Part shown: piece by piece, positions 1 through 64,000 of the stretch | Layout: every line of letters begins with the position of its first letter | Position numbering within the stretch: the first letter of the stretch is position 1 | Origin: Marvania coccoides | Lineage: Eukaryota; Chlorophyta; Trebouxiophyceae; Chlorellales; Chlorellaceae | Assembly: GCA_963854735.1 (NCBI GenBank) | Contig: OY978098.1 | Location: forward strand, 997,501-1,061,500 | Direction: 5' to 3' | DNA: 64,000 bases | Program-made: the position numbers and the translations under genes | Notes under the pieces: generated by a model | The model's input: only the letters and a program-made list of their open reading frames with translations | Told to the model about the DNA's origin: nothing | Databases searched by the model: none

Positions 1-3000
1 ACAATGAAGTCCTCAAGCTCAGACAGCTCCCCATCTGCGCCCTCCCCAGCAGCCCGCCGGGATTCCGCCACAATGGCCCGCAGATAAGGGTTTTGAATGT
101 CCTGCAGTCGCTTGCGACGCTGGTAGGCACTCCGCTGTTCTGCGGCCTGCGCCCCTCCTCCGGCACCGCCAGCAGGCACACCCCCAACCACACCTTGAGA
201 GCCCCCAGGCCCTTCTACGTCTAAATCCGAGCTGTTCACCGCATCAGCGGCGCCGTCGCCAACTTCTGAACAACCGTCGGTGTTGGTGGGCAGAACGAGC
301 GCAGGCGCGGCTTCCAGGCCTCGCAAACCAGCCACATACAGTGGGGACTGTCCCTTCATGGAGCGCATCAGCTCCAAGCACGACGTTTGCAAGTCTGATG
401 CTTGCTCGATCGCTGCCGCCGCCGCCCGCGTCGCTGCAGCGTCGCCCAGGCCATTAGCGTCGTCCCCCACCGCTCTCACAGCCTGCATGAACTCGGAACC
501 GAGCCCTAGGAAGCTGGAGTGTGACTCAATAGCGGCCAGGCTGTCTGCCTCGCCGTCTAACAGCACAGTAAGGCCTTTTGCCACCGAGACGCATGCGCCA
601 CAAATAGCCTCGATCAGAGCAGCTAAATGGGCTTCAGCGGCAGTTCCGAGGATGATTGTAGGGCTGGTCACAAGGGCTGCTGCTGCTGCGCCGTTTTCTT
701 CAGGAAATCTGGCTTGATCCGCTGCCGCCGCCGCTGCTGTTGCCGCTTGGCTCCTCTCCTTGCTCAGGCGCATCGCCGCCGCTGCGCAGGAGTCCATCAG
801 AGGCAGCGCCACGGTTGCATCCTCGCGGCACTCCTCCAGCGCCTCTCCCGCGCTGTCAGCCAGCAACTTCAGCAGCTGCTCAACCCCCGCTGATTTAATC
901 AAAATAGAAGCAGAAGCTGACACAAAGGGGTGTCCCCCCGCCTCTGGCGCGTTCTGGGTGAGCCACTCCGGCTTGGGGCATGCCGCGGCGGCCACGGTGG
1001 GGCGCAGCACCAGCCACAGCACCGCCGCAGCATAGGTGGCAGCGTCAGTGGCCTCCATAGCGCCTACAGCGGCCAGCCGCGGCAGCGCGCGCGCGGTGGC
1101 GGCGTCCAGCGCCGCAGCCATGAGCGGCGGATTGGTAAGAAAGCTGCGCACCGTGCTGCCGACATATCGCAGCGGCATCCACTGTGCCACTCTGCTGCCC
1201 GCCGACAAAGCGGCCACAGCAGCCCTATCCTCCTCTTCTGCAGCAGATAACGCGGCGCTGGCGAGCGCCACGTACGCGGCGAGCGTGGGAGGTGTTGTCC
1301 GCCGCGCTGTGCGGTACAGCAGGTCTCTCAGCTGCGCCACAAAGTGCAGTAGCGTCCCGCCAGCGGCATGCACTTCTGCGCTCTTCGCGGACGACATCCA
1401 GATGCCGGCGCCGTGGTTTTTCTCTACCGATTTGAGTATCTCACGCACGGCATTGCGGCGCTGGCCTGCAGAGGTCAGACTGCCGTATACTTGGTGACAC
1501 GCTAGCGGGGTGGTGGCGACGGCACTCTCCGCCACCGCACGCACTACCTGCAGCGCCGCAGCCAGCGCAGCTTGAGCGGGGTTCACAATTGATGTTTGGA
1601 GCACGGTTTGAGGGAGGAAGAACCCGCCATTGCCGCTGCCGTCTGCCGCTGCTCCATCCCCCGCTGACCCAAAAATTGCATCAAAGGCGGCGTCAACGTC
1701 GGCATGGCGGGGTGCGGCGGCTGGCACTGGGTGTGCACCTTCATCATACCACTCCTGGTACGCAGAATCCTGCAAATTATCCAAAGAGCAAAAAGAAAAC
1801 TGTCAGATTATTTCAACGGACTCAACCAAAAGCAGGTAAAATCTTCTCAGCAGAAACGTACCCCCAGCAGGTCCACGAGCTTCTCTTTGTCGGCGATGTA
1901 GGCTTGCCACATGGCTTCTCTCTCCGACTCCTCCATGTGCAGCGAAGAAGACATCATCACTCGACCAAAACCCCGAGCTTTGCCTACCGGCTGCCCTCCC
2001 GCCTCTTCTTTCACAGGAAGAGGAGCCTCCCCTCCATATTCGCCTTCTGCTTCTACCTTCTCAGCTTTTACCTCCACATCTTCCGCCGCAGCTGCAGGTT
2101 CTGGCGCCATCTTTTGCGGCATAATCCGCCTTTTTGCAGGAGACGGTGCCGCCGCATTCTCATCACTCCCTCCTTCTCCCGTCGCCCCCGCTTCGCTCTT
2201 GACCTCCACGCACACCATTGCTGCGGGAGCCGTCAGCAGGCGCAGCACGTCAGCCACCGCGTCCTGCCCAGTCCCGCCTTTGCCACCGGATTTCTTTCTT
2301 CGCTTTTCTTGCCCTGCGCCGCCGTTCCTCGCTGCAGATCCCCCTCCACGCTTCCTCAAACCCCCAGGTTCCAATCCATCCTTCCCCATCTGCTGCTGCT
2401 GCTGACCCTCAGCTATTAAAAGCGAGTGCAGGTGGCGGGAGGTTGAAATGGCAGCATGGTAAGCAGGTCCAGCATGCACAGCAGCATGCGGGGCGACTAC
2501 CCCCTTGAAGCATGCCTCCTGCACCCGCATTACGCGAGCCAAAAAGTCCATCAAAGCCGGCGCAGGCTCCGAGGCAGGCAGCGAACTCCCGCTGCTGCTG
2601 CCACCAGCCAGAGAGGAATTTTCCGACGCTTCCCCGCCCCGCAGCTCCCTCCCCGACTCGGTCACCGCTCCATGAATGGTCTCCAGCGCGTGGGATGCCA
2701 CTGCAGGGGGCAGCGCCAGCGCAGGGGCTTCTAACGAGGCGGGGGCATCCAACAAAATATCCAATACAATACCGCAGGTAGAAAGATGCCATAAGCGAGG
2801 GGAGGCCTTGCTACGGGGTCTTGCGCCACCCCCCGCTTGCGCCAGCTGCGCCAGCTCCCATCGAACGGCCAGCAGCGCCGCGATGGCGGTAGATTTTCCG
2901 CTGAGGTGGTCAGGCACCAACTGAGGATGCTTTGCCGCAGCTTCTATCAAAACTCCAGCGGTGTGGCTAGCAGTGTGAATCATCTGCACCGTTTCTGCGC

Positions 3001-3976
3001 CCAAGCGAGGTGCTGCGGCCCCCTCAGCACCACCACCAGCGGCAGCACCTCCGGCACCCTTGCTGCTTTGTCGAATGCCAGATCCCAGCTGCAGCATGCG
3101 ATGCACCGCCTCCGGCCTGCCCATTTCGCCCAGCAGTGCCACCGCATAGGCGCTGACGGTTGCGTCGCCAGCTTGGAAGCTTCTCTCCTCCAAATCCAGC
3201 AGCACTTGCAGCGCTGGCGGCAGCGCCGGCAGCAGCGTGACGTGCACCTCTGCGCCCGCATTGGCAGCTCCAAACGGCTCCAAACCAGAAGATACCAGCT
3301 GCAGGCACGCACCCACCACCTCCTTGGCCGCAAAATGCAGCGCAGCGAGCACAGCGACAGCGGCGGGCCCGACGCTCAGCGCTGCAAGCGAAAGCAGCTG
3401 CTGTTGCTGCTGCAGTTGCGCCGACAGCGTGGCCCACCCTTTGGCCTGAGTGGTGGGTTCCAGGCAGGCCAGCGCCTGGGAGAGCAGCGTCGCCGCTCCA
3501 GGCCGCTGCATCAAATCTTCCATGTGGCGCCGCCAAAAGAGCTCCCACAGCCAAGGCTGGCGCTGCATGCCGTCCGCCAACGCCTCCACCACGGCTTCTC
3601 GAAGCTCCTCCTCCTCCTCCACATTCACGTGCGTGGTGTTGGAGTAGTCGATTGAATTTTGGGCAGCGGCAGAAACCACAGCAGCATGGTCCAACAGAAC
3701 GAGGATGCCGCGGGCTAGAGCGCGCTTATCTACGGCGGGAGTGACGTACAGCGAGGGCCTCGCCTTGTTTGCGACGTTGGACGGCTTCAATGTGGACTGG
3801 GCCTGCTGCAGGAGGGCTTGCAAGGCTCTGACGATTTCGCCGCCCTGCTTGGAGGAAAAAACAAGAGCACAGGAGTTGGTATTAGCGTTGCGTCAAATAC
3901 CAGAAAATTTGCGATGGTCTGCATTGCCATGATCACGCGCCTGCAACCTCGAAATGCTCGCGAGGAGCTCGTCCAT
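1..3976 (-). CDS. Large helical-repeat protein, 5' part (runs off left edge)
   Basis: I do not recognise this gene. Three exons are visible: 3976-3941, 3844-1862 and 1769 to the left edge, giving at least 1,260 residues without a stop. It starts MDELLASISRLQ. Most of it is Ala/Leu-rich helical sequence that looks like an alpha-solenoid (HEAT/ARM style). A charged low-complexity region with KKRRKK- and KRRIMPQK-type basic patches, which could be nuclear signals, lies around residues 480-640. Near the left edge come RRKRLQDIQNPYLRAIVAES and an acidic SELEDFIV stretch. Intron 1 keeps frame only with a GC donor (GCGCGT); intron 2 is GTACGT/GCAG. A nuclear scaffold or RNA-processing protein is possible, but that is inference. 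Confidence 0.7.
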
Positions 3977-4668
3977 AAATGAGGTTTCGCTAATCACAAG
4001 AAAAATTTCCGCTGCGGGACCCTCATAACGTGCGGTTTTAGATGCTGCATTTAATCAATATTTTTTGTGTTAAACAATTGCAAAAAGTAACAGTATATGT
4101 CGGCGAGATATTTGAGTTGAAGTTGGACAGGTGAGGGGGGCACTAGAGTTTCCTCCTCCTCCTCCTCCTCCTCCCAGGCAACATACATACATACATAAAT
4201 TACAGTGTTTAAAGTCCGCACTAAGGCCCCGTAGCAGACTGGCACCGAAGTGCAAGCAAGCAAGCAACACCAAGAGTTTTTGGAAGGCGGATGGATAGCC
4301 ATAAATTGAGGGTCAGTTCTGGCTCCGCAGTGGCCCACCACCATTTACAGGCACTGCATGCACACTAGACGGCCGCCAGTGGCACAACTGAATGTGTTCA
4401 GCTTATGCATGAGGCTCTTGAACGCAGTCTCCCGTCACTTTTACAATGCATAACTCAGTAAAGAGAAAAGGCAGCTGATTGCGCCACCGCTTTAGGAATA
4501 AGAAGGTAGAACACACTAGGAACACACTAAGAAGGTAGAACACTATTGACATAACAAAATTATGAAAACTTGGAATTCTGAAATGTACCTGCAGAGGAGC
4601 TGCGAAAAAGCAGCCGATGGGTATTATACATTCATAAAAATTTGCTTCAAAATAAAAAATGTCATTAT
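3977..4668. other. Intergenic region with simple repeats and dispersed repeat copy 1
   Basis: No convincing gene here. The AT-rich stretch holds a (TCC)n tract at about 4152-4174, a (CATA)n tract just after it, and one copy of a dispersed repeat at 4199-4258 that recurs at 14679-14749. The short open frames (for example 4403-4672 on the minus strand) are AT-rich, lack splice partners and resemble no family I know. Confidence 0.6.
4199..4258 (+). repeat. Dispersed repeat, copy 1
   Basis: About 60 bp from ATTACAG to GCAAGCA, containing TTTAAAGTCCGCAC and GGCCCCGTAGCAGACTGGCA. It matches 14679-14749 almost base for base, except that copy 2 has 11 extra bases after the CCGCAC. Both copies follow a CATACATACAT tract and lie between genes. 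I cannot assign it to a transposon family. Confidence 0.8.
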
Positions 4669-5701
4669 TCATTTAGGAGCTCCCTTAATTTTCGTCAGTT
4701 GTGTTGCCGGTTTTCCGCCTCGCCCCGCTCCTCCCTTCCTCGCCGCTGCCTTGGTCACCACCCTGGCCCTAGCTTGGCTCCGGCCCTGGCTGGCCGCGAC
4801 AGCGCTCGGCCCATTTGCGCTGCTGGGGAGAGATTTCGGCTGCAGCGCACCCTGGCTGGGCCCAGCTGTAGACTGAGTCGCCGCTGCTGCTCGGGGTGCA
4901 CGCACTGGCGGCTCCTCTCGTTCTCCATCCAAAATTTTGACGCACTTGTCCAGCACAGGGTCCCCTTTCGCTTTTTGCTGCGCCGGCCGGATTACGCTTT
5001 CCAGCATGCGCACTTTCAGGGCCTCCTCCGCCGCCGCAAAGGAGAGGTTGGAGCGCAGCACGCTAGCTTGCGCAGAGCTCAAGTTGCCTTGCAGCGAACC
5101 CTTCTCTGGCGGCAGCCTGCCCCCCCCCCCAAAAAAAAAACGGTTGAAAAAATCCAACAGAATTTGAGGTTCGTATAGCCTAGCCATTTTTAAAGATAAA
5201 TTCATGTTCTCACTTGATTAGGATGTCTCCTCTGCCTTTCACATAGTACAGCGCCCTCAGTACCGCCCCTTGTCCCCCATTGGCGATGTTCAGCTCCGCC
5301 TTTGGCCCGCCGCTGCCTTGCCGCCCAAAAGCGGTCCTGACCCACTGCAAGGTTTCTTCAGGAGTCTCAGGGTAGGTGTGATAGTCTTTGTTCTGCGCCG
5401 AGAGAGAAGGTAAACGGTTGTGAAGAGTGGGCGGCGGCACAGACAAAGTGCAAAATGGCAAAGCAGGGGCAGCGGAAGCCTCATTTCTCCCTCTCACGTT
5501 GCTCATGTAGCCTTGAAGGGAGGCGAGGGAAAAGGAGGAGGTGTAGGTGCATTGGTCTGTGAAGTCGGTGGCCTCAATCGTTCTGCGGTGAGAAGGGGAG
5601 AGAGGATTCGTCGGCGAACAGACATGTGGCGGCGAACAAACAAACCAAACAGCAAGGCGGCTCTGCTCACAGCTCATATTCGCCATTGATTTTTTCACCA
5701 T
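4669..5701 (-). CDS. Unrecognised conserved-looking protein, 311 aa
   Basis: Two exons, 5701-5214 and 5116-4669, joined by a GTGAGA/GGCAG intron; ATG at 5701. The middle reads like a folded domain (PEEETLQWVRTAF-like segment, then NGGQGAVLRALYYVKGRGD and AAEEALKVRMLESVIRP). The last 80 residues are Ala/Lys/Arg-rich and probably disordered. Inside the first exon, a stretch near 5490-5400 starts GTGAGA and ends GCAG without breaking the frame, so it may be an in-frame intron that shortens the protein. No function is assigned. It lies between the helical-repeat gene and GINS2, all on the minus strand. Confidence 0.6.
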
Positions 5702-6421
5702 TTATTCGGTAGACATATCTGGCGGCGAGGGGCGACGCGGTCGTTGCAAACTTGTCGGCAAAGCCGAAGATTTGCGTTTTTCCAAGCCCATCACAATTCG
5801 CCATGGTTCTGGCAGCCGGCAAGAGCGCTGGCTCTCGCCTTTTAACGTAGCTATTTTTTTAATTTTTTTATATAGACGCAGGAGCAAGACTCTTGCTTCA
5901 AGAGGCCGTTCCAAAGCGGCCGTTCCGGAACCTAATATTAGAAGCGCTTATAAGCGCCTTGACCCCAACCACCAACTCCATCTCTGAGCTGGTGCGCCCT
6001 TCGGGTCAGAGCCTGTAGCGAGCGGTGACAGGTCGGCTCTGGAAATTATCAACCTGTAAGCCTGTGGACCATGAGAGAGGAATTTCCAGAGCCGTCCTGC
6101 CGCCGCTAGAAAAAGGTTGTTCAAGCTGCCGAAAGCGCTCACAATTACTGTTTTCAGCTGTGAAAACGACGCTGTAGTCGGCATATGATCTTCAATGAGG
6201 CCAACTGCCAGCAATACATGCCATATTTTTATTTTAAACGTGATTTTAAAAAAGAAAATGAATGCACTGGCGGCGGTTGATTCGTGGCCAAGTCAACGTC
6301 ATCTTGATGAAAAGTACAAGTAAGGAGACACAGTAAGTTATTGAACCCAAAATATAGCGGCATAAGAAAGAGACGGGGGAAAAATGATACGAAAAAGAAA
6401 GAAATAGAGTACGAGGCAACC
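5702..6421. other. Intergenic region with a long imperfect hairpin
   Basis: This is the gap between the GINS2 stop and the next minus-strand gene. It contains a perfect 14-bp palindrome GCGCTTATAAGCGC at about 5943-5956 and a larger inverted repeat at 6027-6101 (listed separately). Short open frames on both strands show no splice or family support. Confidence 0.55.
6027..6101. repeat. Inverted repeat able to form a ~21-bp stem
   Basis: The left arm, 6027-6047, contains CGGCTCTGGAAATT. The right arm, 6081-6101, contains its exact complement AATTTCCAGAGCCG. The arms extend to about 21 bp with two mismatches around a 33-nt loop. It could be a small-RNA precursor, a MITE remnant or a 3'-processing structure of GINS2; the sequence alone does not decide. 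Confidence 0.6.
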
Positions 6422-7352
6422 TCAGCCGCCTCTCCTGAGTTGCCGCACCGGCTGCTGCTGCGCGTCCCCCGTGGGCTGCGCCGCCCCCAGATCCATCTCT
6501 CCCATCTTGCTGTACAGGTGAAACTGGTCCAGAGCGCCCGTGAAGAAAGCTCGCACCGCATTGAGCTCCATGCCCGACAGGTTGTTCAGCTTCACGGCAG
6601 CTGCCTCCTGCATCATGCCCAGACCCTGAAGAATCTTCTGGTGCCGTGTTTTCTGCACCAGGTTCACCAGGTCCCGCACCCGCCCCTGGTCGTCGCCAAA
6701 CACCTCTTTTGGCAGCGAATCTTGAGATCCGCCAGTGAACAAAGCATGAGCCACCTCCTGGTAGTGAAAAGGAAGCGGTTGGAAGCTGCCAGGGTCCTGT
6801 CGCTCCTGCTCCAGCGTATCTTCGTGATAAAAATGAGAAAAAATGAGTTTTTCTGTGTAGGAAACGGCGCTTGAAATATATTTAATAACTATGTGCTTAC
6901 TCTGCAAATTATCAACGGTCATCCACTCCGGCGCCTTTATGGTGCATTTTTTTCGCTTCCACAGCGCCAGCGCCAGCCATAGTGGCACCTTGCACTCTCT
7001 GTTTGGCAAGAATGGACCGAAAGTGCCCTGGGAGATAGAAAATGGAGCAAGGGCGGTGAATTTATAATTCGGTGCATGGTTGGGGGCTATTAAGGAGAAA
7101 TGGGCTGCGGCTGTGCTTACCATCATGCCGTGGCAGCTGCTATCGTGCGTTGGCAGCGAGAAATTCGGCACTATTGTCGTCATATCGTCTTTTCCAAAGA
7201 AATCAATCTGCACAAGATTTGAAAATAAAAGTGTGAGACTGGTGGTCAGGCGGCAGCTGGTTTCAAATAAAACTAGAATGGTGGCATCCTAGCAGCGGAC
7301 CAACCTCTTTTGGTGTGAACAGCAAAGCATCTGGCTGTCGAAGTGCTGCCAT
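6422..7352 (-). CDS. GINS2: GINS complex subunit 2 (PSF2)
   Basis: PSF2 is one of four GINS subunits of the CMG replicative helicase (Cdc45-MCM-GINS), acting at nuclear replication forks. Four exons (7352-7305, 7207-7121, 7027-6901, 6819-6422) encode 219 aa, slightly longer than the human protein (about 185). The A-domain is recognisable: IVPNFSL, GPFLPN, VPLWLALALWKRKKC and PEWM, followed by PLPFHYQEVAHALF. The C-terminal helices carry KLNNLSGMELNAVRAFFTGAL, matching the PSF2 pattern ahead of its end. All three introns are GT-AG. The Gln/Arg-rich tail is extra. Confidence 0.93.
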
Positions 7353-7703
7353 GATTTAAGACGCACGCCAGGGGCTCCACGGGTACAAAATGAGATTGTG
7401 GTGAGTGCTATATTCGTATAATAATGTAAAGATGGGTGATAATTGCACAGGAGCTGTGTCAAATTTGAAAAATCTAGCTACTAAGAAATTTTAGTACCTT
7501 CAATTCTTCAATTTCCAGTGCAAATAAAAATTAATTTAATCGTAATATCAGGTTCTTAGACCACACCTCTCAATTGGGCTGTCAGTGTGTCGGTGCATGC
7601 CCTTAACTCGCCGCACAAAATCTTTTCAATGTGCAAAAATAAATCGCTGTTCATCCTCGTTTCGTCCCCCCCTCGCTCCTCAAAGCGATGAGCGTCGCTC
7701 CCT
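7353..7703. promoter_or_regulatory. Head-to-head gap between GINS2 and the RecD2-like gene
   Basis: About 350 bp of AT-rich DNA between two divergent start codons. It must hold both promoters, but I see no clear TATA box or other defined element. The gene content on both sides (replication helicase subunit, DNA helicase) might suggest co-regulation; that is inference. Confidence 0.35.
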
Positions 7704-10700
7704 ATGGCAAGGAGGTTCCAGCCGTTCGTCCTAGAGCTTAAACGACATTTTTCGAGCTTCAAGTCCCCGCCGCCGCTGCCCTCAGCTTTATTGCCCCTTG
7801 CGCCAGATCCCGCTGCCGCAGCAATGTACCACCCCAGCAGATTGTTCAGCGGTAGTTCAGCGTCCACCAGCGGCATGTCAGGCGGTCTGTTTCAGCAGTT
7901 CTCCTCTTCTTCTTCTTCCGCCCATGCTGCCCGCCGCCAGCAGCGCGGCTCCCTCACGGCAGCTCGCGCGGAGTTTGACGCCGCCGCGGAGGTCGCAGCA
8001 TGGGAGCCGGCCGTTGACAGCGCCTCTTCGTTGCTGCTCAACCCCTTGCCAACCCTGAGAAGCGAGCCTCTCACTGCCACCCGCCAGCCACTGCCGGAGC
8101 CTCGTGCGGCGCCCAACCCCCACAAAAATATCGCCTTCACCGCCGTGGCTTCGATTACGGGCGAAGTCACGGTGGAAGGGACCGTTGAGCGGGTTAATTT
8201 CCGGTCTGACAGCTCCGACTATGCCGTGCTGCGCCTGTCCCTCTCCGCCGACTCTCCACCGCCGCCAGAGCCCACCACCGCCACCGCCAAAGCCAAGGCG
8301 AAAACAGACGCAAAAGCCGCCGCCAAATCCGGCTCCAAGCGCAGCGCCCGCCGCCGCAGCGTCACTGTGGTGGGCGATATTCCTCACGTGGTCGTGGGGC
8401 AGTCGCTGCGGCTGACAGGCGCCTGGGCGGTGCACCCGCAGTACGGGGAGCAGCTCAAGGTATCGCACTCTGAAAAACTCACTTCCGAGGCGTCTGTGGA
8501 CCTAGAAGCGTACCTGGGCGGTGGAGTTGTGCCTGGAGTAGGTCCCCGGACCGCTGAAAAGATGGTGGCGGGGCTGGGGGGCCGCGTGATGGAGGTGCTG
8601 GACTCGGAGGACGCAGTGGAGATGCTGTCGACGTGCGAGGGCATCGGCCCGGCCAAGGCCAAGTCGATCAAAGAAGGGTGGGACTCGAAAAAAACGGTGA
8701 GGCAATTTCTTTCTATCTATATTTCTTTATTGAGAATTCATTAAAACTGCTGTCTTTGTAATCAGCAATGCACCCAAGGTTTGAATGGGCACTATTATTG
8801 TAAAACGCATTGTGTTTGTTTGTAGGTGAGGGAGGCTTCCACGTTTCTTAAAGACGCTGGCGTGCCTAACGCCGTGGCGCAAAAAGTGGTGGAGCGGCTG
8901 CGCGAAAAGACGCGGGAGGCGGTGTTGCAGGACCCTTACCACGTGCTGCGCACCTTCAAAATGGTGCTGCCCACGATCGACCGCGTCGCCGCCAAGCTGG
9001 GGGCGCCAGCAGACCTTGTCAGCCGCGGCTCCGCGGCGGTGCTGCAGAGCCTGGCCACGGCGGCCAACCGCGATGGGCACACGTACCTGACGGCGGAGCG
9101 ACTGGAGACGGAGGCGAGGCGGATGTTGGAGGACCTGGGGAGGGCGCATGGTGAGTTGATTTATTAATAAGTTGTTTACGACCACGTTCCGTTGTTGTGT
9201 TTAAAAGCCTCCAAGGCTGGCATGGGTTTTATAATGCTAATATTTTCAATTTCACAGTCGCAAGTATGTCGTAATCACCATTAATTCTAATAATTTATTA
9301 CATATTTCGCCTCATTGCAGGCAACCCTTGGCCGCGTATGGACCTCCTCAAGCTGATCATGATGCAGCTGCACGCAGAGGGGGCGCTGGTGGCGGAGCCT
9401 GCGCCTGAGGCTGCGCCTTTCACCGACGCAGAGATCGCTGCCATCGCCTCCGACGGCTCCTCTGATCTGGAAGAAATCAAAGCAACGGTGAGCTCTCGGA
9501 CGGGGGCAACCGTTCTCCAACTGGAAGCCATGCTGGCCCAGTTCGGGGCAGCGCTGCCCGCGGTGCTCAACCTCCCCGTCGAGCACGCGCAGGTGCTGCT
9601 GAAGCGCTGCAAGCGGTTCTCTGCTGCCACCGCAAAAAAAGTGAAGGCTCGGTGGGACGCCAAGCCACCCCCGAAACGCGCTATGCTGCGTCCCAGCATG
9701 CGGATTGACGAACTGGAAGCTGCGCCTCTTGTGCCGCCGTTCCCGTGGACCCCAGGCGTGCGGTGCTACCTCCCTCGGCTGCATGCGGCGGAAAGGTCGG
9801 TGGCGGCGGCTGCTGCTGAGAAAGCGGCGCTGGCGACACCGCTCGAAGCCGAGCACCTGGGCAAGGTCGCGGAATGGATCCGGAAAAACCAGGAGCAGTG
9901 CGGGGTCGCTCTGTCGCAGGGCCAGATTGAAGCCATCAAGGCGGCTTCTGACGCCCCCATCATGGTGATCACCGGCGGGCCTGGATGCGGTAAAACCACA
10001 GTGGTGCAGTTCTTGGTGAAGCTGTGGTGCGCGCAGTCGAAATTAGTTGAGATTTGCGCTCCCACGGGGCGCGCAGCGCAGCGCATTGGCGACATTCAAG
10101 ACGTCCAGCAGCTGATAACGCCCTGCACCATCCACCGCCTGTTGGGCTACACCTACCGCGGCGGCAACTTCCCCAGTCCGAAACGCAGCGGTACCGCCGC
10201 TGCCGCCGCCGCCGCGCTGGCGGCTGAAGAGGCGGCTGACATGAGTGGCGGCGGCGGCGATGGTGGCTTCTTTTCTTTCAACGCTAAGAACACGTTGCAG
10301 GCCGACGCGGTGCTGGTGGACGAAGCCTCCATGCTGAGTCTGCCGCTGGCCGCGTCGCTGATGCAGGCGTTGGAGTCCAAAACGCAGCTGGTGCTGATAG
10401 GCGATGCCGATCAGCTGCCGCCGGTGGGGCCAGGCTCGGTCCTGCGCTCCCTCATCGCCTCCGGCATGGTGCCCGTCGTGGATCTGCGGGAGGTGTTCCG
10501 CCAGGCGGCGGCTTCTGCTATCGTTACCAGCGCCTTGGCGGTGCGGCACGGCAGAGTGCCTCGTCTCTATCGAGCGGAGCCCACCGCCGCCTCGCTGCGC
10601 GGCGCAGGCACCGACGCGCTCATCGTGCGCGCCCCCAACTCCGAATCCGTGCCCGAGCTGGTCTACAAGACCGTCAGCGCGCTGATGCAAGGCGGCAAAA

Positions 10701-12013
10701 ACGGCTGTGGGTTTGCTGAAAAGGACCTGCAGGTGGTTTCTCCCATGCGAAAGGGCCCCGCAGGCACGGGAGCGCTCAACCTCAGGCTGCAGAAGCTTCT
10801 GAACCCTCCGGGTCCCGGCAAAGCGGAGGTGGTGCAGCCTGGGGCGCACCCCGGCGACCGAGTGTTCCGCGTGGGCGACCGGGTGCTGCAGACCGTGAAC
10901 AACTACGACAAGGAGGTGTTCAACGGGGACCAGGGCTACGTGGTGGAGGCGGACCCCGGGCAGAAGCGGCTGGTGGTGGAGTTTGAGGCGGCAGCGACGC
11001 GAGGCAGCAGGCGGGGGTGGGAGGACAACGAGGAGCTCGCAGAGGTGGTGGATGAAGACGCAATGGCGGGTCTGCGGGCGCAAGGCATCGGCAGCGGTTC
11101 CATGTACACCAGGCCCAGCGCTGCCAGCGGTGATTTCAGCAGCGACGGCAGGATTGTCTACACAGGGATTGAGATGGGAGAACTGGAGCTGGCATACGCG
11201 GTGACGGTGCACAAAGCGCAGGGCGGGGAGTCGCGCGGGGTGGTGATGGCGCTGTCGCACGCGCACCGCCGCATGCTGTCCCGCTCGCTGCTGTACACCG
11301 GGCTCACTCGGGCCAAAGAAATGCTGGTGCTAGTGGCGCCAGAGGGGCATGACGACCCCCTGGAGATGGCAGTGGCTCGAGTTGAGGTCGGCACGCGGCT
11401 ATCGTCGCTGGAGGAGCGGCTGGAGGCTGAGAGGGTGGAGCGGAACCTTCCAGCCCTGCAATCGCGGGTGTACTCGAACGAAGAGGAGGTGCTGACCGGG
11501 CACGGCTTTGACGGCGCGGGTTCTCTGCATTTCGTCGATGCCACTGCTCCTGCCGCGGGCGGGGGGCAGAGTGAAGAACGCTCCGCTGCCGCTGTCGCTG
11601 CCGCTGAGCTTTGTCGTGCTTTGGGGCTGTCTGATGATGAGGTGGCGGCGCTGATCCCAGTGGTGAACGCTCAGATGGAGGCGCAGACGCAGCTGGTGGC
11701 GCTGGCGACTGTGCAGTCTCACCTGAAGAAGCTGAGGGCGAGGGCAGAGGGCGGAGAGCTGCCACCAGTGGCGGAGCTGCTGCGGCTGGCGCCGGCGCTG
11801 CTGGGCGCGTCCAGCGATTATTTCGACAGGGGCCTGGAGTTCTCCATCCGGCTGGGCCCGCTGCACAGCGAGGATGACGCTGCTGTTGCGGTCTCAAGCG
11901 GAGAAGAGGGCAGCTGGGAGGGGGGCAGCGCCGCCGCCAGCAGCACCAGCAGCAGCCTGGTTGACCAACTCAGGCGCGTCTGGAGCGCACGCCCATCGGC
12001 CGCTGTGGAGTAA
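7704..12013 (+). CDS. RecD2-type DNA helicase (ExoV alpha-like), probably organelle-targeted
   Basis: Superfamily 1B 5'-3' DNA helicase of the bacterial RecD2 type, 1,336 aa in three exons (7704-8696, 8826-9150, 9321-12013; both introns GT-AG). The Arg/Ser-rich first ~60 residues (MARRFQPFVLELKRHFSSF...) look like a mitochondrial or plastid presequence. Then come the RecD2 N-terminal OB-like segment (GTVERVNFRSDSSDYAVLRL) and helix-hairpin-helix repeats (VVPGVGPRTAEKMV, CEGIGPAKAKSI). The motor has Walker A GGPGCGKTT (Lys664), DEAS (773-776), GDADQLPPVG, REVFRQA and NNYDKEVFNGDQG, and ends with TVHKAQGGES and YTGLTRAKEMLVLV. A 240-residue C-terminal tail is unfamiliar. Poly-Ala/Gly inserts interrupt the motor. 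The family is common in bacteria and unusual in eukaryotes. Confidence 0.92.
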
Positions 12014-12192
12014 ACCCCTTGAAAAAATTTATAAAAACTATTTAATCATCATCCTTTGATGTTTTTTTTATTGTTCTTGACTACTACTCATCGTTTGACC
12101 CCCTGTTTTCTATCTCCTAGAACTAAAACTACTCAAGCTACTTCCTATCGTTGTATAAATATCTCTCTATTTGTCCAAAACGTTTCTAACGC

Positions 12193-13564
12193 TTATACCC
12201 AGTCTCCAGCAGCGATTTGGGCAGCTAGCAGCAGGCCCAGCCCAGCTGAACCCTCCGGACAAGCTGTGTACACTGCCTCAATGTCAGCTTTGCTTTCCGA
12301 CGCTTCCATTGCGTCCAGCTCTTCCATCCACGCCTGCGCCACCGCGCCCAGCTCAGCGCGCAGCCCTGGCAGCAGGGAGCGATCACGCTGAGACAGCTGG
12401 TGGAAAGCTGGACCTGCGGCATTGCGCAGCATGTCTGAGCGCACGCCCAGCCAGCGCAATGCAGGGAGGGCATACCTCGCCGACTCTAAACACATTATTA
12501 TTGTGGTATGGTGAGAGTCGGGTCAGTTGGAAAGAAAGAAAGAAAAGAAAAGAACCACTTTTCTAAAAATAGATAAAATAAATATGCTTACCGGCCATGC
12601 GACGAGAGCCCTGGCGGTAGAGCCTAAGGATGCCCACCCCCGCGGGGTTCCAGTCCACCACCCCCAGCAGCGGCAGCCCCGGCAGCGCAGCGTGCAGTGC
12701 AGTGAGGAAAGCTCTCGTGGCCACATCCGGCAGACCCTTTCCAGTCACCAGAATGAACCTGCCGCTGCCTCCAATAGCAGGATCAGCAGCCAGCTGCTGA
12801 AATACGGTGTCTTTCTCTATCACGAGCACCGCCTGCGCCCCAGACTGGAATAAAAACGAAGAAATGATAGAAATATTTCCCGGGATGGGGCGGCCGCCTG
12901 GACTCGTAAGAGGGTCGCACGGGATGCTCTGCCCACTGCGGGTGTCCCCCAAAATGAGCGCGCCTGACACCAGGCCCTTGCTGCTGCAGGTGATGCCCAG
13001 GGAAGAGCGAGGCACCCGAAGGAGGAGCACTGCGTCTTGAATGGCCTCGCCCAGGTGCTTGGCATTGGAAGAAAACACCTCCAAAATCTTCAAACTGTTA
13101 TAAAATAATTTTAGAAAGTGTTTGGGGCTGAAAAGGGCGTGTCTGGATGGAGGAAAAAAATAATTAACAATAACTTGCCGATAGTAAAGGTCTCGCTGGT
13201 TGGCGCTGTTGCCAGCCACCAGCAGCTCGTGACACTGTCCCAGTACGGACCACAGTCGAGCGAAGCGGTCTGCGCTGTCCGCATGGCGCCCCAGGAGCGA
13301 GAGGGTCCTAATTTGCAGGGTAGTTGGGTTGCAAGCGGAAGGGGCTGCAAGAAGCGACAGGTCGGGCAGCTGAGAGGCTCCAAGCTGTTGGGCCAGCCAC
13401 GCGGCGCACGCCTCTATTCTGGAGACCACCTCTTCAGGCTGGGCCTCGAAATCCAGCCCATCTTCTTCCTCAGAAGCTGCGTCGCTGTCGGACAGGGAGG
13501 CTGCATGGTCACCCAGGCTGCCGCCTGCCAACGACCCGCTAAAGCCTACTCGAAATTGATCCAT
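12193..13564 (-). CDS. SPO11: SPO11/TopoVIA-like meiotic recombination protein
   Basis: SPO11 makes the double-strand breaks that start meiotic recombination. Three exons (13564-13175, 13094-12592, 12485-12193) encode about 395 aa. The winged-helix domain ends with RDLYYRQ, whose Tyr127-Tyr128 pair holds the catalytic tyrosine. The Toprim domain has VLVIEKDTVFQQL (metal-binding Glu), ILVTGKGLPDVATRAFL and VVDWNPAGVGIL, then the Y-x-LP-LRWLGVRSD region. In the third motif the usual DxDPxG reads DWNPAG; I recall a similar form in plant SPO11 paralogs. The N-terminus is acidic. It is convergent with the RecD2-like gene, about 180 bp apart. Confidence 0.88.
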
Positions 13565-13768
13565 TGTAGAAATAAAATTCGATGCTCGAGGCGGCGAGTG
13601 GTTCAGTTGATGGCCTTTTGTAGTACCCTCTCTGTGGTATCAAGAAGAAGCTTCCTTTCGGTTCTTAGGCAAATTATAAGCAAATCCTTCACATCGCCGT
13701 TTCACCACAACACCTCTGTATCACCAACCAGCATTTCCCCCCTTCTCACACACGTTTGATCACTCAAA

Positions 13769-14425
13769 ATGATGTTTGAAATTCTCCCAGCTCATGGTTG
13801 GGTTGCTGCAGCTGTGGCCGGATCTTTTGCTGTTCATGTGAGTTTTCAAGACATCCTGATAGTCATCAATGCCATCGCACTCGATTTGCTTGTAGAACAC
13901 ATGTGCATCCTGAAAATACTTCTTTCTCACGTATATATAACTCTCCTGCAGCACATTTACATGTCAATGGGTGTGATGGCTGCTCGCAAGAAATACCATG
14001 TAAAATACCCCGCTCTGTAAGTGAAGGCTTTTTTTCCACTCTGCCGCCGCTCTTTTTCAAAAGAAATAATGCTCTTCACCCCCTTTATTCTCTCCCGCAT
14101 TCTCCCCCATCCTCCCTATAGCTACGCTGATCCCGCCACCAACAAGAACGCAGAGGCCTTCAACTGCGTGCAGCGCGGCCACCAGAACTCGCTAGAAAAC
14201 AGCTCAGCATTCCACGCCCTGCTGGTGGTCGCCGGCGTGCGCTACCCCATCTCCGCCTCCATCGCCGCCGCGGTGTACCTGGTAGGCCGCATGGCGTACT
14301 TCAAGGGCTACTGCTCTGGGGACCCCAAGAAGAGGATGAACGGCGGCTTCCTGCACCTGGGAGAGCTTGCGCTGTTTGGCATGTGCCTCCGGTTCGCGTA
14401 CGAGCTGATCACCTCCAAGCCGTAA
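13769..14425 (+). CDS. MGST3-like MAPEG membrane glutathione transferase/peroxidase
   Basis: MAPEG-family microsomal glutathione S-transferase 3-like protein: four transmembrane helices, ER or organelle membrane, glutathione-dependent detoxification of lipid hydroperoxides. Three exons (13769-13837, 13952-14016, 14122-14425; GT-AG introns) give 145 aa, close to the usual size. Family signatures are ARKKYHVKYPALYAD, FNCVQRGHQNSLEN, LVVAGVRYPISAS and VGRMAYFKGYCSGDPKKR, matching the MGST3 pattern (RAHQN, GxxYP, GYYTGxPxKR). A broken copy of the third exon lies 500 bp downstream. Confidence 0.92.
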
Positions 14426-14924
14426 ACTAACAGTGTAGGAGTGCGCAATTGATTTACGCTGCTCAATGGTGCTGGCAGGAAAGAGTTATTCCCATTCTAT
14501 CTCATGAGGTTGCTCGCGTGCATTGAACAATTTCCTTCTTGCCGTCCATGCCAAAAGAAATCAAGATATGAATGGTTTGCCTGCAATGCTATGGGGTACA
14601 TACATACATTACATTACATTGCGAGCTTAATTATCCTCGGAGTATATTGAGCTTTTTCATATGAGCATATGAAATTACATTACAGGGTTTAAAGTCCGCA
14701 CAAAAGGGCAACTAAGGCCCCGTAGCAGACTGGCACCGAAGTGCAAGCAGAAATAATAAATTACTGAAAAATAATTTTGTAATGATATAATATGGAAGAG
14801 TATATTGGGCATATCGAAAAAATATAGAAAATAAAAACCACTGGTATCAAGCAATTCAGCACTATGTGAGCAGTGCATCATTTTCTGCAAAAGAGGAATA
14901 AAAACTTCCCATTTCTTTTATTCG
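14426..14924. other. Intergenic region with dispersed repeat copy 2 and short inverted repeats
   Basis: No gene seen. It contains a TACATACATACATTACATTACATT tract at about 14598, a 20-bp word at 14627-14646 that recurs inverted at 44986-45005, a perfect inverted repeat (TTCATATG/CATATGAA) near 14655-14672, and the second copy of the dispersed repeat (14679-14749). Confidence 0.55.
14679..14749 (+). repeat. Dispersed repeat, copy 2
   Basis: Near-identical to 4199-4258 on the same strand, with an 11-base insertion (about AAAAGGGCAAC) after CCGCAC. The extra segment is bounded by AC on both sides, so copy 1 may be a deletion between short direct repeats. It lies between the MAPEG gene and its partial copy. 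Confidence 0.8.
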
Positions 14925-15117
14925 GCCGGCGTGCGCTACCCCGTCTCCGCCTCCACCGCGGTTGTGCACCTGGTGGGTCGCATAGTGTATTTCAAAGGCT
15001 ACTCCTCTCGCGACGTGAAGAACAGGGGGAGAGTTGTGGTTCCTGCACCTCGGATCAATCGGTCTGTTCGGCATGTGGATCAGGTTTGCGTTCGAGCTCA
15101 TCACCTTCAAGCAATAA
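14925..15117 (+). pseudogene. Frameshifted partial copy of the MAPEG (MGST3-like) third exon
   Basis: From GCCGGCGTGCGCTACCCC onward this repeats the last exon of the upstream MAPEG gene. One frame reads GVRYPVSASTAVVHLVGRIV then YFKGYSSRDVKNRG, against GVRYPISASIAAAVYLVGRM and YFKGYCSGDPKKRM in the intact gene. The match then continues in another frame (WFLHLGSIGLFGMWIRFAFE, then LITFKQ and a stop), so there is a frameshift at about 15030. The upstream exons, including those encoding RKKY and the RGHQN segment, are missing. It is diverged from the parent at many synonymous and several coding positions, which suggests an old tandem duplication that decayed. Confidence 0.85.
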
Positions 15118-15391
15118 CACGTGAGGAAAAATAATTTCTGCGCTAATGGGGCCGATGCGGCAACCACCACCAGATACCTTTCTGTCCCAGCCTGAAGTTA
15201 GCGAGGGCACGCCAAACTTTTACTAAGGTTTTTTGGGGGGAACATGAGGCAGCCAAAAGAACCCTGTAGCATGGGGGGGAGCTACCCAAGAAAGAACTAA
15301 AACTGCAACGATTTTGAATCATTTTTTTTTAATTTCATAAATTTATCGTCTGTAATTCTTCAACCCTTACACATTGCCGAATCCCTCTGTC

Positions 15392-16360
15392 ATGAATTTG
15401 GCGTCAAGGTCGATCACAATTCCGATCAATAGTTATTTTCACCACAAACTAGGTGGGTCTTCATCCATAACTACTGGTCAAAAGACTCTCCGTGTTTCGC
15501 CTGGGCCCCGAAACCAGCCAATCTTAGCTATGGGTCGAACATCGTTTCAATTTTCCTCTCGGTCGAACAAATTGCCATCGTTGCTGCCCTCTGTTCTGGC
15601 CGCCTCCCCCTCTTTCCTCCTCTTCTCGATCATCTCCCTGGGCTTCCCCCTCCCCGCGGCAGCCTTCTCCCTACAAGAGGCTGTCAACGCCCTCGAAGGA
15701 GCTGTCGCCGCTGCCGGTCCCGCTGGGCCGCTCCTCTTCATCGCCGCATACGTTGCAGCCACCGTGCTGCTCATCCCGGCGTCCCTTCTCACCGTCGGCG
15801 CCGGTTTCATCTTTGGGCCCATCCTTGGCACCGCCGTGGTCTCAGCTGCCTCAACCCTCGGAGCCACAGCTTCTTTCTTAGTTGGCCGGTACCTGGCGCG
15901 CCCCGCGGTCTCACGCAAGGCCTCCGAGGACCCCCGCTTCGCCGCCGTTGACGCCGCCATCGCCGCCGAAGGCGCCAAGATCGTGCTGCTCCTCCGCCTG
16001 TCGCCGCTGGTCCCCTTTGGACTTTTGAATTACGTGCTGAGCCTGACGAGCATTCCGCTGGGGCAGTACGTGGCGGCGTCCTGGTTTGGGATGCTGCCAG
16101 GCACTGTGGCGTACGTGGCCCTGGGCGGAGCAGGCAAAGCAGCAGCTGAAAGCGCAGCGGGCGGCGGCACGACCCCCCTACAAGTTGCGCTGTACGGCGT
16201 TGGGGTGGCTGCCACCTTGGGAGCAACTGCTCTGATCAGCCGTGCGGCGTCAAAGGCGCTGAAGGAGGCGCAGCTGGCGGCAGAGGAGGGAGGAGGAGGC
16301 GGAGAGGGGCAAGGCCTGGCTTCGCCAACCTCAGACAAAGACTCTGATAAATCTAACTGA
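15392..16360 (+). CDS. TVP38/TMEM64 (DedA-like) membrane protein, probably plastid
   Basis: Single exon, 322 aa from the first ATG in frame. The N-terminal ~85 residues are Ser/Thr/Arg-rich and resemble a plastid transit peptide, followed by hydrophobic helices. The family core is clear: VAATVLLIPASLLTVGAGFI, FGPILGTAVVSAASTLGATA, FLVGRYLAR and LLLRLSPLVPFGLLNYVLSL, then GMLPGTVAYVALGG. VTT-domain proteins have been linked to lipid scrambling and membrane organisation; the substrate here is unknown. The C-terminus is a Glu/Gly-rich tail. The stop is only about 100 bp from the next plus-strand gene region. Confidence 0.85.
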   Translation: MNLASRSITIPINSYFHHKLGGSSSITTGQKTLRVSPGPRNQPILAMGRTSFQFSSRSNKLPSLLPSVLAASPSFLLFSIISLGFPLPAAAFSLQEAVNALEGAVAAAGPAGPLLFIAAYVAATVLLIPASLLTVGAGFIFGPILGTAVVSAASTLGATASFLVGRYLARPAVSRKASEDPRFAAVDAAIAAEGAKIVLLLRLSPLVPFGLLNYVLSLTSIPLGQYVAASWFGMLPGTVAYVALGGAGKAAAESAAGGGTTPLQVALYGVGVAATLGATALISRAASKALKEAQLAAEEGGGGGEGQGLASPTSDKDSDKSN

Positions 16361-16456
16361 TGAAGAATGAGAAATACTACTTCTTACAAATGATGATAAA
16401 TATAAACCACGTTTTTCAAAGAATGCAGTTACTCATCGTTACCACCCCTCTATGTC

Positions 16457-17607
16457 ATGTTTTATGTGATGAAAATAGAAGCATGTGCAACAAATTCACA
16501 AATCTTACGTAACACACGCAACTTTAAGAATATTAATCACTCTTCCCCCCCCCCCCCCCCATGCCCTCCCTCTGCAGCCACTTGCACGATCCACCGCCTT
16601 TGCCGCCCTCCTCTCCCATTTTCTCCCACCGCCCACGCGTCTCTCAGCGTCAACGCTTCTGCTGCCGAGCCCAAAGTCCCGGTGGAGATGTCGCACCCTG
16701 AGCTGTACCCCCACGCCATCACCTCGCTGCCCCAGGGCGTGTCTGCAGCGCTCATCCAGGAGCGGCTGGGCTCTCCCGACGGCATAGAGGTGGTGCCCCT
16801 CACCGATCCCTCTGCGTTTGTCAAGCCGCAGGCAATCTACTATCACCTCGACGGCAAGTGCCTTTTTTTTAAAAATTGAGAAGTTGGGTTGAAACTAAAA
16901 AACGATGATGTCAGTTTTAACCAGAACCATCTTTCAGGCATTAAGAGGCGGTGGGACGCTGTGATCAGCCATGCATCGGTAGCTGTGCTCATCTTCCACA
17001 CGCAGCGCCGGGCGTACCTGCTCGTGCGTCAGTTCCGGCCGGCAGTCTACGCCGCCATCGTGAGGGTTGCAGCAGAAGAGGCCGCTGCTGCAGGGGCACC
17101 CCCGCCCCAGCGTCCTCCCCTCTCAGCGGGCTTCACCTTTGAGCTGTGCGCGGGGATCGTGGACAAGCCTGGGCTGTCGTTGACGGAAATTGCTCGGGAG
17201 GAGATTTTGGAGGAGACGGGGTACGCTGTGCCTGCTGAGAAGATCACAAAGGTTACGTCCTTCCTGACCGCTGTGGGAATTTCAGGCTCGCGCCAGGTGG
17301 GTATATAATACTTCAAAATAATTAATCAGCGAAAGAGTGGAATTCATCCGCTCATTTTTCGAGCTATTAATTTGTGCTGCAGACTGTTTTTGCTGCGGAG
17401 GTGGACGACTCGATGCTGGCAACGGCGGGACAGCACGATGTGGCTGGGGGTGGGCTGGCGGCGCATGGAGAGGCCATCGAGGTTTGCCTTCTTCCCTTCG
17501 AGTCGGTGGACGCCTTTCTGCTGGACGAGAAAGTGAACAAGAGCACCGGACTGATGTGGGCAATGCAGTGGTCCAAAGACCGCTTCGAGAAGACCGCACA
17601 GCATTAG
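16457..17607 (+). CDS. Nudix hydrolase, NUDT14-like (UDP-sugar pyrophosphatase)
   Basis: Resembles human NUDT14, which hydrolyses UDP-glucose and ADP-ribose. Exons: (16457 or later)-16853, 16938-17296, 17383-17607. The core reads RRWDAVISHASVAVLIF, LLVRQFRPAVYA, FELCAGIVDKPGLSL then an EEILEETGY Nudix helix, VGISGSRQ and LMWAMQWSKDRF. The first intron keeps the YYHLDG|IKRRWD frame only with a GC donor (GCAAGT). The start is uncertain: a C-run and CCCTCTGCAG at 16543-16577 look like an intron 3' end, so the true first exon may lie upstream. The first conserved Met is near 16688. The first Nudix-box arginine position is Glu here. Confidence 0.85.
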
Positions 17608-17814
17608 CATGCATGGGATATAGAATTTCTCGGTTCGTAAATAATTTTCTTCTGCTGGGTGCAGAAAAAATGGCGGCGCACAGTAACGCAGTCCTGTCGT
17701 TTTCAATATGAATTCTTGATGTTTTATATATTTCAACACGGCGGCGCTTGAATACATCGGCTGAGACTCGAGGAATTCATTATTTTTTGCTGCATTCACT
17801 AATAATCTTTCAAG

Positions 17815-19360
17815 ATGCCTCGCAAGAAGAAGTCGGCGAAGAAGCCGAACTCAAGAAAGGTAATTTTTACAAAATAATTTGTATATGTAAACGATGCACC
17901 CAGCAGCCCTCGTCCGACTTGCTCTAATTTTCAATCTTTATTTTTTAAGCTTGCAAAGGAGGAGCACGATCCGGAGCCAGAGGAGATGGGCGTGAAGCCC
18001 TCGGTGTTCGTGCCTGGTCAGGATACCATGGAGGAGGATGAGACGCTGCAATACGACCCCAGCGCCTATGACTGCATGAGCAGCATGTCTCTGGAGTGGC
18101 CTTCCCTGAGCTTTGACATCGTGACAGACAACCTGGGGGACGACCGGCGCGCGTTCCCCCACACCCTGTTCATGGTGGCGGGCACTCAGGCGGCCCAGGC
18201 CAAGCTGAACTACCTTGCAGTGTTGAAAGTTTCAAACTTGACGCAGGGCAAGCACGGCCCTCAAGCGCCCAAAAACGGCTCAGATTCGGACGAGGAGATG
18301 CCCAGCGATGGTGACGCCAGTGACGACGAGCAGGAGGACGCCCAGCTGCACGTGCGAAAGATTGCCCACACCGGCGGGATCAACCGGGTGCGCAGCATGC
18401 CGCAACAGCCCCACATCATCGCCTCCTGGGCCGACACCGCGCAGGTGCAGGTGTGGGACCTGTCGGCGCAGCTCAGCGAGCTCGCGGCTGAAAACGAACC
18501 CGTCGCCGGCAGCGGGAAGATTCAAAAAGTGAACGCCAGGCAGGTGCACGCCCACTCCGCGGAGGGCTACGCGCTGGACTGGTCGCCCATTGCGGCAGGG
18601 CGGCTAGCATCAGGGGATTGCCGATCTAGGATTCACGTGTGGGAGCCTAAGCCTGAGGGGCGGTGGGCTGTGAGCGGGGCACTGAAGGGTCACGAGGCAT
18701 CGGTGGAAGACCTGCAGTGGAGCCCCACCGAGCCTACGGTGTTTGCGTCGGCGTCAGTGGACAAAACCGTGCGCATCTGGGACACCAGGGAAACGGTAAG
18801 AGAAGGGGAAACCACGATTTAAGTACGGGACAAGAAAATTGTGGATTTTGCTGAGAGGGAAAGCGATCTAAACTTTACTATTCTCTGTGCAGTCCAAGTC
18901 GATGATCACGGTGACGGCGCACGAAACAGACGTCAATGTGATATCCTGGAACCGTCTGACTGCCTACATGCTGGCGTCTGGCGGCGACGACGGAACGCTA
19001 CGAGTTTGGGACCTGCGGCAGTTTGGCCCGGGCGCAGCCCCCGTGGCCAGCTTTTCCCACCACCGCGCTGCGGTGACTTCCGTGGAGTGGTGCCCGCACG
19101 AGGCGTCCATGCTGTGCACGACGAGCTCTGACGACACACTGGGCGTATGGGATTTGGCGCTGGAGAGAGACCCGGAAGAGGAGGCGGCGCTGGCGCCGGA
19201 GACCAACGTGGCTGCCCCCGCGGATTTGCCGGCGCAGCTGCTGTTTTTGCACGCGGGGCAGAAGGACATCAAGGAGGCGCACTGGCACCGACAAATCCCT
19301 GGGCTGATGGTGTCCACTGCTGCTGACGGGTACAATCTGTTCAAGCCATCGAACGTGTAA
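17815..19360 (+). CDS. GRWD1: GRWD1-like WD40 protein (ribosome biogenesis, histone binding)
   Basis: Glutamate-rich WD40-repeat protein 1 (Rrb1 in yeast): chaperone for ribosomal protein L3 in large-subunit assembly, nucleolar. Exons 17815-17859, 17950-18795 and 18893-19360 (GT-AG) encode 452 aa. The N-terminus is basic (MPRKKKSAKKPNSRK); then VFVPGQ, LSFDIVTDNLGDDRRAFPHT and an acidic stretch. The WD repeats carry GYALDWSPIAAGRLASGDC, VEDLQWSPTEPTVFASASVD, VNVISWNRL and ERDPEEE, ending KEAHWHRQIPGLMVSTAADG. This matches the GRWD1 order throughout. Confidence 0.94.
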
Positions 19361-19659
19361 AAAGAATGAATGCGTAGGGAAAATAGAAAAAAATTGTGAC
19401 GAATTCATTGAAGAGGAGCAGAAAATGCGATAAACAATTTTTGAATTGGCTTGAAGCCTGCTGCGAAAAGCTTCGCAGGCAACGTCGAAATGCGCCGATT
19501 TTTGCGAAATTGGCAAACTGCATGCACATAATTATTCATAATTAATGCTTGAGGGGCGGCGGCGCAGCAGTTCCATATCATTTTCAATATGAAGTCTATA
19601 TAAAATATAAATAATTCATAAAATAATTTGAGCAGCAATCATACAAATTCGACATTAAA

Positions 19660-22600
19660 ATGGTAAAAGCTTATCTTAGATACGAAGAGGCTCAAGCTTT
19701 TGGGGTGATTACCAGCAAGTCGAGCGTCTGCTATGATCGGAATGGCAAATATTTTTTCACAGGCGCGCTGGAGCGCGTCGCCGTCTGGGACCTCAAACAG
19801 GCAGTTTTGGTGAGTAGAGGGTGCACTTGCAGCGCGCCGTCCACCTTGTATTTTGTTCATTTTCAGACTCCCAAATTTCCCCCTGCTGCCGCCGCTCACT
19901 CTCAATTCTCTTTTTGCAGGTTCGCACCCTCATTCCCCCTCCCTCCCTGTCTGGAAAGGCCTCACGGGAGGTGACCTGCATCGCCGCCTCCCCCGTGGCC
20001 AATCAAATCGCTGTGGGCTATGGCGACGGCACGGCAAGTATTTTATTACATTTAGCTTATTCTAATAAGTTTATATTTCATTTAATTCATATTCAGAATT
20101 AATAATCAATTGATTCATCGATTTTCTATTTTTTCTTCTGCAGATTCGGCTGTGGGGGGTCGACTCTTGGGACTGCGAGTGCACATTCACGGGGCACCGC
20201 TCCGCAGTCTCCGCCCTGCGCTTCTCCCCCTCAGGCGCTCACCTCGCCTCGGGCTCCCAAGACTGCGCCGTGGTGCTCTGGGACGTCTCAGGCGAGGCAG
20301 GGCTCTTCCGCCTCACCGGCCACCGCGGACAAATCTCCGACCTCGCGTTTCTGGGCGGCCCGGGATTGGGGCGGCTGGCTACCGGCAGCAAGGACGAGCT
20401 GGTGAAGGTTTGGGACTTAGACACTCGGCATTGCTGCCAGACGGTGCCTTGCAGGGGCGGTGAGGTTTGGGCATTGGATTTTGACGCCAAGCACGCTCGG
20501 CTGGCGGTGGGGGTCGCGGACGCGGATCTGCGGGTGTACGGCGTGGACGCTGGCGCGCCTGAGGACGTGCTGCATGAGATGGGGGCGGTGCGAAGGGCGG
20601 CGAATGAGCGAGCTGCCACTGTGCGGTATGGGGCGGCCCCTGATGGGGGCACGCTGTTGCTGTGTCAGGGGGCGGGCAAAGTGACGGAGGTGTGGCGGAT
20701 GCGCGACGAAGCGGAGGCGCGGAAGCGGCAGAAGCGGCGGAAGCGCCGAAGGCGGGAAAAAGGACGCAGCGGTGGGGGAGGAAAGGACGGAGACGAAGGA
20801 GAGGACGAGGGCGACGGCGAGGACGCAGCAGAGGATGCGCTGATTGCGGGGGATGAGCTGGAGCTGGTGGCTACGGTGCGCTGCAAGCACAAGGTGTCTT
20901 CTGCCACGCTGGCCCCCTCTGCCAACCGCAGGGGGCCCACACGGGTGGTGCTGGCGCTGTCGAACAACTCCATCGAAGTTTGGGAGTTCAAGGACGGCGA
21001 GACCCCCGACCGGGGGGCCGCGGTGGACGGCCCAGGCCACCGCTCTGACGTGCGTGCTGTGACGCTTTCTTCCGACGATTCCCTGTGCCTTTCTACCTCA
21101 AATTTCGGGGTCAAACTGTGGAACCCGCGGTCGGGCGCCTGCCTGCGCAGCGTGGAGGCGGGGTACGGCCTGTGCGCGCTGTTTGTTCCCGGCAACAAAC
21201 ACGCCATCGTCGGCACCAAAGAGGGCACGCTGGAGGTGATTGACGTGGCTGCGTCGGCGCGGGTGGCGGTGGTGAAAGCTCACAGCGGGCCGGTGTGGTC
21301 GGTGGCGGCGCTCCCCGACGGCAGCGGCTTTGTGAGTGGGAGCGCAGACAAGGACGTCAAATTTTGGGAATGGGACCTCATCGAAGAGGAGGGAGATGCG
21401 GAGGAGGGGGGAGGCGGTGGAGGGCCCAAGAAGATGCAACTGGGAATCGTGCACACCCGCACACTCACCATGACTGACGATGTGCTGAGTGTGAGGGTGA
21501 GTCCCGACGGGAAGCTGCTGGCGGTGGCGCTGCTGGACTCCACCGTGCGCGTCTTCTTTACCGGCACCCTCAAGTTCTTCCTGTCGTTGTACGGCCACAA
21601 GCTGCCGGTGCTGTCGATGGACATCTCGTCAGACGGCTCGCTGCTGGTGACTGGTTCTGCCGATAAGAATATTAAAATTTGGGGGTTGGACTTTGGAGAC
21701 TGCCACCGCTCGCTGTTCGCGCACGCCGACTCGGTGATGGCGGTGGCGTTCGTGCCCAAGACCCACTACGTGTTCACAGGTAAGCAGCGAGGGGGTAGTT
21801 TTTATCGAAAATTACCAAGATAGCAATTTAGCCATTGCCCGTGGACGGTTTAGCCATTGCTCGTATTAATGGCTATCCTACCTTGTGACTGCCTCCTCTT
21901 CTAGTTCCTCCTATTCTAGCTTTCCACTGCTGCTAATATTTCGTACTCTTGTTCAATACCGCCAGGTGGAAAGGATGGCACCATCAAGTACTGGGACGTC
22001 GACAAGTTCGAGCAGCTGCTGGAGTTGCGGGGCCACCACGGCGAGGTGTGGGCGCTGGCGGTGTCCAGCCTGGGCGACTTTGTGGTGAGTGGCTCTCACG
22101 ACCGCAGCCTCCGCCGGTGGGAGCGCACCGAGGAGCCCTTCTTCGTGGAAGAAGAGAAAGAAAAGCGGCTGGAGTCGCTGTTCGAGGAGGACCTGGCGCA
22201 AGAGGATGCGCGCCCGCTCACTCTGGGCCCAGAAGGCGGCACAGTGGGGGAGGCTGCAGGCGGGGCAGCGCCGGCTGGAAGAAAGACGCTGGAGACGGTG
22301 ACGGCTGCTGATGCTATCGTCGAGGCGCTGGATTTGGCAGCGGAGGAGGAGGAGCGGCAGGCGGAGGCGGAGGCGGAGGCTGCGCGGCGGGCGGCGCGTG
22401 GGGAGGCCGCTGTGCCCCCTCCCCCATCGAATCCGCTGCTGCTGGGGCAGTCGCCGGAGGACTATGTGCTGCGTGCGGTGGGTGGCGTGCGGGGAACCGA
22501 CCTGGAGCAGGCGCTGCTGCTGGTGCCGTTTGCCGACGCGCTGCGCCTGCTGCGGTACCTGGCAGGGTGGCTGCGGAAGAGCTCACGCGTGGAGCTGCTG

Positions 22601-22873
22601 TGCCGCGTGGCCACGCTGCTGCTACGGGTGCATATGGCGCAACTGGCTGCTACTCCCGCTGCCCGCCCCACGCTGACGCAGCTGCAGGGGCTGCTGCGGG
22701 GCCGGGTGCAGGGGGTGAAAGACGAGATGGGCTTTAATTTGGCGGCAATGGAGCACCTGAGGAGGGGGCTGGCGGAGCGGGGAAGGGGAGTGGGCGCAGA
22801 GGGCGCCGCCGCTGCGGTACTGCCCCTGAAGAGGAAGCTTGAGGAAGGGAAGGCTGCCAAAGGAAAGAAATGA
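19660..22873 (+). CDS. WDR3: UTP12/WDR3 (Dip2) small-subunit processome protein
   Basis: Component of the UTP-B subcomplex of the nucleolar SSU processome, needed for 18S rRNA maturation. Four exons (19660-19809, 19920-20033, 20144-21779, 21966-22873) encode 935 aa, about the length of yeast and human homologs (943). It starts MVKAYLRYEEAQAFGVI, typical of the family, carries two WD40 propellers (IRLWGVDSWDCECTFTGH, VLWDVSGE, VKFWEWD, IKIWGLDFGDCH) and ends with an Utp12 helical domain. The second intron uses a GC donor (GCAAGT) inside YGDGT|IRLW, where the frame is unambiguous. A highly charged Arg/Gly insert lies between the propellers. Confidence 0.93.
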
Positions 22874-22966
22874 TGCTCGCTATGGAAAACCTTTGCAATG
22901 CAAATAGAGTGGTTGGTTGTGTTGGTTGATAATAAAAAGTTTTAAAACTTTTTTCATGCATTCATC

Positions 22967-22998
22967 ATATTATATTATATTATATTATATTATATTAT
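22967..22998. repeat. (ATTAT)n pentanucleotide tract
   Basis: About six units of TATAT/ATTAT just downstream of the WDR3 stop, in the AT-rich gap between two convergent genes. No other feature is seen in that 280-bp gap. Confidence 0.8.
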
Positions 22999-23154
22999 AG
23001 AAGAGAACGTTAAGAAAACAGCTAAAATATACATTTCAATATTCTAAAAATAGTTGTGATTGGTCGTGAGAGAAAATTGCAGTATGTTGTCAAAACGATA
23101 ACAGTGAATTGTTCAAAACGACGATGAAAATTCAACAATTAACAAAAAAATAAT

Positions 23155-24044
23155 TTATCGGAACGATTTTTTCAGCATCGAGCGCAGGCTCTTTCGCTGC
23201 CGCACCGCGTCCAGACTGAACTCATCGGGCTTGCACCCCGCTGCCACCATGCGTTCGATGATCTCCGTGCCCCTGGCCTCGTCTTTCGTGCGGCTGCACA
23301 CCTCCAGCAGCGCGTTGTATGTGAGGGCGGTGGGCGTGACTGCGTAGTCCTTCTCCATCATCATCAGCGTGTTGGAAATGGCAGACCACCGAGGGGGGTC
23401 CTGATCGCCGTACCCCCGCACCATCACCGCAAACACCACCTCATCCTGCAGTGGAGTAGAAAGTAAGAATGATGATGCAGACAGTGAAATTTTATATTGA
23501 ACTGAACTGTTATTGGCAGCGTTAATTTCATTAAAAGCAGTAAGGAATGTGTAGGAAGAAAATATAATGTGCGTTTGCTGTAGCTTACGGGTGTCAAAAT
23601 GCCGCCAAACAGCTCTTCGAAGACCGACTCCGCCATCTCCACTTTGTTGCAGCGGAAGCACGCGTCAAGCAGCGCAGTCGCGGACTGGGTGTCTACGTAG
23701 TAGTATCATTGAGTGATGAGGGGACAGAATGAGAAAGAACAGCGTGCAGCACAACGAAAGCAGGACAACAATGCTCTCATTAGGGGGCGGGGGGAGAAGA
23801 AAAAACTCTCACCAGGCTGCACACCCAATCTCGCCATGGCTGCAAGCTCGCTGACGGCTTCGCGGGGGCGACCCTGCCGGCCCAGCTCCTTGATACGGCG
23901 CGTCACTCCAACGCGGACCTTTTTCTCTTGGGCCGACGGTGATTGAGTTGCCTCCTGGGGCTGAGAGGTAGCACGGGCGGCAAGGGGGGTGGGGCGCAGC
24001 CTGAATGGTGTGGCGACAGTGGGTATTGTCGCGACAAGCCGCAT
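23155..24044 (-). CDS. Small pentatricopeptide-repeat (PPR) protein
   Basis: Three exons (24044-23813, 23692-23589, 23445-23155; GT-AG) encode about 208 aa. The Ala/Thr/Arg-rich N-terminus (MRLVATIPTVATPFRLRPTP) looks like an organelle presequence. At least three or four helical hairpins fit the PPR pattern, for example ATALLDACFRCNKVEMAESV, then FAVMVRGYG and TYNALLEVCSRTKDEARGTE with the GCKPDEFS end. PPR proteins bind organelle RNA and guide its processing; the target cannot be read from sequence. The gene is short for the family. It is divergent from the FAM210-like gene, 285 bp away. Confidence 0.8.
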
Positions 24045-24329
24045 TTTAGAAATTGTGCGGATGGAGGCTGGCTGCTCAGAAAATAAAATTAAACGAATGA
24101 AGTTGAAGAGCAGTGTTCACGTGTGCAGCGCAAGTGATTCGAATATAATAATATTTCAAATAATTAATTGGTGCGAAATGATGGCTGCAGCCAGCCGAAA
24201 ATGAAGAGAGAAATGAGCGAGAGCAATTTTCGTTTCCATGTTTTTTTTCGCGAGTTGGCGTCGCGTTCGCCTTTTGTAAATTGCTAAACATTCGTCGGAT
24301 CAAGGTTGAAGCAGTGCTGCGCTCAGAGA

Positions 24330-24909
24330 ATGACCAACGGCCAAGCCACAGTGTCGCAAAGCTCTGGAGCGAAAGTAAAGGAGCTATTTCGAAAATATGG
24401 CAAGGTGGCCATCGGCGTGCACATTGTAGTATATGCGACATTTTTAACAGGCACGTATCCGGCGCGAAACCTTTGATTTTCGCAAGTTTCAAGTCCATTC
24501 TCATCGAAACACCTCTTCACACTCTCCAACTCAAACTCATTCCTCCTCCTCTCCTCCAGGATGCTACGTCGCGGTGGATAGCAAGGTGGATGTGCGCGGA
24601 GCCCTCTCCAAAGTGGGTCTTTTGTCTCCCACGAGCTACGACGAGACTGCCGACGCAAAGCCTGAAGACCGAGGGTGGATGGACAAGATGCTGAGCGGCG
24701 GGAGCTCCACCTTTGCGCTAGCCTTCATCTGCAACAAGGCTCTTTTTCCTGTGCGGACTCCCATCACCGTGGCACTGACGCCCATGGTAGCAAGGCGAGT
24801 TTACTTTTATTTGTTTGTTTAAAATAAGTGGGTTTCAGCTAAATAAGCACCCATATTTTCATGCAGATTTTTGCGATCGAGGAACCTGATCAAGCCACAC
24901 ACTCCCTAA
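24330..24909 (+). CDS. FAM210-like protein (DUF1279)
   Basis: Three exons (24330-24450, 24560-24794, 24867-24909) encode 132 aa. The DUF1279 signature is plain: KELFRKYGKVAIGVHIVVYA, TGCYVAVDSKVDVRGAL, then FALAFICNKALFPVRTPITV and ALTPMVARFLR. Family members are organelle membrane proteins (human FAM210A is mitochondrial). Both introns need GC donors: GCACGT after the codon split giving T-G-C-Y-V, and GCGAGT within VAR|FLR. A second GT within GCACGT would shift the frame. The 5' end has no obvious targeting peptide beyond a Ser/Gly stretch. Confidence 0.88.
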
Positions 24910-25191
24910 TAAATCCCAATTTTGACACTGATTTTTTTAGTACGCTTACCTTTTCCATGTATGCTGTTGTCGTTGAATGGAGCGCTTGCACCTCTATCCA
25001 TGCATGGCAACCTCTTCCTTACGTGCGTTGAATAGCAAAGCTTTCATGTAACTGAAAAGAGAAGAAAAGCTCCATGCGGCGGGAGCAGGCTGAGCATGGA
25101 TTTATATTTCGAGTGAATTCTCTCCTCTCTGAACGGGTTATTTATATTCTTATTTAATACAATACATTTATACAGCCTGTTTGACTTTGGG

Positions 25192-26217
25192 ATGTTCAAT
25201 TTTGGGCCTCCCGCTGCCGGCAATCAGGCGAGTAAACGATTGTCATTTCAACGAACAATTAACCTGCTGTTCATAGCAACTCAGCAAACCAACTGTATTC
25301 TATATCACCACTCAAATTTACAGGCGCCGATGGCTGAGCGAAAAGCCGCATTTGCATTTTCACTGACTGCATTGAACGAGCAGTTTCGGGCGTAAGTTGA
25401 ATCTCACGCCCAACCGTGGAAAAATTACACCTTATTCCCAGATGGTGATGGTAATGGTATGCAGGTGGGTGACGAGCCAGGACAAGGCCGAGGTGTGGAC
25501 CGACGGTGTTGAAGACTATCTCACCTACGCCAAGCAGCTGCTGTCAGAGTACCATGACGTAGTGGCAGCAGACTCCACAGCCCCCCCCGCCGCCGCCCCC
25601 GCAGCGCCAGCGCTGTTCAATTTTTCTGCAGCCCCAGCGACGGGCGCATTCAGCGGAGGATTCGGCTTTGGGACGGCTGCAAACGGCGGCGGTGCGGCTG
25701 CGGATGACGATGAAGATGACGAAGAAGAGGAGGAAGAGGAGGAGGCGGACCTGCAGCTTGATTCTTCTACCGCCGACATTTTGCACACTCAGCGTGTCTC
25801 TTTGCTCAGCATGGACCATGCAATTAAAAAGTGGAAGAATAGGGGGATGGGCACGGTGTCTGTGCGTCGCAGCAAGGCCCCCCCGCACTCTCCATACCTC
25901 GTTTTCACCACCGACGCTGGCAGAATTTTGATCAACGCGCCCCTTCCAAAGGGCATGAAGCCAGTTGTGAACCCCAAGATGCCGAAAAACCTCATCATGG
26001 TGCTCATTTCGGTGGTAAGGAGCAGTCTGTGGCTGCTGATAAGCAGGATTTGGGTGGGTGGGGGTAATTTTGGCTGAATATATGAATTTTTTTGACCCCC
26101 TCCGTTGTATGCTCGCAGATTGATGGCCAGGAGGACCGCGGCATGCAGATGTTCAAGTGCGAGAGCGCGGATGCGCGAGATGAGCTGAAGACAGTGGTCG
26201 AGAGCGTCTGGGTTTGA
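25192..26217 (+). CDS. NUP50-like nucleoporin with Ran-binding domain
   Basis: Four exons (25192-25227, 25324-25391, 25465-26014, 26119-26217) encode 250 aa. The N-terminus has FG-type motifs (MFNFGPPAAG), then a helical segment (WVTSQDKAEVWTDGVEDYLT), an Ala/Pro linker with FGFG, an acidic run of about 20 Asp/Glu, and a C-terminal Ran-binding-type PH fold (RVSLLSMDHAIKKWKNRGMG, VRRSKAPPHSPYLVFTTDAG). This order fits NUP50/RanBP2-like nuclear-pore basket proteins that assist import-complex disassembly. The first intron has a GC donor (GCGAGT). An earlier start cannot be ruled out. Confidence 0.78.
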
Positions 26218-26981
26218 ATGACGAGTGCTGAGGGGGAGGAGCTGAGAGCGGAGCGGAGTTGCCTTAAGAATAACGAACTCCTCGATTCAGTACAAAACAA
26301 GAAAGAAGTGAATGTAGACATAGTTTGTGTCTTTTATAGTACAGTGACCAGCTTGCAGCCAGCGTCTGCGAAGCGCCAGGCGCAGGCCTCTCCGGTAACA
26401 GCACTGGCACCTGAGGTTTATGTTTAAATAATAGAGGTTTATGTTATGTTATGTTATGTTATGTTATGTTACAGCATGCTCCCTAGTGGGAGCCTAACTT
26501 CTAGAAATTGTTTAAGATAATGGAGGGTTCCGTCGGAGGAAAATATTTTGAGAGAGAAAAAGCCAGAAAAAAAGCGCATTGTGGGGCTGATCCAGAATTT
26601 GGTATACTGAGAGCTTGTTAGCGCAGGCTATTTCATCTGAAATGAAGAAAACAAGTAAATTTGATTGTCTCCTCCCTCACCTGTGATAAGAACCATCTGT
26701 TCAGCGATGCTATACGGCTTATACAGATTGCGAGACATGGCGACAATTTTTATAATGACAATTGAAAGACGAGGTTGTGAGAAAAGCCACATTCAAAGTG
26801 GAAGGGAAAATTGCGCAATTTTTGCTCGATTTTGCAATTTCCAGCAGCATTTCGAATCCTGCGACCATATTTTAAATACTACCAACACAATATCGATCGA
26901 TATATGCAACGCCTCTACCGCAGCTGAGATTTCTATACAAACACTCTTATAATCATTTTTTTGTGCAGCGAAACCAAAAAA
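26218..26981. other. Intergenic region without a recognised gene
   Basis: About 760 bp of AT-rich DNA. It holds an (ATGTT)6 tract at 26441-26470. A small open frame at 26665-26952 has AT-rich, uncharacteristic codon use and no splice or family support. A TTTTTTTGTGCAG just before the next ATG could be an intron 3' end, so the following gene may have a further 5' exon in this region. Confidence 0.5.
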
Positions 26982-27569
26982 ATGCAGAGCCTTCGCCGCA
27001 CGCTGCTACCAAGATTGTCACATCAAAATGATTTGCTGAATTGCGCAAAGCAGCAGGCAGCGGCGATGTCTAAAGTCGCCAAGGGGGGAGGCGGTGGCGG
27101 TGGTGGCAGTAGTGAAGGGTCGGGCGATAGCAAGCTGCAGCTGATGATGAAGGCGCTGGAGGCACAACGGGTAAAACCCACCCCGCTGTCCCCAGAACAA
27201 CTGGCAGAGGCCGAGCGAAGGTGAGGGCCCTGTTCTTTTCATTCGCTATCTCTTGCTGACGCTCTAATAATATTAATACCGAGTTTATATCCCATCTTGT
27301 ACTATTCCAGAGCCAAGGAGTACAGCAGGTTGAAGATGAGGGAGCACCGGGCGTGGCAAGCGGACCTGACAGCCAAAATAAAGCTGAAAAAGGCGGCGAT
27401 TGCGGCGCTCCCGGCGGAACTGCAGGCGGCAGCGATGGTGCCCGATTACACCCCCTTCCCCTCCAACCGACAGGTCTGGACGGAAACCCCGCCGGTGGAG
27501 GAGCAGGCAGCAGGGCCAGCAGTGGAGCAGCGTGGCCCCAAGCGGAGGATCGGCACCAAGCACCGGTAA
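26982..27569 (+). CDS. Probable mitochondrial ribosomal protein, mL40-like
   Basis: Two exons (26982-27220, 27311-27569; GT-AG) encode 165 aa. The N-terminus (MQSLRRTLLPRLSHQNDLLN) looks like a mitochondrial presequence and is followed by a poly-Gly linker. The conserved-looking part is helical: AKEYSRLKMREHRAWQADLT, KIKLKKAAIAALPAELQAAA, then VPDYTPFPSNRQVWTETPP. This resembles small plant proteins that I associate with the mL40 family of the mitochondrial large subunit. The assignment rests on remembered similarity and is moderate; the reading frame is well supported. Confidence 0.55.
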
Positions 27570-27627
27570 TAACTTTTCTAATAAAAATATGCTATGCTTT
27601 TCCGTCCAAATTCAAATTGTAACAAGG

Positions 27628-27798
27628 ATGCCAAAGATTCGTTTTTACATAAAAGAAGATGGAACAACCACAAAAGTGTCCCTACTAGAAAAAGAACTCC
27701 ATAAAAAAAAAATTGCCAAAATGGTGATGTTGTGCTTTCTTACTCAAAACTCATATTGTTCTCTTGTCAAGCACTGCTCAATACTCAAGTGTGTTTAG
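27628..27798 (+). CDS. Doubtful small open frame, 56 aa
   Basis: ATG at 27628, starting [20 protein letters not shown]. It looks protein-like at its start, but its codons are AT-rich, unlike every neighbour. It sits in the gap between two convergent genes and its end touches the phosphoglucomutase stop on the other strand. Probably 3' untranslated or chance sequence. Confidence 0.15.
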
Positions 27799-29887
27799 GT
27801 GATCACGGTGGGCTTGTCCCTGCCGGTGAACTCCTGCAACTTGGACACCTCCAGCGCGGTGCCGATGATATCCTTCAGCACCGTCTGCGCGTCCTCATCA
27901 AACAGCGCTGCGTCCTGGGTGTACGCCTCGATGTACAACCGGATGGTGGCGCCCGCGGAGCCGGTGCCGGACAGCCTGAAGATGATGCGGCTGCCGTCGC
28001 TGAACACAAACCGCACGCCCTGGTTCTTAGCCACGCTGCCGTCGATGGGGTCGGTGTAGGTGAAGTTGTCAGCGGTGTCCAGGGTGTACTTGCCAAAGAC
28101 CTGGCCCTTGGAGGAGCCCGCGATGACGGTGCCGAGGTGCGCGATCATGGCCTCTGCCTGCGCCGACTCCACGCCCTCATAGTCGTACCTGGAGTAGAAG
28201 TTGCGGCCGAACTTGGCCCAGTGCTCCATCACGATGTCGCGCACCGACACGAGGGGGGCTCCAGCCGCAGTTTTGGCGTTCTTCGCTGCCAGGATAGACA
28301 TCCAGGCGAGCACCGCCCACAGTCCGTCCTTTTCCCGCACGTGGTCCGCGCCGGTGCCGAAGCTCTCCTCGCCGCAGATGGAGCACTTGTCGGCGTCCAT
28401 GAGGTTGCCGAAGAACTTCCACCCCGTGGGGGTCTCGTAGAAGGGCAGGTTGAGGGCCGCCGCCACGCGGTCCAGCGCGCCGGAGGTGGGCATTGAGCGG
28501 GCCACGCCCTTGAGGCCGTCCTTGAAGTAGGGGATGGCTTCCTGGGCGTTGGCGGCGATGATGGCCACGGAGTCGGAGGGCGTCACGAAGAAGTGGTCGC
28601 CCAGGATCATGTTGCGGTCTCCATCGCCGTCGGAAGCAGCGCCGAAGGCGGGGGCGCCGTCGCCGTACATGATGTCCACCAGCTCGTGGGCGTAGGTCAG
28701 GTTAGGGTCGGGGTGGCCGCCGCCAAAGTCGGGCAGCGGGATGGCGTTCATCATGGAGGCGGCGGGGGCGCCGAGCTCGTCCACAAACAGCGGCGCCGCG
28801 TAGGCGCCGGTCACAGCGTGCATGGCGTCGAATACGAACCGGAAGTCGGCGCGGGTGACGAAGCTGCGGAGGGCGTCAAAGTCAAACACCTCTTTCAGGG
28901 TGGCAAAGTAGTCGGAGGTATAGTCCACGACCTCGACCTCGAAGGAGCCAAAGGTGAGGGTGCCCACCTTGGAGAGGTCGACCTCGGGGATGTCGGCCAT
29001 GCTGAGGGCGGAGATGGACTGCGTGAACCCGAAAATTTTGTCGGTGATCTTCTCGGGGGCGGGCTCGCCGGCGGAGTAGTTGAACTTGATGCCCCAGTCC
29101 TCGTCGGGGCCAGCAGGGTTGTGGGAGGCGGACATGATGAGGCCGCCGTAGAGTCCGCGGCGGCGGATGAGCGCGGACATTGCGGGGGTGGCCATGATGG
29201 CGTCCTTGCCGACCACCACCTTCTTGATGCCGTTGCCGGCGGCCAGCTTCAGCATGATCTGCACCGCCTCTTTGTTGAAGTAGCGCCCGTCGCCGCCGAT
29301 GCCGATGGTCTGGCCCTTGGCCTCGTCACCCAGGGCGTTGAACAGCGACTGCACCCAGTTGGCGAGATAGTTCTCAGACATGAACACCTTGGTCTTCTTG
29401 CGGAGACCACTGGTGCCGGTCTTCTGGCCCTCGATGGGCGCGGTGGGCACGCTGGCCACCGTGAAACCCTGCGGGGGTGAAACAATTGTCGTTTAGAGAC
29501 AAGATCGCGAGATTTTTGGGGTGGCCAACATTTTCGGCGAGGCAGAGAAATGTGGCGAGTGGCACGCCACTGGCTCGGGATCTAACCTCCATCTGCGCAG
29601 TGGCGTTGACGGTGAGCCTGGAAGAGGCTTGCTGAGGGGAGGTGACGCGCTTTTGGGCGAAACTGCCAACAAAGTTGTTGCCAAACTGGTGGACGGCCTT
29701 GGCGCTGCAACAATTGAAATAAATGGAATTGAGTTAGCGACGCGGAGGGGCGTTCGACCAAAAATACGTCCAACAGCGAAAAAATCCAAGTCACGCTTTC
29801 TTGCCCCAAAGCGCTTGCTGATCCAGCACCGGCGTATTGCGGGGCAATGCGCGGTGGAGACGCGGTCCAAGGACTACGATGGGTCAT
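27795..29887 (-). CDS. PGM1: Phosphoglucomutase, plastid form
   Basis: Interconverts glucose 1- and 6-phosphate at the entry to starch synthesis. The model has three exons: 29887-29805, 29704-29587 and 29468-27795, 624 aa in total, essentially the length of the Arabidopsis plastid enzyme (623). The first ~65 residues are Ser/Ala/Arg-rich and transit-like ([20 protein letters not shown]). The core has [10 protein letters not shown], the catalytic loop [16 protein letters not shown] (phospho-Ser182), the metal loop [15 protein letters not shown] and [14 protein letters not shown]. The last exon is certain; the middle exon is well supported by frame. The first exon is inferred and needs a GC donor (GCAAGA). 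Confidence 0.93.
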
Positions 29888-30432
29888 CGCCGCAGCGGCA
29901 GGGGCCCCAAAGCCAGGCAACCAGGTGTTCTCTGCCAAAACAGCCCTGCCTTCCCCAGACCCATTCCCTTTCACCACGCTGTGGCCCCGATCCTCCTCAC
30001 CTTGAGCCAGACACCTGCTTGGTAGTCGAATTAATGCGTGACGACGCCGCGATCCGCCCGTTGAAGGAGGATAACAACATTGAAGTTTGGTATCAACCAA
30101 GATCGAGTGCAACAATGAAAATGCCACACGCACGCTGTCACCTAGCGTTCAGAAATTCAATTTTATGTAAACTCCTCGGCTCTGTGCCCCATTATGCTTT
30201 TCATCGACGCTCATTCATCGTAAAAGCGTTTCTTGCAACGCATGCAGTTTTTTTTAATTTCGATGGGACATGGCGACGCTGCTGCGTTCGTCACACATAT
30301 AAATTCATATGATTGCCTGGAAACCCAATTTGCGCGCGGGCATTGCGCCGCCATCCATTATTTCATGTTTTTAAGAGGTCAATTCAAAATAATTTAATTG
30401 CCTGCCAAGGGCCCTTCCCCTCCACCTGGGGA
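29888..30432. promoter_or_regulatory. Head-to-head gap between plastid phosphoglucomutase and UVDE
   Basis: About 545 bp between two divergent starts. The 29890-30110 part is fairly GC-rich and open in several frames, so an extra 5' exon or long leaders are possible. I see no clear promoter element. Confidence 0.3.
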
Positions 30433-31983
30433 ATGAGAAAGGCGGCAGTTCAGATGGGGATGCGGCCTGCTGTCGCCATGCGAGCCTCGCCTTGGCAAGA
30501 GGACCTTGGCCGCAGTTGCCGCCGCTCGCACAAGCAGCCCACCTCCCTTTTCAACATCCCAAACCGCATCACTCCTCGGCCCTTTGCGTCTGTGGCAGCA
30601 GCGCTCCCCCAGGTGCTAGCAGCTGACCTGGAAGAAAAATGTAACGAGCCTTCATCAATAAACCTTGCTGCTCCTCATCCGCTGCCGCTGCCGCTGCCGC
30701 CTCCACTGTTGACGCTAGGCTATGCCTGCGACAACATGACCCTCCGCCGCTCCCACCACGCCTTCACCAACCGCGGTTGTCACAAGAGCACCTTCGAGGC
30801 GCGGGGGCTGGCCCACGTGAGCACCCTGGCGCTCGAAAATTGCCGTGACCTGACAAAGATTCTGCGGTGGAATGCCGAGAACAACGTCCGGCTGTTCCGG
30901 GTGAGCAGCAAGCTGTTTCCATGGGCAGGGCACTACCCGATGGAGGCTCTGCCGGAGTACGCCGAGATCGCTGCTGAGCTGGCAGCTGCGGGGCAGCTGG
31001 CGAGGGCATCGGGGCAGCGCTTGACGAGTCACCCGGCGCACTTCATCAAGCTGGCGTCCACCGATGAGGAGATACGGCGGCGCAGCGTGGCGGACCTGGA
31101 GGTGCATTCGAGCATGTTTGACCTGATGGGGTTCCCTCCTTCGCACTGGAATAAGGTGAGAATTTTTATATTTTTTTTACTCCGCCATCAGAAAATCAAC
31201 CCTTATTACACAATGGTCCGCCGTTTTCCTTCATCATTCATTACGCAGTCCTTAACATACCAGATTAGTGTGCATTACCTCTATTCCTTTCCTTTTGTGC
31301 TCCTTCAGATCAACATTCACGTGGGCGGCACCTACGGCAGCAAACCCCGCGCGCTGGCGCGCTTTGCCGACACCTTTGAGACGCTCAGCGCTGGCCTGCG
31401 CGCGCGCCTGGCGGTGGAGAACGACGACAGGGCCAATAGCTACAGCGTGACTGACCTGCTGGCCCTTAATTCCGCCACCGGTGTCCCAATTACTTTTGAT
31501 TTCCACCACCACAGATTCTGCCCGGGAGGGGTCACCCAGAAGGAGGCGTTCGAAGCAGCCATCCAAACGTGGCCCCAGGGCGTGCGACCAGGTAAGAAAG
31601 ACCAGTCTAATTACTAACAAAATTAAATTGTAGCTATCGCATCGACTTTTTTGCAGCTCTTAACGCCCTAAAACTATTTTTCTTTTCTTTATCGTTACCT
31701 TCTTTCTTTTTACATAGTTGTGCATTGGAGCGAGCCTCCCGAGTGTCCCGAACTAGCTAAAACCCACCCTTACGCCCACTCCGCCTTCGTCTACGGTCCC
31801 ATTGAGCTGTATGGGCGCGAGGGAGAGGTGGACGTAATGATTGAGTCTAAAGCCAAAGAAAAGGCGCTGCAGATGTACAGAGACGAGCTGGCGCCGAGGC
31901 TGGTGCAGCGGGGGGCTGCAGCCGTGCGACAAGAGAGTGAGCTGCTGCTGGCTAGGTACGGCAGGTGTCTAGGCGCAACCTGA
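30433..31983 (+). CDS. UV damage endonuclease (UVDE/Uve1 family)
   Basis: UVDE nicks DNA 5' to UV photoproducts in an alternative excision repair pathway. Exons 30433-31155, 31309-31591 and 31718-31983 (GT-AG) encode 423 aa. The TIM-barrel markers are in order: LGYACDNMTLR, LENCRDLTKILRWNAENNVR with LFRVSSKLFPWAGHY, RLTSHPAHFIKLAS, DLEVHSSMFDLMGF, INIHVGGTYGSKPRALARFA, RLAVENDD, ITFDFHHHRFCPGG and VHWSEPP. Metal-binding His, Glu and Asp residues are retained. The N-terminal ~95 residues are poorly conserved and may be an organelle presequence. The family is best known from fungi and bacteria. Confidence 0.92.
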
Positions 31984-32177
31984 CGAATTCTGGTTTGACA
32001 AGAAATAAAATACGAGTACGTGACGTGTATGCTTGCATTATGACTCCTCAATGAACGCAAAGTTCTACTGTTTTTTCTCTTCCCAAATGAACTGCGCATT
32101 TCCACAAACTAGAAAAAAACGGCTGTATTGTTAACCCTTGTAAGGAATTCTTTCTTTCGAACGATTTTTTGTGCTAT

Positions 32178-33587
32178 TTATGGGTAGCTGGGTGCCTTGC
32201 GCTGGAGAGGATCTCCGCTTCCTCGCCCGCTGCTCCCTTGCGCCGTCTTTTTATGCCAGTGCTGCGATCGCATGACTAGCTGCCTGTGGCGCTGCACCCG
32301 CTTGGCCAGCCGCGCCGCCACTCCGTCGACCACCTCATCTTCTGCATCGCTGTCGTCTTCCACCGCGCGAGCTCTTTTCTTTGCAGGCACCGCCGCTGCT
32401 GATGGCTTCTTAGGAGCCACGGAGGAATTGCCCATTGCTGTCTGCCTAGGCTTCTCAATGGTGGAGGGGCGGTGTGCAGGGGCGGGAGGGGCGCGCCGCA
32501 CGCTGCTCGGCAGCTTTTTTGCATCCCCATGGCCAGGGGGAGGGGTCAGCGTTTTTGGCAGCAGGGAAGGAGAGGTTTGCGTGGCCATGTCTGCCGCTGC
32601 CGGGCGCTTTAGCGCGCTCTGCATCAGCGCAGCGACCTGGGTGATGGCTTCTACGCTGGGCTCCACGGCGGCCAGCACCTGTCGCAGCTGCAGAGCGTCG
32701 GTGTCGTCGTGAGCGGAAGAAGCTGCCAGAAGCTGCTCCTTCACGCTCTGCAGCTCCCCCACAAGGTCGGAGTGGCCGTGCTCCAGCGACTGCACTTTGT
32801 TCCTGCACATATTTTGGCAAATTGGAAGTTGAAATCGAGTTTTCAAAGGTAATAATTTTGTTTTGGCGCAGACTCACAAAATGTCGCGCAGAATGGGCAG
32901 GGCTTCTTCGTTGGCGTTAAGAGACTTGCCACCGCCATTGATCTCCTCCAAGAGTTGCGCTGCGGTCTGGGAGGGTTGGCTGTGCACCAGGGCGTGGTCT
33001 TGAACGAAGGGGCCGCTGCTGGCAAGGCCTTGGTTTTTTTGGTGCTCAAATTCAGGCTGGAAAAAGAAATAAAATTTTGGAGAATTAATTCAAGAATTAT
33101 ACGACATACTTTATAAGCCCCAGCTTGCCTGGGACCACGGCATGAAAGGCGGTTGGCTGTGGAGGCGCATGCCACCTCCCATTGGGGCCTGCAACAATGC
33201 ACGTTTGAGGGTCGGAGAGGTGGCCAAAAATTAAATAAAATCATTATAGAATTTATGGGCTTGCTTTCTGGGGCAGGGACGCCATGGAGGGGTCTGCTTG
33301 GGGGTGCGCCGCGAGGGGGCGGGCTGGAGGTGTCTGAGCCAGGCCGGCTCTGGCGTGAGCTGCGGTGACGTAGGAGCCCCCAGTAGATAGCTGAGAGGCT
33401 CCACCAGCAGGAAGGACTTGGTGCAAAGGATTCCCACCCCTGCCTGCCAACCAAGGCCGGCCGAAGGGGCCGCCTGTGGCAGGGAACGGGACGCTATTCC
33501 TGCGCAGATGGAGGGCAATAACTAGATGGGAATGCGCTTATTTTTTACGGGCATTAACAATCCCTGGCGAGCAACTTGCCTGTTCAT
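32178..33587 (-). CDS. Unrecognised low-complexity, probably nuclear protein, 368 aa
   Basis: Five exons fit one frame: 33587-33580, 33499-33265, 33188-33129, 33056-32878 and 32802-32178. The N-terminal half is Gly/Pro/Ser/Ala-rich (MNRNSVPFPATGGPFGRPW...). A helical, coiled-coil-like segment follows (LLEEINGGGKSLNANEEALP, NKVQSLEHGHSDLVGELQSV). The tail is Pro/Ala-rich with a KKRARAVEDDSDAEDE basic-acidic motif that could be a nuclear signal. The first three introns all need GC donors (GCAAGT, GCAAGC, GCAAGC); the first exon is only eight bases long, which makes that part less certain. No function is assigned. It is divergent from the next gene, 282 bp away. Confidence 0.6.
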
Positions 33588-33869
33588 TTTGAGAGAAACA
33601 AATATCTGTGCCTGAAAGACTGAATCTTCGGCGAGGGCTCCCCGCCACCAGCGCTCAAAGAATTGAAGTTATTGAGAAATGCTTTCCCCCGTTAAAACAA
33701 GGCTTAAAAGCTGCAAAATTTCGGCCATGCTGACCTGCTGCACCCTGAAAATAAATTAACACTGTGCATCGTCGCAGCATGGATTTTAAATTAACACCTT
33801 TTAATTTTAAAACGCAGGCTTTCTCACTTCAATAAGCTGCTGTTTTGCGTCTAGATATTACAAGAGACG

Positions 33870-34472
33870 ATGGCTGATAATTTCGTCTCCCCTCCGGTAA
33901 TCACGGCCTTGCATGGCCACGCAGAGCCTCAAATAATCACTATAATATTCAAATTAAATTTGTCTGACTCCCTGGGCCTCCTCGCCTGACCTCTTGCCTT
34001 CCATTTTCACTGCAGGCAGGACGCTTCGCTTTGTCTGCCATCCCCCCCACGCCTCCCACCGACCAGAAGGAGGCCACCGAGATCATGAAGATCGTGCAGA
34101 ACCTACAGCATCAGGTGCATGCCCTGATAGAGCAGACCCTCGTGCCAATGGTAGGCATTCTCTGTGTTTGCCACGGAGTTTTATTTTATTTTTTTCATAT
34201 TTTAGTTGCGTTCAATCTGCAATGCGTGTATGCAGGTGACGCAAGCTGAGATGACGGTGGATAAGCTGGTGGCATTCGTGGATGAGGCCCAAAAGCGCAT
34301 CGGTAGGTCCCATTATTTGCATGAAACCAAGCTGTCACTGGTGCTTACAGTGCTTATTACTTTTGCTGTTTCTGCAGAGTGCGCAGTCCTAGAGAAGAGC
34401 TCTGAGCTGCACCGCACCCAGGAGATCCTGGGCGAGTTCCAGAAGCATGTGGTGCGGGAGCTGCAGGGGTGA
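33870..34472 (+). CDS. Small helical protein, 107 aa, function unknown
   Basis: Four short exons (33870-33896, 34016-34150, 34236-34302, 34378-34472; GT-AG) join in frame. The start MADNFVSPPAGRFALSAIPP is followed by almost wholly helical, heptad-like sequence (KEATEIMKIVQNLQHQVHAL, QAEMTVDKLVAFVDEAQKRI, LEKSSELHRTQEILGEFQKH). It looks like a small coiled-coil subunit of a larger complex. I do not recognise the family. It is transcribed toward the CBM20 gene, whose start is 184 bp further on. Confidence 0.65.
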
Positions 34473-34656
34473 GCATGGGCTGCAGCTGGCTGGGCTGCTT
34501 GAATTTGAGGGAAAAGAGAATGAAATTCACGCGCTCACATTTTATTTTATAATTAAAATTTTACTGTAAATCGTCTGAACATCACTCAAGAATTGGCCAC
34601 CGTCAGCGGGAGGCTCCGCGAGAAATATTTCAAAAGTTGGCCAGATTTAAAAATAA

Positions 34657-35520
34657 ATGCTCGGAAGATTTGTAGCTCGGCCAAGGCCGTGCAGCTGCCA
34701 AGCAGCAAAAGCGAAAGGCAAGTATTATAATTTTGCTCGGCCCTTTCATCTGCCGCCCCCTGCCCCAGCTCAACTCTCCCTGTTTTCTGCAGCTGGCGGC
34801 AAAAACAGCAATACTGTCACCATCCGGTTCAGCATCCCCTACAGGTGCCGCTTCGGGCAGCACCTGCGGGTTGTCGGCGGGTGCACCGCCCTTGGCGACT
34901 GGGATCTCAAGGAGGCACTGCCGATGATATGGCAGGAAGGCGATGTGTGGGCTGCAGAGGCGCAGCTGCCTGTGGGGCGCGCGATGGACGTGGAGTACAA
35001 GTACGTGGTGTGCGAGGGCGATGAAACCAGCACCAGGGCGGCCTGGAAGCCTGGCAACAACTTCGTGATCTCGCTGCCTGGCAGCGGCAATGGCTCGGTA
35101 AAGGTGAAGGACGCGTGGGATGAGGCCCACAGGGAGGTGCAGATCGAGATGATGAGGGGAGGCCGGGGCAGGAGCACAGCCGCCAAGGTGAGAGACCAAC
35201 AGATAAAGAAGTTTGCTATTTTATGATCCCCTTTGTTTACCTCAGTAATGAAATGAAATTTATTGGGCTGAATAATAAATTTGCAGGGAAGCAAGAGTGA
35301 GGCCGAGCAGGCTGTGGCAGCGTTGTCGACCGTCGCTGCCAGCGCTCTGCAGCAGCTGGAGGGGGCGGTGCGGATGTCGCTAGAACTGCTAGACAGCTCC
35401 GCAGATGTAGCCAGCCCTGAGCTGCTGGCTGCAGACCGCATGGTGGCGGCAGCAGCGCAGCGAGCGGCGATGATGACGAAGGCACTGGACGTTGCCGCAG
35501 TGTCTCCTCCACCGCCGTGA
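34657..35520 (+). CDS. CBM20 starch-binding-domain protein
   Basis: Three exons (34657-34717, 34793-35187, 35287-35520) encode 229 aa. The short basic N-terminus (MLGRFVARPRPCSCQAAKAK) may target a plastid. A CBM20 domain follows at about residues 25-130: VTIRFSIPYRCRFGQHLRVV, GCTALGDWDLKEALPM, YKYVVCEGD and AAWKPGNNFVISLP, with the tryptophans that contact glucan. The C-terminal 75 residues are helical and Ala-rich. The domain binds starch; no catalytic domain is present, so it may be a scaffold or regulatory protein of starch metabolism. Intron 1 has a GC donor (GCAAGT) and intron 2 is GT-AG. Confidence 0.82.
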
Positions 35521-35763
35521 TTTTTTTCTTCACCTACTGTATAAAATGAGTTGCCTTGTCCCTTGCTGCACTCTTTTTCTGTTTTGAGCTGACTCATGGT
35601 GAACGTGTTTCTTCTATTTCCCCCCCCAAGTATATTTACAAATAAAATGAATCTAACGAATCCCTCACTCATGCTAGTAGTAAGCCCACGTGTAATGCAA
35701 TCATCATTCAACAATCTTAATGCAATTATGTGGAAAAAGGTGGCTGCATGGTTATTTATTAAA

Positions 35764-35789
35764 GAAGAAAGAAAGAAAGAAAGAAAGAA
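35764..35789. repeat. (GAAA)n tract
   Basis: Simple tetranucleotide run in the 375-bp AT-rich gap between the convergent CBM20 and FTR-B genes. No other feature is visible in that gap. Confidence 0.7.
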
Positions 35790-35896
35790 GAAAATTGGGT
35801 GGAATTTTTTTAATACACTAGCTCACCCGCTCCCTCGCTCGTCATCGTCGATATTTCAAGTTTCTGTCAGCCCACCCCTCTCAAACGTGTCGTCTC

Positions 35897-36833
35897 TCAC
35901 ATTCCAGCAGTCATCTCCACCACCTCATCAAGCGTGATGTTCTGATCCTCGCCCCTGAAGTCGTTGTCCTCAGTCAAAAACAGCATGCAGTGGCACTCCT
36001 GCAGGAAAAATGACGAAGTCGAGATTAGTTTCTAACAGGGGGAGGGATAGAAAATGAGCCATGAAAAGGAAGTGGAGAATAAACACGCTTCGACTATGCT
36101 GTTAACTGGATAAGCGCCAGCAATAGCAAAGCATTATTATTTTTAATGAGATATCTTCTCAACGCCAGATACTGGAAACTTGCCTTCCGTTCCCTCATGG
36201 GCACGCAAGGGCAGTTCCAGAACCCCTGCTCCGCCTCTGCTGCTTTATCGTCGTAGTGCCTGCAGGGGCACAGCGGCGCACCCAGCTCGTCCTTGTGCTC
36301 AGCAAGGCCCTGCGATAAAAAAACGTGCTGGCGGTGAAAATATCTAGTTTGTGCATGCCAGTTCAGCCACAAGCAGCGAGATTTGAGCGGTCCTTACCTT
36401 AATCACGACCGCAGTGACGGATTTGTCCACGCAAAAGTAAGTTCCCGATCTGCAATGAGTATTTTTTTGTGGGTAGGAAAAATGATAGATGATCGAGATA
36501 AACACACTAAAAAACGCACTCCTCCGCCAGCGCACCTCTGGGCATACTGCTCTGAGAATTTGCGCATGACCTCTAGGGACTTGAGGTCCTCCGGAAGGTC
36601 CACGACGTGAGTATCTACAAAAATGAATTGAAATTTTGAGTTCCGACTTGATTCCCTCCGAAATGCAGCGTTGTGCTCCATATATCACAACTCTATTGTG
36701 ATGAGTATTCACCTGGCGCAGATCGCACCACCGTGGGCCTCGGAGACTTTTCCAGGCGTCGAGATGAGAAGAACTTCAGGCTCTCGGGCGCCATCGCCAT
36801 CGATCCATTGCTCACACGAAGAGAGAACGCCAT
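35897..36833 (-). CDS. FTRC: Ferredoxin-thioredoxin reductase catalytic chain, plastid
   Basis: Transfers electrons from photosystem I-reduced ferredoxin to plastid thioredoxins. Five exons (36833-36713, 36614-36536, 36449-36398, 36309-36184, 35998-35897) encode 159 aa. The first ~45 residues are a Ser/Arg-rich transit peptide. The mature part has LEVMRKFSEQYAQRSGTYFC, LCPCRHYDD, FWNCPCVPMRERKECHCMLF and LTEDNDF. All cysteines of the 4Fe-4S cluster and redox disulfide (CPC, CPC, CHC) are present. Intron 4 has a GC donor (GCAAGT) exactly at RERK|ECHC, where the protein is almost invariant, so this GC-AG intron is particularly secure. Confidence 0.95.
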
Positions 36834-38094
36834 GACGAATATTTTGATGAAACTAATTGATATATTGAATTTATTAGGAGCACACACCTTCATAAATTTC
36901 CAAACGAAAATGATGGCCTATTCCTGAATTCACTTCGAAGCTGCCCATATTTGGAGGTTTGGAGGTTTACGCTCAGGACAGCCAATCAGCCGCTGGAAAT
37001 CTGCCTTGCGATCCAGAGAGGTTGGATGTATTTGTAAAGGCCGCCATGCCCACGCTAGCTCCAGAGATGCCTTCATGCATTCGGCCGCGGGGCTAGTTTT
37101 TTCTCCCGCAGGCATGCTGTCTGTGCTTGAAAGAGAGCTGTGCTTGCGCCATGAAGACCTGCGACGCTGCTTCCGTGAGAGTTTGAGAGGATTTTAGTCC
37201 TTTCACATGCATTTATCGGCTTAATGGGTAGGTAGTAGCCTCCACATTATTTCGCAAAAGCAGTCAATTACAGCTTTGTTAACGCTTGTGTTTGCGCTCA
37301 TTTGAACCCTGCTACCTTCTCCCCTCGGGCGTTCATTAAATTCATTGTATGTATCCCTTAATTCCCATTGAGCAGGACAGCTCGTTTTTTCTGTGTCCAC
37401 TTCCGACGACCTGAGAAGGTAAACAAGCCACCCTGCAAGGAGCTGCTGACAGCACCCCACCACAACAATACTGCAATGGAAGGGCGGCACGAATGCTAGA
37501 AGAAACTATCAACCACAGGGTGGGTGAGAGCTTCTCATACAGCCTGCCGTTGCCGTCGAAGGAACTGTGGTGAGGACGCACAGAGCCTTGCGAGGCGAGG
37601 AAGAGAAACAAAGGAGGAGGGTATCTGCCCGTCCTAAAAAAAAAATCTTCCCTTCGACTCTCGCACGTTTCAAAACGCAACATAAGTAACCATCATCCAG
37701 AAAAATCGCTGTGGGCTTCGTGCACGGCTGCCCAAAACTCACCAAAATTTGGCGCGATGTGAATTTTGCTGCGTGTAAGCCTGGTTTCATGATATAAACG
37801 ATTCGCAATGGATAATGGTGCATTAGCGAATGCAGGGGGCGCGAAAAACAGAGCGTCGCGTCTGAATAACAGCCTCCAAAGTGTCAAGAAAACAGCAGAG
37901 AGCATCAGACCATGAAAAGAAATTCAAGAAAAGGCGACAATTAAATTAAAAATTGAAAAAAGAACGCTCAAGCGAAATATTTCATCAAGGGGAAATATAC
38001 GGAAGGAGGTACAGGCGCTGAAGAAGAATAGCAAGGAGTCTTGCCCTTTTTTGACGACCTCCAATTTTTTTGAGTACGCCATATATTTTGCTCT
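36834..38094. other. 1.3-kb gap without a recognised gene
   Basis: Mixed-composition DNA upstream of the FTR catalytic chain. A plus-strand open stretch at 37006-37197 ends with GMLSVLERELCLRHEDLRRC, which is protein-like but isolated. Minus-strand frames at 37509-37823 and 37342-37683 show no splice-consistent partner or known motif. It may hold an RNA gene or a poorly conserved gene that I cannot define. Confidence 0.4.
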
Positions 38095-38289
38095 TTATTT
38101 AATCTGTTTACACCTAGACCGGCTTTTTTGCTTTTTAATTTTGCCTTTAGGCGTCGCGTAAACACTTGCCTTGGCATCGGACGAGCTGTGGTAAAGTGAA
38201 ATAGCCTCTCCTCGCCGGCGATTAGGTTCTGATATATAGTAGAAGGCGTTGGAAGGCGGCGTCGGTCCCTGAGACTGATAGCATACCAT
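38095..38289 (-). CDS. Possible small basic protein, 64 aa
   Basis: ATG at 38289 and stop at 38095. It reads MVCYQSQGPTPPSNAFYYIS and ends with the basic YATPKGKIKKQKSRSRCKQI. The composition is protein-like and the position, divergent from the RRM gene with 28 bp between starts, is plausible for a real gene. There is no homolog I can name, and an upstream exon is possible. Confidence 0.3.
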   Translation of the reverse strand: MVCYQSQGPTPPSNAFYYISEPNRRRGEAISLYHSSSDAKASVYATPKGKIKKQKSRSRCKQIK

Positions 38290-38317
38290 AAACCAGTGAG
38301 ATGCCGCAACAATAGAA

Positions 38318-39671
38318 ATGGCCCTCGCTCCCCCTGTTCTGCACAACCCGGACTTCTTTATGGATCAGTATTTAGGTGAGGCCTTATTTTGGCGATGCAG
38401 CCACAACACACGTTCGGAGGTTCAACACACAGCATTTCAAACTGCAGATTCTCCAGACCGGTCGCTTGGCGCCAAGTCGACCGTGGAGAGCATTAGCGGC
38501 GACGAGAGCGACATCACCATCAGTCCCGAATGTGAGGACAGGAACCCGACCACTCTCGGGGCCACCGTTCTGCATTTTGAATCTGCCCCTTGTTCTTGCT
38601 TGCACTAAATTATGCTGACTCCTCACCCACTCACCTCCCCTCCTTTGCCTAGACATATTGGCCCAGCTCCGCGCCCTCCAACTCCAACACAATGGCCGCT
38701 CCTCCCCCGTGCAAGTCAGCCCCGTGGAGCTGCAAACAGCCGGCTCTGGGCCCCTCTTGTCGGGGCTCAGCCTTGCCGGCCTGCCCCGCGGCCTGCAGCA
38801 GCCCCCCAGGCACCTGCTGCAGGCGCAGCTGGCGGCGCAGCAGCGTGGCATGCCGCGCCAGCGCCGCAACGAGGAGCAGATCCGGCGCACGGTGTACGTA
38901 AACGAGCTTGACCACGGCATGAGCGAGCAGGAACTCGCCGCCTTTTTCGTGCCCTGCGGCGCCATCGTCGACTGCCGCATCTGCGGGGATGCCAACAGCG
39001 CCATGCGCTTCGGCTTCATCGAGTTCTTCGAGGAGGCAGGCGCGCGCAGGGCGCTGTCCCGCTCGGGAGCGGTGCTGGGCAGCTCCGTCCTCCGAGTGAG
39101 CCCCTCCAAGACCGCCATCGTCCCCGTCAACAACCAGTACCTCCCGCGCTCCGAGGAGGAGCGCGCCGCGGTGGCCCGCACCGTCTACGTGGCCAACATC
39201 CACCGCATCATCGAGCGGGACATCCTGCACGCCTTCTTTTCCAACATCTGCGGCCCCGTGGCCAAGATCCGGCTGCTGGGAGACGCGCTGCACGACACCA
39301 AGATCGCGTTCGTGGAGTTTTTTACCCTGGACAGCGCCGCGGCGGCGCTGCTGTGCACCGGCACGCTGCTGGGGCCGCTGCCTATCCGGGTCAGCGCCTC
39401 TAAAACTCCTGTGCGCACCGAGAGCAGGCGCGCCAGGGAGGTGGTTCCCTCACAGCACGCACAGCTGCAGCAGCAGCAGCCTCAGGCGATGCCCAGGCAG
39501 CAGTGGCCAGTTCAGTCTGCCTCGCCCTTTGCGGCCGGCGGCGGGCCCCCGCTCCTGCCCAGCCACAGCGGCAGTGGCGCTGCGGCGGCGCTGGCGCAGA
39601 GCGCCTCCATCCCAGGGACGTCTGTGGCAGCCCGCTCAGACTCTCTGTCTATGCTGCATCTTTCTTTCTAA
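38318..39671 (+). CDS. CID8-13-type protein with two RNA-recognition motifs
   Basis: Two exons (38318-38375, 38653-39671; GT-AG) encode 358 aa. RRM1 begins RRTVYVNELDHGMSEQELAA with CGAIVDCRICGDANSAMRFG. RRM2 begins ARTVYVANIHRIIERDILHA with KIRLLGDALHDTKIAFVEFF. The linker LRVSPSKTAIVPVNNQYLPR and the ending IRVSASKTPVR are diagnostic of the plant CID8-CID13 group (CTC-interacting-domain proteins that bind poly(A)-binding protein). I do not see the PAM2 peptide that gives the group its name, unless the short first exon (HNPDFFMDQYL) replaces it. The Gln/Ala-rich C-terminus is disordered. Confidence 0.88.
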
Positions 39672-40625
39672 GAACAGCCACCTTGTTTGTATTACGTGGC
39701 GCTAAAATTAAATTATCGTAATAAATGGTACTATTGTGCAGGACGCACTACACTTTCTTCTTCTTCTTCTTCTTCTTCTTCTTCTTCTTCTTCTTCTTCT
39801 TCTTCTTCTTCTTCAAATCGTATGGCTGTTACGTTTGCTCTTTTTGAACTCGACCTTTGCTTTTTTTTCCCTTTGTTTCCCCCCCCCCTGTTTAATGTAT
39901 GTACAAATGCTGGGGCGGCAAGTACGCACCTCAGCTTTCATCTTTCCTCCCTTTTCTTGTTTTGCATTTGAAAATAATTATAAAGGCTTCTTCATATACT
40001 GCCCCTCTTTTTTATCTTCCTTGGATAGGAGACTTGAATCACTTTGCCTTCTTCTTTTTTTGGGTACTACGCTGAAGCTCACATCTCTATTACTATATAT
40101 CAACTGTTCACGCTTGTTAGGGCTTGTTTCTTAGGGCATGCAAGCTTTACACACTTTCTTTTTATTCTGCACATATATCTTATATGTTTGGAAATTCCCA
40201 GACCCATCCCGCCGCCGCACTTGTATGTTTGGTGGGTACGCCAAGATTTTCTTATCATTTTTTTCTCCTTCTTCTTCTTCTTGTTTTTTACCTGGTCTGC
40301 ATGCTTTAAAAAATGACGGTAGCCATCAAACAGCTCATGGTTAGACTGCGTTTTTGAAATCGCCTTGTTGTTTGGTGCCTCGTCATTCTACGTTCATTCT
40401 ATTCGACCAGGGGTGAACAATTCGTGTCGCTTTTTTTGTCCTTTTGAAATGCATAATTACTAGATCAACATAAACGTACTCCCTCTTTATCTCATTGTGT
40501 TTTTTTACTTGGCCTCCTTACCTCAGCGGGAATCCATTCTTCGGGCTATTAATTTAAGTAGGACTTTTGGCAAAGTAAGTGGGATTCTTTTTCCTCCCTA
40601 TAACAGTAACATATCAATGTAAATA
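39672..40625. other. T-rich intergenic region with long (TTC)n tract
   Basis: About 950 bp, strongly T-rich on the plus strand, between two convergent genes. It contains about 20 units of TTC at 39755-39814 and shorter CTT runs at about 40265-40282. Hydrophobic open frames here are products of the T-richness. No gene is seen. Confidence 0.6.
39755..39814. repeat. (TTC)20 microsatellite
   Basis: An uninterrupted trinucleotide run of about 60 bp, the longest perfect microsatellite in the window, in the 3' region of the two-RRM gene. Confidence 0.92.
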
Positions 40626-41751
40626 TCACGTTGAAACGCGTCGCACGTCAGTGCCCCCCATCAGCGCAACCACCTGCGCTGCAATTCGTGCAGTCCACGG
40701 TCCTGGCGCGGCCGGCAACTCCACGCTCCAGGGCGGCAACCCCCACAGATTATCCACCGAGCACACTACCTTTGCCAGCGGCTCCACCCCTCGAAGGCTG
40801 TTTGTCAAAAATGCCTCCTTCCAGGTCCCCCGCTGCGCCGCATCCGGAGCATCTTCCCGCACCGCAATCCCCAGCGCTGCGCACGCTTCCAACACCCGAC
40901 TCCGCATCGTGCCCCATACCACGCCCTCCCCCATTCCTGCCGTCTGTAGGCACACATTGGATGGCGCTGCTCCAAAATTTCTTCCATTCTCCTGCCCTTG
41001 GCTGCCTGTTTCTTCTTCTTCTTTGTGTTCCATGATGACATAAAAGTTGGTGACCAGACCTTCCAGCACCCGCCCATCTTCAGCGCTCAGCAGAACTTCG
41101 GTGGTGCCTGGCGGCCTCAGCGCCTCCAGTGGCTTTCGTTCCGACACCCAGCCGCTGTCCTTGCCAATGGGGACCTGCCGAGGCTGCCCCAGGATCACGG
41201 CAGTTGCGGTAGATGCAGGCGAAGAGGGGGTTTGGGGATTAGGCGGCGGCCAAGCTGCGACGGCGACGTGAACTTGCAGTGGCTGCTGCTGGGTGGGGCC
41301 TGGAGAGAGCACGATATTTAGAACTCTGTCGCTGCTGGGAGGGAAGCGTACGTCGGAAACGGACAGGGCCAGCAGGATGGAGGGGAGCATGGTGGCTTGG
41401 AGGGCTGCTGCTTCACCGCCAGTTTTTTTCTCCTGCTAGTTTTAGTTTTCAAAATGCGAATGATTAGTTTTTTTTTATCAACGCCATAAATTGGGCAAAT
41501 GGCTTGGTTTCTTTTCTCACCAGGCCGCGGATCGATTGGTAATATAAAGCGAAGCACCCATCCAGCGCGGAGTGCACGGCGGCGAGCGACTTGATGAGGC
41601 GCTCCACGTGGATCTCCCAGTCTACGACGCTGTACACGTTTTTTACAGGCACCGTGGTGTACGGCCCGCGCGGCGAGTGCATGCAAACCTCTTGCAAGGT
41701 CGCGAACGACGTTTGTTGTAGATTTCCATCGATCACATGAACTATTTCCAT
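40626..41751 (-). CDS. Class IV aminotransferase-like PLP enzyme
   Basis: Two exons (41751-41521, 41432-40626; GT-AG) encode 345 aa. Fold-type IV PLP enzyme, related to branched-chain aminotransferase and aminodeoxychorismate lyase. Seen: DWEIHVERLIKSLAAVHSAL (the R..L..S entry helix), GKDSGWVSERKPLEALRPPG, in which the Lys has the spacing of the catalytic lysine (18 residues before the conserved Gly), then LLSAEDGRVLEGLVTNFYVI, TMRSRVLEACAALGIAVRED and EAFLTNSLRGVEPL. An unusual acidic/Glu-rich insert follows the NFYVI strand. The substrate cannot be assigned. Plants have uncharacterised homologs. Confidence 0.8.
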
Positions 41752-42097
41752 TTATTTCGCGCTTGAAGCGTGCAATATGGCAAGATGTCGCAGATATACT
41801 CTTTGATATTTAAATTTAGTTGCAGTTTCGGAAAATCTCCCCTCGCAAAGTCACACAAAGTGTGTCTCGACCTTTATATATTTTTGAAAATGTTGGAACA
41901 TTATGTTATGTTTAACATAATGTTATGAGCTCTTCTCTAGTCGTTTCGGATGAGCCTGTTTTGCAGGCACATATGTGTTCAGGGTTGCTCTGGCTGGGCA
42001 TCACATTCCCCAACAGACGGCTGAACCACCCCATATACCCCACTCACCGATCTCTCAATACATCCATTTTCTAAAGAATTTTGCAAAACCTGTTTCT
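41752..42097. other. Intergenic region with a perfect short inverted repeat
   Basis: AT-rich 345-bp gap. It contains CATTATGTTA at 41899-41908 and its complement TAACATAATG at 41913-41922 around a 4-base loop. No gene. Confidence 0.55.
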
Positions 42098-43305
42098 CTA
42101 CAGGTGTCGCAATAGTCGTAAGAATACAGAGGGCGCCGACACCCTCACTTTGATGTCAGAAGCGTCGATGTCGTGGCCGCCTTCCACTAAGCCCCACTCC
42201 TCAATCTGGTGCTCCTCCTCCAGGCGAGACGCCTTCACAACCTCTTGCACCCCCAGCACCCCCTTGACTGCCGCCAACGCCACGCAGACAGACTTGCACG
42301 ATGCCGCCAGCTGCTCCGCCGCAGTGAGCTCCCATGGGCTCAATGCTGCATTTCAAAAGTAATGGGCAAAGGATCAAAATTCGTCTGAGTAAATGGTCAT
42401 CAGGAAAAGGTGCCCAAAAAAATCCCGTCGAGCTGCCAAAACATTTCTAAAACAATAAATGCATAATCAATATGTGCATAAACTCGCCTTGCAAGAATCG
42501 CCTCAGTTTCTCTTCGTCCTCCTGCTTGATGTCCGCCCCAAAGATGGAGTCCGTGGGCTGCAAACCCACCCCTATCTCTTGGCTTGCCCACTCCAGCACG
42601 GGGTCGAGGGTGGCTGCCTGCTTGTCAGCAATGACCCCTCCCTCCAACCGACACACCACAGGGTCAGTGGGCACGAACTGCAGCATGGTCTCAATCACCA
42701 GGTCACGGGGCTGGGGCTGGTCGATAGCTGTGGCTGCCAGCGACATCAGCGGCATCGTGTTGGTATCAATTCGACGGGTCTGCACAAATAATAAAAATGT
42801 CATTATTATAGACTGCTGAAAAGCGAGATACGGGCTGATTTTACTCCCAGAGATCTAAATATGGGAATTATTTTAAGGACTGCGGACCTGCCACTCCCAC
42901 TCTGCTGCAATGGCCAGGGCCAGCGCCCGCGTGGGCACCACCAGCGGGCGCTTGGCTGGAGACTTGAGCACACGGTTGTCCAGTTTGATCACGAATCCAG
43001 ACTGTAATAATTTAGAAGTCGGATTTAGAACCGATGTTTGTGAGTCGTTTGGATGAAATGCAAGCATTTCTTAGAGGCCGGCGGTGAAATTCTAAAATAC
43101 GAACCTGGTCCGGCGCTGGCTCAACGCCGACCGTTTTATAAAATCGCAAGATGCCAGAGGTCGATGTATTGGTATCTGCGACGCCGTGGGTGGCGAGCCC
43201 ACGAGAAAAAACAGAAAATGGCCACCCTGTAGCCACTGGCACCTCCCAAGGAGCAGCTTGCCACAGCTCACGCACTGATGGTAACACCGATCGTGTTCTC
43301 CACAT
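42098..43305 (-). CDS. ATPAF2: ATP12-like mitochondrial F1-ATPase assembly factor
   Basis: Chaperone that binds the F1 alpha subunit during mitochondrial ATP synthase assembly. Four exons (43305-43105, 43001-42888, 42779-42488, 42345-42098) encode 284 aa. The N-terminal MWRTRSVLPSVRELWQ is a presequence. The conserved core reads ILRFYKTVGVEP, FVIKLDNRVLKSPAKRPLVV, ALAIAAEWEWQ, DTNTMPLMSLAATAID, LQFVPTDPVVCR and the LDPVLEWASQEIGV segment, all as in the ATP12 family. Intron 3 has a GC donor (GCGAGT). Confidence 0.93.
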
Positions 43306-43452
43306 TTTGAGGTGTTGATAAACAATTAAAATGCAATTGTTTTTTGAATTTTTTTATGTTGTTTGGAATTGTCATGTTTGGCCACACGCGCTGTCCATTT
43401 TCCGATTTTCGTTTATTTATATATAAAAAAGACAACTTTTTAGAACGACAGT

Positions 43453-44151
43453 ATGGCAGCCTTGGCCTCCTGCTCTTTGCGGTGCACGACTCCCATCTTC
43501 AAATCCAACTCTCCCAGGCACCTGCCCGCGCTCTCCCGCTCCCTTATCCCCCGCTCAGCAAGCCCTGAAAACGAAGCCGAGACCGTGCAAGCCCCCACCC
43601 CTTCCCCCACTTCGCAAGAGCAGCCGCAGCAGCCTCCGGGCGGGCTGCTTGCTGGCGGTGCTGTGGGACTGGGCGTAGGCCTCTTCCTGGCGCTGCGCAT
43701 GTCCGCTGGTCCCTCTTTTGCCGCCCTGGAAGCCGACTCCATCTCCCTGGACTCTGCGCTGGCCAGCGGCCGTCCCACCGTCCTCGAATTTTACGCCGAC
43801 TGGTGCGAGGTGTGCCGGGAGCTGCTGCCCCAGACTTACGCCGCCGAGCAAGAATACCGCGACCGCGTAAACTTTGTGATGCTCAACATCGAGAACTCAA
43901 AGTGGGCGCCGGAGGTGCTGGAATATGGCGTGAGGGGCATCCCGCACTTTGTGTTTCTGGACGGGGACGGCCGCCCGCAGGCGGCAGCTGTGGGGAAGCT
44001 GCCTAAAGAGGTGCTGGAGGGGGATTTCAAGGCGTTGGCGGAGCGGAAAGCGCTGCCATATGCGCGGGTGGCTGGGGCGACGTCGCCACTTCAGCGGCCA
44101 CAAGGGGATGCTTCTGCGCCACGACAGGCGATGCCCAGGGACCACGCCTGA
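43453..44151 (+). CDS. HCF164: HCF164-like thylakoid thioredoxin
   Basis: Single exon, 232 aa. Plastid transit peptide ([20 protein letters not shown]), a Pro/Gln-rich spacer, one membrane segment ([19 protein letters not shown]) and a thioredoxin domain with active site WCEVC (Cys118, Cys121). HCF164 is a membrane-anchored thioredoxin in the thylakoid lumen required for cytochrome b6f assembly. The WCEVC site, [20 protein letters not shown], and the [15 protein letters not shown] segment match that family. The C-terminal tail is not conserved. Confidence 0.9.
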
Positions 44152-44366
44152 AACATAAATGCTGGCGAGTTTTTTAAGGGACGATTTTGGTGATTTATTC
44201 TATCTTGTTTTTAATTTTTGCTGAGCGTTTTTCTCCTCTCTTCTTCCTGCCATTTTTTTTACATGCTGTTTGATTTGACGAGAGTTATTTAACAAAATAA
44301 AGGAACACAACAGCAACCGTAATAGGGCCGAGAGGAAGTAATAAACACGGAACCATACTTATCTTT

Positions 44367-45377
44367 TCAATCGTAATGAATGCGCCTGCCTCCGCCTCCG
44401 CCGCCGTCGATCCGCCGCCTCTGCGTGCTCACAAACATTGACGTGGTCACCACAACCGCCGTACCTGCCGCGTACAACAGCGTCAGGTACGTCGCCACCA
44501 TCGCACAGGCTCCCACCGCCGCCACGCTGAAAAATGCAATCGCCGACGGCCAAGAGGGCGCAAATGACGACAGCAGCGACGGCAGCGACAGCAGGAAGCC
44601 AAAGACCGACACCACGGCGCCCACGCTAAAGTTTATGAGCGCTGTGACGAGCAATTGCAGCAGCATGAACACCCAATCCTTGTCCCTATTTCGGGAGTCA
44701 AAAATGGCGAATACCGAGTCCCACATGGTCTGCCGCTTGGCGAAGCTCTTCCCCTCGCCGAACGACGACCACAGCAGCTGCCGTGACTCCTCCAACCCAG
44801 CGTCGCTCCACAGTCCCAGGGTCGCCTTTGCCTCGCGCAAAACGTCGTCCCGTTCTTTCTTTAGGAGCTTCACGCGCTGCTGCGCTGCGCGCACCGCGGG
44901 CATGCGCTTGTCAACCTCTGCATGCAAGCATGTCCGCAGTTTTAAAAACCGAAAGGTCGGCAAACAAATATTTTTATATGCCCATTATACTCCGAGGATA
45001 ATTAACTCTTATTTCCAAACGAAAATAAGATTGCAAACCCATATTTGTAGCAAAAACGCCGTACCTGCTTTGTATTCCGGCCTGAATCTCCAGAACCAGA
45101 CCGTGAACTCGTCTTTCGCGAACTGCGCGTCTTGAAGGCTGCTCTCTGCCGCGCTCAGAGCCTTAACAACGTTCTGCGCGTCGTTCAACTTCAGCTTGTA
45201 GGCCTCCAGCTTCTCCGGCGTAATTTTCACGGGGGCGGGGGCCAAGAAGACAGCGAAGAGGCCGAAGAGCCACAGGAAGCTGACCCCAGTGACAGTCTTG
45301 GGTCTCGCCCGGTAGAGAGCGGAAACCAAAGCTCGCCCGGTAGAGCCCACTGTCGCCACTTGCCTGGTGTCAGGCAT
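44367..45377 (-). CDS. Multi-pass membrane protein with coiled coil, unknown function
   Basis: Two exons (45377-45065, 44917-44367; GT-AG) encode 287 aa. One hydrophobic segment near residues 30-45 (TGVSFLWLFGLFAVFLA), a helical region (KLEAYKLKLNDAQNVVKALS, AAQQRVKLLKKERDDVLREA), the motif GLWSDAGLEESRQLLWSSFG with FAKRQTMWDSVFAIF, then three or four transmembrane helices and a Gly/Arg tail. I recall uncharacterised plant membrane proteins with a similar GLWS...W..F...FA.RQT segment, but cannot name one. Location is unknown; plastid is possible. Confidence 0.65.
44986..45005 (-). repeat. 20-bp word shared (inverted) with 14627-14646
   Basis: TTAATTATCCTCGGAGTATA at 14627-14646 on the plus strand occurs perfectly on the minus strand here, inside the intron of the membrane-protein gene. 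A 20-base match by chance in 64 kb is very unlikely. No longer flanking match was found by eye. Confidence 0.75.
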
Positions 45378-45776
45378 TGCTTGTCTTTTTGTTGGGTCAA
45401 GAACGATTTCTTGCAACTATCTGGAGTGAGGTTAAAGGCCTCTCGCGAAGATGAAAATTTTGATGAGCGGAAAACTTTGGGCGAAGCGGGACAGCTCGAC
45501 TATGGGCGCTGTTCAAGATGTGGATTATATATCCAGATACCAAAAAATTCGTTTGTAACGAATTAAAATGGAAAATGAAGGTGGGAGAGAAAAGTCCCTA
45601 GAAGAACTCTTCCGCGTAAGGCACTGCTGAAGAATGCCGAGGCCAAACTCTGGGTTATGACTCGGTCTATTACCGATATATTGCAAGAGAATCGGATAAC
45701 TGAAACATTTTAAAAGAAGAGTTTGGCGGTGACGTTCCGCTAGCCGGTGGTGTTGCCTTGCCTTGCATTGCATACT
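45378..45776. other. Intergenic gap between two minus-strand genes
   Basis: About 400 bp, AT-rich. It holds the upstream region of the membrane-protein gene and the 3' side of the G-patch gene. No coding feature or notable repeat seen. Confidence 0.5.
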
Positions 45777-47213
45777 TCAAGGAACAAGCCGAACCATCTT
45801 CCCGTCCTCCACAAACTGCGACGACTTCTTCACCGCCGCCGCCACCGCCGCCTTGGCCTCTTTGCCTTTCTCCATTCCCAGCCGCTCCGCCACCGCCTTT
45901 GCCAGCCCCTTGAGCTTCATGCCGCCAGGCTGTTGCTCCCTCAGCACCTCCGCAATCACCTTCTTCCACTTCACCTTCTTCTCCTTTCCGGCGCTCCCGC
46001 TGTCCTCCGCTGCAGCTGCTGCTGCCTTCTTCTCTCCCGCTGCTGCCCCTCGTTTGCTGGGAGGCATGATGATAACGATCCCATGCGCGTCATCTCCCGC
46101 CAACTCCGCTGCTTCAACTGCCCCCAGCGGCGCCTCCTCGCTCCCTTCTTCCTCCCCCCCTCCTTCTCCCTCGCCGTCATCACTATCGCCGCCAAACGTG
46201 ACCTTCTTGCCGCTCCACCGCACGCCGCCCACCTTCTTCGGCATCGAAGACCGCCCCAACCCTACGCGACCCTTGGTGGCCCCACCATGGGCGCTGGTGT
46301 ACAGATCCACTTGGTCCTTTTCAGAGAATTCTTTTCGGCCTGCCGTCGTCTTTCGCATCGATCCCATTTTGCCGCGCCTCACGAAGTAGGAAGACCACCA
46401 CAACTCCTCAGTTACAGCCGCCTCCTCTGCTGCCCCCCCCGCCTGTGCCTGCTGCGCCAGCTGCCGCTTTGGAGCTGTCAAAGAAGGACTCTCAATGTCA
46501 GAGTCACTGCCGCTACTAGAAACGAGGTAAGCGGCGGTGTTTTGGACCGATTGTACGGCTGCAGCGGTGGCAGCGAACGGGTCCTCCCCCAGGATGGCCG
46601 CCAGGTCCAGCTGCGAGTAGTTTTTCACCTTCTTGGCATTTTCTCGCTTATGGAATCGGCCCACGTGGGTGGCCAGCTTCACGCGCTTCGCAGGCAGCGG
46701 CACCTCCTCCGCTTCGTCCTCCTCCTTCTCCTCCTCTTCTTCCTCAGAAGAAGACGCCTTCGCTTTCTTTTTCTTCTTTTTCTCCGCCTTCTTCTTGGCC
46801 GCCGCCTCCTCCTTCCGCGCCCGCTTCTTCTCCCACTTCTTGCCGCCGTCCCGCAGCTCCCCGTCGGAAGCATCGCTCTCCTCGTCGGTGGTGGTTTCTC
46901 CGTCGCCGCCATCGTCGCTTCCCTTACGCTTGCCGGCATGCTGTGAAGTGACCTCGCTGAGGGTGCTCAGCACGCGGTGGAAGTCCGCCATGCCCACAGA
47001 CCAGTTCTTTGCGTGGTCGGCGGCCGTCACCGCCCCCACTCCCCAGTTTTCGAGGTTTTTCTTCACCCGAATGTGCTCCTTGATCCCCTGCTTCTCGGCG
47101 CCAAGGCCCTCGCCCTCCTTCCACCCCATCGCGGTCATCAGGCGGTACCCCGCCGACTCCTTCTGCACGCCCTGGTAGCGCTGCGTCAGGGGCTCCGCTG
47201 CGGCAGCTGCCAT
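45777..47213 (-). CDS. G-patch domain protein, nucleolar-type
   Basis: Single exon, 478 aa. The N-terminal G-patch reads SAGYRLMTAMGWKEGEGLGA with GIKEHIRVKKNLENWGVG, as in PINX1/GPATCH4-type proteins, which activate DEAH helicases in ribosome biogenesis or RNA processing. Long Lys/Glu/Ser low-complexity segments follow, with several KKKK patches. The C-terminal 70 residues (WKKVIAEVLREQQPGGMKLK, GLAKAVAERLGMEKGKEAKA) look like a winged-helix-type domain found in some nucleolar proteins. Exact orthology is not decided. Confidence 0.8.
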   Translation of the reverse strand: MAAAAAEPLTQRYQGVQKESAGYRLMTAMGWKEGEGLGAEKQGIKEHIRVKKNLENWGVGAVTAADHAKNWSVGMADFHRVLSTLSEVTSQHAGKRKGSDDGGDGETTTDEESDASDGELRDGGKKWEKKRARKEEAAAKKKAEKKKKKKAKASSSEEEEEEKEEDEAEEVPLPAKRVKLATHVGRFHKRENAKKVKNYSQLDLAAILGEDPFAATAAAVQSVQNTAAYLVSSSGSDSDIESPSLTAPKRQLAQQAQAGGAAEEAAVTEELWWSSYFVRRGKMGSMRKTTAGRKEFSEKDQVDLYTSAHGGATKGRVGLGRSSMPKKVGGVRWSGKKVTFGGDSDDGEGEGGGEEEGSEEAPLGAVEAAELAGDDAHGIVIIMPPSKRGAAAGEKKAAAAAAEDSGSAGKEKKVKWKKVIAEVLREQQPGGMKLKGLAKAVAERLGMEKGKEAKAAVAAAVKKSSQFVEDGKMVRLVP

Positions 47214-47594
47214 GGTGCCTCAAAAACAATCTGGAGATGGGAGTGAAAAAAAGTTTGAAAATGGGGATGAACGATGTGCAAGTAATTTGTTTTTTAAGAA
47301 TGACCAAACTCGCAAATTGAGCCTATAATAAGGGAAAAGACGGCTCACCAGTGATAAAAATATATGTGCAAGTTTAAGTACACTGGCGAGGGCGTCTGCC
47401 TCGGTTGTCGTGCGTGCTGCTGTTGCACAAAACCAGGATAACTGTCAACACAAGTTTAAACAATAAAGCTTGGTTTTAGCTGCTTTTAAATGGCGGCGTT
47501 GTCCTTTCCAAAAAAAAAACCAAGCTGGCAAATTTGAATGTAATCGTGTGCTCTGCAACCGCTTCAAAACCAAATTTTGATCGCTTTCAAAAAT
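47214..47594. promoter_or_regulatory. Head-to-head gap, G-patch gene and membrane-protein gene
   Basis: About 380 bp, AT-rich, between divergent starts. It must contain both promoters. No individual element can be named. Confidence 0.3.
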
Positions 47595-48540
47595 ATGGCA
47601 CTTCTCAAATTACTAATAGCAGTGCTGGTTGCGGCCGTTGGCTGCCGAGCGAATTTTGTAGTCGGGGATTTCGTTCCCACCTCGAGAAAAGCGCAATTCC
47701 ACGGGGTGAGCTTCTTACAGTCACACATTTATGTTTCCATGCTTCTAGATCTTGCCCAACACCATTCAACCCACGCCTGATCTCCCCTCTTTCTCACCCA
47801 CTTTCCAAAATTCCTGCTGCAGCAACGGACAGAGTGGCATGACGTCCTGGGCACACACTGCCCCAAATTCGGGGTCAGTCGAACGGTAGCGCTGCCCCTG
47901 CCGCAGCCCATGGGCATGGAGAAAGCGGACGACTACAAAATGCAGCTGAGTTTTGACGGGGATCGAGTTGTGACGCCTTGGCTGCAGCTGGTGGGCAGGA
48001 GGGCTCCCGGCGCCCCTTCGCTGGTGGTGGAGCTCGTGCGGTCGGGGGACGTGCTGGTCAGTGCCTCCGCCCGGGTAGAAAGATTGTCTCCCAGGGACAA
48101 ACACTACGCCAGAGTGGCTGCTGAGTTTGCCGACCCAGCAAAGTGGCCAAAACACCTGCCGGTGAGCTTCCTTTTAAAGTGTGCATGTCTAACTCAATCT
48201 TAAATGGACGCCGATATTTTGGGGCAGCGGCGTTCTGGGCGTTTATCTGGCTAATATCAATGGGAGACTTATCCAAAATCGGTGGTTTTTCTTTCTTTTT
48301 TTCCTCAAGGTGCATTTCCGGTGGACTGCAAGGCATGAGGTGGACACAGACCGCGGGATGTTGGTGCTATTTGTGGCGGGGGCAGGAGCCATGCTGATTG
48401 CGGCTCTGAGCGTGGCGCGGACGTACAACCGCCAGCTGAGGCAGTTTGTTGAGGACGTGACCGGCGATGGAAGAATTGGAGGTGGGGGAGGAGGAGGACT
48501 AGGGGGAGGGTTCACTGGAGGGGTGGAGAAGGCAGATTAA
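47595..48540 (+). CDS. Secretory-pathway single-pass membrane protein, unknown
   Basis: Three exons (47595-47705, 47823-48161, 48310-48540; GT-AG) encode 226 aa. A clear signal peptide (MALLKLLIAVLVAAVGCRAN) is followed by a lumenal domain (FVVGDFVPTSRKAQFHG, QRTEWHDVLGTHCPKFGVSR, a beta-rich segment), then one membrane helix (MLVLFVAGAGAMLIAALSVA) and a short cytosolic Gly-rich tail. This is type I topology. The lumenal sequence feels conserved, but I cannot name the family. Confidence 0.72.
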
Positions 48541-48780
48541 AGTGGGGAGAGGGGATGTTTTGCATGAAAACACATATCAATTGTAGAATTTTGAAATTTG
48601 TTTAAGAAAGCGTTAAGAAAAAACCAAAAAAAACAGAGAGTGAGTCGCCGGGATTTCTTCCTCAGATAAACGTGTGCCTTGCATTTTAACGTTTTTGGTG
48701 GCTCGTAAAAGATGGTACACGTTTGAATAAAAATACAATAGCAAAACAACAATCCATCTATAATCTGCAGCTGCTCTTAA

Positions 48781-51700
48781 TTAGAAAGCATGGAAGCTCA
48801 TCAGCGGGTCTTCCCAGTTGCCTCTGCCCCTGCCCCGCCCTCCCCTGCCCCTTCCGCGCCCCCTCCTGCCTCCGCCCCCACCCCTCCGCATGTACGCCTT
48901 GCCGTGCTTCACCTGGGACAGCGCGGCCACAGCATCGTCGCAGGCAATGCACGCCGACAGGGGCTCGCCCTCCTTCGCATGTGGTATTGACCCCGGCAGC
49001 TTTCCTTTCTTCCATTCCAAATCCACCAGAGACAGCCCGCACTTCCCGCACTCCTGCTGCCCGACCTTCGCCCTGTGCAGGTTGGGCGGCAGATACATTA
49101 GAAAGTCGCACATGTTGCAGCTGATGCGCCACGCGGGCGTCGACACGGGGTCCAGAATGAGAGTCCCCGGCTCACAGGCGGCGCAGGGGCCCACCGCGTT
49201 CCTCGCCGGGCCATGTCTGCACGTGGGGTGCAGGCACGTACTGCACGGCATCCCTCCTGAAGCTTTGTCCCCGGTGAGAATGGCGTCTTCAAAGGGAGGG
49301 TAGTTGTAGCAGAAGGGGCACAGCACCGTATTCTTGCCGTCGGCGCCGCCCAGGGAGTAGAGTACCAGCTGGAAGCCGTCCAAGGGGCAGGTGAGCTCCT
49401 TGTAGAGCTTGATGCTTCCACCTGCGTGCGAGGAAATGACCCAAAGCATTAATAACCTAATTCTTATTAGTTCGTTGTTTAATTTAATTCGAGTTAAAAC
49501 CAAAAATTGTGAAAATACCTTGAGGTACGGAATAAACCTCTTCGCAGGTGGGGCAGTACAGCCGGGACGGCCGGGAAGCCACCAGCTTCATGTAGCGTGA
49601 ACACTTGCCGCACTTTGAAAGCACTTTGCCAGAGGAAGCCAGCGGGGTGAAGGCAGCCTCAAACAGCTGGTCCATGCGCTGCAACACAAAAAAACAATAA
49701 ATAAATAAAAACTGGAAAATAACCTACTTTCGTTTAGCTGTCGAGCGTGTGCTTTCTTTTTATTTCAATATCAAATCAATCGCACCTCGATGTGCCCAAC
49801 AAAAAAATCAAACTTCTGCTTGAACTGCTGCAGGCAGTGCTCCACCACTGCGTCTTTGTCAGCCTCCCCCTTTGCTACCAGGTCGATCTGCTTCTCCACG
49901 TACGCTCGAACGTTGGGCCTGCACAGCTCCGCGTCGATGGTCTGGTAGCCCCGCACCAGCGTGATGCCCAGCTCCGTGGGCACCACCCGGCGGCCAGACT
50001 GAATTGAAACGAAGTTCCGCTCGCAGATATTGTTGATGTGCACAGGAATGGAGGCGTCGGTGCCTGCAGTGACATACGCCGTCGAGAGTAAATAAAGCAG
50101 CACGAACAAAGAGAGAAAATTGACATTTTCTATTTTCTATTTACCGATGCCATTTTTCTCCATGCGTTCAATCAACTCGGCCTCCGTCAAGTAGTCTGGC
50201 GGCGAGGTCTTGCCTTCCACCAGCTCCACCTCAGAAACCTGCAGCACCTCCCCCTTTGCCAGCGGCGGCAGCGGCTCCGCCTGCACTGTGCGCCAGTGCA
50301 CGACAGACGTGAAGCCAGGCCGCAAAACAGCGATGCCGGAGGCGGAAAACGTCTCCCGGCCGGCCTCAAGGGTGGCTCTGGTCTTGCGCAGCACGCAATC
50401 GCTCGAGAGGGACCCCAGAAAGTGCCGCGCCACAAAACTGCGATCAGAAGAAAAAAATATTCCTATTGAGTGGCGCAGAGAAGAGCTCCCAACTCGACCC
50501 AGGAAGTATTCAATTAAAATACTAGTAATAGAAGAACAAAAGCGTGGTGATAACTCACTCGTACAGGCGCCAGGTGTCGCCGCCACCTAGCTGCTCCTCC
50601 GTTGCCGTTCTCACCGGCGTTATGGGGGGATGGTCCCCAACATCCACCCCTGAAGAAGGCGGATTGAACCCTCCCTGCACCAGCGCCGCTGCGTAGTCCC
50701 CCCACACCGGGTGCCGCACCTGCGCCTCGAGAAGCGAAGCGAAGTCAAAATTGGGGGGGTACGCTGAAGACTCAGTGCGGGGGTAGCTGAGGTAGCCCTG
50801 CGAGTATAGCCGCTCCGCAATCTGCATTGTGTGCGCTGGACCAATGCCCAGCGACGCTGATGCCGTTTTCAGCATTTCTACGGTGTTGAGGCCGCTGGGC
50901 CGCGGCCGCCGCTCCTCTCTCTCAGTGACCTCCGCCACGCGCAGCGTTCGCGCCTCCGACACCAACTTTCTAAAGCAAACGCCTATCTCAAAGTCGAAAA
51001 CTCGGCCCCGCCCCCATTCCAGCTTCAATCGGTGCCCAGCCTTGCTCAGCCCGGGCCTCACTACCCAAAAAGGCTCCGGCTGGAACGTTTGTATGGCCTG
51101 GTGGCGCTCCACGCAAAATGTGAGCGTAGGGGTCTGGCAGGGCCCGTACGAGATGACCGAGCTATCGAGATTGCCATACTTGGACTGGAAATAGCGGGAT
51201 TGAAATCGGGTGAAGGCGACACCTACTTTTAAATCGAGCTCTTGCCGGGCGTCAACGGCCAGCGCTTCCGCGCGGTTGGGAGACACCAGTTTGGTCATGG
51301 CACCGTGGATTTCAGGGGCGCTGATGGCGGAGAAACGGGCCCGGAAGATGCGCTGGCGGCGCAGCGCGGGCGGCAGCGTCTGCTGCGGCTTCATCCACCC
51401 TTCCGTGTTGTCAATGACCTGCCAAAGAGAGAGAAAAATCAGTCGATATTTAAATAAATAAACTATGTAAATTGTGAGCTGGAAAGGACTCAACAGCAGG
51501 TAGTAGCTGCTCTTCTCCCATGATAGTGTGCGCAAAGTACTACTCGCCTCAAAGCAGATGTTCTCGCCCTCGCGGTCGCAGTCTAGCCACAGCACCAGCG
51601 CGTCGCAGCCCTTGGCCTCGGCCTGCAGGTGGCGGCACACCCTGGCTTTGGGGTTGGCCTCGGTTTTTTGGGTCGGGGCGCCAAACAGCGTGGAGGGGTC

Positions 51701-52081
51701 AACTTTCTCCCAAGACTGGTAGTCTGCAGGAAAGTCAATGGAGAGGACGTGTCCGATAACGCTGGTGCACTTGAATAGCCCTGGGTGGCCCTGGAATGTG
51801 TCCTCCCAGGTGTGGACATCGAGGTTAGTTCCTCTGCTGTGCATCTGTTACGGGGGGTCGGGGAGGAATGACAACATGATCTTGGTGGATTGGGCTTGAA
51901 TCGGTGAAAATTTAACAAATACAGAGTAGCAAATTGCAAAGAAAAAGAGGTAGGGAAGCGGTGGAGCGGGGAACTGCCGACTACTGCTTACTCTGCCGTA
52001 GGACAAGAATTCGGCGATGGAGCGGGCCAGCGATGGTTTCTCCGCTACCATCAAGACCACCACCGGTTGGTGGGAGCCCAT
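48781..52081 (-). CDS. TOP3B: DNA/RNA topoisomerase III beta
   Basis: Type IA topoisomerase acting on DNA and, in this subfamily, RNA. Seven exons (52081-51992, 51844-51548, 51418-50559, 50437-50145, 50063-49786, 49678-49519, 49421-48781) encode 872 aa (human 862). The Toprim domain has LMVAEKPSLARSIA, LFGAPTQKTEANPK and LWLDCDREGENICFE; the active site is GYLSYPRTESSAYP (Tyr341). Zinc-binding cysteine pairs follow (CGKCSRYM, YCPTCEEVY, CPFC, CEPG). The C-terminus is an RGG-type Gly/Arg run, as in TOP3B rather than TOP3A. Intron 2 has a GC donor (GCGAGT) at CFE|VID. Confidence 0.94.
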
Positions 52082-52504
52082 TGCAGAGACAATTACGTCC
52101 TATCGATCTCGAAACGAGATCAAAAGCAAAAATGTCTGTCAGAGTCCAGCTCTGCCGCCGTTTAGCGCATGGCTCTATGATAAATATACGATCTATAATG
52201 GTGTAAATGTTTAGCATAACCACAAGGCTGCATCGGCAAAATTTTCCTCCCAATTTTTTTTTGTTAATTTATTTCTCCCCACCCCCTTTCCTAAAATCAT
52301 CATGTTTTATTGAAATTGGTGTTTGATTCATATACTATTATTAATACTGAGCACCCACGTTGCCAAATCACAATCCGATCACTAATCTGCAGGAGATTCC
52401 ATCCTCGTGACCCACAAAACGTGTCTATAATATTTATTCGATGTGGCATAAAACAATAGTTCTCCATAGTTTTCTTTATTAGCAAATTCCAGCCTACTTC
52501 ACTC
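52082..52504. other. Intergenic gap between TOP3B and OGG1
   Basis: About 420 bp, AT-rich. Upstream region of TOP3B and 3' region of OGG1. No gene or notable repeat seen. Confidence 0.5.
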
Positions 52505-54040
52505 TCAGTCGTCCTCCATAACCAGCTGCCGCTTTGTCCGCTTCATGGCCTTTGTCGCAGCCTTCCGCTTGGTGCGCGTCACCCCAGCCAGCATCTCTGG
52601 CGTCACAGGTCCTTCACCGCCAGCATCGGCTGCAGCTCCTTTCATCACAATTCCCGCCTTGGCCGCCGCCTCCTCTTCATCTTCCGAGCTTGTGGCCTCG
52701 GCAGCCCCAAACTCTTCCTCAGAATCCTCCTCTTCCTCCGACTCCGACTCTTCTGCGTCGCTGCCCGCTGCCATTTTGAGCTTGGCTTTGATGGACGCCA
52801 GCTCCCCGATGAACAGCGTGTTGTGGGCCCAGCCGGCATAGGGCCCGAACCGTGAGATCAACGCCGCTTGAATCTCAGGGTGCAGCTTAGGGTTGTTGGT
52901 CTTGCCGCGCAGGTGGGTGCAGTACCGGCGCACCGCCAGCTGCCACACGTGGGTGTCTACCGGGATCGCTTCGTGCTTGTCTAGAGAAAATAACGCCACA
53001 CAGGCACCGACCTTCGGACCCACCCCAGGCAGAGAAACCAGCGCTGCGACCGCCTCATCGAAGGGCACGCTGCGCAGCGCCATCAGCCAGGCGACGCCGC
53101 CCTCCGTCTTGCTGGAAAGCTCCTCCACGGCGCCCACGATGTATTTCGCTCGGTACCCGAAGCCTGCCTCCCGCAGCTCCTCCTCCGTGGCGGTCTTGAG
53201 CTGCTCCAGCGTGGGGAAGGCGAACAGCGGGGGCAAGGGGGCGGAAGATGGCGCTGAAGACAGGTCCAGGGGGGTGCCGTAGCGCTGGGCGAGCTTGTTC
53301 ACCATGCCGTGAATTCGGGAGATGTGGTTGTTCTGCGAGCAAATGAAGGAGAAGAGGCACTCCACGGGGTCTTGGCGCAGCATGCGCGCCCCAGGGAGAA
53401 TTTTCGCCAGGCGGGCAAAGTGGGGATCGGCTTTACTCCAGCCCTGGGACAGACTCGTCAAAGAAACGGTGAGGTTGAAATAATCGGCGATGGAGGCCGA
53501 ATCTTCGGCTGGGAGAGCCCCAGGGGCGCGGGCCAGCACCCGGAACGCCACGTCGTCCTCCAGCTGCTTCAGCTGCACGGCGCGGCCTGCCAGTACACCT
53601 ATGAACTCTCCTGGGATGGCTTCTTTCCAGCGGAAAGATTGGCCAGTGGGGAGAGTGAACTCCAGGCGGAGCTCGCTGGCGGGGGTGCCCAGCAGGGTCC
53701 AGCCGGCGTCGGGAGCGGCCTTCATTCTGGCCGTGGGTGTTGAAAGTTCTGTCTGTGGCGGCGGCAAGGCAAAAGAGGTTGAGAAAGGCGATCGCTTTGC
53801 GACGTGTGCGCTGGTTCTGGCGATTCCGAAACAAGAATTTAATAGGGCAGGGGTTTGGACGCTGTAAACCTTAGAACACAAATATCGAGCCCTGCTGGTG
53901 ATGAACATAAATTTAAAAAATGGGCATGCGCTAACAGGAGCGAGCGAACCCAATATTTCTTTGCGAAAACAGATGCTTTTTAAGCATGTAATTTGTTGGT
54001 TGCTGCTGGCTGTGAAAAGACCTCGGTGAAAAAAATGCAT
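52505..54040 (-). CDS. OGG1: 8-oxoguanine DNA glycosylase/lyase
   Basis: Removes 8-oxoguanine opposite C and nicks the abasic site. Single exon, 511 aa from the first ATG. The HhH-GPD core is complete: SFRWKE, PVECLFSFICSQNNHISRIH, FPTLEQL, FGYRAKYI, SLPGVGPKVGACVAL with catalytic Lys343, and PVDTHVWQLAVRRY with Asp362 (19 residues apart, as in human Lys249/Asp268). The first ~105 residues before MKAAPDAGWTLL are extra and could be an organelle presequence or untranslated; the inner Met is an alternative start. The acidic then basic C-terminal tail ends in a KRKAATKAMKRTKR-like nuclear signal. Confidence 0.93.
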   Translation of the reverse strand: MHFFHRGLFTASSNQQITCLKSICFRKEILGSLAPVSACPFFKFMFITSRARYLCSKVYSVQTPALLNSCFGIARTSAHVAKRSPFSTSFALPPPQTELSTPTARMKAAPDAGWTLLGTPASELRLEFTLPTGQSFRWKEAIPGEFIGVLAGRAVQLKQLEDDVAFRVLARAPGALPAEDSASIADYFNLTVSLTSLSQGWSKADPHFARLAKILPGARMLRQDPVECLFSFICSQNNHISRIHGMVNKLAQRYGTPLDLSSAPSSAPLPPLFAFPTLEQLKTATEEELREAGFGYRAKYIVGAVEELSSKTEGGVAWLMALRSVPFDEAVAALVSLPGVGPKVGACVALFSLDKHEAIPVDTHVWQLAVRRYCTHLRGKTNNPKLHPEIQAALISRFGPYAGWAHNTLFIGELASIKAKLKMAAGSDAEESESEEEEDSEEEFGAAEATSSEDEEEAAAKAGIVMKGAAADAGGEGPVTPEMLAGVTRTKRKAATKAMKRTKRQLVMEDD

Positions 54041-54122
54041 TTCGCTTTCTACATGTCATTTTGTGCATTTTGTTGATGAATTGCATTTTCATTCTTGCTT
54101 TATTTTGAATTAAGATCAAGAG
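54041..54122. promoter_or_regulatory. Very short divergent promoter region, OGG1/EMC1
   Basis: Only 82 bp separate the first ATG of OGG1 (minus) from that of EMC1 (plus). If OGG1 really starts at its inner Met, the shared region is about 400 bp. No core element can be named with confidence. Confidence 0.4.
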
Positions 54123-57100
54123 ATGATCAGCAGCAATCGCCCGGCAAGAGGGCGAGCGCTCCTGCTCGTTTCCATTTTGCTTTTGATCACTCCATCCAGG
54201 GCTATTCTCAAGGAGCAGGCGGGGCAGTACGATTGGCTGAAGCAAAACGTCGGAGATGTGAAGATCGCGCGGTTCGTGGAGGGTCGGGTCGTCGTGGCGT
54301 CCACGGCGGGCGTTGTTGCCGCCCTGGAAGCTGCCGACGGCTCCGTCGCCTGGCGAGTGCTTCTGGATGAGGGCAAAGACGTGCAGGCGCTGGAGACGGC
54401 GGGCGAGATCACTCTCTCCCTCGACTCCGCCCATCAGATCCGAGCGTTTGGGCCTCAGGGCCAACTTTTGTGGGAGCACTCGTCAGGTGAAGATGGCTGC
54501 ACCTCTCAGCCTGGCATCGCAACGGCAGGGGTGGCAGAGGTTGTGTACGTGGCCTGCGGCGCCTCGGTGTTTGCCTACGACGCGAAGCTGGGCCACAGGA
54601 AGTGGCGGGCATCGATTGCAGAGGGGAACGCTGCTGGCGGTGCTGCTGCGGTGTCAAGTGGAGGCGATGCTGCCACAGTAACGGCGGCCACCGTCGATTC
54701 TTCGTAAGTTCTATATCTTTTAGTGGTGCTCTTTAAGCAAGAGACTGTACTTTTGTGTTTTCATATTAGCTATTAAATTTCATAACCTTATAATAACGTT
54801 ATCACCTGTACACTTGATTTATATATTTTTTGGTTTCACAGGGGATCCAAGCTGCAGATGGCGACGCTGGACGCCTCCACCGGCGAAGTTTTGTCTTCCC
54901 AAACAGTCTCCGGCTCCAGCCTGGACGCCACCTCCTTGGTAGCCCTGGGGCAAGGCGCAGCGGCAGTGCTCGCTTCCGGCGGAAAGCAAGCCTGCGCCGT
55001 CACCCTGGCGGCAGGCGGCGCCCCCCAGATGCGGTGCGTAGCCACCAAAGACCTGCTGCCACCAGGCGTTGCCGATGCAGAGCAGCTGGTGCTGCGCTCT
55101 GAGGGCTGTGGAAATGCGGCGGTGCTGCGGGCTGCTGGCGGCAGCGCTGCGCTGTCCCTGGAGGGTGGGGTGCTGCGGCGGGTGGCGGGTGGCGCATCTG
55201 TGGGCGTGGGGTGCTCCGCTGACGCTGGCACAGCGCTCACAGCCGCAATGAAAGATGCAGGGCTTCACCTTGCAGCGGTGGCCTTTTCTTCCGCCGCCGC
55301 CGCCTCCACCAAGCTGTACGACGCCACCATCCCCGACCTGCGCCGCGCCACGGTCACCGGCGCGCTGCTGGAGGCGACAGTTGCGTTTGTTGGGTCCTCC
55401 GGTCAAGCCTTGGTGCAACTGAAAGAAGGATCGCTGGCTTTCTTCCCGGGGAATAAAGGAAGGGATGCAACCGCTGGGGCCCCCACCACTCCTGCGTGGG
55501 TGCGTGCCGAGGCTCTGGCGGGGATAACCGACCACTTGTTTGCGGATTTACCGGCACCGACTGCTGAGATTGAGGCACAGTGGGCCGCGATCCAACCGAC
55601 CCTCAGCGAGTCGCTCAGCGTGCAACTACTGGCGCTGAAGGCGCAGGTGGGCCTGGCGTCGCCCGCAGAGGTGGCTGAGGTGGAAAGCCATCGGGCAATG
55701 ACTAGTGATCGACTGAGGCCCACCCGCGACCCCGACGGCTTCAGGCGGCAGCTCATCGTCGCCACAAAGGCGGGCAAAGTGGCGGCGCTGCACACGGGCG
55801 ACGGGCGCGTGCTGTGGAGCCTCGATTTCGGCCCCGCCGCCGCCCCGCAGCGCCTGGCACCCTGGCGCACGCCGCACGACCTGCGGGAGGACGCACTCAT
55901 CGTGGCGTTCCACGCGAGCGACGGCGAAACGCGCCAGTCTGGCGGTAAAATTACTGCCACGGTGATTAACGCGCACACCGGGACGGTGGTAGGCACCGAT
56001 GCTGCTGCGATGGCGCCTGGCGGCGTCGCAGCCGACGTGGTGCAGCTGCCGCAGCCTGTGCACGACGGCAAAGCTGACGCCCACGTGTTTGCCGCCGTGG
56101 GGCCCGCAGGGGTGACGGTTCTTCCCCGCACCGCCTCGGCAAAGGCGGCGTTTGAGGCTCAAGCGCCGCACCTGGTGCGGTGGCGGGTCAGCGTCGACGG
56201 CACGCAGCTCCTGGGCACCAGGTTTGCGGCAGATGCGACCAAGGAGGAGTTCACAGCGTGGAGCGTGACTCCTGCCCCTCCCGGTAGCGGCTTGAAAATT
56301 CTCTCGGTGGCCGCTCGCGACCCAGACGAGGCCATCTACTCCGCCGCGCGGCCTATCCCTGGCGGCAACGTGCTTTTGAAGCACCTCAGCCCCAACACGC
56401 TGCTTGTAGTGGCTGGCCCTCCGGCCGGCGCCCCCCCACCGCTTGACACCAAAATTGTGGCCACCCTGCTGGACGCTGCCACCGGGCGGGTGCTGATGAC
56501 GCAGTCCCACGCGTCGGGCACCGGCCCCGTGCATTCCATTGTCTCTGAGCACTGGGCTGCGTATCATTTTTGGGGTGCTGACATTCAACGCTGGCAAGTG
56601 GCGGTGGTGGATGGATACCACCCCGCTCCGCCCCAACTGCACGTCCTGGACCTTGCGCTGGGCCGTGCCGCCGCCGCCAACGCCACCGCGGACGCGCTCA
56701 ATGCCGGCGCGGGGCTGTTTTTCGAGCGGCAAGTTTTCACGACGCGGCTGCCGGCGGCGGCGCTGGCGGTCACCAAGACAGCCCACGGCACGGCCGCAAA
56801 GACCCTGCTGGTGGGCACCCCTGGGGGGCAGGTGTACATGGTGGATCGGAGGCTGTTGGATCCCAGAAGGCCCGTGATTGTGCCTGGAACAAAACCGACG
56901 CCGGCACAAACAGCAGAGGCGCTGCCGCCGTACCAATCGGACCTGCGGGTGATGGGTCCGATGTACGCCACACTGGACAAGCGCGTGGGGCGCCTGTCTG
57001 CCGTGTCTGCTACGCCTGCGGTGCTGGAGAGCGCGAGCTTGATGGTGGCGCGGGGGCTGGACTTGTTTTACTCCCGCCTGCAGCCCTCTAAAGGGTTTGA

Positions 57101-57221
57101 TATGGTGCCTGACGACTTCCCGCGCGCGCTGCTGGTGGCCATGGTGGCCGGCATGGCGCTGGCGCTGGTGGCACTGCGGGCAATGCTGTCTCAGCGCGCG
57201 CTCAAAGCCAAGTGGCAGTGA
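54123..57221 (+). CDS. EMC1: ER membrane protein complex subunit 1
   Basis: Largest lumenal subunit of the EMC, which inserts tail-anchored and multi-pass proteins into the ER membrane. Two exons (54123-54703, 54842-57221; GT-AG) encode 986 aa (human 993). Signal peptide at residues ~10-27 (LLLVSILLLITPSRA), PQQ/WD-like beta-propellers (YDWLKQNVGDVKIARFVEGR, VASTAGVVAALEAADGSVAW), and a C-terminal DUF1620 region with EHWAAYHFWGADIQRWQVAV, GTPGGQVYMVDRRLLDPRRP and FDMVPDDFPRALLVAMVAGM, then the membrane helix and a short tail ending KAKWQ. Confidence 0.93.
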
Positions 57222-57421
57222 TTCTTGGAGTTATTTTATGCAGGTAGTAAATTTTGTGAAGATTGTTTTAAATATTACTCCACACTCAATATTTTTGAAA
57301 GCAGCAGCAGTTTGGGAAAATAGTTTTACTCCTTATTGGGTTATCTTTTACTCTTTATTCAGCAATACTATAAGCATGTAAATATCAAATGTGTCCTTCC
57401 TCTCTACTGCTCGAGCACATT

Positions 57422-57868
57422 CTATTCCGTTGCCGCCCCCGCCCCCTCTTCACCCTCAATCTGAATCGCTCCTTCAGGCATATCCACGAACTCCACGTCG
57501 TTGTCAAAGTCGAACCCTTCAGGCAAATCCACATTGTCGGACAGCTCGATGCCCTCGACTGAAAAGTCTCCTTCAGAAGCGTCCCCATCCACCTCTTGCC
57601 CGTCTTCCCCCCCCTCCTCTTCACCTCCCTCCTGCGGTGCTGCGGCTTTCACCATATCTGCGATCTTTCCTCCCATCATCGACTCGAAGAAAGCAGCCGG
57701 GATGGCAAACGATTCGCCGCCCTCCTCACCTTCGTCTTCTTCATCTCCTTCCTCCATGTCCACTGGGAACGGCGCGCTGTCGTCCTCTTCCTCGTACGCG
57801 AAATCCTCTTCCTGCTCTTCACCCGGAGGTGGGGAAGGCTGCAGGCCAGGTGCGGTGCCGTCATACCT

Positions 57869-57900
<32 letters not shown>

Positions 57901-59728
57901 GGGGAAAATAAATAAATAGAGTAGTAAGTGAAACCAGCAATGGTTGGGCAACACGAAAAAGGAAGAAGAGTAACTTTTGGAGGGGCAGACAGAGAAAGGG
58001 AGATGACAAAAATTACCCCCCCCCCCCCCCCCCCCCCCGCCCCCCCCAAGAACAGAATTATAAGTTGGTAATGAACCCGAATATTGTTTCAGCCTAAAAA
58101 CCTCACCACTTGACGTTTTCTTCGGTCCTTTCCAGGATCTCGTTCTCGATGTAGTCCAGCTCGTCCTCGCCGACGGCGTGCAGCCGCGCCAGCAGCTCCT
58201 TGCACGCGCCGTGCCCTGTCTCCTTCATTCCGTCCACGTAGTAGGCACACGTGCACATCTCATCCAGTGCCTTGTACTTGTATACGCCCGAGTCCGCAAA
58301 CAGCGTGCGGTCGTCGTAGTTGGGCAGATTCACCGCCATGTTGGCGTAGTGCTGGCAGGCGTCGTAATCATGGTAGAAAGTACGCGCCAGGCGCGCCAAA
58401 TTGTAAGGAGCTTCTTTGCGGGTCTTGATCAGCTTGTGCGCCTCTTCGTACGCGTGCACAGCGTCGTCCATGGTCACGTTCCTCGGCCCGGGGGCCTCCT
58501 CGGTAGGAATTCCAGCCTTCACCAGCGCCTCCGCCGTGGTGGCGTTCACCTCTGCGCTCCCGCTGTGCACGATCTGCTCCAGGTGGTTGCCGATGTCGCA
58601 CAGGCTGAGGTACATCTCTTCTGTCCACCCCTTTAAGGCCACACGCTCACCCCACTGCTGGATGGCCTTTTCCCGCAGCCCCATGGAGCGGTAGGTGTTG
58701 CCCAGGTAGAACCGGGTGCGGGGGTCGGTGGGGTCCTCCTCCAGCGCCGATTCCAGCAGCTTGGCGTCGCGGTCGAAGCCTCGGTTCCAATTGGAATGGT
58801 GCTGTGAGTAGATGGCCGGGGGGAGGGATCCGCAGTTGGAATCTGAGTCGTCGGCGGGGGCGATGTACTCGTGCACCTTGCCAAAGTACTTCCAGTCGAT
58901 GGAGGTGTTGACAATGCGCTTGTTGGAAAAGTCGGTGCCATGGCACTGCTCACGCAGCCTGGTAATGGATAAGAGAGGAAGGAATGAGATGGGAGTGCGA
59001 AATAAGAAAACGCGTCGAGTAAGAGAACCACTGTTAAGCTTTAAAAGAAAGAAAATTCAGCTGGAAAACTGCATAATTGGGGGTGGAAATCGCGAAGAAA
59101 CTTCCTTCTCACCAGTAACAGACCCCCTCGAGCTCCAATTCGGCCAGGTTGGTGCCGTCGTCCGTCTCCATCACCTGGTCAGCATCCAGCAGCAGCCAGT
59201 ACTGGCACTGATCCCCTAGCAGGCGCTTGCCGGCCTCCAAACACAGATTGCGGTTGTGCGAAAAATCCTTCCACTCGTGCGTTTCGACGGCTCCCGAGAT
59301 GTTCACGGCATCAAAGAACTTGCGCGCCACGTCAGGGGTGCCGTCCTTCGACCCAGTGTCGCAAAACATGTAGCCGGTGACGTGCTCGGCGGCGGCCTTC
59401 AGCGACGTCAACAACCGGTTGTTCACCTCGTCTTTGGCGATCATGTTCAAGCAGACGTTGGTCTTGATGTCTCTGGCAGCCAGTTTCACGCGTACTGCAC
59501 AGCAGGGTGGAAAAAGGGAAATGTTGGGAGGCGATCTCTCGGGGAAAAGATGCGAAACAAAGACGCAAGTTTTGGAAGAGTTGGGAGGTGGTGGGCATCA
59601 ATTTTGAGAGCGTGTTCGAGCTTACGTGCGGCGTGTGGATCCCTGCTTCGGCGTTGCATTTCGATGAGCCACGCTATCACAAGCGGTAAGATAAAGAGGG
59701 CGAGACCGCCCCAAGTTCGCGATCCCAT
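57422..59728 (-). CDS. Family 2-type glycosyltransferase with TPR-like repeats
   Basis: Four exons (59728-59626, 59494-59113, 58958-58107, 57866-57422; GT-AG) encode 593 aa. Type II topology: a membrane anchor (LALFILPLVIAWLIEMQRRS), then a GT-A domain (NVCLNMIAKDEVNNRLLTSL, FCDTGSKDGTPDVARKFFDA, HEWKDFSHNRNLCLEAGKRL, LLLDADQVMETDD with the metal-binding DAD), W-Y-F-G-K-VHEY, and TPR-like helices (RDAKLLESALEEDPTDPRTR, FYLGNTYRSMGLREKAIQQW). The last 150 residues are extremely acidic. Similar GT2-TPR proteins occur in bacteria, algae and giant viruses. The product is unknown; Golgi or ER is inferred. Confidence 0.82.
57869..57900. repeat. (GAAA)n tract in glycosyltransferase intron
   Basis: About eight tetranucleotide units immediately next to the 3' splice site of the last intron of the minus-strand gene. 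On the coding strand this is a CTTT polypyrimidine run in front of the acceptor, so it may double as the splicing polypyrimidine tract. Confidence 0.8.
58015..58048. repeat. Long C-run in glycosyltransferase intron
   Basis: A plus-strand run of about 23 C, one G and more C. It lies in the same intron as the GAAA tract and is a G-run on the transcribed strand, so it could form a quadruplex. Its exact length may be a sequencing artefact. Confidence 0.7.
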
Positions 59729-60350
59729 ACGCAAATTTTCTTTAGGTTCTACAGCTAATTGAAATAACCAAAGCGGGGGATGTTCGACCTAGTTAGTATT
59801 GATTGGCAGGGACCAGAATAGGCGGACAGCCCCTGGAAAAAAATGCCCCGTTAGGGTGGATGGCGAGCGGAGCGAGCAGGAGAATTAGCTCAAAGAGGTG
59901 GCAGACGAGGGAGGGGGGGGAATGAGGTTGTCAGCCGCATGGGGGTGGGGTGGGCCAAATAGTTAATTCTCCCGTTTGTATGGGCAGACTGCGGGGCAGC
60001 GGTGAGCCCGTACCGCGGTCATCAGAGGAAACCAGATTGATTTCAAGGCAGAACAAGTAGCTGGAATGCAGAGGGGACTATGCCTGAAAAAACAGTGCGG
60101 ATGGATGAGGCCATGTGCTCCCTGCGGCAAACCCTCAACTGAACTTAATAAGATTTCAATCAAAAGGCCAACAATAATGGAGTTTTAAACCTTGAGCACC
60201 ATGCACATACATATATATTAATCAGATATAATTTTTATTTATATCTATCAAAACAAATTTTCTTTGAAAACATCTATTATCTAATAAAAATGGATCAACC
60301 CGCTGAACCCTCTCCTCAACTGCCAACGACGCACAGCAGGCTAGCGCCTT
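59729..60350. other. Intergenic gap upstream of the glycosyltransferase
   Basis: About 620 bp with a GC-rich left part and an AT-rich right part. Short open frames (for example 59963-60163 minus) lack support. No gene seen. Confidence 0.5.
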
Positions 60351-60853
60351 TCAGCGGCGGTGGAAAGAGACGTAGCTCAGCAGCAGCGAGGTCCCCGTAC
60401 GGAAGGCAACCACGTAGGCCAGCACGATGAGCGGCGTGTAGAACACAAAGTTTTCGTCGTACCCAAAAAACTCCCCAACGAAGTCGCCCACGGTGCCGTC
60501 GATGGTGGTGGTGCCGTCAGCGGCCGCGATCTCGAAGGGGACGTCCGAGTCTGCCATTTGGCTGCCGGCGAGCCCCTCTAGGATGTAAGAGGTCGGGCTG
60601 AGGCGGTTGAGCCATTTCCACCCAGCAGGAGTTTGAGGGTAGGGGACCTGCGAAATAAGAAGGAGTGGTAGTAGAAGAAGACGACGTGAGAGGGATTATT
60701 GAAGGAAATTTGACAGGGGCGTCAAAGCATGTATATCGCAAAACAATTTCAACTAACTCACCAAGAATCCGTTGAAAATAGAGAAAATCTGGACAGGGAA
60801 ATAGAGAGGGGGGGGTATCAGTTGAAAATGCGTATGGTTAAATAAGCAGCACC

Positions 60854-60902
<49 letters not shown>

Positions 60903-63900
60903 TAATTAATGGCGGGTGGCGACCAGGAGAAAAAATGCTTACCTGGTTCAGGAAAGCGGCGCACAGCTGCGCCAGCAGCGGGTTTGGCGTTGCGAAGACG
61001 AGAAGCTGCCCCAGATAGGTGTCTGCACGAATAACAGTAACAATAGAGATATTAGAGTAGGATGAACGAGGCACACTAAAAAAACGGCCGATTTCCGAAC
61101 TCACAGAGGACGAGCGTCAGGAAGAAGAGCAGCAGGAAGAAGAAGAACTTCCACGCGACGGCCTGGAAGCCGACCATCCAGTAGCTGACGATCACCATGA
61201 CGAATGCCTGTACTGCCAAGTAAGGCAGCTCAGCGACACCCTGGGCAAAACCCAGGATTCTCGGGGCATACTGCAATAGAAGGGGTTTCAATTATTCGAT
61301 ATTAATAATATTTTAATTATATAAAGTAATAATATCTGTGTAAATTTTGAAAGTAAAATAGTTTCCTCCGCACCATCGCTGCAGCCCGTTCGCGGTAGAA
61401 CACAGTCCGCTCTGAGGACATGATGGGAATGACCGTCATGCAGTTAAACATGCCGTTGAAGATGGCCATCGAGAACGTGAGGCCCTGCGTTAAGTAAAGA
61501 AAGAAGGGAGCGTGAATTGATATGATGAAAAATGCCTCCTCCTCGTATTCTTAAACAAAATTAGCACTTGCCATGATATTCTGCACGGTATCAACGCCAG
61601 CAGGAGGCGCACCAGGGCGCACAGCTTTGCCCTCGTTGAGATACACCAGCCCTGCAGCACAACCACCAGAAGGACACGCGACCATGATTGAGATAGATTA
61701 AATTAAGAAAGCACGCCTTCCTATAATACTGAAAGTCACAGAGACACGAACATTTAACGTACCGTAGACCAGGGATATGCCCAGGGTCATCGCAATGCGC
61801 ACAAAGTTGTAGTGCGGCGCCCTCCAGTAGTACGCAAAGTACTTTTTCAGCAACTCCCGCAGCTGCGTCTTGCTGCAGGTGGCGTACAGTCCCGTCATCG
61901 CCAGCGGCTCGCTAGCATCCGAGCTGCTGGCCGCCAGCTCCCCCATCAGCTTGAGATTCACCTGCCGCAGCTCGCTCTTTTCGAAAGCATCGGGGAAACT
62001 AAGCTCCGCCGCTTTAAATGTGGTGGCCATGCTGCCGCCGGTCACCTCCAGCATCCAGGTGGCGGGGTTGTGCCCGGGCTGGATGGGGTCCACGCCTGGG
62101 TAGCTCTGCAGGTAGGCAATGAGGTCTGAGGACTCGCAGCCCAGCGGGCCAAAGTATGTCAGGCGTCCGCCCTTTTGCATCAGCACCAGTTGGTCGAAGG
62201 CCTCGAAGATCTCCATGCTGGGCTGGTGCACGGTCACCACGACGGTGCGGTTGCTGTTGGCGACGTTGCGCACCGCCCGCATGACAATGGCGGCGGCGCG
62301 AGCGTCGAGCCCGCTGGTGGGCTCGTCCTGACGAGAAAAATGAAAAATGAAAGAAACTCATTGAGCACTTGTGATATTGTGATTCATTATCAGTTAAAGA
62401 GCGCACGTATTTGTGTTTTGAAGGAAAGCAATGGTGTTCATAAAGCGCCCCTCAGCAAAATTTAAATGTGCCACAGTTAACTCACCATGAACATGACGCT
62501 GGGGTTGGCCACCATTTCCACGGCGATGCTGAGCCGCTTGCGCTGCTCGATCGACAGTCCGTCGGCCCCCGGCTCTCCCACAATGCTGCTGGCCTTTCCT
62601 CGCAGCTCCACAGTGTCCAGCGTGTGCTCAACGATGGCAGCCACCTGGGAGTCGCTCACCTCGGCTTCGTTCAGCCGCAGCCGGGCGCTGAAGGCCAGGC
62701 TCTCCTTGACCGTCAGCCTGGCGGAATGGATGTCCATTTGCTCGACTGCAAGAGAGCGGGGGAAAAAATAATTAAATAAATAAATAATAAAGGATATATA
62801 TGAGGGGGGTTGAAACAGCAGTGATGGTTATTCAGTACTGTAGTGTATTGTGTTCGTTTTCTTTCTTACCGTAGCCCACCACCCTGCTCCAGGTCTCCTG
62901 AACTTTCGGCCGACCGTTGACCAAAATTTCACCCCTAATCACGCCCTGCGTCTTGCGCCCCGCCACCACGTCCATAAGCGTGGTCTTCCCCGCCCCTGAC
63001 CCACCCATCAGCGCCACCAACTGGCCAGGGCAGGCGTAGAAGTCGATGTGGTTCAGCAGCCGCAGCTTCCCGGCAATTTCCTTATCTTCAGAGTCCTTGA
63101 TGACGTTGGGGGCTGTGCCACCGGAAGGGTCGTTGACGTAGTAGCAGATGTCGCGGCAGGAGAGCGTGATGGGCACAAAGGGCACCACCACGCCCTCTCT
63201 TTTCGCCGTCACCGCCGGCCGAGAAGGAGATGAAGGGGACGGCGGGGTTTCGCCGTCTGCGCGCTCTGCGGTGACTTCCGGACGGCCAGGGACGCGCTCC
63301 ACCGTGATTTGGGGCAGCGGCTCTGCGCCATCGAGGTCTGACTCGGTGTGCAAGGGCCCGGAGGGATCCGCTCCAACGGTGGAGGAAAGGAAGCGCTTGG
63401 ACCTGGCAGCGATGGCCTTGAGCGACTTGGCGGGAGAGAAGGTGCTGGAGGACTCGGTGAGGGAGTCCACGCGCACGCGGCGGATGTAGTTGAACAGCTC
63501 CTTTTGCATTTCTTCCTTCTGTTCCTCCACGGGAACTGCAGATCGCAAGAGAAGAGCAAGCAAGTAAGCGGAAGAGTGGATCAGTACGCAAACATGGTCA
63601 AAGATACTCGTCAGAAAACATAGAAGCGATACATATGTTGCAGGGGCAAAACATTTTTTTTAGCAGAAACACACCCATCGGCAATCAAAAAAATCTTCCC
63701 AATCAATAAATTCAAGGTGAAAGGGGGCTTACCATTGGGCTGGGGGGACGGGGGGTGGGTCCACGTCAGCGCCATCGCGCTCATGATGGTCACAACGAAG
63801 ATGTACCCCCAGTTGAACCCGACTGCGATCCAAATCCACACAGTGTCATCGGGCATGCCAAAGGAGTCCAAGACCACGGGACCAGCGGGGCCCCAGCGCG

Positions 63901-64000
63901 GGGCGGTGAGCTCGTTGATGCATAGGGCCCTGATGGAGTAGGCCATGGGGTTGAGTCCCCAGTAGATCCAGATGAGGTAAGCAGGGATGGAGGAGGCAAT
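60351..64000 (-). CDS. PDR-type ABCG transporter, C-terminal half (continues past right edge)
   Basis: Full-size ABCG (pleiotropic drug resistance) exporter. Ten exons are visible: 64000-63733, 63535-62870, 62745-62486, 62327-61763, 61651-61572, 61484-61374, 61270-61105, 61022-60943, 60788-60762 and 60647-60351. The first visible part ends transmembrane domain 1 (WIYWGLNPMAYSIRALCINE). The second nucleotide-binding domain has Walker A GGSGAGKTTL, Q-loop VEQMDIH, signature LSIEQRKRLSIAVEMVANPS, DEPTSGLDARAAAIV and TVHQPS; transmembrane domain 2 follows with SERTVFYRERAAAMYAP. The exon ending at 61572 has a GC donor (GCAAGT). The substrate cannot be inferred. Confidence 0.92.
60854..60902. repeat. 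A-run followed by (TA)n in an ABCG intron
   Basis: About 27 A followed by 11 TA units within an intron of the transporter gene. Confidence 0.9.

Follow-up and report, generated by a model that had tools for sequence, protein, structure and literature searches.

Does the green alga Marvania coccoides begin about one intron in five with GC instead of GT, and if so, how are such donors read? The question arises from a 64,000-nucleotide stretch of its genome (hereafter, the window), in which the original prediction counted about 15 GC-AG introns among 71 and took them as a sign of relaxed or changed 5' splice-site recognition.

GC donors in the window and elsewhere in the genome

In order to count donors we used a self-trained gene finder on 314 kb of the genome, comprising the window and an outside sample of twenty-five 10-kb segments taken from six contigs. 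The 16 donor dinucleotides were given equal weight at the start, AG acceptors were imposed, and all junctions were modelled from sequence alone. After training, the 346 unfiltered donors included 234 GT and 61 GC (61/295 of GT and GC donors together), followed by 12 GA. At a score margin of at least 2, the GC share over the window and the outside sample was 48/266 (18.0%, CI 13.9-23.1), which reaches, at its border, the roughly 20% or more that marks a GC-AG-rich algal genome. The window contributed 13 of 60 donors (9 of 49 at a margin of at least 4; 19 GC and 48 GT unfiltered), in agreement with the original count, and the outside stretches 35 of 206 (17.0%, 95% CI 12.5-22.7); the two shares are similar (p=0.45).

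The 14 dinucleotides other than GT and GC received 51 unfiltered calls together (on average 3.6 per dinucleotide and never more than 12), 3 of 217 calls at a margin of at least 4 and 0 of 130 at a margin of at least 6; the corresponding numbers of GC calls were 61, 35 and 23. Retraining from a 98% GT start ended at 56/309 GC donors and retraining without the window at 42/230. When training began with no donor model, it converged three bases downstream and gave 53/210 once this register shift was read back. When GT and one extra dinucleotide were allowed, GC raised the score by 508 units and the runner-up, AG, by 244; since the latter gain shows that the finder fits much noise, we treat the former as support and not as a test. 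A GC donor at a margin of at least 2 occurs in 40 of the 99 model genes with scored introns, and the share per real gene is somewhat lower because the finder joins adjacent genes; some modelled acceptors are also wrong (for example, that of the intron at 24795). We regard the high GC-AG share, about one in five or six introns as modelled, as confirmed at the level of sequence.

Junctions compared with known proteins

The GC introns of the window that could be matched with those originally predicted are listed below; the pairing was made by gene, since the prediction supplied no coordinates.

GC-AG introns of the window (positions within the window; a slash marks the exon-intron boundary in donors and the splice junction in proteins)
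Gene	Position	Strand	Donor	Score margin	Alignment at the junction
NUDT14-like	16854..16937	+	ACG/GCAAGT	5.8	gapless to NUDT14 8otv
WDR3/UTP12	20034..20143	+	ACG/GCAAGT	9.1	GYGDGT/IRLW gapless to WDR3 7mq8
FAM210-like	24795..24866	+	AAG/GCGAGT	9.6 (donor)	
Probably NUP50-like	25228..25323	+	CAG/GCGAGT	3.8	
PGM, first exon	29705..29804	-	GGG/GCAAGA	3.3	
32-33 kb gene	33057..33128	-	CAG/GCAAGC	6.6	
32-33 kb gene	33189..33264	-	AAA/GCAAGC	6.1	
32-33 kb gene	33500..33579	-	CAG/GCAAGT	8.6	
CBM20 gene	34718..34792	+	AAG/GCAAGT	2.9	
Ferredoxin-thioredoxin reductase catalytic chain (FTR-B)	35999..36183	-	AAG/GCAAGT	4.6	MRERK/ECHCMLF gapless to 7bzk and 1dj7
ATP12	42346..42487	-	AAG/GCGAGT	3.6	gapless to 2p4x
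TOP3B	51419..51547	-	GAG/GCGAGT	5.1	ENICFE/VID gapless to TOP3B 9cah
ABCG transporter	61485..61571	-	ATG/GCAAGT	4.3	

These 13 introns cover most of the genes originally named. Both FAM210-like introns had been predicted to start with GC; this holds for the one at 24795 and is weaker for the one at 24415-24559 (margin 1.9). The model extended the former to 25175, joining two genes; by eye, its acceptor TTTTCATGCAG ends at 24866 and is followed by a 43-base exon that stays in frame until the stop at 24909. The GC intron predicted for the left-edge gene is doubtful, as two GC calls there have a margin of 1.3 each.

All nine GC junctions aligned to PDB proteins were gapless at the junction, including the four (FTR-B, WDR3, TOP3B and NUDT14) at which reading frame and protein conservation had been said to demand the GC site. 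The AG acceptors, imposed in the model, fit at these nine junctions. There is no in-frame GT within 30 nt of the donor at the NUDT14-like, ATP12 and TOP3B junctions, and sliding each of the 61 GC introns by up to 12 bases with the spliced product kept yielded no GT-AG alternative, so that slide ambiguity is not supported. GC introns are present in the housekeeping genes RPT6, TOP3B, WDR3 and REV3.

Sequence context of GC donors

The GC share climbs with the match of the donor flanks to the consensus. At a margin of at least 2 it was 2/79, 8/115, 27/48 and 11/11 for three, four, five and six matches of 6, and at a margin of at least 6 it was 0/27, 2/64, 12/26 and 9/9; donors with fewer than five matches carried +2C in 10 cases out of 207. 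This climb suggests that +2C is accepted only where the other pairing is near perfect, although the finder may overlook GC donors with weak flanks, and the slope at few matches would then look steeper than it is. As in U2-type GC-AG introns, the rest of the donor lies closer to the U1 consensus than in GT introns: the mean match at the seven other consensus positions was 5.52 for GC and 4.58 for GT donors, with -1G at 0.94 versus 0.72 and +5G at 0.98 versus 0.90, and both of these bases together in 0.92 of GC donors. In strong contexts C occupied +2 in 38 of 59 donors, a share that exceeds the C/(C+T) of 0.408 found in introns (p=0.0003), and in weak contexts its share was far below that value. 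Mean pairing energy was nevertheless weaker for GC donors, -5.0 versus -7.1 for GT donors.

No GT donor had all six flank matches, versus 7.0 expected from independent columns (p=0.0002, 5000 shuffles); the expectation is 6.6, 4.2 or 1.2 if the sample is cut at 2, 3 or 4 matches, and the effect is small. Genome-wide (22.46 Mb), AGGTAAGT occurs 185 times and AGGCAAGT 732 times, and their reversed words 724 and 264 times, respectively. In the 314 kb, AGGTAAGT was seen once versus 1.3 times expected under an order-3 Markov model, so that the word itself is no rarer than its components predict. The AG/GTAAGT donor is not forbidden: two overlapping models exist for a gene adjoining LUC7, and one of them uses it (L038, which does not belong to the counted sample). 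The nearest-neighbour energy of AAGGTAAGT, -10.1, is not extreme among the GT donors in use, which reach -11.6.

Three further features were considered. Pyrimidine tracts were not stronger in GC introns (0.691 vs 0.696, p=0.63), and no clear preference was found at +7, where pairing with altered U1 and U6 bases was considered. A spreading family of GC-ended introners is likewise not supported: GT and GC introns together gave nine similar pairs at E<=1e-3, and four of these pairs come from a single set of four introns, of which two are GT and two GC.

Components of the splicing machinery

The splicing machinery is mostly ordinary-looking. The 5' end of U1 is the canonical ACUUACCUGG, so that a main U1 altered opposite +2 is not supported; immediately before this end stands CA, whereas the consensus there is UA with an A in front. 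U1-C carries a complete zf-U1 domain, and the DIM1 loop LGTGNNN, which contacts +2, is identical to that of human, which speaks against a changed DIM1 pocket. Among the components that the original prediction singled out for comparison, the U1 5' end and U1-C look normal, and U6 departs from the Rfam consensus beside ACAGAGA. We found a single LUC7 gene and a gene of the METTL16 family (PF05971); a literature search returned no publication on LUC7 and splice-site handedness.

Among the 41 of 431 first-look candidates that were scored, two U1-family matches were obtained at E<=1, one of them a full-length U1. The other, a weak match (L010, 18.6 bits), starts atacctacctg and has no change opposite +2. 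The U1 stem pattern gave 11 words and the reversed pattern 5. One of the 11, at G000:C5:760043-760062, is a candidate U1-like word with two mismatches and a G opposite +2; it is absent from the two U1-family matches.

How GC donors may be tolerated

The cause of the high GC share is unproven. We consider it rather probable that the GC introns belong to the ordinary class removed by the major (U2) spliceosome, and that they are presumably spliced as modelled. The +2C would lose one base pair with U1, and would be tolerated only if the exon end and positions +3 to +6 pair almost perfectly (AAG/GCAAGT type). In such a strong context C would have been fixed many times and is now commoner than T, partly because there would be little selection against it and possibly also because a perfect AG/GTAAGT site is disfavoured. 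More tentatively, the optimum of U1 pairing in this lineage may lie below perfect complementarity: AG/GTAAGT might then be selected against, +2C might be a favoured way to weaken an otherwise perfect site, and the donor see-saw would reach the "invariant" +2. This last proposal is doubtful, and we offer it as a conjecture.

A changed factor acting in trans that eases the reading of +2C (a further U1 with an altered base, modified A7 in U1, a different protein of the U1 snRNP, PRP8, RNF113A or SF3A2) seems unlikely. RNA modification or U1 proteins were proposed by Iwata and Gotoh for other algae, and the U1-like word, whose G opposite +2 is what a C-reading U1 would have, the deviating U6 and the single LUC7 gene are in keeping with such a factor. 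However, +2C is still rare in weak contexts, the candidate word lies outside the U1-family matches obtained from the 41 of 431 scored candidates, the reversed stem pattern also yields words, neither U1-C nor the DIM1 loop is unusual, and a METTL16 family gene is in the genome. The original interpretation is partly supported: the frequency and the consequence for gene prediction stand, and a relaxed or changed recognition seems unlikely in view of the normal U1 5' end, U1-C and DIM1 loop and the rarity of +2C in weak flanks.

Base composition, or GC-biased mutation or conversion that turns GT into GC, the explanation put forward for GC-rich algae, is improbable. The high published algal shares come from genomes of 65-70% GC, and the third positions of codons reach 74% GC here; however, the 314 kb are 55.8% GC, and GT and GC introns are 41.8% and 42.8% GC, which makes this explanation weak here. 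Composition also fits poorly with the share of +2C, which exceeds the intron C/(C+T) where flanks are strong and falls well short of it where they are weak, and, as far as the cited account goes, cyst nematodes show a lesser rise in animals (3.5-4.3% non-canonical, mainly GC-AG; PMC7593179). That GC introns persist because their weak donors allow regulated alternative splicing or intron retention is very improbable: GC donors are reported to be enriched in alternatively spliced genes of human, nematode and Arabidopsis, but here they occur in the housekeeping genes named above and in 40/99 model genes. Least credible is an artefact of the gene models. Such a case is known, since the first gene set of Heterorhabditis had 8.9% GC-AG introns and its re-annotation 0.8%, and our models are sequence-only, fuse genes and make calls at other dinucleotides; yet the gapless alignments refute an artefact for the nine junctions, and the other trainings agree on the share.

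Relation to known GC-AG introns

In the published material cited here, GC-AG introns make up 56% of 241 junctions in Emiliania huxleyi, 39.6% in Aureococcus anophagefferens and 22.2% in Micromonas pusilla, and the usual explanation is composition, these genomes being 65-70% GC (PMC4028052, PMC3033335). M. coccoides resembles them in a share in the tens of per cent and, as reported for Aureococcus and M. pusilla, in a canonical U1 5' end (PMC4028052, PMC3033335). It differs in lacking a very high GC content (56% in the genome, 42% in introns) and in that C has almost displaced T at +2 where the flanks are perfect, a pattern which we did not find described in the cited portions of the accounts of GC-AG-rich algae. 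In animals and plants such introns are put at <1% to about 2% (PMC2490688, PMC7072748); there too the rest of the donor is nearer the consensus, but GC-AG introns are roughly ten times commoner here. Outside GC-rich algae, the cyst nematodes Globodera and Heterodera are described as having a raised share, lower than here (PMC7593179). The GA donors of Eurytemora and Oikopleura are likewise a lineage-specific rise of a non-GT donor, for which a variant U1 isoform was proposed (PMC7072748); here there is one candidate word only. Finally, of two described 5' splice-site classes, AG/GU and /GURAG, the trade-off between exon and intron sides (PMC9803359, as cited) is seen here in GT donors, whereas GC donors are mostly strong on both sides.

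A high GC-AG share in algae has precedent, but here it goes together with AT-rich introns and mostly ordinary-looking machinery. Published work attributes the GC donors of algae to GC-rich DNA; a genome that pairs AT-rich introns with many GC-AG introns would separate composition from donor use, making the "enigma" testable. As the original prediction warned, GT-only gene prediction would harm many genes in the Marvania coccoides genome.

Abundance of GC donors

Donor usage was estimated with a semi-Markov gene finder self-trained on 314 kb of the genome (22.46 Mb in 15 contigs), comprising the window, which sits in one of these contigs, 20 stretches of contig C1, and one stretch each from C3, C4, C5, C7 and C9. 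Loci L001-L012 were excluded from the sample, L001-L008 because they had been picked through a GT pattern. AG acceptors were imposed, and training started from 16 equal donor dinucleotides with G at -1 and RAGT at +3 to +6 weakly favoured. The first round called 301 donors (124 GT, 42 GC, and 18 of the next dinucleotide), and the converged model called 346 (234 GT, 61 GC, and 12 GA). The margin of an intron is the drop in score once its own donor is forbidden. Margins of at least 4 were obtained for 179 GT, 35 GC and three other donors, and margins of at least 6 for 107 GT, 23 GC and no other donors.

Training begun at 98% GT ended with 253 GT and 56 GC donors, and training without the window with 188 and 42. 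Started without a donor model, the finder converged three bases inside the intron; read back in 249 of the 333 introns so called, this run gave 157 GT, 53 GC and 12 GA donors. By these training routes about 17-25% of GT and GC donors are GC. The high GC-AG share of the original prediction (about 15 of 71 introns in the window) is borne out on sequence evidence, with GC making up 48 of 266 GT and GC donors (18.0%) at margins of at least 2; 23 of the 26 sequences sampled carry at least one GC donor at that margin.

Introns 132, 137, 141 and 266 of the sample, of which two have GT donors and two GC donors, have common stretches of 81-90% identity across 95-226 bases, likely an interspersed repeat. 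The window also carries a large, intron-poor gene for a RecD/TraA-like helicase; such genes are of a kind common in bacteria.

Protein homology at GC junctions

Nine GC junctions, chosen from genes of clear families, were aligned to PDB chains, and all nine are free of gaps at the junction, including the four sites (FTR, WDR3, TOP3B and NUDT14) for which protein support had been claimed. The ABCG, CBM20, FAM210-like, NUP50-like, PGM and 32-33 kb genes lie outside this comparison. No in-frame GT occurs within 30 bases of five junctions (TOP3B, ATP12, NUDT14, REV3 and aldo-keto reductase); at the other four, using an in-frame GT with the same acceptor would insert or delete residues at the junction.

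Features noted, with their positions and the evidence for each
Feature	Locus	Contig or window position	Strand	Evidence
U1 gene	L009:1501-1652	G000:C1:2148218-2148369	minus	U1 family search
U1-like word		G000:C5:760043-760062		pattern of U1 5' end and stem; two mismatches, G opposite intron position +2
U6 gene	L011:1501-1601	G000:C2:1511042-1511142
U6 gene	L012:1501-1601	G000:C2:1518569-1518669
LUC7 gene	L038:397-2033	G000:C8 near 694 kb
RecD/TraA-like helicase gene		window 7688-12013
FTR catalytic chain				GC junction without gap against PDB chain
TOP3B				GC junction without gap against PDB chain
WDR3				GC junction without gap against PDB chain
Proteasome RPT6				GC junction without gap against PDB chain
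ClpC-like protein				GC junction without gap against PDB chain
REV3				GC junction without gap against PDB chain
Aldo-keto reductase				GC junction without gap against PDB chain
NUDT14				GC junction without gap against PDB chain
ATP12				GC junction without gap against PDB chain

Sequence context of the donors

Each donor was scored by its matches among -2A, -1G, +3A, +4A, +5G and +6T. At margins of at least 2, the GC share for one to six matches is 0/2, 0/11, 2/79, 8/115, 27/48 and 11/11, and it has the same shape at margins of at least 4 and 6. By motif, GC accounts for 31/56 of G|GYAAG, 12/75 of G|GYGAG and 0/35 of n|GYGAG, and the frequency of +4A is 0.78 among GT donors and 0.98 among GC donors. 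Neutral fixation of GC where the site context is strong has been proposed (Churbanov et al. 2008, PMC2490688). Our flank counts agree with the prediction of this proposal, and C exceeds its neutral share: within strong flanks (five or six matches) it occupies +2 in 38 of 59 donors, above the intron C/(C+T) of 0.408 (p=0.0003).

GT donors with six matches are missing among 218, against 7.0 expected under independent columns (p=0.0002), an expectation that drops to 6.6, 4.2 or 1.2 once missed weak sites are allowed for; an AG|GTAAGT donor is modelled in one gene elsewhere (locus L038). Model-free genome-wide counts are 91+94 for AGGTAAGT (376+348 for its reversed word) and 364+368 for AGGCAAGT (137+127 reversed). 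Within the 314 kb, AGGCAAGT has 15 copies, 11 of them donors, against an order-3 Markov expectation of 6.6, and AGGTAAGT has one, a non-donor, against 1.3. Since the latter count is close to its expectation, the notable point is that AGGTAAGT lacks the enrichment expected of a good donor. Trade-offs between the exon and intron sides of donor sites are already known (PMC9803359).

Splicing machinery

A U1 family search returned one full-length match, aligned end to end and carrying ACUUACCUGG, with a score of 58.8 bits that lies below the Rfam cut-off of 69.5. This gene has CAACUUACC instead of the consensus start AUACUUACC, and therefore a changed base facing intron position +7. A second, weak match (18.6 bits) is unchanged opposite +2. 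With regard to the proposal of changed 5' splice-site recognition, no alteration opposite +2 is seen in the full-length U1; a word on contig C5 with G at that position may belong to a variant U1. It came from a search pattern built on the U1 5' end and stem, in which the base opposite +2 was left free and at most three mismatches were permitted; this pattern matched 11 words (the U1 gene, one with two mismatches and nine with three) versus five for the reversed pattern. By a rough count about 0.3 words with at most two mismatches are expected by chance; the C5 word is absent from the Rfam U1 family matches, for which 41 of 431 first-look candidates were scored.

The zf-U1 domain of U1-C is complete. 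Both U6 copies, which are identical, keep ACAGAGA, but the adjoining bases depart from the Rfam consensus (AUAACAGAGAAAAUU versus GAUACAGAGAAGAUU), with A rather than U preceding ACAGAGA. This A would disrupt the METTL16 target motif, which we take to be UACAGAGAA. A gene of the METTL16 family (PF05971) is present, in agreement with the +4A frequencies of GT and GC donors. Our LUC7 search found only one gene and none of the second type known in plants and animals. Its nearest organism-named entries, which ten nameless entries outscore, are from Chlorella vulgaris, Auxenochlorella and Chlorella sorokiniana, and several named nearest relatives are annotated as Luc7-like 3. This one protein points to a trebouxiophyte-like green alga. 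G97 and N99 are the DIM1 residues whose backbone holds +2 in the human B complex (PMC10943123); DIM1 here, found without about 20 N-terminal residues, is identical to the human protein across LGTGNNN. No obvious cause was seen in the main U1 or DIM1.

Comparison with other genomes

GC-AG shares of 39.6% in Aureococcus (genome GC 69.5%), 22.2% in M. pusilla (65.9%), 2.7% in Micromonas RCC299 (64.1%) and 7.7% in Chlorella sp. were reported by Iwata and Gotoh 2011 (PMC3033335), who tie GC-AG to GC content with reservations, describe a canonical U1 5' end and term the origin of GC-AG an enigma. The share for Emiliania is 56% of 241 junctions, and RT-PCR confirmed nine GC junctions (PMC4028052). 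Non-canonical sites in cyst nematodes are quoted as 3.5 and 4.3% (PMC7593179), and re-annotation in Heterorhabditis cut GC-AG from 8.9% to 0.8% (PMC5906903), a caution against over-confidence in such shares. Within the part of the literature searched, a GC-AG share near 20% was not encountered for any genome of middling GC. The best reading of the Marvania sequences is ordinary U2 splicing, in which C at +2 would be tolerated, and favoured, within near-perfect sites.
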